Below are positions 1 to 32,449 of a DNA stretch of 32,449 nt, piece by piece. A program made the translations under genes and the position numbers. Below the pieces are notes generated by a model that was given only the letters and a program-made list of their open reading frames with translations, had not been told where the DNA came from and did not search any database. Positions within the stretch are counted from its first letter, which is position 1. Every line of letters starts with the position of its first letter. Location: NCBI GenBank assembly GCA_013002625.1, contig JABDJE010000286.1, forward strand, positions 1-32,449, in the 5' to 3' direction. The DNA is from Saprospiraceae bacterium. Its GTDB lineage: Bacteria > Bacteroidota > Bacteroidia > Chitinophagales > Saprospiraceae.

Positions 1-2592
1 GATCTACACTGTGCACCTTATGATACCTTGTTTGATAAGTTTGGTCAGGTATATGCACTACAGGACACATTGTTCAATGACTATGTAGAATTTTGTTGTG
101 AGGATGCGGGCTTAACAGTAGATGTAATCTTACAGGTTACAGATGCAGGTGGCCGTCATAATACTTGTCGCGTTAAAGTTGAAGTACAAGATAAGACACC
201 GTTTAATATAATCTCATGTCCTGAACGCGTCTGGAATTTGGATTGTACACAAGATATTGATACAGCATTCCTGGGTGTTCCAATAATAGAAGACAACTGT
301 GCTTATGCAAGTTTGGATTTTGAAGATGTTGGAGATATAAACATGGCATGCGGTCAGGGACAGGTAATTCGTTCTTGGTTTGTTGAAGTGAATGGGGTTG
401 TCCAGGAACTTGAATCATGCAGACAGACAATTAATGTATCCAATCAGAATGTATTGAGTTACTATGACTTTGACTGGCCAAATCAGGAACGTACAGATGC
501 AACATGTTTCAATTACCATACAGATCTGGGTGATACGGTGAGAATAAATGGAGTACCGGTTACCGAGCTTGATCTATGTGCTCAACTAGCCTATTCATAC
601 AAGGATAGAGTCTTTCAAAACGTTGAAGGTTACTGCCTGAAAATAATCAGAACTTGGACCGTTATTGACTGGTGTACCTACGATCCGAATAATAACCCTG
701 ACCAGGGTATTTGGACAGATACACAAATCATTAAAGTATCAAATGCTGATGGACCAGAATTGAGCAATTGTGCACAGGATACATTGATACAGATACTAGG
801 CAATACTTGTAGCGCTACAGTCTTCCTTGAAGCACCCACGGCTTATGACCAGTGTTTTGATGAATATTTAGCGCCTTTCAAAATAAGATATGAACTGGTC
901 AATACAGATGCTGACACACTTGTGAGCCTTGGGCTGGGTAATTTATTACCAATAGAATTACATAAAGGGAATTACAGAATTACATGGACTGTTGAAAGCG
1001 GTTGTGGGGTGAGCTCATCATGCTCTGCTTCAATTGCAATAGTAGATGCAAAAGCACCTTCTCCATATTGTAAATCAGGCATAACGACGGTTCTCATGCC
1101 TCCAGGAGTTGGAAATGAAGAACCAATGGTTGAAATCTGGGCCAGCGACTTTGATTTGAACAGTACAGACAATTGTTCTGAAGAACTAATCTTCTCATTT
1201 GACCCGAATACTTTTATTCCAAATATGAGTTTCAGCTGTGAAGAATTAGGATTGCAGGGATTGGACGTTTGGGTAATCGATGAAGCGGGCAATAAAGACT
1301 TTTGCCATACTGCAATTATGATCCAGGCCAATGGAGATATTTGTCCTCAGGACACATCCAATATGGGCATGGCTGTTGGTGGAGATATACTTACGCTGCA
1401 AAATGATAAACTTGAAAATGTCGAGGTAAGTCTTGAAAACATGGTCCAATATAATATGGATTATAAAATGACAGACCAGGATGGACATTTTGAATTTAGA
1501 GCACTCAGAGGCAACGAAGATTATAGAGTACGGGCCAAAAAAGATGATGATCATTTAAATGGAGTGTCTACATTGGATCTTATCATGATTCAGAGACATA
1601 TTCTTGGAGTGGAATCTTTGGACTCACCGTATAAATTAATGGCTGCAGATATCAATTATAATCAGGATATCAGTGCTATTGATTTAATTGAATTGCGCAA
1701 ATTAATTTTGGGTGTTTACAATGAACTGCCTGATAATGACGCATGGAGATTTATCGATAAAGATCAGACTTTCGTTGATGCTTTAAATCCATGGCCATTT
1801 AAGGAAAATATCGATGTAAACAATCTGGCAGCACCAATGATGGAGAATGATTTCATCGCAGTAAAAATTGGTGATGTAAATGGTTCTGTTCAGATGCATA
1901 ACACATCTAATAACACGATAGAATCAAGAGCGGCAAAAAGCGCAGAGTTATCCTATGATATTCTGGAAATCCGACCAAATGCGGAATACCTTGTTCCATT
2001 CTATATTTCGAATATGGAAGAAATGCTGGGACTTCAATTGGAGTTGGCTTTCAATACAGAAGAATATGAGATTATTGGCATCGAAGCGGGAAAGCTTGAT
2101 ATCAGTGATATTAATATCAATTCTTCCGAAGAGACCCTGCGCATAAGCTGGCATACAACAGAACCGGTTATTCTTAATAACGAAGAAGCTATTTTTTACC
2201 TTACGGTTAAAAGCGATCAAAGACTGAGTGTAGGAACCTTTACGGTAAATAATGGATTCCTGAATTCAGAGGTATATGATAGCCAATATGATATCTATAC
2301 GCTTGATCTAAATGAGCAGAACTTAGATGTCAATAATAGATTACATCAGAATATTCCAAACCCATTCAGCGCATCAACTGAAATAGAATTTGATTTGGCC
2401 TGGGATATGGAGGTCACAATAAATATTGTAGACGCGAGAGGGCAATTGGTCAGATCATACAATGGATGGTATAATAAAGGTCGAAATGCAATTACCGTGA
2501 GCAGCAATGATTTGAATGGCAATGGTATTTATTATTTCAATCTTGAATCTGATGCATTCTCAGCAACCAAGAAAATGATTTTAATAGAATAG
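1..2592 (+). CDS. Giant Cys-rich surface protein, 3' part (5' truncated by window edge): HYR/Ig-like modules, dockerin-like domain, cohesin-like domain, T9SS type A sorting domain
   Basis: Frame 1 is open from base 1 (DLHCAPYDTLFDKFGQ...), so the listed Met at 28 is internal. Contains KIIRTWTVIDWC, the dockerin-like LNGVSTLDLIMIQRHILG...ADINYNQDISAIDLIELRKLILG, and C-terminal HQNIPNPFSASTEIEF...KKMILIE typical of T9SS type A CTDs. Confidence 0.88.
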   Translation, partial: DLHCAPYDTLFDKFGQVYALQDTLFNDYVEFCCEDAGLTVDVILQVTDAGGRHNTCRVKVEVQDKTPFNIISCPERVWNLDCTQDIDTAFLGVPIIEDNCAYASLDFEDVGDINMACGQGQVIRSWFVEVNGVVQELESCRQTINVSNQNVLSYYDFDWPNQERTDATCFNYHTDLGDTVRINGVPVTELDLCAQLAYSYKDRVFQNVEGYCLKIIRTWTVIDWCTYDPNNNPDQGIWTDTQIIKVSNADGPELSNCAQDTLIQILGNTCSATVFLEAPTAYDQCFDEYLAPFKIRYELVNTDADTLVSLGLGNLLPIELHKGNYRITWTVESGCGVSSSCSASIAIVDAKAPSPYCKSGITTVLMPPGVGNEEPMVEIWASDFDLNSTDNCSEELIFSFDPNTFIPNMSFSCEELGLQGLDVWVIDEAGNKDFCHTAIMIQANGDICPQDTSNMGMAVGGDILTLQNDKLENVEVSLENMVQYNMDYKMTDQDGHFEFRALRGNEDYRVRAKKDDDHLNGVSTLDLIMIQRHILGVESLDSPYKLMAADINYNQDISAIDLIELRKLILGVYNELPDNDAWRFIDKDQTFVDALNPWPFKENIDVNNLAAPMMENDFIAVKIGDVNGSVQMHNTSNNTIESRAAKSAELSYDILEIRPNAEYLVPFYISNMEEMLGLQLELAFNTEEYEIIGIEAGKLDISDININSSEETLRISWHTTEPVILNNEEAIFYLTVKSDQRLSVGTFTVNNGFLNSEVYDSQYDIYTLDLNEQNLDVNNRLHQNIPNPFSASTEIEFDLAWDMEVTINIVDARGQLVRSYNGWYNKGRNAITVSSNDLNGNGIYYFNLESDAFSATKKMILIE
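1543..1758 (+). other. Dockerin-like domain (72 aa, two F-hand-like repeats)
   Basis: DDDHLNGVSTLDLIMIQRHILGVESLDSPYKLMAADINYNQDISAIDLIELRKLILGVYNELPDNDAWRFID; the second loop D-x-N-x-N-x6-D fits a dockerin calcium loop. Confidence 0.75.
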
Positions 2593-2632
2593 TAAGTTCA
2601 AACTTTTGTTAATCAACTTTACCTTAAAGAGA

Positions 2633-2664
2633 CTCTCATCTGAACTCAGGTGAGAGCTCTTTTC
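2633..2664 (+). terminator. Probable intrinsic terminator
   Basis: CTCTCATCTGA-AC-TCAGGTGAGAG hairpin (one G:T wobble) followed by CTCTTTTC. Confidence 0.55.
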
Positions 2665-2794
2665 ACATACATGCCTTTTTGTTCGTTAATAAAATGGTTT
2701 GATTTTTGGTCTATAGTTTCGATATAATTGTTTTTATATCAGTCATTATGACTAAGATATTTATAACTTTACGTCTTATTTCAAAATCCTGAAC

Positions 2795-5700
2795 ATGCTA
2801 AAACGCCTTAGTATATTGTTTATAATGCTTTTAATGGCTACTGCCAGTTATCAGCAAACCCCATTAAGTTTTACTTTTTCTTCAGATGATACACCAACAC
2901 CTGGACAGACATATGATGTAGATGTTCGTGTTTCTGATTTTGACGATTTATTAAGTAATCAATATTTTATCTTTTGGGATTCACTTGTATTAGAAATTGA
3001 TACGCTGCCCTTTGTGACGATGGATATTCCGAACTATGCAGCATCCATGTCAATTCCTTCTCAGACCCAGTCCATGACCAAAGGAATGGTTAATGTGGCC
3101 TGGTTTACCGGTGATGGATTACCTAAGAGTTTGCCAGATGACCACCTCTTATTTACAATGAGGTTTAATGTTGTGGGATCCGATTGTGATTCAACAGCCA
3201 TTACACTTGGAGCAACAGATGATTTAGAGGTAGAGATCCTGGATGAAAATTTAAATAATATAGGTGCAGACTTCAATCCATTGCCTGTTCCGATTCCCGG
3301 TACCGATTGTGGTGGCGGCGGAGGCGGCAACATGATGGATGGTGTCGGATTGATCTTCGATGATGAAATGGTTTCACCTGGTGGGAATATATGTATTCCG
3401 ATGACGGTTGAAAATTTCGATACCATCGAGACTTTTCAAGGCAGTGTGATGTGGGACCCGGATGTATTAACTTATACTGGCGTTCAGAATTTCGGCTTAC
3501 CGGGATTGACGCAAGGATTATTTGGTACTGGTGATGTGGACAATGGCGTGATTACCTTTTTATGGTTTGATCAGACAGGTGTTACACCTCAAACTTTACC
3601 AGATGGCTCAGTTGTATTCGAAATATGTTTTGATGCTGTGGGTAGTCTAGGTGAAAGTTCTGTTGTGAAAGCATTTGATGGTCCAACTGATGTACAGGCT
3701 TCCAGTCCAGCTCCGATTGGATTAAGAGAAACATTCATAGTTGAAGGATCTATTACCATCGCACAGGATATGGGCGATTTGTTCGGCTTAGAAGCTGCTG
3801 ATGTTTCAGGCGCTCCAAACGGCAGTGTTTGTGTCGATGTAACATCCAATAACTTTACAAATATTTCAGCAATACAACTTAATATGCAGTGGGATTCAAC
3901 CATCCTGTCGTATACCGGAGTTGATAATTTAAATAACGATTTACAGATATTTTCAAACTTCTTTAATCAGACAGCTACCAATGAATTGGTATTCAGCTGG
4001 AGTTCACCCTCTACACAGGGTGTGGACCAACCAGATGGAACTCTAATATATTCTGTGTGCTTCGACATTATTGGAGATTGTGATGATGTTTCATTTTTCA
4101 ATTTTGTGGACAGCGGGGTTCCAATCGAGATTATCGATGGAAACACGAATTCTATACCATTTAATATGATCGATGGCGAAGTGACTGTAGCATGCGGGCT
4201 TACCTGTGATCAAATAAATGCTACTGATCCTAGATGTACCGGAGATTCAAATGGTGCGATAAGTGTCTCGATTATGGGTGGTGTCCCTGATTATTCATGC
4301 GAATGGTTGAAAGATGGCATTACCGTATCTGTTGGAAATGCAAATGGCAACACCTGTATTCTTGCAGGCCAAACTGCGGGTACTTATGAATTGATCGTAA
4401 CAGATGCTGCTTCGAATACAACCTCATGTATAATTGTACTTTCAGATCCATCTCCACCGTCGCTGGTTGAAACGGTTACTGGAGCAAATTGCCCTACCGA
4501 TGATGGAGCTATTGCATTTATCACATTAGGAGGTACTGGAAATATCACTGTGACCTGGTCTCCGGATATTGGAAATGGTGAAAACCTTGCAGCCGGTACT
4601 TATGATTATATACTGGAGGATGACAACGGTTGTACTAATTCTGGTTCAGTTGAGGTGCCTTGTATGAATGAAGAAGTTCCTGTTGAAGTGATCAATGCTA
4701 CCGAATGTGATCCGTGTGGTGCATTAGCTATAATGTGTGATGGTACAATATCAATTGATCCGCCTGTTTTGGACTTAACCTGTGTTCCTGCCGGAACATA
4801 TACGATTACGTGTACAGACGGAAATAGTACTGCACAGTCTACCATAACCGTAGGGACAGATCCTGCGGACCCAATCGATGCTTCAGATATTCAGACTACG
4901 GATGCGGTGTGCAACGGCGCCAATGGTTCTGCAAGCTTTAATATTACAGGGGGTTGTGGTGAATTGACAATAGAAGCAGGCCTCTTAGGAGGTACTTTCG
5001 ATAATATAGAAAATATAAGTTCTTATGCGCCTGGAGATTGGGGCGTGTTGGTTACAGATGAAAATGGAACGACCGAAACGACAAGCTTTACGATAGGTCT
5101 TGTTGGCAGCGAACCTTTGCAAGTAACAATAGATCAAGTTAATAATGCTGATTGTGATAACAACGGTAGTATAGAATTTACAATTGATGGAGGGTGCAAT
5201 GCAGTTGCAGTCGTTACGGGTGCTTCTGGCGAAGTTGATCCTAATAATTTGCCACCAGGTGATTACATGTTGATGGTATCAGATGATGTTGGATCGGTAC
5301 AATCTGCCAATTTCACTATTAATGATGATTCTAATACAACCCCATTGCAAGTTTCTGTAAGCAATCTGGAAGCAGCACCTTGTGCTGACGATGCAGGCTC
5401 TGCTGATATTGCGGCAACAGGTGGATGTGACCCGGTTAATTGTATTTCATTGACAAGGGATGGGTCTGAAGTGGGTTGTAGTGCAATGCTTACACCTGGA
5501 AGTTATGTTATTACATACGAGGACAACAGAGGAAATACAGCAACTGCTTCATTTATAATCGATGGTCCTGATCCAATTGTAATCACTGAAGTGAGTAATA
5601 TGGACGGAAATGTGGATATCGATGTAGATGGAGGAGATGGCGATTATAACTATATGTGGATTTATCCTGACGGGACAACTACTTCCAACGATGAAGACCT

Positions 5701-6592
5701 TAGTGGCTTAACACAAGGAGGCACATACGCTCTGAATGTTTCTGATGGAAATGGCTGTACGGCAACTATAAATATTTTTGTAAATATTGAAGGAAGCTTG
5801 TTACCTATGGTTTCTGTAGTATCCGATTTTGATGGTTTCGGAACACCCTGTGCGGCTACATCTATTCCATGTGAAGGAGAAGGGGTTATCGACGGTTCAA
5901 TTACTGGAGGAACTGCACCTTATACTATAACGCTTGACGATGGTTCTAACCAGACTGAATATTCCAGTTTACCAATTACAGGCGTTTGTGCAGGTACTTA
6001 TACTGTGATCGTTGTAGATGCAGACGGGGCGATGAGTCAGGTACCTAATATTGAGGTTACAAGTCCTGAACCGATTACTATTACAGAAGATGAAGTGGAT
6101 TGTGCTGACTCAGGGTCTGCCAATGGTGCTATTTTCACCATGGTTGAAGGCGGTGTTGGCGGTTATGTGTACGAATGGTCTCCAAATGGACCTGATGGTT
6201 CTGACAATCCAAATGTAAATGTGGGCATGTATATTCTTGAAGTTACGGATGACAACGGATGTACTGCCGAAATGCTATTTGAAGTAAGAGATTGTGCCGC
6301 ACCGGGTACGCCTTGTTTCCAGGGTATATCGGTTATAACTCCTAATAGCGATAACATCAATGATGAGTTCATTATTACTTGTGTGAGTGATAATCCAAAT
6401 ACATTGAGGGTTTTTGACAGGTGGGGTAGGACAGTATTTGAAGAAACAAATTACAGCAACGACTGGGAAGGGAATGATCTTGATGGAGAAGCTCTACCAG
6501 AAGGCGCTTATTATTGGGTACTTGAAGTGCTTTTTGATAACGGCGATAGCCGCATAATGAAAGGTACGGTAACCCTTTTGAGAAATGATTAA
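2795..6592 (+). CDS. Secreted protein with three tandem cohesin-like domains, SprB-like repeats and a T9SS type B (gliding motility-associated, CHU_C-like) C-terminal domain
   Basis: Signal peptide MLKRLSILFIMLLMATASYQ; three repeats of the type ...VDVRVSDFDDLLSNQYFIFWD...VAWFTGDG..LPD.HLLFTMRFNVVG; SprB-like 'C.G.SNGAISVSIMGGVPDYSCEW'; C-term ITPNSDNINDEFIITC...LRVFDRWGRTVFEETNYSNDWEGNDLDGEALPEGAYYWVLEV...KGTVTLLR. Confidence 0.88.
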   Translation: MLKRLSILFIMLLMATASYQQTPLSFTFSSDDTPTPGQTYDVDVRVSDFDDLLSNQYFIFWDSLVLEIDTLPFVTMDIPNYAASMSIPSQTQSMTKGMVNVAWFTGDGLPKSLPDDHLLFTMRFNVVGSDCDSTAITLGATDDLEVEILDENLNNIGADFNPLPVPIPGTDCGGGGGGNMMDGVGLIFDDEMVSPGGNICIPMTVENFDTIETFQGSVMWDPDVLTYTGVQNFGLPGLTQGLFGTGDVDNGVITFLWFDQTGVTPQTLPDGSVVFEICFDAVGSLGESSVVKAFDGPTDVQASSPAPIGLRETFIVEGSITIAQDMGDLFGLEAADVSGAPNGSVCVDVTSNNFTNISAIQLNMQWDSTILSYTGVDNLNNDLQIFSNFFNQTATNELVFSWSSPSTQGVDQPDGTLIYSVCFDIIGDCDDVSFFNFVDSGVPIEIIDGNTNSIPFNMIDGEVTVACGLTCDQINATDPRCTGDSNGAISVSIMGGVPDYSCEWLKDGITVSVGNANGNTCILAGQTAGTYELIVTDAASNTTSCIIVLSDPSPPSLVETVTGANCPTDDGAIAFITLGGTGNITVTWSPDIGNGENLAAGTYDYILEDDNGCTNSGSVEVPCMNEEVPVEVINATECDPCGALAIMCDGTISIDPPVLDLTCVPAGTYTITCTDGNSTAQSTITVGTDPADPIDASDIQTTDAVCNGANGSASFNITGGCGELTIEAGLLGGTFDNIENISSYAPGDWGVLVTDENGTTETTSFTIGLVGSEPLQVTIDQVNNADCDNNGSIEFTIDGGCNAVAVVTGASGEVDPNNLPPGDYMLMVSDDVGSVQSANFTINDDSNTTPLQVSVSNLEAAPCADDAGSADIAATGGCDPVNCISLTRDGSEVGCSAMLTPGSYVITYEDNRGNTATASFIIDGPDPIVITEVSNMDGNVDIDVDGGDGDYNYMWIYPDGTTTSNDEDLSGLTQGGTYALNVSDGNGCTATINIFVNIEGSLLPMVSVVSDFDGFGTPCAATSIPCEGEGVIDGSITGGTAPYTITLDDGSNQTEYSSLPITGVCAGTYTVIVVDADGAMSQVPNIEVTSPEPITITEDEVDCADSGSANGAIFTMVEGGVGGYVYEWSPNGPDGSDNPNVNVGMYILEVTDDNGCTAEMLFEVRDCAAPGTPCFQGISVITPNSDNINDEFIITCVSDNPNTLRVFDRWGRTVFEETNYSNDWEGNDLDGEALPEGAYYWVLEVLFDNGDSRIMKGTVTLLRND
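2864..4194 (+). other. Three tandem cohesin-like domains (approx. 2864-3290, 3343-3768, 3772-4194), the first two joined by a Gly-rich linker
   Basis: Repeated pattern: hydrophobic strand, G/E-VCIxVxxxNFxxIxxxQxxxxWDxxxLxYTGVxNF..., VxFxWxxxxxxxQxLPDGxxxFxxCFDxxG. Confidence 0.65.
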
Positions 6593-6629
6593 TCTACCGA
6601 TTTTTAAAATAAACAGCAGCAATAATAAT

Positions 6630-7565
6630 ATGAGACATATATTCTGCGCTTTCCTGGCTTTCTTGTTTGTAGGTAGTTTGACTGCCCAAGAAAGATATTT
6701 CGATGAAAGATACATATCTAGCCTTTCTTTCCTTAACCCTGTGCTGGTTAACCCAGGCGCAACGGCTAAGGACGGAGAACATAGATTGTTATTAAATTAT
6801 AAAAATACCTGGTCATCCTTTGAAGGTTCACCACAGAGTGTGATTTTAAGTTATGATGGTCCAGTTGCTGATAGACTTGGATTCGGAGCTCAATTGATTT
6901 CGGATTCAAATGGTGACTTGAGAATGACAAAGGCTCAGGGACAAGTATCTTATACAATCGACGCCCCGGTCAATGTGATTGGTTTTGGTATCGGAGCTGA
7001 ATATATCAACCATTCACTATCAGCCGATGCGCTCAATAACACAATTATTGACAGAGATGATCCAATTGTAAATGATAGATTGGCAGGTGCCAGTTTCTTT
7101 GATGTGTCATTTGGTATATATGGTGTATATGATGGTAAATTAAGTTATGGTATTTCATTCCCTTCTTTGGTGAGTACCAGAATTGAGGATACCAATACAG
7201 AAAGCGACAGAGAGATAGGCTATATATTCAATCTGGGATATATCTTCGATAAATCAGATGTGGTATTTGAGCCATCAATCATGGTTAAAAAATTAAATCA
7301 AGTTCCATTCCATGCAGATATCAATTTATTGGGAAGATTTTTAGATGACAAATTGAGGGGAGGAATTACTTATACAGTAGGAGCGGATGAAAAGATTGGT
7401 TTCCTTGTAGGAACTATAATTGGAAACTTGAATTTCACATATGCATATAATGCGAGTAGGCATGAATTCCAGACCTATAACAATGGGTCTCATGAGTTAT
7501 CCGTATTATTTCAAATTGGAAAGAAAAAAGACGATACTTCAATGAATACGGGAGCGGGTAATTAA
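6630..7565 (+). CDS. Type IX secretion system membrane protein, PorP/SprF family
   Basis: MRHIFCAFLAFLFVGSLTAQERYFDERYISSLSFLNPVLVNPGATA..., beta-barrel-like C-term, directly follows the type B CTD gene. ORF track starts at 6585, but Met16 at 6630 begins a proper signal peptide. Confidence 0.88.
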   Translation: MRHIFCAFLAFLFVGSLTAQERYFDERYISSLSFLNPVLVNPGATAKDGEHRLLLNYKNTWSSFEGSPQSVILSYDGPVADRLGFGAQLISDSNGDLRMTKAQGQVSYTIDAPVNVIGFGIGAEYINHSLSADALNNTIIDRDDPIVNDRLAGASFFDVSFGIYGVYDGKLSYGISFPSLVSTRIEDTNTESDREIGYIFNLGYIFDKSDVVFEPSIMVKKLNQVPFHADINLLGRFLDDKLRGGITYTVGADEKIGFLVGTIIGNLNFTYAYNASRHEFQTYNNGSHELSVLFQIGKKKDDTSMNTGAGN

Positions 7566-7690
7566 ACTAGGAAGTAGTTATTGCTGATCCATCGAAATTG
7601 AAGTAAAAAAACAAGTATAAAATAGTTTAGAAGATTGCAGGCGTTCAGAGCGAAAAACATACATATTAAAATATTTCTATATATGAAATA

Positions 7691-7736
7691 TACCAGTGTG
7701 TCGGTACTAAAACCCTGAATTGAAAAACTATCTTTG
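7691..7736 (+). promoter_or_regulatory. Putative promoter: TACC-N8-GGTA inverted repeat plus -7 box TATCTTTG
   Basis: TACCAGTGTGTCGGTA at 7691-7706, TATCTTTG at 7729-7736; same 38-bp spacing as at 17964/18002. Confidence 0.55.
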
Positions 7737-7941
7737 TACAGATAAAAGGTATGCTAAGGCATGCCTGTACTAAGCGTATTAATAGAAATTGGAGAGTTCT
7801 TGACTCAAGACGAAATCAACACATCAAGATTTTCTCCGCTATAAGTATGAACTAAGCAAAAAACTGGACAGTGGCAGTAATGTCATCGTCTACGATTTTA
7901 TAGTATTATTTGATTATTAAAAATTAATAAAACTCAATCTC

Positions 7942-8427
7942 ATGAAAAAGGCGTATAACGTTTATTCAATTTTTGAGAAACTCAATGTAGCTGCGGGTGT
8001 GAAAGCGTTCTCAGTTTTGTTGATGTTTTCTATTTGCTTCTTGGGGTTAAGCGCTGATGTGTCTGCACAGTCGTTTAATTCTGACCCGAACGCAGTAGCA
8101 GTTGACCACACTGTAATAAAGAACACAGTGGTTAACGAAGATAAAAATGCTGCAATTCAAGTTATTAAGGCTGAAATGTCAATTCTTCAGGATCAGGTTT
8201 TGCAAGTGCAAAATTCTGCAAGAGAAGAGGTTGTACATGGAGCTAAAATGCATTTCTTAACAAGATTAGGTACTGAGCTGAAAGGTGGAACCGACGTAGT
8301 GAATTCACTTATGTCTGCACACACCAGTTTGGCTACTTATGCTGAGCCATTCAATAACAATCCTCCAACGGCAGGATTTATTGATGTTGAGGGTATTGTT
8401 GAGTTATACGCAGCTAAGTTGCAATAA
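7942..8427 (+). CDS. Hypothetical small secreted protein (161 aa)
   Basis: ORF with hydrophobic N-terminal segment ending ADVSAQS; 54 bp upstream of the 2361-aa gene, same strand. No recognised family. Confidence 0.75.
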   Translation: MKKAYNVYSIFEKLNVAAGVKAFSVLLMFSICFLGLSADVSAQSFNSDPNAVAVDHTVIKNTVVNEDKNAAIQVIKAEMSILQDQVLQVQNSAREEVVHGAKMHFLTRLGTELKGGTDVVNSLMSAHTSLATYAEPFNNNPPTAGFIDVEGIVELYAAKLQ

Positions 8428-8481
8428 TCTTTAACCCACATATATTTTTTTGAAAATTCGATTATAACAAAACTCAATCTT

Positions 8482-11400
8482 ATGAAAAATATTTATTCAC
8501 AAATCCTAGCTGTAGTATGTTTCGTACTATGCGTGGTTGGTTCACAATCACTCAACGCACAGGCTGCTACAGTAACCTACACGTCAGGTATTTTCGATGG
8601 TGAAAATGGCTGGCAGTTAGTGGATGTAACGACCAATACGCTTACTGCTGCATGTTATGCGACAGGAGATACTGGTGGCTCTATGCAAGTTGCTCCACTT
8701 ATTCCAGGAAATACTTACGAGTTGAGAGCTTGGGAATCATTCGGTGATAACTGGAATGGTGCCACATTAGCGCTTACAGCTAACGGTGGTATTTCTTATG
8801 GTCCAGACGGCAACCCGGGCAATGCTGATGGTAATGGTACAATCGGTTGTGGCTCTGTAGCTCCAAACGGTGCATTAGCATTCAGCTTCGTTGCACAGGC
8901 ACCTCCTTGTGAGATGACTTGTGCGCCGGATATCACAGTAAGCACCGCACCTGGTGTATGTGAGTCTGCTCCGATTACATTGGCTGGTCCTACATTCGAT
9001 CCTGCAGGATGTAATGTAGGTGTACCAGGTGACTTCACTGAAGTTTGTGGTCCAACAACTCCATTGAATTTCAACGCTTTTGGATTAATTCAAACACAGT
9101 TTGATATTCCTGGTGTTGCACCTTTGAACCCTGCAATTACTTGTGTTTCTGAAATTTGCGTTGATGTATTAATGGTCGCAGATATCGGAGGTACTGGTTT
9201 TGAGCAGACTAACATCTTAGGTGAAGATGGTGTAACTGTTCTCGGACAAAATGGTACAAGTGCTGGTGACTGTAACCCAATGGGTGGTACTTCAACTGTA
9301 TGTATGTCAGTTGCAAACTACGATGCATGGGCTGCTGACGGTACTTTATCTTTATTTGTTGCTACAGATGCTGATATTGATAACATCTGTATTACTTCTA
9401 CTATTGAAGGTTGTGTTCAGATTCCTGGTTCTTGCCAAGATTACCTGAATGACTACAATGGTATGAGCGACGTAATGAATGCTGTATTCCCTCAGGGAAC
9501 TACAACAATTACATATTCATCTACTGCTTCTGGAACTGGTGATCCTATCCAATGTCAGACGAACGTAACTGTTCTTGATATGGAAGGACCAACAATCAAC
9601 TGTCCTGGCGATGCAACTTACAACCTACAAGGTGGTGAGTGTGCTGAGATCTTGACTTTTGATGTTTCAGCTTCGGATAACTGTCCAGCTGCTTCATTTG
9701 CAGTTAACGGACCTTTCTGTGATCCATGTGCTGATCCAACGGGTGGTTCTGCTTTGGCTTGTTCTGCAGGTCCTAACAGTATTATTCAAGGGATTGACCT
9801 AAGTGGTATTACGGGAACTAACTTCCTAAGCGGTGTTTGTTTCAATCAGGAAACATTCGGTACAACAACTGCACTTACAGTTAATATATACTGTGACGAA
9901 GGTAGTGTACCTTTCCAAGGTGGCCCTCAGGCTCCTATATATAGCGAAGACTTTACATTAAGCAATGCCAATAATGGTTCTTGCGTATGTCTAGACTTCA
10001 CTGGAATGCCAATTCTTCCTTCAAACTGTACAATGGTTTGGGTTGAATTCGTTAATCAGGTTGGTAGATCAGTTCAGACACCTCCAAATTGCGATGGTAA
10101 CAACGCAACAGGTATGAATTCTTATATTTATGCGCCTGCTTGTGGTTTGACTACACCTAGTTTATTCTCTGGTATTGGTTTCATACTTGATGCATCTTAC
10201 CAACTATTACTTCAGTCTACTGGAGTTCCAGTTGAGCAAATTAATGTTGCAGTTCCTCCAGGAGCTACATTAAATGCATTTGAATCAGGTGATGAGTTCC
10301 CTATTGGAACACATTGTTTCGCTTACCAAGCTACAGATGCGACGGGTAACACTGCGACTTGTTCTTGGTGTTATACAGTGAATGAATTCCCTGAAGAAGA
10401 TCAGGTAACTTCAATTGCTTGTAATGACGTTGTTAATGTATCTCTAGATGAAGCTTGTTCAGCTGAAATCGGTGCAGATATGTTCTTAGAAGGTGGTCCT
10501 TACGGTTGTTACGAAACGGATTATGAGGTTTATATCTCAGGATTCAGTGGTGACCAAAATGGTGCTTTCGTTCCACTTGAGTGTGGAACAACATATACTG
10601 TTACTGTAGTTGATGTTGATACAGGAATCAGCTGTTGGGGTGAAATGTTAGCTGAAGATAAATTACCTCCAGTACTTGTTTGTGCTGATGATGTAACATT
10701 GAACTGTCTTCAGTCAACTGATCCAGGTCAGACTGTAATAGGTGTTGCTGGTGTATCTGCACCTCCAAACTCTGCTGTTTGGTCTGACGCGACAACTGGT
10801 TTGGTTTCAAGTCAGTCATTCACTGTTCCTCCAGCAACTACGGGTGCTGTTGTAACCAACGTAACAGTTGATATGCAGTTGAGCCACTCATGGACTGGTG
10901 ATTTGGATATATTCCTAACAGGTCCTGATGGTACAGTTGTACAATTAATAAATAGTCCTTGTGGTGCCAACGATAATATTGACGCTACATTCGATGATAA
11001 CGCAGATAATCCAATTTCTTGTGCTGCTTGTTTCACACCATTTGGTTCGCATGAAACTTGTCAGAGTCCTTATTTGACTTGTGCTACTATTAATAACCAA
11101 AATCAGCCTGCTTCATTCTCAGCTGGTGGTAATGGTTTAGGTGCATTTGCAGGTCAGCCATTAGGTGGAGATTGGACGCTTCAAATATTTGATAACGTAG
11201 GTGGTGACGGTGGATGTCTTGAGACATTTGCTATCAACTTAGAGTGGGCAGTGCCTGCTGCTGGTGCTCCAACAATTGCTAATGCATGCGGTGGTGAGTC
11301 TCTTACGTATTCAGATCAATACTTTGATAATGACTGTGATGGTTCTTTCATTCAAAGAACTTGGACTGCTACAGATGCATGTGGTAATTCAGGATCTTGT

Positions 11401-14400
11401 CTACAGACCATATTTATCACACAGATTGGTGCTGACGGAGAGAACTCTGAGTGGTTCTGGCCAGAAAATCCAATAGACTTAACATGTGGTGCATCTTATA
11501 CACCAGATGATATATATGAGTACTTCAGTTCTCAATATGCGGCTCAGTTCCCTCAGCTTCCTAACTGGATTGCTGATCCTGACTGGTTCGAAGAAGAGAT
11601 CGCTGAGTGGGAATGCAACGTTGACGCCGCTGGTGTTAGAAGAGCTTACCCGTACTTCATTAATTCAAAAGGATTACAACAAAGCTTCTTGGCGAATAAC
11701 TGTAACATGTTATTTACTTATGATGATTTGATCCTTCCAGCTTGTGGTTCTGGTTGTAACGGTAACAATAAAGTTATCAGAACCTGGACTGCTCTTGACT
11801 GGTGTACTGCTGAAACTAGAACAGCTGTACAAGTAATCCACGCTAAGGACAATGAAGCGCCAACATTTGACTTGCCATCTACATTTACTGTAAGTGCTAG
11901 TCCATGGGGTTGTGCTGCTACATTCTACTTACCTGTTCCTGAACATTTACATGATAACTGTTCAGCTGACGTAACATACAGAGTATATGGTAAGCCTGGT
12001 ACAGTTGCTGAAGACGTATCAAGCCCTTACTACGATGCTGCTGCTGGTGCTTGGAGAGTTGATGCTCTTCCTAAGGACGGTAGCCCTCACGAATATATCT
12101 ATGAGGCATCTGATTGCTGTGGTAACCTTTCTACTTCTTCACTATTTGTGACAGTTGTTGATGGTTCTGCTCCAATTGCAGTTGCTAAACAAAATATTGT
12201 TATTAGTTTGACTAGCTCTCCAACAGATCCAAATGGTGGATTAGCTAAGTTATTTGCACACAGTGTTGACAATGGTTCTCACGACGGTGACTGTGGTCCT
12301 GTAAGAATTGCGGTTAGAAGAACTGACGATGAGTCTTGTAACAACCTAGGTGTTGATGGCCATAATAACAATAGCACATTCTTCAACTTTAACAACTTAC
12401 CTAACAGTTCTCAGCCTGATCTACATGACAGAGATGATACTGATGAAGGTGAATACGTTAAGTTCTGCTGTGCTGACCTGACTGGTCCAAATGCTGTTGA
12501 TGAAGATGGTGACGGAGTTCCTGATTATGCACTTATTGATGTTGAGTTAGGTGTATGGGATGATGCAAACATGGACGGAACGCCAGGTACCGTTGGTGAC
12601 TTATTTGGCTTGACTTGGGCTACGGTTCGAGTAGAAGCAAAATTACAGCCTCAATTGATATGTCCTCCAAAAGCAATGATTACTTGTGATATGGATGAAA
12701 ATGACGATTTCGTCATTGATAATATGCTAGGAAGAGCTTCTGCAAGTTCAACTTGTGGTGCACTACCTGTAACGTATGAAGATATTTGTGGATTAGATCT
12801 TAACCAGGATGGTGAAGTTGCTAACTTCGTACTTGGTAAAAATGAGACGTTCTTCGTGAATGAGTCTGGTTATATGTGGGATATAAACGGTGATGGTTTC
12901 ATCGCTTCCTACACTGCTAGAGAAGGTGATAGAGTTGTAGAAGATCTATTTAACAAAGCTTGTCACTATGGACCATTGATGAGAGTTTGGTCTATCGAAG
13001 GAACTAATGTTAGCTGCACGCAGATTATTATTATCAGCGAGCCAACTACATTATTCGATGGAGATACTCAAATTGACTGGCCATATTCTAAGAATGAATT
13101 CATTAACCTTGTAGATAACGATGGTAGAGCTGATTGTAATGGTGACGGTATATCAAATGACGTAAGCTCATCTGATATTACATTGTTCCCAGACAACAAC
13201 AACCCTACTTACGCTGAGGTTAAAATGGACTGTATTGATGCACTTTGTGAGGAGCCAGCATGGGTTGAAGCTAACTGTGCTTTAATTGGTTGGACTCTTG
13301 ATAGCGACACATTCTACTTTGAAGGTGATGCTTGTAGAAAGATCATTAATACATACACTGTTATTGACTGGTGTCAGTATGACGTTAACGATCCATTCTC
13401 TGGAGGTATCTGGACTTGGACTGTTATCGGTAAACTGGTTGATCCATTTGCTCCTGAAGTAACTGCTGATGACGATATGTTCGAAGCTGTACCAGGTGTT
13501 GGTGGTTCTGGAACTGGAATTAACGAAGCACCATGTGTTGGTGTTGGTATTCAAATGTCTGCTACTGCTACTGATAAAGTAGTTGATGCTGATGGTGATA
13601 CATTGTTTAATGCTTGTCCTTCACAATGGATCAAGTGGAATGTATACCTTGATATCAACAATGACTGGACATATGAAAGAGAGTGGAGTTCATTCGTACA
13701 AGAAGATAGAAACACTTCAACTGATCCACTTTGGTCAGAGGATAATGCTGCTGATAACATCGCAGTATACGGATATCCAATTCCTGACGTAAGAGTTGGT
13801 AACAGAGGTGGTGTTGATAACGCATCAGATTTGGCAACTGAGCCAGGTTTCGAATACACAATTAACATTCCTGATCAAATTCCTGCAGACTGTGGTGAAA
13901 CTCAGCACAGAGTTGTATGGAAAGCTTATGATGGATGTGGTAACGTAACTTCTGTTACAAGCTACTTCACAGTTCAGGATAAAAAAGCTCCAACGCCTTA
14001 CTGTATCAACTTAAGCACTGCGCTTATGGCTGATCCTGATGGTGAAACTGGTCCACTTGAGGCTATGGTTGAACTTTGGGCAATTGACTTCGATGCTGGT
14101 AGCTTCGATAACTGTACTGAGTACGAAAACTTAAGATTCACATTTACGGACACGCCTCCACAGGATGATCCTAACTACAATGCTGATCTTAATTCTTCAG
14201 CTCAAGTATTTACTTGTGAGGACCTTAATGGCGCAAGTCCTGCGTTCCTTACTCTTCCAATCTATGTTTGGGATGAGTGTGGTAACTATGACTTCTGCTT
14301 GGTTAACTTAAGACTTGTAGACAACCAAGGTGGTTGTGGAATCGACTCTTCAGGATCTATGATCGCTGGTTTGATCGAGACACCATTTGGTTCTTCAGTT

Positions 14401-15567
14401 GAAAACGTTGAGGTAATGAATGTAGTTTCTATTCCAGACCTTAACGAAATGAACATGACTGATAACACTGGTAACTACATGTTCGATAACCAAATTAATG
14501 ATCTTAACTATGAGCTTACGGCTTCTAAGAATGATGATTACTTGAACGGTGTAAGTACACTTGACTTACTATTGATTCAAAGACACATTTTAGGAATCGA
14601 GCAATTAGACGATCCTTATAAGTTTATCGCTGCTGACGTTAACAACGATAACGAGATTACAGCTGTTGACTTAATTGAATTGAGAAAACTTATCTTAGGA
14701 ATCTACAATGAGTTACCAAACAATGGTAGCTGGAGATTCGCTGATGCTAATCAAGTATTAGATATCAACGATCCATGGAACCTAGATGAGACACTTCAAA
14801 TCAACGGTTTGAACACTAACATGATGCACGAAGATTTCGTAGGTATCAAGATTGGTGACGTAAACGAGAGTGTAACTTCTAACTCTAGCGCTACTTCTAC
14901 TGAAGACAGATCTTCTGCTTCAATCACTGTTAACTACACTGATAGAGAAGTTGCTGCTGGTGAATTAGTTGAGCTTACAGTTTCTGGTTCAGCATTAGCT
15001 GATCTTTACGGATACCAGTTCACTATGAACACTGCAGGTCTAGAGCTAGTTAGCGTACAAGCAGGTGCTGTAGATGTTACTGATGAGAACTTTGCTTCTC
15101 TAGGTAATGTTGTAACATCATCTTGGAATACTACTACTCCAGTAACTACTGATGAGGCATTATTTACAATGACATTCAAGTCAGCTACTTCTGGTAAGCT
15201 ATCTGATATCATTGCAATAAACAGCAACATCACTAAAGCTGAGGCTTATGTAGGTTCTGACTTGTCAATCGTTGACATCGATGTAGAAAATACTTCTGGA
15301 AGTGCAGACTTTGTATTGCATCAGAACGAACCTAACCCATTCACTGCAACAACAGTAATTGGTTTCGTTATGCCTGAGGCAGCAGATGCTACATTTACAG
15401 TATACGATGTAACTGGAAAAGTAATTACTGTTCTTAACGGTAACTACGCTAAAGGTTACAATGAAATAGAATTGAGTAAATCCGATTTAGGTGCTGCTGG
15501 TGTACTTTACTATCAGTTAGATAGTGGTGACTTCACAGCTACGAAGAAGATGATTATAATCGAATAG
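8482..15567 (+). CDS. Giant Cys-rich surface protein (2361 aa): HYR/Ig-like modules, P-domain, dockerin-like domain, cohesin-like domain, T9SS type A sorting domain
   Basis: Signal peptide MKNIYSQILAVVCFVLCVVGSQSLNAQA; P-domain (VTVDMQLSHSWTGDLDIFLTGPDGT...GGDWTLQIFDNVGGDGG); DWC modules; dockerin-like domain; C-term LHQNEPNPFTATTVIGF...ATKKMIIIE. Confidence 0.93.
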   Translation: MKNIYSQILAVVCFVLCVVGSQSLNAQAATVTYTSGIFDGENGWQLVDVTTNTLTAACYATGDTGGSMQVAPLIPGNTYELRAWESFGDNWNGATLALTANGGISYGPDGNPGNADGNGTIGCGSVAPNGALAFSFVAQAPPCEMTCAPDITVSTAPGVCESAPITLAGPTFDPAGCNVGVPGDFTEVCGPTTPLNFNAFGLIQTQFDIPGVAPLNPAITCVSEICVDVLMVADIGGTGFEQTNILGEDGVTVLGQNGTSAGDCNPMGGTSTVCMSVANYDAWAADGTLSLFVATDADIDNICITSTIEGCVQIPGSCQDYLNDYNGMSDVMNAVFPQGTTTITYSSTASGTGDPIQCQTNVTVLDMEGPTINCPGDATYNLQGGECAEILTFDVSASDNCPAASFAVNGPFCDPCADPTGGSALACSAGPNSIIQGIDLSGITGTNFLSGVCFNQETFGTTTALTVNIYCDEGSVPFQGGPQAPIYSEDFTLSNANNGSCVCLDFTGMPILPSNCTMVWVEFVNQVGRSVQTPPNCDGNNATGMNSYIYAPACGLTTPSLFSGIGFILDASYQLLLQSTGVPVEQINVAVPPGATLNAFESGDEFPIGTHCFAYQATDATGNTATCSWCYTVNEFPEEDQVTSIACNDVVNVSLDEACSAEIGADMFLEGGPYGCYETDYEVYISGFSGDQNGAFVPLECGTTYTVTVVDVDTGISCWGEMLAEDKLPPVLVCADDVTLNCLQSTDPGQTVIGVAGVSAPPNSAVWSDATTGLVSSQSFTVPPATTGAVVTNVTVDMQLSHSWTGDLDIFLTGPDGTVVQLINSPCGANDNIDATFDDNADNPISCAACFTPFGSHETCQSPYLTCATINNQNQPASFSAGGNGLGAFAGQPLGGDWTLQIFDNVGGDGGCLETFAINLEWAVPAAGAPTIANACGGESLTYSDQYFDNDCDGSFIQRTWTATDACGNSGSCLQTIFITQIGADGENSEWFWPENPIDLTCGASYTPDDIYEYFSSQYAAQFPQLPNWIADPDWFEEEIAEWECNVDAAGVRRAYPYFINSKGLQQSFLANNCNMLFTYDDLILPACGSGCNGNNKVIRTWTALDWCTAETRTAVQVIHAKDNEAPTFDLPSTFTVSASPWGCAATFYLPVPEHLHDNCSADVTYRVYGKPGTVAEDVSSPYYDAAAGAWRVDALPKDGSPHEYIYEASDCCGNLSTSSLFVTVVDGSAPIAVAKQNIVISLTSSPTDPNGGLAKLFAHSVDNGSHDGDCGPVRIAVRRTDDESCNNLGVDGHNNNSTFFNFNNLPNSSQPDLHDRDDTDEGEYVKFCCADLTGPNAVDEDGDGVPDYALIDVELGVWDDANMDGTPGTVGDLFGLTWATVRVEAKLQPQLICPPKAMITCDMDENDDFVIDNMLGRASASSTCGALPVTYEDICGLDLNQDGEVANFVLGKNETFFVNESGYMWDINGDGFIASYTAREGDRVVEDLFNKACHYGPLMRVWSIEGTNVSCTQIIIISEPTTLFDGDTQIDWPYSKNEFINLVDNDGRADCNGDGISNDVSSSDITLFPDNNNPTYAEVKMDCIDALCEEPAWVEANCALIGWTLDSDTFYFEGDACRKIINTYTVIDWCQYDVNDPFSGGIWTWTVIGKLVDPFAPEVTADDDMFEAVPGVGGSGTGINEAPCVGVGIQMSATATDKVVDADGDTLFNACPSQWIKWNVYLDINNDWTYEREWSSFVQEDRNTSTDPLWSEDNAADNIAVYGYPIPDVRVGNRGGVDNASDLATEPGFEYTINIPDQIPADCGETQHRVVWKAYDGCGNVTSVTSYFTVQDKKAPTPYCINLSTALMADPDGETGPLEAMVELWAIDFDAGSFDNCTEYENLRFTFTDTPPQDDPNYNADLNSSAQVFTCEDLNGASPAFLTLPIYVWDECGNYDFCLVNLRLVDNQGGCGIDSSGSMIAGLIETPFGSSVENVEVMNVVSIPDLNEMNMTDNTGNYMFDNQINDLNYELTASKNDDYLNGVSTLDLLLIQRHILGIEQLDDPYKFIAADVNNDNEITAVDLIELRKLILGIYNELPNNGSWRFADANQVLDINDPWNLDETLQINGLNTNMMHEDFVGIKIGDVNESVTSNSSATSTEDRSSASITVNYTDREVAAGELVELTVSGSALADLYGYQFTMNTAGLELVSVQAGAVDVTDENFASLGNVVTSSWNTTTPVTTDEALFTMTFKSATSGKLSDIIAINSNITKAEAYVGSDLSIVDIDVENTSGSADFVLHQNEPNPFTATTVIGFVMPEAADATFTVYDVTGKVITVLNGNYAKGYNEIELSKSDLGAAGVLYYQLDSGDFTATKKMIIIE
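10796..11250 (+). other. Proprotein convertase P-domain (P/Homo B-like)
   Basis: TVPPATTGAVVTNVTVDMQLSHSWTGDLDIFLTGPDGTVVQL...FAGQPLGGDWTLQIFDNVGGDGGCLETFAINLEW. Confidence 0.8.
14530..14745 (+). other. Dockerin-like domain (72 aa)
   Basis: NDDYLNGVSTLDLLLIQRHILGIEQLDDPYKFIAADVNNDNEITAVDLIELRKLILGIYNELPNNGSWRFAD. Confidence 0.78.
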
Positions 15568-15595
15568 TACTAGAATAAAATCGGTTTTTGGGATG

Positions 15596-15632
15596 GCCTC
15601 TCTTCATTAATTTGAAGGGGGGCTTTTTTTTT
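15596..15632 (+). terminator. Intrinsic terminator of the 2361-aa gene
   Basis: GCCTCTCTTCA-TTAATT-TGAAGGGGGGC stem (two G:T wobbles) followed by a 9-T tract. Confidence 0.85.
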
Positions 15633-15666
15633 AGATAAGCCGAATATTGTATATTAATTTTAAACG

Positions 15667-17925
15667 ATGAATAAGTATTTAGTTATCATAATTGTATTTA
15701 CGCTTTCAATATTCTCATGCACCAATGAGCCGAGCGTAAATAATCCAGGATTAGTTGAAAGTTCTAGCAGCACTTCTGATATGGAGACATCGAGAATGAA
15801 GTCTGAATTACTTCAACTGGCTAATGACAGGAGTAATATTAATATTTGGCATCTTAACAAAGAACGAGCAATACAGTATGACAATACTTGGCCTCAGCTA
15901 CAAGATCCTGGTCAAAGGATTACACTTATGTTTAAATCAAGTATGGATTGGTTAAATGCCGGTGATTATGAAAAATCAATTCAGCGCTTAAACTCTATTT
16001 TCAATTATATCAGTGACAATAAAGTAAATCTAGATAGACAAGCATTAAATCAAGCTAAAGAGCTATTGGGGATTAGTTATTTGAGAAAAGCTGAAGTAGA
16101 GAATTGTATAAGGTATCATAATGCTTATTCATGCATTTTTCCGATCAGCCAAGAAGGACAACACATTGTAAAAGACGGAGCGACACAAGCACGGATTATA
16201 TTTGAGGAATTATTGAATAGTAATCCTGACAATGATCAATATAAGTGGCTTCTAAATATTTGCCATATGACTTTAGGGACTTATCCTGATGGTGTGCAAA
16301 AGAAGTATTTGGTTTCTCCTGAAGTGTTAAGATCAGATATTAAATTTCCAAAATTTTTCGATATAGCCAGTGGCTTAGGTGTAGGCATTAATGATATCTC
16401 AGGTAGTGTTGTAATCGATGACTTCAATAATGACTATTACTATGATATTTTGATTAGTTCATACGGACTTAATGATCAATTGTACTATTATGAAAGCGAT
16501 GGTGAATCCGGCTTAGTTGATAAAACAGAGGATGCAAATCTAAAGGGTATGTTCAGTGGGCTGAATATGGTTCAGGCGGATTATAATAATGATGGGTATT
16601 TAGATGTCCTTGTATTAAGGGGTGCATGGCTTGGACAATATGGCACACACCCTAATTCGCTTTTACGTAATAACGGGGATGGCAGTTTTAGTGATGTTAC
16701 GCGTTCTTCAGGGCTCTATTCGTTGTTACCAACTCAAACAGCAACCTGGGCTGATTTCAATAATGATGGATGGATAGATTTATTTATTGCAAATGAGAGT
16801 TCACCCAGATTGCAGACTCAATGTCAACTCTTTTATAATAACCAGGATGGGACCTTCGCAGAAGTTGGCATCAGCAAAGGTGTTAATGTCAGTGCTTTTA
16901 TTAAAGGTTGTACCTCTTCTGATTACGATAATGATGGAGATGTCGACATATATTTATCTCTCATAACTGGCAATAATATTCTATTTCAAAATCAAGGCGC
17001 TCAAGGTGATTTTATATTTAAGAATGTGGCTCAAATAGCAGGCGTTGAATCGCCAGTAAAGAGCTTTCCTTGCTGGTTTTTTGATGTAAACCAGGATGGG
17101 TGGCAAGATTTATTTGTAAGTGGGTTTGATTTTACCCAATTTCAAACAGCAGCTGGTGAGGTATGTAAAGACTTTCTTGGTAAACCTGTAACAGCGGAAA
17201 AGCCATCACTTTTTATAAATAGCCAAGACGGTACTTTTAAAGAGGAATCAGAGTCTTATGATGTAAATGATGTTTTGTTCACAATGGGGTGTAACTACGG
17301 TGATCTTAATAATGATGGATTTCCTGACTTCTATGCTGCGACAGGTACACCAGATTTTAGAGCGCTTATTCCTAATAAAATGTATCTAAATCAAAAGTCA
17401 AAATTCGCTGATGTAACAACCAGTGGCGGATTTGGCCATTTGCAAAAAGGCCACGGTGTAGCTTTTGCTGATATCGACATGGATGGTGATCAAGATGTCT
17501 ATAATGTTCTTGGTGGCTCATACGATGGAGACAACTTTATGAATACATTATACGATAATCCTGGGGTCGGGGATAATGATTGGGTTAAATTGAAGCTTGT
17601 CGGAACAAATTCAAATCGAGCTGCAATTGGTGCCCAGGTTACGACACAGGTTGTAGATGTTAATGGACAGACTAGGACTTATTATAATGTTGTTAGTTCA
17701 GGTGGGAGTTTTGGCGCTAATCCACTTACAATCGAGCAAGGATTAGGAAAAGTTGAACGCATCGTTAATGTACGTGTTATCTGGCCGGGAAGCCAAGCAG
17801 TTAGTAATTACAAGAATTTAAAACCAGGCATTTTGTATTTATTAAAAGAGGATAAGCAAGATGCTGAACGCATAGAGGCACCTCCAATTAAATGGAATCT
17901 ATCTGGTCATCACCATAGGCATTAA
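15667..17925 (+). CDS. CRTAC1-like lipoprotein: N-terminal helical/TPR-like region, FG-GAP/VCBS repeats, ASPIC/UnbV C-terminal domain
   Basis: Lipobox-like LSIFSC; repeated D.N.DG..D loops (DYNNDGYLDVL, DFNNDGWIDLF, DYDNDGDVDIY, DLNNDGFPDFY, DIDMDGDQDVY); C-term RAAIGAQVTTQVVDVNGQTRTYYNVVSSGGSFGANPLTIEQGLGKVERIVNVRVIWPGS. Confidence 0.88.
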   Translation: MNKYLVIIIVFTLSIFSCTNEPSVNNPGLVESSSSTSDMETSRMKSELLQLANDRSNINIWHLNKERAIQYDNTWPQLQDPGQRITLMFKSSMDWLNAGDYEKSIQRLNSIFNYISDNKVNLDRQALNQAKELLGISYLRKAEVENCIRYHNAYSCIFPISQEGQHIVKDGATQARIIFEELLNSNPDNDQYKWLLNICHMTLGTYPDGVQKKYLVSPEVLRSDIKFPKFFDIASGLGVGINDISGSVVIDDFNNDYYYDILISSYGLNDQLYYYESDGESGLVDKTEDANLKGMFSGLNMVQADYNNDGYLDVLVLRGAWLGQYGTHPNSLLRNNGDGSFSDVTRSSGLYSLLPTQTATWADFNNDGWIDLFIANESSPRLQTQCQLFYNNQDGTFAEVGISKGVNVSAFIKGCTSSDYDNDGDVDIYLSLITGNNILFQNQGAQGDFIFKNVAQIAGVESPVKSFPCWFFDVNQDGWQDLFVSGFDFTQFQTAAGEVCKDFLGKPVTAEKPSLFINSQDGTFKEESESYDVNDVLFTMGCNYGDLNNDGFPDFYAATGTPDFRALIPNKMYLNQKSKFADVTTSGGFGHLQKGHGVAFADIDMDGDQDVYNVLGGSYDGDNFMNTLYDNPGVGDNDWVKLKLVGTNSNRAAIGAQVTTQVVDVNGQTRTYYNVVSSGGSFGANPLTIEQGLGKVERIVNVRVIWPGSQAVSNYKNLKPGILYLLKEDKQDAERIEAPPIKWNLSGHHHRH

Positions 17926-17963
17926 AGCTTATATTATATATTTTAATATATATATGTAAAAAA

Positions 17964-18009
17964 TACCCTATTTGGGGTAGTACAACATATTAAATAAATC
18001 CTACATTTG
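17964..18009 (+). promoter_or_regulatory. Putative promoter: TACC-N8-GGTA inverted repeat plus -7 box TACATTTG
   Basis: TACCCTATTTGGGGTA at 17964-17979, TACATTTG at 18002-18009. Confidence 0.6.
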
Positions 18010-18180
18010 TAAGTAGTTAATTAGAAGTAAACTATACATTAGATAATTAACTAAACTATCATACCTTCCTAGAACTTAATAGATCCACTTAGAAGAAGTA
18101 AACTATTTATTCATTTGGTGAGAGTGAAATTCTATTGCTCTGATTCCAAACAGTAAAATTTTAAATTAAAAGAGGATCTC

Positions 18181-21100
18181 ATGAAGTATTTGAACAGTAC
18201 CGTGTTATCATGGTCTAGAAGTATTGTGATATTAACTACCTTGTTATTGGTTATCACATCTTCCAATTTCTCTTACGCACAATGTTCACTCGCTTGTAAC
18301 GGAAGTACGCAAGTCTCTCTTGACGTTAATTGTGAAGCAGAAATAACACCAGAAATGATTCTTAACGATCAAAACACCTCGTGTCCATCAGGTGATTTCT
18401 ACGTTGAGGTCTACACCCAATATAACGATATACCTACAAGTCCGGTTGTAACTGGATATTATATGGGACAAACCATTATAGCTGAAGTTATCGATGACAA
18501 CAGTGGTAATTCTTGTTGGGGATATATTACAATAGAAGATAAGTTGGGACCAATTATTGACTTTTGTCCAGTTGATCCTATTGAAGTAGCATGCAGTGAC
18601 TTATCAGCTTATGAAGGTCCAACTTTTATTGATGCTTGTGAAGGTCCAGTGGATCCAATCCTTATATCAGAGACTATTACGCCATTAAGTTGTGATGATG
18701 ACTATATCAAGGAAATTACAAGAATATATACTGCTGTTGACAGTAAAGGATATTACGCACCTCAGTGCACAATTACCTATCTATTGTTAAGAATTGATTT
18801 TGACGATGTAATCTGTCCTGATAATTATACCATTTACGATGATAATTCTTTGAATTGTGACGGTACTTGGAAAGATGGTCAGGACCCAGGTAATTTTGAT
18901 ACAGACACTAACGGTGATGGTATTTTAGATAAAGATGTATTCTGGGATGATAATGGTAATAATTATCCTGATCCTGAAGAAGTTGGAGTTCCTGTGATTG
19001 TATTGAACAATACTGTTATACCTACGTCAGGTGATTATCTGGCCTTATACCCTTATCCAGATATTTATTGTAATTCAGCAGTAACATTTGATGATTTTGA
19101 GTTGCCTCAAGTAGGTTGTTCTAGAAAGATTATGAGATCATGGATCTTAAGAGAATGGCACTGTAATGGTGAAGTAAATGATACCTGCCTTCAAATCATT
19201 GAAATATTTGATGATGAGGCACCGGAGGTTGTTTGTCCTCCGTCAATTCAAGTAACTACGAATACCCTTACGGGTCCTACAAATAGTCACTACGGTGATG
19301 TAACATGTGGCGCAACGCTACAATTGCCATTACCTGGTGCTACGGATAATTGTTCTTCTATGATTTCCTATGATCTTGATTATCCTGGTGGATTTGAAAA
19401 ATATTATGACGGTACTAAGGCTATAACCCTGTCCATGGGCTACAATATTGTAACCTATACAGTGTATGATGAATGTTATAACAGTGAAACATGTGATGTT
19501 GTAGTAGAAGTAATCGATAACACGCCTCCTGTAGCTGTGTGTGATCAATTTACGGTTGTAAGCTTAACAACAGGCGGCCAAGCTAAAGTAAATGCAACCT
19601 CATTTGATGACGGGTCGTACGATGATTGTAAAGATCACTGTATGCTGGTTAGAAGAATGGATAATGCTGGATGTGAGTGCCATGTTCCAACCTTTTGTAA
19701 TCTTGATTATCTAGGAGAATATGAAGGAAGCTATTACTATGTTTCAACCTATGAAATAACAGCAGATATAGCAAAATCTAGAGCTGCAGCCTACGGTGGA
19801 ACATTAGCGATCTTTGATACATATGCAGAAGAGTCTTGGGTAGTTTCTGAAGCAAGAAAAAAGAATGCAGATGGCGAGTTTTGGATTGGTTTAAAATCTT
19901 TCGGTGCGGGTTGGTTATGGGATGACCATAGCTCTGTATTGTACAACAACTGGGATTACCTTCAACCTACTTACAACCCAGAAGAAGATTGTGTATTTGT
20001 AAATGAAAATGATAAGTGGGAAAACTCAGTATGCCACAACGATCAATATTACATTTTTGAAATAAAAAATATCTGTGGATTCAGTGAGACTGCAACATTC
20101 TGTTGTAGTGATGTAGGAAATGACAATATGGTTGTATTCAGAGTAGTTGACGTATTTGGTAACTACAATGATTGTATGGTTAGCGTTGATGTTCAGGATA
20201 AGCTGGCACCAACAGTAGTATGTCCACTTGATCAAACTGTTAATTGTGATGCACCATTTGATATTAATAATCTTGGATTATTGTATGGTGAAGCATCGGT
20301 ATTAGATGATTGTGGTGCTACAGTGAGCGATTCAATCGTGGATGAACTCAACCAATGTAGTATTGGTGAGATTACGAGAATATTTACAGCGACTGATAAT
20401 GGTGGAAGACAATCTACTTGTAAGCAAATATTGACATTTGAAAAACCAGACTATGGATATAATCTTGGAGACCTTGTGGTTTGCCCTAGAGACACCACCA
20501 TATTCGGATGTGATGCTCCTGAAGATCTAGGCCCGGATGTATTGGGTTATCCAGGACTACCTGTAGATAACTGCGCATTGGTAGGCGCTGATTGGGATGA
20601 TGAAGTGTTTACCTTTAATAACTTCAATGGTGATGCTTGCTTCAAAATCTTAAGACACTGGGAAATTATCGATTGGTGTGAGCAAGATCCAAAAACGGGA
20701 TTATTTCCTGTGTATCCTTGTCAGCAAGTAATAAAGATATCTAACAGTGTTAGACCAGAGTTTACTATGTCTTGTGACACTATCGATGTATGTACGTATG
20801 ACTCTGACTGTAATAACGGGTTCGTAGAATTGGTTATGACAGGTGAAGATGATTGTACTGAAGATGAGAATCTAAGATGGAGATATAAGATATATGCTGG
20901 AGAATTGGGTGTTGGACCTTATTCTTTAACCGGCACTCCTTTTCTTGAATATTCAGGCGTAGGAGATTCTATCAACGCAAGTGGAACGTATCCGGTTGGA
21001 ACGCATGTGATACAATGGACATTCTTTGATAAGTGTGGTAATGCTTCTACTTGTAATCAGACATTTAGTATTACAAATTGTAAAGCACCAACTGCATACT

Positions 21101-22662
21101 GTATCAGTGGACTAGCAGTGGACTTAATGCCGGTAGACTCTGATAATGATGGAGACATTGATTTCGGAATGATTGAATTATGGGCCAGTGACTTTGATGC
21201 AGGGAGTTTCCACACATGTGACTTCTATGAAGTTCTGTTATCTTTTTCACCTGACACATCAGAAAGAAATAAGGTTTATACGTGTGATGATCGATTGCTT
21301 GAAGCAGATGAAAATGGAAATGTAGAAGTAGAAATTTGGGCGACAATAGTAGATCAGGCAGGTAATTTGATACAATCCTATTGTGAAACATACATCAATA
21401 TTCAAGATAACATGAATGCATGTGTGGGTCAATCTGATGTACGGGTTGATGTAGATGGTATTATTTACACAGAAGACCTTGAAACTGTTGAGGCGATTGA
21501 TGTTAGTCTGGAAGGAAGTGAATTTGATTACAGCACAGAACAAGATGGTTCTTATGCTTTCCCTAATATGCCTACGGGCGGGGACTATGTAATCGATCCA
21601 TATAGTAATAATGCTCCATTAAACGGAGTATCAACTTTAGATATTCTAGAAATTCAAAAGCATATTCTAGGAATAGAAAGACTAACATCTCCTTACAAAA
21701 TAATTGCGGCTGATGTTAACAAAGACAATGAATTAACATCAGTTGACTTGATCGAATTAAGAAAATTGATTCTTGGGATTTACAGTGATTTACCAAATAA
21801 TGATTCTTGGAGATTTGTTGATAAAGCTTACATATTCCAAGATCCTTTAAGTCCTCTTGAAGAGTTGTTTACCGAGGACTATGAAATTGTAAATCTGAAT
21901 ACTGATATGCATGTTGACTTCATCGCAGTGAAAGTTGGAGATGTGAACAGCACAGCAGAAATAAAATCTGGTGAGACTGTTGAAGGCAGATCAGCTGGTG
22001 TAATGGAAATGACTTATGAAGTGGGTGAGCTTACCGAAGGAGATATTGTCAGAATTCCGGTTGTATTAACATCAGATGCAATATCAGGATATCAATTTGA
22101 TTTGACATATGATAACAATGCTTTAGAAATACTTGACATTAATGGCGTAGAGACAGATTTCAATACTTCAAACTATAACAAATCAAGTGTTAACAGCATA
22201 GCCATCAGTTATCATAATACAGTTCCTGTTGAGCAGGGTACGGCATTGTTCGAAATAGTAGCACGTGCTAAAACAACAACAGAGGCTCAGGATATTTTAA
22301 ACATTGGAAATACGGTTGTGAAAGCGGAAGCTTATGCGCAAAAGCAAATATTGCAACCTTCAATTAGCAATGTAGGCGTTCCTGTTGAACCAGTGGCATC
22401 AACATTTGTATTGAACCAGAATTCACCTAACCCATTCCAGTCAATGACACAGGTTGACTTTGTATTGGAGCAGGATGAATTTGCAACGATTAATGTACAT
22501 GATGTTCACGGTAAACTGATAGCTGAATACAATGGTCAATACAATAAAGGATTGAATTCAATCCAGATTAATGCCAAAGAGCTTGGAGCTACTGGTGTAT
22601 TGTATTTGACGTTACAAACAGACACAAATACGGCATCAATTAAGATGGTCGTGATAAAATAA
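18181..22662 (+). CDS. Giant Cys-rich surface protein (1493 aa): HYR/Ig-like modules, C-type lectin-like domain, dockerin-like domain, cohesin-like domain, T9SS type A sorting domain
   Basis: N-terminal hydrophobic signal ending ...NFSYAQC; CTLD; R.W..IDWC module; dockerin-like domain; C-term LNQNSPNPFQSMTQVDF...ASIKMVVIK. Confidence 0.92.
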   Translation: MKYLNSTVLSWSRSIVILTTLLLVITSSNFSYAQCSLACNGSTQVSLDVNCEAEITPEMILNDQNTSCPSGDFYVEVYTQYNDIPTSPVVTGYYMGQTIIAEVIDDNSGNSCWGYITIEDKLGPIIDFCPVDPIEVACSDLSAYEGPTFIDACEGPVDPILISETITPLSCDDDYIKEITRIYTAVDSKGYYAPQCTITYLLLRIDFDDVICPDNYTIYDDNSLNCDGTWKDGQDPGNFDTDTNGDGILDKDVFWDDNGNNYPDPEEVGVPVIVLNNTVIPTSGDYLALYPYPDIYCNSAVTFDDFELPQVGCSRKIMRSWILREWHCNGEVNDTCLQIIEIFDDEAPEVVCPPSIQVTTNTLTGPTNSHYGDVTCGATLQLPLPGATDNCSSMISYDLDYPGGFEKYYDGTKAITLSMGYNIVTYTVYDECYNSETCDVVVEVIDNTPPVAVCDQFTVVSLTTGGQAKVNATSFDDGSYDDCKDHCMLVRRMDNAGCECHVPTFCNLDYLGEYEGSYYYVSTYEITADIAKSRAAAYGGTLAIFDTYAEESWVVSEARKKNADGEFWIGLKSFGAGWLWDDHSSVLYNNWDYLQPTYNPEEDCVFVNENDKWENSVCHNDQYYIFEIKNICGFSETATFCCSDVGNDNMVVFRVVDVFGNYNDCMVSVDVQDKLAPTVVCPLDQTVNCDAPFDINNLGLLYGEASVLDDCGATVSDSIVDELNQCSIGEITRIFTATDNGGRQSTCKQILTFEKPDYGYNLGDLVVCPRDTTIFGCDAPEDLGPDVLGYPGLPVDNCALVGADWDDEVFTFNNFNGDACFKILRHWEIIDWCEQDPKTGLFPVYPCQQVIKISNSVRPEFTMSCDTIDVCTYDSDCNNGFVELVMTGEDDCTEDENLRWRYKIYAGELGVGPYSLTGTPFLEYSGVGDSINASGTYPVGTHVIQWTFFDKCGNASTCNQTFSITNCKAPTAYCISGLAVDLMPVDSDNDGDIDFGMIELWASDFDAGSFHTCDFYEVLLSFSPDTSERNKVYTCDDRLLEADENGNVEVEIWATIVDQAGNLIQSYCETYINIQDNMNACVGQSDVRVDVDGIIYTEDLETVEAIDVSLEGSEFDYSTEQDGSYAFPNMPTGGDYVIDPYSNNAPLNGVSTLDILEIQKHILGIERLTSPYKIIAADVNKDNELTSVDLIELRKLILGIYSDLPNNDSWRFVDKAYIFQDPLSPLEELFTEDYEIVNLNTDMHVDFIAVKVGDVNSTAEIKSGETVEGRSAGVMEMTYEVGELTEGDIVRIPVVLTSDAISGYQFDLTYDNNALEILDINGVETDFNTSNYNKSSVNSIAISYHNTVPVEQGTALFEIVARAKTTTEAQDILNIGNTVVKAEAYAQKQILQPSISNVGVPVEPVASTFVLNQNSPNPFQSMTQVDFVLEQDEFATINVHDVHGKLIAEYNGQYNKGLNSIQINAKELGATGVLYLTLQTDTNTASIKMVVIK
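19696..20070 (+). other. C-type lectin-like domain (CTLD)
   Basis: GSYYYVSTYEITADIAKSRAAAYGGTLAIFDTYAEESWVVSEARKKNADGEFWIGLKSFGAGWLWDDHSSVLYNNWDYLQPTYNPEEDCVFVNENDKWENSVCHNDQYYIFEIK: WIGL, NW...P, EDCV and KW.. hallmarks. Confidence 0.85.
21607..21822 (+). other. Dockerin-like domain (72 aa)
   Basis: NNAPLNGVSTLDILEIQKHILGIERLTSPYKIIAADVNKDNELTSVDLIELRKLILGIYSDLPNNDSWRFVD. Confidence 0.77.
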
Positions 22663-22689
22663 ATTTAAGAATTACTGTTTTTGGGATGG

Positions 22690-22729
22690 GGCCCCTCTCC
22701 AAAGAGTTGGAGGGGGTCTTTTTTTTTAT
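22690..22729 (+). terminator. Intrinsic terminator of the 1493-aa gene
   Basis: GCCCCTCTCCAA-AGAG-TTGGAGGGGGTC stem-loop followed by a long T tract. Confidence 0.85.
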
Positions 22730-22763
22730 TGAACTTTTATGTTCCTGATTGAATTGTATTGAT

Positions 22764-23174
22764 GTGTCAAGAATAATCGGAATAGACTATGGAATTAAGA
22801 AGTGCGGTATCGCAGTTACTGATCCAATGCAAATTATTGTTAATCCTCTAAAAACAGTGAAGACAAGTAGTTTGCTCAATTTTTTAAAGACCTACATCGG
22901 TGAAGAAAATGTGAGTAAATGTGTATTTGGACTTCCTAGTCATCTAGATGGCAATCCCACCTATGTTGTGGAACATATTCATAATTTTGTAACTCATTTA
23001 AAAAAATCGTTTCCCAAGTTGGAAGTAGACTTTCAAGACGAGAATTATACTTCTAAAGAAGCCAAGGAAATAATTTTACAATCCGGTTTGTCTAAAAAAC
23101 AAAGACAGGATAAATCAAGGTTGGATAAAATAAGTGCTGTATTAATTTTACAGAGATATTTAAAACATATTTAA
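22764..23174 (+). CDS. ruvX: Putative Holliday junction resolvase RuvX/YqgF
   Basis: RIIGIDYGIKKCGIAVTDPMQIIVNPL...VFGLPSHLDGNP...DENYTSKEAKEI...DKISAVLILQRYL. Track starts at a TTG (22749); GTG at 22764 gives the family-typical MSRIIGIDYG start. Confidence 0.9.
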   Translation: MSRIIGIDYGIKKCGIAVTDPMQIIVNPLKTVKTSSLLNFLKTYIGEENVSKCVFGLPSHLDGNPTYVVEHIHNFVTHLKKSFPKLEVDFQDENYTSKEAKEIILQSGLSKKQRQDKSRLDKISAVLILQRYLKHI

Positions 23175-23178
23175 AAGA

Positions 23179-23739
23179 ATGATTTTACCGATTTATGCCT
23201 ATGGTCAGGCTGTTCTAAAAAAAGTAGCAAAAGATATTGACCAGGAGTTTGAAGAGCTGAACACATTGATTGAAAATATGTGGGAAACTATGTATAATGC
23301 TAAAGGCATTGGACTGGCTGCACCTCAAATTGGGAAAAGTCTGCGATTGTTTTTAGTCGATACAAAACAGATTGAGGATGATGAAAAGGAGTTTGAAGGA
23401 ATCAAACGGGCATTTATTAATGCTCAGATAATAAAAGAAGAGGGTAATGAAGAATCATTTGAAGAGGGATGTCTAAGTATTCCAGATATCAGGGGAGATG
23501 TTAACCGGCCTTCTATCGTTCATATTAAATATATGGATGAGGCTTTCAATGAACACGAAGAGGTATTTGAAGGTATCAACGCCCGCGTCATTCAACATGA
23601 ATATGATCATATCGAGGGCAAATTGTTCACTGAAAAATTGCTGCCTCTGAGAAAGCGCCTAATCAAACGGAAGCTTGAAAACATCAAAAAAGGGAAAGTA
23701 CACGTTGATTACAGAATGCGATTTGCAATTAAGAAATAA
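23179..23739 (+). CDS. def: Peptide deformylase
   Basis: Motifs GIGLAAPQIG, EEGCLSIPDIRG and QHEYDHIEGKLF. Confidence 0.97.
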   Translation: MILPIYAYGQAVLKKVAKDIDQEFEELNTLIENMWETMYNAKGIGLAAPQIGKSLRLFLVDTKQIEDDEKEFEGIKRAFINAQIIKEEGNEESFEEGCLSIPDIRGDVNRPSIVHIKYMDEAFNEHEEVFEGINARVIQHEYDHIEGKLFTEKLLPLRKRLIKRKLENIKKGKVHVDYRMRFAIKK

Positions 23740-24378
23740 TTATTTTCTGCCAAAGTCAGCGGGAATCTCACCCCATCTTTCAGTATCCCATTTGATTATT
23801 TCATTTGAATAATCATTGTTTTTCAACCACTTAATAGCGCGCTCTAAAAGAACAAATATCTTTCTGTTCTTCTGCGTTTGTTTCAAAGTAGTTTTTACGC
23901 GTTTATTTTTCAACCAGCTTAACCCGGTTCTTGAATCTGTGTAAATGGCTCTTTTGTCATTGTTTTTCTTCATTAAGGCCAAGGCATGGACGAGTGCTAG
24001 AAATTCACCAATATTATTCGTGCCATCTTCAAAAGGCCCCATTCTGAATATTTCTTCATGCGTCTGCGTATGTACGCCCCTATACTCCATGATCCCCGGA
24101 TTGCGACTGCAGGCTGCATCTACACTGATACTATCGAAGTTGATTTCACTTGAATAAGCCTTGGGGTCTTTTGGCGTTTTATGTGCATTGCGTTTAGTTT
24201 TTATATATCCACGCGCACTTTGTCCAAATGCTTCTTCTGCTTCTATCAGGGTTTTAAATCCTTTGTATTTTGCGTTTGGAAATCCAGTAATTTGTACCTG
24301 CGTGTCTTTCCAATTATCATAAATACCAGGGTTTTGACCAACCCAGACTACATAATATTTATTTTTGCTTTTTGCCAT
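23740..24378 (-). CDS. Ribonuclease H family protein with N-terminal viroplasmin/RNase H-binding domain
   Basis: MAKSKNKYYVVWVGQNPGIYDNWKDTQVQITGFPNAKYKGFKTLIEAEEAFG (binding domain), then SISVDAACSRNPGIMEYRGV...GTNNIGEFLALVHAL...IYTDSRTGLSWL...WDTERWGEIPADFGRK. Confidence 0.92.
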   Translation of the reverse strand: MAKSKNKYYVVWVGQNPGIYDNWKDTQVQITGFPNAKYKGFKTLIEAEEAFGQSARGYIKTKRNAHKTPKDPKAYSSEINFDSISVDAACSRNPGIMEYRGVHTQTHEEIFRMGPFEDGTNNIGEFLALVHALALMKKNNDKRAIYTDSRTGLSWLKNKRVKTTLKQTQKNRKIFVLLERAIKWLKNNDYSNEIIKWDTERWGEIPADFGRK

Positions 24379-24389
24379 AAACTAAAGAG

Positions 24390-25157
24390 ATGTTAATTGA
24401 TACACATGCCCATTTATATTTAGATGCATTTGATGATGACATAGATGAAATCATTCAAAGGTCTAAAGATAACAATGTGAAAATGATATTCCTTCCAAAC
24501 ATAGATTCAGGAACTACAGAAGCGATGAATATACTTGCTGATCGTTTTCCTGGGTTTTGTTTGCCGATGATAGGATTGCATCCATGTTCAGTAAAGGAAG
24601 ACTTTAAAGCTGAACTTGACCATCTTGTTGATGAATTAAAACAAGGTAAGTACTATGGAGTTGGAGAGACGGGTATAGATTTATACTGGGATGTAAGTTT
24701 TAAAGAACAGCAAATCGAAGCATTTGAATTTCAAATAGCTTTAGCAAAAGAGCATGGACTTCCGGTAATTATACATTCAAGAGATTCCCTTGATCTAACA
24801 ATTGAAATTATTGAAAAGCACCATAGTCCTGAATTAAAGGGCATATTTCATTGCTTTAATGGTAGTGTAGACCAAGCAAGACGAATTCAAAATATAAATT
24901 TCATGATGGGATTGGGAGGTGTTATAACCTTTAAGAATGCTAAAATGGACGATGTGCTCTCGTTTATGGATTCCAATAATATAGTGCTGGAAACCGATGC
25001 ACCATATTTATCGCCTGTTCCATATAGAGGCAAGCGCAATGAATCTTCCTATATACCATATGTAGCTGAAAAACTGGCAGAGGTAAAATCGATATCAATT
25101 CAAGAAGTGGAAACTTTTACGACACAAAATGCTAAAAGCCTGTTTGGTGTGTCTTAA
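24390..25157 (+). CDS. TatD family hydrolase (metal-dependent DNase)
   Basis: MLIDTHAHLYLDAFDDD, IGLHPCSVKEDF, YGVGETGIDLYWD, PVIIHSRDSLDLTIEII, GIFHCFNGS, LETDAPYLSPVPYRGKRNESSYIPYVAEKLAE. Confidence 0.96.
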   Translation: MLIDTHAHLYLDAFDDDIDEIIQRSKDNNVKMIFLPNIDSGTTEAMNILADRFPGFCLPMIGLHPCSVKEDFKAELDHLVDELKQGKYYGVGETGIDLYWDVSFKEQQIEAFEFQIALAKEHGLPVIIHSRDSLDLTIEIIEKHHSPELKGIFHCFNGSVDQARRIQNINFMMGLGGVITFKNAKMDDVLSFMDSNNIVLETDAPYLSPVPYRGKRNESSYIPYVAEKLAEVKSISIQEVETFTTQNAKSLFGVS

Positions 25158-25189
25158 TTAAGCAAATACATTAAATTTGTGACCGATTT

Positions 25190-25277
25190 GGAGAATTGGC
25201 CGAGTGGCTGAAGGCGCACGCTTGGAAAGCGTGTATACCTCAAAAGGGTATCGGGGGTTCGAATCCCTCATTCTCCG
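25190..25277 (+). tRNA. tRNA-Ser (anticodon GGA), CCA not encoded
   Basis: Acceptor GGAGAAT/ATTCTCC, anticodon loop CTTGGAAAG, long variable arm, T-loop GGTTCGAATCC; 88 nt. Confidence 0.96.
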
Positions 25278-25285
25278 CTAAAAAA

Positions 25286-25311
25286 GGCAGCACGTGTGCT
25301 GCCTTTTTTTT
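25286..25311 (+). terminator. Intrinsic terminator downstream of tRNA-Ser
   Basis: Perfect palindrome GGCAGCACGTGTGCTGCC followed by 8 T. Confidence 0.9.
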
Positions 25312-25723
25312 GAATCGTTGCAGATATAAGCATCAAGCATTTACTCAATAAAGCTGTAGCAACACAGTAGAATGGATGGTATTACTTTGTCACTATTAAT
25401 ATAGAAGTCAATTTATATAATAAATACAACAGTGAATATTTGCTTGAAGTAATACGATTTAGATATATATCAATTTTCAAAGACGCTGTACATTTTGCTT
25501 TAGCCTTAGATACCCTTTATCTTAAATATTATTTTGCGCTCACACCAGATTGAAATTCCTGCTCATCTACAATTAGAAGCACAAGAATTATTATTCGAGT
25601 ATTAATGATAACACGACAGAAAATTTGACATGTTTAATTATACTTCCTTTATAAATATTTATATTTTAGGGCTTTGAACCAATTTAATTAACTGACATAC
25701 TTATTATAGAAAAAGAAGTAATC

Positions 25724-26458
25724 ATGCGAAAGATCGTTCTAATTTGTTTTTTAATGCTCGGCATTAGTTTTTTGGGATTCTCTGATCTTGTAGCTCAAGA
25801 TGCAGCAGCAGAAGCATCAGGCGGAGGTGTTTTCCAAATATTGAAAGAAAAATTCATCGAGGGAGACTGGAAGTTTATGAGTTTGGTACTCATTACTTTG
25901 ATCTTGGGTCTTGCTTTTTGTATTGAAAGAATTATTACACTTAATATAGCAACAACCAATACTGATAAATTACTTAGCAATATTGATCAAAAATTAGCTG
26001 AAGGTGATTTAGATGGTGCTCAGGAAGTTGCACGTTCAACTGCTGGACCAACGGCAAGTGTACTGTACGAAGGATTAAGAAACGCAGGCAGTGGTCCTGA
26101 AGCTGTAGAAAAAGCTATCGTGTCTTATGGTTCTGTTCAAATGGGACTATTGGAAAAGGGTTTAGTTTGGATATCACTGTTTATCGCCATTGCTCCGATG
26201 TTAGGATTTATGGGTACGGTTATCGGTATGATTCAGGCTTTTGATAGGATTGAAGCAGTAGGTGACTTATCTCCTTCAGTTGTAGCGGGTGGTATTAAGG
26301 TTGCCCTACTAACAACTGTATTTGGTTTGATCGTGGCGATCATACTTCAAATATTTTATAACTATATCGTATCTAAGATTGACGGTATTGTAAATAAAAT
26401 GGAAGAGGCTTCAATTGGTCTTGTAGATGTAATGGCGAAGAACGGCCTATTTAAGTAA
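25724..26458 (+). CDS. MotA/TolQ/ExbB proton channel family protein
   Basis: Three TM segments with IAPMLGFMGTVIGMIQAFDRI and ALLTTVFGLIVAIILQIFYNYI motifs. Confidence 0.94.
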   Translation: MRKIVLICFLMLGISFLGFSDLVAQDAAAEASGGGVFQILKEKFIEGDWKFMSLVLITLILGLAFCIERIITLNIATTNTDKLLSNIDQKLAEGDLDGAQEVARSTAGPTASVLYEGLRNAGSGPEAVEKAIVSYGSVQMGLLEKGLVWISLFIAIAPMLGFMGTVIGMIQAFDRIEAVGDLSPSVVAGGIKVALLTTVFGLIVAIILQIFYNYIVSKIDGIVNKMEEASIGLVDVMAKNGLFK

Positions 26459-26479
26459 CAAGTTAAATACATTATAATT

Positions 26480-26977
26480 ATGTATAAATTACTAACACAG
26501 AAAGGTCAACTCTACGCATTACTATTAGGCATTCTATGTATTGCGATTGGAATGGGCTCCATAATTGGAGGGATTAATGGCGCAGGATATAGTACATCTG
26601 ATGATTTGAATCAGATTATGAAAAACAATGAGTCTGCATCATTTGATTTCTTTAATCCAGCTATTTCTATCGTTCTCGTACTAATATTAATTGCATTGGT
26701 GGCCTGGATAGCATTCAGTTTATATGCACTGATTAGCGATCCGAAAGGTTCATTGAAGTTCCTTATTGGTATTGCCATAATGCTGATATTTTTCTTTATA
26801 CTTTATTCAACTTCAGATGCAGAATCTACTGGAAGAATCGGTCAATTGGTTCAAAGGTTTAATGTCAATGACACCGTTTCGAAGTTAATAAGTGGAGGAG
26901 TGAAAACAGCAGTATTTGGTATTAGTGCCGGATTTTTAGGAGCTGTAGTATTAGAAATATACAATTTATTCAAGTAG
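26480..26977 (+). CDS. Conserved-type inner-membrane protein of ExbBD operon (165 aa), function unknown
   Basis: Multiple TM segments; lies between exbB-like and exbD-like genes with short gaps. Confidence 0.8.
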   Translation: MYKLLTQKGQLYALLLGILCIAIGMGSIIGGINGAGYSTSDDLNQIMKNNESASFDFFNPAISIVLVLILIALVAWIAFSLYALISDPKGSLKFLIGIAIMLIFFFILYSTSDAESTGRIGQLVQRFNVNDTVSKLISGGVKTAVFGISAGFLGAVVLEIYNLFK

Positions 26978-26992
26978 AAAATATATTGATCT

Positions 26993-27547
26993 ATGGCTAA
27001 AAAAAGCGCACGTGATCGAATGAGCAATGAGGTAAATGCCGGTTCAATGGCCGATATAGCCTTCCTATTGCTTATATTCTTCCTTGTAACAACAACAATT
27101 GATGTTGATAAGGGTGTGTTGGTTAAATTACCGCCTTGGTCAGAAGAACCACCTGAGGTTGAGAAAATGAAAACAAGAAACGTGTATTCTGTTCTTGTAA
27201 ATGCTCAGAATCAACTTTTGGTAAGAGGTGAACCTGCCAGTGTGAATAACCTACGCGATAACGCTAAAGAGTTCATTATGAACCCTCGAAAGCGCGAGGA
27301 TATGGCGGAAAAACCAACCAAAGCAATTATTTCTATTAAAAACGACAGAGGTACGAGTTACGAAACTTACCTGGAAGTATATAACGAACTTAAAGCTGCT
27401 TATAACGAATTGAGAAACGAAGAAGCTCAACGTAAATACGGCAAAGAGTTCGAATATTTAACCAGAGAACAACAAAGAGAAATTCGTTCGCGTATACCTT
27501 TGGTCATTTCTGAAGCTGAACCCACCAACTTTGGTGAAGAAAACTAG
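26993..27547 (+). CDS. ExbD/TolR family biopolymer transport protein
   Basis: NAGSMADIAFLLLIFFLVTTTIDVDKGV N-terminal TM with conserved Asp. Confidence 0.93.
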   Translation: MAKKSARDRMSNEVNAGSMADIAFLLLIFFLVTTTIDVDKGVLVKLPPWSEEPPEVEKMKTRNVYSVLVNAQNQLLVRGEPASVNNLRDNAKEFIMNPRKREDMAEKPTKAIISIKNDRGTSYETYLEVYNELKAAYNELRNEEAQRKYGKEFEYLTREQQREIRSRIPLVISEAEPTNFGEEN

Positions 27548-27555
27548 TGTAACAG

Positions 27556-28023
27556 ATGGGAAAGTTTACAAAGAAAAGAGGAAAGTCAACACCAGCAATT
27601 TCAACGGCATCATTGCCTGATATTATTTTCATGCTTTTATTCTTCTTTATGGTTGTAACTGTATTGAGGGATTCAGAATTGAAAGTGAACAACAATGTAC
27701 CGCAAGCAACCGAGTTGACTAAGCTCGAAAAGAAATCATTGGTAAATTACTTATACATTGGACGACCACTCAAGCAATATCAGGCTACTTATGGAACGAA
27801 GCCACGATTGCAGTTGGGTGATAAATTTTCCGATGTAACAGAGATTCCATTGTTTTTAGAAAAACATAGATCGTCAGTACCAGAAAATCAAAGACCTGGG
27901 ATTAATTCTTCTCTTCGGGTTGATGGCAAGGTTACAATGGGAATTGTGACCGATGTAAAAACCGAGCTTAGAAAGGCCGGTCAATTAAAAGTTAACTATT
28001 CTGCAAAGCCTCGTGCTAAGTAA
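27556..28023 (+). CDS. ExbD/TolR family biopolymer transport protein (second copy)
   Basis: STASLPDIIFMLLFFFMVVTVLRDSEL; KVTMGIVTDVKTELRKAGQLKVNYSA. Confidence 0.92.
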   Translation: MGKFTKKRGKSTPAISTASLPDIIFMLLFFFMVVTVLRDSELKVNNNVPQATELTKLEKKSLVNYLYIGRPLKQYQATYGTKPRLQLGDKFSDVTEIPLFLEKHRSSVPENQRPGINSSLRVDGKVTMGIVTDVKTELRKAGQLKVNYSAKPRAK

Positions 28024-28045
28024 TGCAGATCAATTCAAATAATAA

Positions 28046-28076
28046 AAGCCCGTCTCAATGAGATGGGCTTTTTTTT
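28046..28076. terminator. Intrinsic terminator between convergent exbD-like and DUF4293 genes (possibly bidirectional)
   Basis: AAGCCCGTCTC-AAT-GAGATGGGCTT plus T tract; A-run on the left side. Confidence 0.85.
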
Positions 28077-28509
28077 ATCTCAGTCTATCCATCGAATCCA
28101 CAGTCTTTTGATCTTTTTTAATGAAGTGATTGGCCAGTATAAAAAAGACAAGCGCCAAGGGTGGCATATATAATCCAAACTGATCTTCAATCACTGCATC
28201 GCCCATCGTATCAGCATTACTATACACAAGCCAAAATGCTACCAAGGCAAGGAAAAGAGAAGCAATTATGCCAAGATAGCCTAGTCGCAACTGTAGATTT
28301 CGATTTCTAAACATAAATATCGCCACCAATGCTACTATGCTACCCAAAGCAACTAACACAGTTAAAACCGTGTGATCTAATACATTAAACAGCTTATCCT
28401 CAAAGAAAGGAGATGCGGCTTGATCACTCATCGCAAAGGGAATTTTGAATAATGCAGCCATAATTATTGCAGCAAGCAATAAAAAAACAGATTGAATTCT
28501 CTGGATCAT
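28075..28509 (-). CDS. DUF4293-like four-TM membrane protein
   Basis: MIQRIQSVFLLLAAIIMAALFKIPFA start and four hydrophobic segments typical of this Bacteroidota family. Confidence 0.8.
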   Translation of the reverse strand: MIQRIQSVFLLLAAIIMAALFKIPFAMSDQAASPFFEDKLFNVLDHTVLTVLVALGSIVALVAIFMFRNRNLQLRLGYLGIIASLFLALVAFWLVYSNADTMGDAVIEDQFGLYMPPLALVFFILANHFIKKDQKTVDSMDRLR

Positions 28510-28568
28510 ACTCTTTTATTTGATTCCAAATTTATAATTTGGAATCTGCACTTCCAAGCAGAAAACAT

Positions 28569-29690
28569 ATGTATAGTTACTGGGAAAGAAAATATTGGCT
28601 TGATCATTACGATTATATCATCGTTGGCGGTGGAATAGTTGGATTAACAACAGCCTTTTTCTTAAAGGATTTATCGCCGAATAAATCCATTATTGTTCTT
28701 GATCGTCATATAATTCCTCAAGGGGCGAGTACGAAAAATGCAGGATTTGCCTGTTTTGGCACCGCAGGAGAGGTGCTTGATGATTTGGAACACATGACCG
28801 AGGATGAGGTTATTCGATTAATACAGCTGAGGTGGAGAGGTCTGGAGCGATTAAAAGTCCTTCATCGGCCTAAAACAATTAATTATTCCAATTCTGGTGG
28901 CACTGAGGTATTCCTGGATGAAGATAAGTTTAACCATTGTTCAGAAAAATTGGATTATCTCAACAAAGTCATGTATGAGGCCATTTGGCACAAGAATGTA
29001 TTTAGTGTTGAGCAACAATCCAAGTTCAAACAATTGTATAAACATATCATATTTAACCCGCATGAAGGCGTGCTTAACCCTGTGCATCTAATCAGACACT
29101 TATTAGGGATTGTTGCAGGAAAGCGCGTGCAGGTTTTGAGAGGAATGGGCGTTAAACATGTTGAGAATAATAACGGGATTAAGGTCACTTTGGATTCGGG
29201 TCTTGAATTGAGTTCTGAGAAGTTAATTTATTGTACGAATGCTTTTTCAAAACAATTTCTCAATGCTGATATAGTTCCGGCAAGGAATCAGGTGCTCATA
29301 AGCAAGCCGATTGAAAATTTTAATCTAAAAGGTACATTTCATTATGACAGAGGATATGTTTACTTCAGACAGATTGACAACCGTCTGCTAATTGGTGGCG
29401 CCAGGAATGTAGATCCTCAGGTAGAACAAACTGAAAATTTTGGATCAAATGATAAGGTAATTAATGAATTAAAGACTTTTGCAGCTCAAAAGATATTTGG
29501 TAAGCCGGTAGAATTTGAAGATCATTGGAGTGGAATAATTGCTACAGGAGGGTCAAAAACACCGATTTTAAAGAGGCTCGATGATCGCACATATGCGGCA
29601 ATCAGATTAGGTGGAATGGGCGTAGCCATTGGATCTGAGCTTGCATTCCAGGTTGCATTACTGGCAGAGTCAGGTAAAATGAAATATTAA
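28569..29690 (+). CDS. FAD-dependent oxidoreductase (DAO/glycine oxidase-like)
   Basis: YDYIIVGGGIVGLTTAFFLKD...IIVLDRHIIPQGASTKNAGFACFG dinucleotide-binding motif; C-term IRLGGMGVAIGSELAFQVA. ATG 28569 preferred over the track's TTG 28539. Confidence 0.9.
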   Translation: MYSYWERKYWLDHYDYIIVGGGIVGLTTAFFLKDLSPNKSIIVLDRHIIPQGASTKNAGFACFGTAGEVLDDLEHMTEDEVIRLIQLRWRGLERLKVLHRPKTINYSNSGGTEVFLDEDKFNHCSEKLDYLNKVMYEAIWHKNVFSVEQQSKFKQLYKHIIFNPHEGVLNPVHLIRHLLGIVAGKRVQVLRGMGVKHVENNNGIKVTLDSGLELSSEKLIYCTNAFSKQFLNADIVPARNQVLISKPIENFNLKGTFHYDRGYVYFRQIDNRLLIGGARNVDPQVEQTENFGSNDKVINELKTFAAQKIFGKPVEFEDHWSGIIATGGSKTPILKRLDDRTYAAIRLGGMGVAIGSELAFQVALLAESGKMKY

Positions 29691-29764
29691 AACAATTTTT
29701 TATTAGTAAAAAAAAATTGCAAAAAATACCGCCGGGAAACCAAATATCCTCTCCAAAAGTGATT

Positions 29765-29772
29765 TACATTTG
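29765..29772 (+). promoter_or_regulatory. Putative -7 box TACATTTG for the giant gene at 29885
   Basis: Matches TAnnTTTG; preceded 44 bp upstream by AAAAAATACC (29721), as at 17958/18002. Confidence 0.5.
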
Positions 29773-29884
29773 GACCATAAGATTTCCCCACTTATAATAT
29801 TCACATCTAATTAATCTGAACAGTCTCCCGGATTTAATCCTGCGGAGACAACATTACTTTATTTATTAACCAAAACTTAAACCC

Positions 29885-32449
29885 ATGTTGTGGACCGATT
29901 TTATGGGTAAGGTACGCAAGATACCGATCGCGTTATTTTGTGTTGGCTTACTTTCGACGGGCTCGATAAACCTACTACAGGCAAATGAGTCTACCACGTC
30001 TCCAGTTTTAGTTTGTGATGACCAGATTAATGTCTCACTAAATGAAAATTGTGAAGCGGTTATTTCCGTGGAAATGGTTCTGGAAGGAGAAAGTTCTATT
30101 CCAGGATTTGACCCAAGTAACTATGATATTGATATTGAAGGCGCTGCCAGTAATATCATATCAGAAGTTGGGATCTTTACTGTAACGATTACAGAAAGGA
30201 ACCCACCATTTACGCCACCATTAAACAGTTGTTGGGGGCACATTCTAGTTGAGGATAAATTACCTCCTCAAATTGATCCTAATTCTTGTGATTGTCCAGA
30301 AAACAATACGGATCCTGATTGTGTACTTCCGCTATTGTGTGATGAATTGGCAGAAATTTTAGATGGCAATATCAATGTTCCAATGCCAGTTGTTGTTGAG
30401 AACTGTACTGATATTACCACTACCTTCAGAGATGAAATCTTTGATAACGGCAATTGTAGTGAAACAGTTGTTAAGAGAATTTGGATCTATACCGATGGAG
30501 GAGGAAACAAGGTTGAATCTTGTCCTTTTTACTATCGTATTATTCCAATTACTGTAAATAATAATGTTGTTGGACCGAAAAATGAAGTGTATCTAGATTG
30601 CGGTGTAGGCACTACACCTCAGGATATTTATAATTTCTTTGATGCAAAATACCGTGACGAAAACCCTTGTGATAATGGTTCTGGTATTTGTGATCCAAAC
30701 AGCCATTATTATGATGCTGATTATGTAGAAGCTTATGAAGATGCAGTTCATGCATATGCACTGATGTTTTCTTTCCCTTCAATTCATGGTCTTCCGCTCA
30801 TAAATCACATTTGTAATACTGCAACAACGTATACGGATGTGGTTATTCCAATATGTAGCAGTGAACCGGAGTGTTCTGATAATGCTAAAATTATCAGGGA
30901 GTGGAAGATTTATGACTGGTGTAATTCAATAGTTGAACCTATTGTATTTACGCAAGTGATTAAAGCTTCTGATAATACACCACCTAATATTTACGTAAAA
31001 GACTTTGAAGTATCAGTTGACCCATGGGGTTGTGGCGGGACAGTCTACTTCCCTGATCCGATTCACTTAACTGATAATTGTTCTTCGTTCGTTAGATATG
31101 AAGTAACATCTGCACCAGGATTACCAGGAATAGATGTTCAGTATGATCCCATTAAAGGATGGTTTGTAGAAGACCTTCCAACCGGGTTGTACCAATTTTT
31201 CTATCATGCTTACGATTGCTGTGATAATGTAACTTCAGCAGGAGTATATGTGCGTGTAATAGATGGCACACCTCCTGTTGCAATTACCAAGCAGGATATA
31301 GTTGTTACTTTAATTCCAAGTCCGGGGCATGACTCCATTGAAGGTCTTACTAAAATATTCGCAGAGAGTGTGGATAATGGATCGTTTGATGGATGTGGGC
31401 CTGTACGCCTTGAAATAAGAAGAGATAATAATAATTGTGGAGGCTATAATGGAAACCTGACTTACAATAATGATGGTCACAGCCATGATGATCCATTTGA
31501 CGATGATAATGGTCGATTTGTAACCTTTTGTTGTAATGATCTTGTTGAGAACGGTGTTGACGCTGATGGTGATGGTGTTGCAGATTATGCTCAAATAAAA
31601 GTTTGGTTAAGAGTCTGGGATGATGGCGATGGCGACGGTTACTTTGGGACTGTAGGAGATAACTACAGCGAAGTATGGTCATTCATCAGACTGGAAGATA
31701 AATCAAGACCGACGATTATTTGTCCACCAGATGCAACAATCAGATGTGATGCAGATGAAAATAATTTGCATGATGTTGGACAAGCTACAGCTTATGGCGC
31801 ATGTGGACCAATGGCTGTTGACTATGTTGACATAGCAACAGACATGACAAGTTGTAACATTGGTACAATAACAAGAAAATGGTTTGTTGTAAACTATCCT
31901 GATGAATTCTGTTATCAGTATATCATCAAGACAGGTGATTACTCAGGACCGCCGATTATCTATTTCCCGAATGATACGATTGTTGATTGTACTGAAGAAA
32001 TAAACGCAGTTCCAACATGGATTGCGGGAGAATGTGATCAACTTGGATACAGTGTTCAACGAGATACCTTCTACTTTGAAGAAGGGGCATGTTTTAAAAT
32101 AATTAACTACTGGCAGGTAATTGACTGGTGTGTATATGATCCAAATGATGCAGTTCATGGAGCTGGTATTTGGAGCGATATTCAAGTAGTGAAAATCATT
32201 GATAATATTGCACCAACAATTGACGGATGTCAGGATGCTGTATTTGATGCAGACGATAAACAGGACTTAGACAGCGACGGTATTGTCTGTGAAAATAATA
32301 TGGTAATGCTGACCAATTCTGCAACCGATAACGGAGATTGCGCAAGCAATTGGTTAAAGTGGACAGTACAGGTAGACTTATATGGTGACTGGAATATAGA
32401 TTACATATTCTCTAGTACGGCACCTCCAGGATCTACTTATTACTTACCA
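29885..32449 (+). CDS. Giant Cys-rich surface protein, 5' part (truncated by right edge); paralog of the 2361-aa and 1493-aa proteins
   Basis: ATG at 29885 (MLWTDFMGKVRKIPIALFCVGLLSTGSINLLQANES...); I translated it to 32449 (855 codons) with no stop. Contains VSLNENCEAVISVEMVLEG, SCWGHILVEDKLPPQI, IIREWKIYDWC, VDPWGCGGTVYFP, KIINYWQVIDWCVYDPND. Missing from the ORF track because it lacks a stop. Confidence 0.93.
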   Translation, partial: MLWTDFMGKVRKIPIALFCVGLLSTGSINLLQANESTTSPVLVCDDQINVSLNENCEAVISVEMVLEGESSIPGFDPSNYDIDIEGAASNIISEVGIFTVTITERNPPFTPPLNSCWGHILVEDKLPPQIDPNSCDCPENNTDPDCVLPLLCDELAEILDGNINVPMPVVVENCTDITTTFRDEIFDNGNCSETVVKRIWIYTDGGGNKVESCPFYYRIIPITVNNNVVGPKNEVYLDCGVGTTPQDIYNFFDAKYRDENPCDNGSGICDPNSHYYDADYVEAYEDAVHAYALMFSFPSIHGLPLINHICNTATTYTDVVIPICSSEPECSDNAKIIREWKIYDWCNSIVEPIVFTQVIKASDNTPPNIYVKDFEVSVDPWGCGGTVYFPDPIHLTDNCSSFVRYEVTSAPGLPGIDVQYDPIKGWFVEDLPTGLYQFFYHAYDCCDNVTSAGVYVRVIDGTPPVAITKQDIVVTLIPSPGHDSIEGLTKIFAESVDNGSFDGCGPVRLEIRRDNNNCGGYNGNLTYNNDGHSHDDPFDDDNGRFVTFCCNDLVENGVDADGDGVADYAQIKVWLRVWDDGDGDGYFGTVGDNYSEVWSFIRLEDKSRPTIICPPDATIRCDADENNLHDVGQATAYGACGPMAVDYVDIATDMTSCNIGTITRKWFVVNYPDEFCYQYIIKTGDYSGPPIIYFPNDTIVDCTEEINAVPTWIAGECDQLGYSVQRDTFYFEEGACFKIINYWQVIDWCVYDPNDAVHGAGIWSDIQVVKIIDNIAPTIDGCQDAVFDADDKQDLDSDGIVCENNMVMLTNSATDNGDCASNWLKWTVQVDLYGDWNIDYIFSSTAPPGSTYYLP

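Follow-up and report, generated by a model that had tools for sequence, protein, structure and literature searches.

Apparent re-use of cellulosomal plug-and-socket domains by Saprospiraceae to join giant non-enzymatic proteins at the cell surface

Introduction

Most of what is known about cohesin-dockerin pairs concerns plant-fibre degraders, in which they serve to assemble enzymes. In C. thermocellum CipA, an X-module stands ahead of a type II dockerin, which binds an anchoring cohesin in trans. Activated sludge and marine samples often contain Saprospiraceae; for cohesins and dockerins in this family, the open literature that we searched yielded just a passing CAZyme survey, and an earlier mention elsewhere is possible.

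Several described systems come close. For Ca. Stygibacter (Cloacimonadota), a T9SS-linked cellulosome-like complex has been predicted, in which a scaffoldin-like protein combines tandem cohesins with CBMs and a T9SS-type CTD and the dockerin partners are hydrolases and peptidases; the accessible part of that report describes no module with dockerin and cohesin in cis (PMC8542988). Ruminococcus bromii Amy4 unites a cohesin and a dockerin in a single secreted protein (PMC9112005). Type B CTD proteins of P. gingivalis and F. johnsoniae bind PorP-like proteins, and in the pairs SprB/SprF of F. johnsoniae and PG1035/PorP of P. gingivalis such a protein either shares its locus with a PorP-like barrel or binds it, and the description mentions neither cohesins nor partners with dockerins (PMC9143113).

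Here we analyze a window of 32,449 nt, which comprises positions 1-32,449 of the forward strand of Saprospiraceae bacterium contig JABDJE010000286.1 (GCA_013002625.1). Like the clostridial cellulosome, its locus combines tandem cohesins in a non-catalytic protein with a predicted surface anchor, dockerins on the C-terminal side of the partners, the same folds and a type II-like contact Gln (2y3n, 3l8q). Unlike it, the locus is Gram-negative and uses T9SS export, the dockerin proteins scanned are without a catalytic domain, each dockerin is fused to its own cohesin, and a PorP/SprF protein stands where the cellulosome has its S-layer or sortase anchor. An Ig-like module precedes the dockerin as in CipA, but at this locus the next domain along the same chain is a further cohesin. 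The tandem cohesins with a T9SS-type CTD and dockerin partners recall the predicted Ca. Stygibacter complex, whose enzymatic partners, CBM-bearing scaffoldin and phylum differ (PMC8542988). Amy4, in contrast, is an amylosome amylase of Firmicutes with the order cohesin-dockerin and no T9SS (PMC9112005), while SprB repeats are common to the scaffold candidate described below and the SprB/SprF and PG1035/PorP systems (PMC9143113).

We propose, with a probability of about one half, that this is a non-enzymatic surface-assembly cassette specific to Saprospiraceae: its proteins would leave the cell through the T9SS, and dockerin:cohesin contacts would gather the giant ones on the surface. The PorP/SprF protein of the adjacent gene would keep the multi-cohesin protein, which has a type B CTD, at the outer membrane, as gene adjacency and the binding described above (PMC9143113) suggest. 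The giants, which are HYR/Ig-like, lectin and P-domain proteins with a probably adhesive or structural role, would use type A CTDs for export and have a terminal CNA-B-dockerin-cohesin module whose dockerin and cohesin may fold as one unit. Their dockerins could engage the scaffold cohesins or the cohesin of a neighbouring giant, with their own cohesin as the resting state. It is plausible that the giants are held in trans by the scaffold, although we infer the binding itself. The proposal is supported here by domain identities, folds, gene order, co-distribution and contact-face conservation. If true, it would extend the cohesin-dockerin principle to adhesins, throughout one family of Bacteroidota and in many copies per genome, give a testable answer to how giant T9SS surface proteins are held and ordered, and assign a function to abundant, unannotated Saprospiraceae proteins. 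Protein engineering would gain natural cis-fused dockerin-cohesin modules as well as pairs that depend on Ca2+.

Results and discussion

Dockerin giants and a tri-cohesin protein share one locus

All features described here lie on the + strand. Giant 1 (1..2592, 863 aa), the upstream neighbour of the scaffold candidate, has lost its 5' end at the contig edge and ends in a CNA-B-like domain, a dockerin, a cis cohesin-like domain and a T9SS type A CTD. The CNA-B or CarboxypepD_reg-like domain ahead of the dockerin (1378..1542; Pfam CarboxypepD_reg at residues 460-514) scores below cut-off. Giant 2 (8482..15567, 2361 aa) carries P_proprotein and HYR-like domains, and giant 3 (18181..22662, 1493 aa) a C-type lectin and HYR-like domains, each followed by dockerin, cis cohesin and type A CTD. 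An earlier sequence-only reading had proposed a dockerin-like domain free of indels in all three giants, and Pfam Dockerin_1 (PF00404, cut-off 22.9 bits) together with a gap-free alignment of the dockerin cores bears this out. With its conserved WRF...KIGDVN extension, the dockerin spans 1510..1890 in giant 1 (Pfam at 1564-1710, residues 522-570), where the score falls just below cut-off (21.3 bits in the whole protein, 22.8 in the isolated module). Dockerin and extension occupy 14497..14874 in giant 2 (Pfam at 14551-14697, residues 2024-2072, 28.6 bits) and 21565..21954 in giant 3 (Pfam at 21628-21774, residues 1150-1198, 25.7 bits). A Dockerin_1 scan of the same genome gave matches above cut-off at all three window sites and about 13 elsewhere.

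The 1265-aa scaffold candidate (2795..6592) contains, as the same reading had held, three tandem cohesin-like domains (2858..3304, 3332..3757 and 3770..4186). Pfam Cohesin (PF00963) matches the protein in two stretches (E 6.7e-11; 43 bits vs cut-off 24.1), the best of which lies in cohesin 2. AlphaFold predicted three beta-sandwiches (mean pLDDT 85.9), and Foldseek returned the type II cohesin dyad 3l8q as the best match (E 2e-13); against solved single cohesins, the target-normalised TM was about 0.80-0.82 with an rmsd of 2.3-3.3. Single-protein phmmer of cohesin 2 against the PDB gave no match, unlike alignment profiles, which did recover PDB matches for the cohesins. A chance domain match was rejected on the basis of own profiles, folds and conservation. 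The cohesins are followed by an SprB-like repeat region (4217..6300, exact limits inferred; Pfam SprB 4.4e-12, four stretches) and a type B (CHU_C) sorting domain at 6305..6589 (TIGR04131 42.6 bits, cut-off 35; CHU_C 79.3, 2.3e-22).

Directly 3' of this gene lies a PorP/SprF-family outer-membrane protein (6585..7565; TIGR03519 167.7 bits vs cut-off 90.55; PF11751 1.5e-47), a candidate scaffold anchor whose ORF start overlaps the stop codon region of the scaffold gene. The giants bear type A sorting domains at 2332..2589 (Por_Secre_tail 3.4e-9; TIGR04183 32.5 bits), 15304..15564 (34.9 bits) and 22396..22659 (27.3 bits), all three above the TIGR04183 cut-off of 23. The domain scan covered the three giants of the window and nine further dockerin proteins of the same genome, and none of them showed a catalytic domain; the absence of a glycoside hydrolase noted earlier is thereby upheld, and a cellulosome was rejected.

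A cohesin follows each dockerin in cis

In all three giants a cohesin-like domain, overlooked by the sequence-only reading together with the PorP/SprF gene, is located between dockerin and type A sorting domain. The scaffold model put forward there is partly supported: a type B multi-cohesin protein does lie beside dockerin giants, a neighbourhood conserved with PorP/SprF across genera, but the model takes no account of the cis cohesin. Plug (dockerin) and socket (cohesin) are usually fused in the same Saprospiraceae protein, and the cohesin-like domain lies 8-36 aa behind the dockerin in 179 of the 186 sampled modules that reach a type A CTD. A cohesin profile from the same genome, built from copies that include the three window giants, scores 130-142 bits in all three cis domains: 130 bits in giant 1 (1927..2322), where the domain alone gives no Pfam Cohesin match, and 142 bits in giant 2 (14908..15294). 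Only the giant 3 domain (21988..22371) exceeds the Pfam cut-off (25.3 bits vs 24.1, isolated module); for giants 1 and 2 the assignment rests on the own profile. All top Foldseek matches of the giant 3 cis domain are cohesins (E 1.8e-7), but with the multidomain model as query the target-normalised TM reached no more than about 0.5-0.68.

The CNA-B-dockerin-cohesin module reached a pTM of 0.85 in AlphaFold and the tandem cohesins one of 0.56, a difference that suggests rigid packing in cis. Since the cis cohesin is predicted to be rigidly placed and keeps the contact Gln (see below), the dockerins of the giants may already be occupied in cis, and a dockerin that is not free would count against our main model.

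The dockerin-contact face is conserved

In the alignment with 2y3n, Gln249 of the cis cohesin falls on chain position 37, in agreement with Gln37 as a dockerin-contacting residue of that complex (PMC8063739). This contact Gln is conserved in 190 of 191 cis cohesins (99%) and in 113 of 143 scaffold cohesins (79%). Further conserved outward residues are Gly/Ser247, Thr/Ser251, Ser287 and Glu327 on the 8-3-6-5 sheet, as assigned from AlphaFold strand order rather than inspected coordinates, and in the cis cohesin, strands 3, 6 and 8 carry near-invariant outward residues that include the cis-specific Tyr329. In the dockerins, Ca2+ loop 2 is canonical (D122, N124, D/S/N126, S/T130, D133), while loop 1 keeps D/N87, D89, S95 and D98 with a non-canonical Leu/Met at position 5, an observation that sits uneasily with the main model.

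These residues bear on two alternatives. Dockerin and cohesin of one chain might bind only each other, forming a rigid Ca2+-stabilised membrane-proximal end piece without trans assembly, and the scaffold cohesins would then bind other ligands or act as stalk domains. The cohesin-like domain behind nearly every sampled dockerin, the high module pTM and the near-invariant outward residues with Tyr329 all fit this main rival, which leaves unexplained why scaffold cohesins have the same contact residues; we consider it possible but doubtful. Alternatively, the domains could be generic beta-sandwich and EF-hand-like blocks that serve stability or spacing in T9SS proteins without functional pairing. 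The modest Pfam scores, the degenerate loop 1 and a direct coupling analysis of 191 modules aimed at the dockerin-cohesin interface, in which inter-lobe pairs stayed within noise, would agree with this; the coupling result likewise lends the main model no support. We regard the absence of pairing as improbable, since it leaves unexplained why the sheet that binds dockerin keeps polar residues facing outward and why the contact Gln is retained.

Dockerins of scaffold-adjacent giants showed no distinguishing residues at the helix 1/3 recognition positions relative to other dockerins, and the differences were located in the extension; identical recognition residues in scaffold-adjacent giants and the rest speak against the main model. 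Near-identical recognition residues across paralogues, with dockerin and cohesin in one chain and many giants per genome (1-38), would permit domain swapping, in which each giant would plug its dockerin into the cis cohesin of its neighbour to build a surface polymer or sheath that the tri-cohesin protein only seeds. Such a chain seems very unlikely: no datum here separates it from a clasp within each giant, and the rigid AlphaFold placement favours cis contact in the monomer. Within our preferred reading of a surface-assembly cassette, we tentatively consider a modular surface coat throughout Saprospiraceae, in which PorP/SprF-anchored multi-cohesin proteins collect interchangeable giant adhesins and the cis cohesin caps the dockerin until a scaffold or neighbour is met; if so, docking could be exchanged or regulated.

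Gene order and co-distribution across relatives

The order giant, multi-cohesin protein, PorP/SprF is common to many Saprospiraceae genera, and the cultivable relative Portibacter marinus has the cassette. At loci selected by cohesins, a dockerin giant lies directly upstream on the same strand of 10 of 28 multi-cohesin ORFs, compared with a chance expectation of about 0.1 of 28 that assumes 15 dockerin genes placed randomly among 4000; it lies within three genes of 15 of the 28, and PorP/SprF is directly downstream of 17. Loci selected by dockerins have the giant upstream in 12/16 and PorP/SprF downstream in 15/16. Six of 61 family genomes are without dockerin modules, and all six are also without a multi-cohesin match; in a phylum sample, the seven genomes with strong dockerin matches are the same seven that have strong cohesin matches. 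Neither the conserved order nor the joint absence is explained by binding confined to a single chain. Surface-protein genes do cluster, as illustrated by 21 dockerin genes with another dockerin gene next in line, and mere clustering is how domains without a pairing function would account for the neighbourhood; the fixed order with PorP/SprF is not accommodated.

Genome G052 (98% complete, 14-16 dockerins) gave no tandem scaffold match, just a single-cohesin match, and some other dockerin-rich genomes likewise gave no tandem scaffold match. Scaffold-less genomes of this kind weigh against the main model.

Two sampled Bacteroidota outside the family combine cohesin and dockerin in a single protein, near which no separate scaffold was found, consistent with a clasp within one chain. 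Within the family, the gene that follows a multi-cohesin gene encodes, in five genera, a short, CTD-less protein with a dockerin only, and all five listed dockerin ORFs of <300 aa adjoin multi-cohesin genes, directly downstream. Judged from these gene neighbourhoods, the stand-alone dockerins would argue for trans pairing somewhere in the family, and they are left unexplained both by pairing limited to cis and by the absence of pairing. The multi-cohesin proteins beside them are of another type, with type A signals (Pfam) in both that were checked, a difference that also runs counter to the main model.

Dockerin giants and a candidate cohesin scaffold share a T9SS locus

The window corresponds to contig 58 in a 3.1-Mb draft genome of 365 contigs, with a completeness of 89.5%; sampling of the family and relatives with names assign it to Saprospiraceae. 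All three giants, encoded at 1-2592 (giant 1, its 5' end cut by the contig start), 8482-15567 (giant 2) and 18181-22662 (giant 3), show a Pfam dockerin match and a type A T9SS sorting domain. The adjacent ORF (2795-6592), for a 1265-aa candidate scaffold, matches cohesins and also has SprB repeats together with a type B sorting domain. Because these matches and sorting domains lie in these ORFs, the domain observation of the sequence-only reading, dockerin-like and cohesin-like domains in one T9SS surface-protein locus, was correct. Its remark that no glycoside hydrolase is recognisable was also borne out: no catalytic domain was found in the window giants or in the further own-genome dockerin proteins scanned. 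Given the HYR, Ig-like, lectin and P-domains present instead, the giants look adhesive or structural. A PorP/SprF gene directly downstream overlaps the 3' end of the scaffold ORF. In two Bacteroidota that have been studied, PorP-like barrels are bound by type B proteins (PMC9143113), so that by analogy this neighbour probably holds the scaffold.

A 161-aa ORF (7942-8427) that matches no family but probably has a signal peptide lies between PorP/SprF and giant 2, and a 752-aa FG-GAP/ASPIC-UnbV repeat protein (15667-17925) lies between giants 2 and 3; distant, partly similar relatives of the latter adjoin cassettes at two other loci (L148 and L168). At 29885-32449 lies the start of a fourth giant, similar to the other giants in their N-terminal region; it has no Pfam match and is cut off by the contig end, with no C-terminal module visible.

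The giants end in a module with its own cohesin-like domain

Between dockerin and sorting domain, each window giant carries a second, cohesin-like domain that the sequence-only reading had missed. One profile, built from 13 complete own-genome modules, matched both PDB cohesins and dockerins. The usual architecture comprises a CNA-B-like domain, the dockerin, a conserved WRF...KIGDVN extension, the cohesin-like domain and a type A sorting domain (CTD). The CTD is reached in 186 of 195 distinct dockerin modules collected, with a cohesin-like domain detectable 8-36 residues behind the dockerin module in 179 of these 186. Of the two dockerin Ca2+ loops, the second is canonical, and in the first, ligand position 5 is occupied by Leu or Met.

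AlphaFold modelled the giant 3 module, with 103 relatives, at a mean pLDDT of 92.7 and a pTM of 0.85, and cohesins were the first Foldseek matches. The three scaffold cohesins gave a pLDDT of 85.9 and a pTM of 0.56; here the top Foldseek match was the type II cohesin dyad 3l8q, and matches to single cohesins had a TM of about 0.80-0.82. From this pTM contrast we infer that dockerin lobe and cis cohesin may be rigidly placed to each other, unlike the scaffold cohesin beads. The strongest rival to trans assembly is a clasp formed in cis only, between a dockerin and the cohesin behind it in the same giant.

The most conserved cis-cohesin positions are Gln249 (190/191), Tyr329, Gly247, Ser287 and Glu327, predicted from strand order and alternation to point outward on strands 3, 6 and 8. 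Gln249 aligns with chain position 37 of 2y3n, in keeping with the published account (PMC8063739) in which Gln37, on the 8-3-6-5 plateau, forms a hydrogen bond to the dockerin. This contact Gln is kept in 113 of 143 scaffold cohesin domains, including 3/3 in the window; scaffold cohesins also show Ser/Gly at 247, Thr/Ser at 251 and Glu at 327. Tyr329 is a feature of the cis cohesins alone.

Gene order and stand-alone dockerins bear on trans pairing

We propose that dockerin-cohesin pairing is the assembly principle of the cassette: a giant's dockerin would rest on its own cis cohesin and could engage scaffold or neighbour cohesins. We put the probability that giants pair in trans with the scaffold at roughly one half.

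Gene order was compared in 40 loci selected by cohesin similarity and 80 by dockerin similarity, some sharing genomes. The former contain 28 ORFs with at least two cohesins; a dockerin giant lies directly upstream on the same strand in 10 and within three genes in 15, and PorP/SprF lies directly downstream in 17. Among the dockerin-selected loci, 12 of 16 multi-cohesin ORFs have a giant upstream and 15 have PorP/SprF downstream. Assuming 15 dockerin genes in 4000, the probability of 10/28 by chance is near 1e-17, although the true chance is larger because surface-protein genes cluster. In a second cassette variant (9/28), the gene upstream of the scaffold encodes a small type A protein with one cohesin. 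This protein, of about 260-330 aa including its type A CTD, immediately precedes the multi-cohesin scaffold at 11 loci from many genera.

Stand-alone dockerins beside multi-cohesin genes offer the best genomic evidence for trans pairing in Saprospiraceae. At least five genera encode 196-219-aa frames (L119:6214-6870, L139:1470-2075 and L249:5055-5702, all on the minus strand; L247:7759-8400; L248:7373-7960) with a signal peptide, CNA-B-like domain, dockerin and extension, lacking a cohesin and any T9SS CTD. Each lies directly downstream, on the same strand, of a gene for a 930-1397-aa multi-cohesin protein, and these five are all the frames below 300 aa among the dockerin frames listed. They differ from module dockerins at two recognition positions: Phe97 occurs in 5/5 versus 21/191 module dockerins and Gln103 in 0/5 versus 160/191, although the five may share ancestry. 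Two others, a 296-aa own-genome dockerin protein (L011) and a 349-aa one (L250), have no adjoining multi-cohesin gene. The former (contig 56, L011:5578-6465, minus strand) terminates immediately behind KIGDLN, lacks both cohesin and CTD, and lies among housekeeping-like neighbours that are not cohesin genes.

The nearest known relatives are cellulosomes, a predicted Cloacimonadota complex that includes a T9SS scaffoldin (PMC8542988) and R. bromii Amy4, with cohesin and dockerin in one chain (PMC9112005). The combination of non-enzymatic giants, CNA-B-dockerin-cohesin end module and PorP/SprF cassette is reported for none of them. Searches of the open-access literature yielded no description of the Saprospiraceae cassette.

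Distribution of the modules

The dockerin module is multi-copy and nearly restricted to Saprospiraceae, with 1-38 copies in 55 of 61 genomes whereas a phylum sample of 248 gave strong matches in just two genomes from other families. Multi-cohesin matches are missing in all six of the 61 family genomes that lack dockerin modules, and in two more with a single weak dockerin match each; exceptions include G052, in which 14-16 dockerin modules are accompanied by no more than a single-cohesin match. For single cohesin domains, co-occurrence with dockerins (54/1/0/6, Fisher 1e-7) and copy-number correlation (0.65) are in part a trivial result of cis cohesins also being open to matching, and the related genomes are not independent.

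A second own-genome protein with two cohesin-like domains, far apart (L235:4049-8395, contig 165; 1449 aa, truncated at the contig edge), has no Pfam match at E 0.01. Two Bacteroidota loci outside the family (L236 and L237) combine cohesin, CNA-B, dockerin and a second cohesin, weak in L237, in one protein, with no adjoining scaffold gene. Close module relatives on short contigs titled Acidimicrobiales and Alphaproteobacteria (L160, L170) are probably mis-binned. The MAG labelled Aureispira sp. CCB-QB1 (L225) also contains the dockerin module; in Aureispira, T9SS surface structures serve prey capture.
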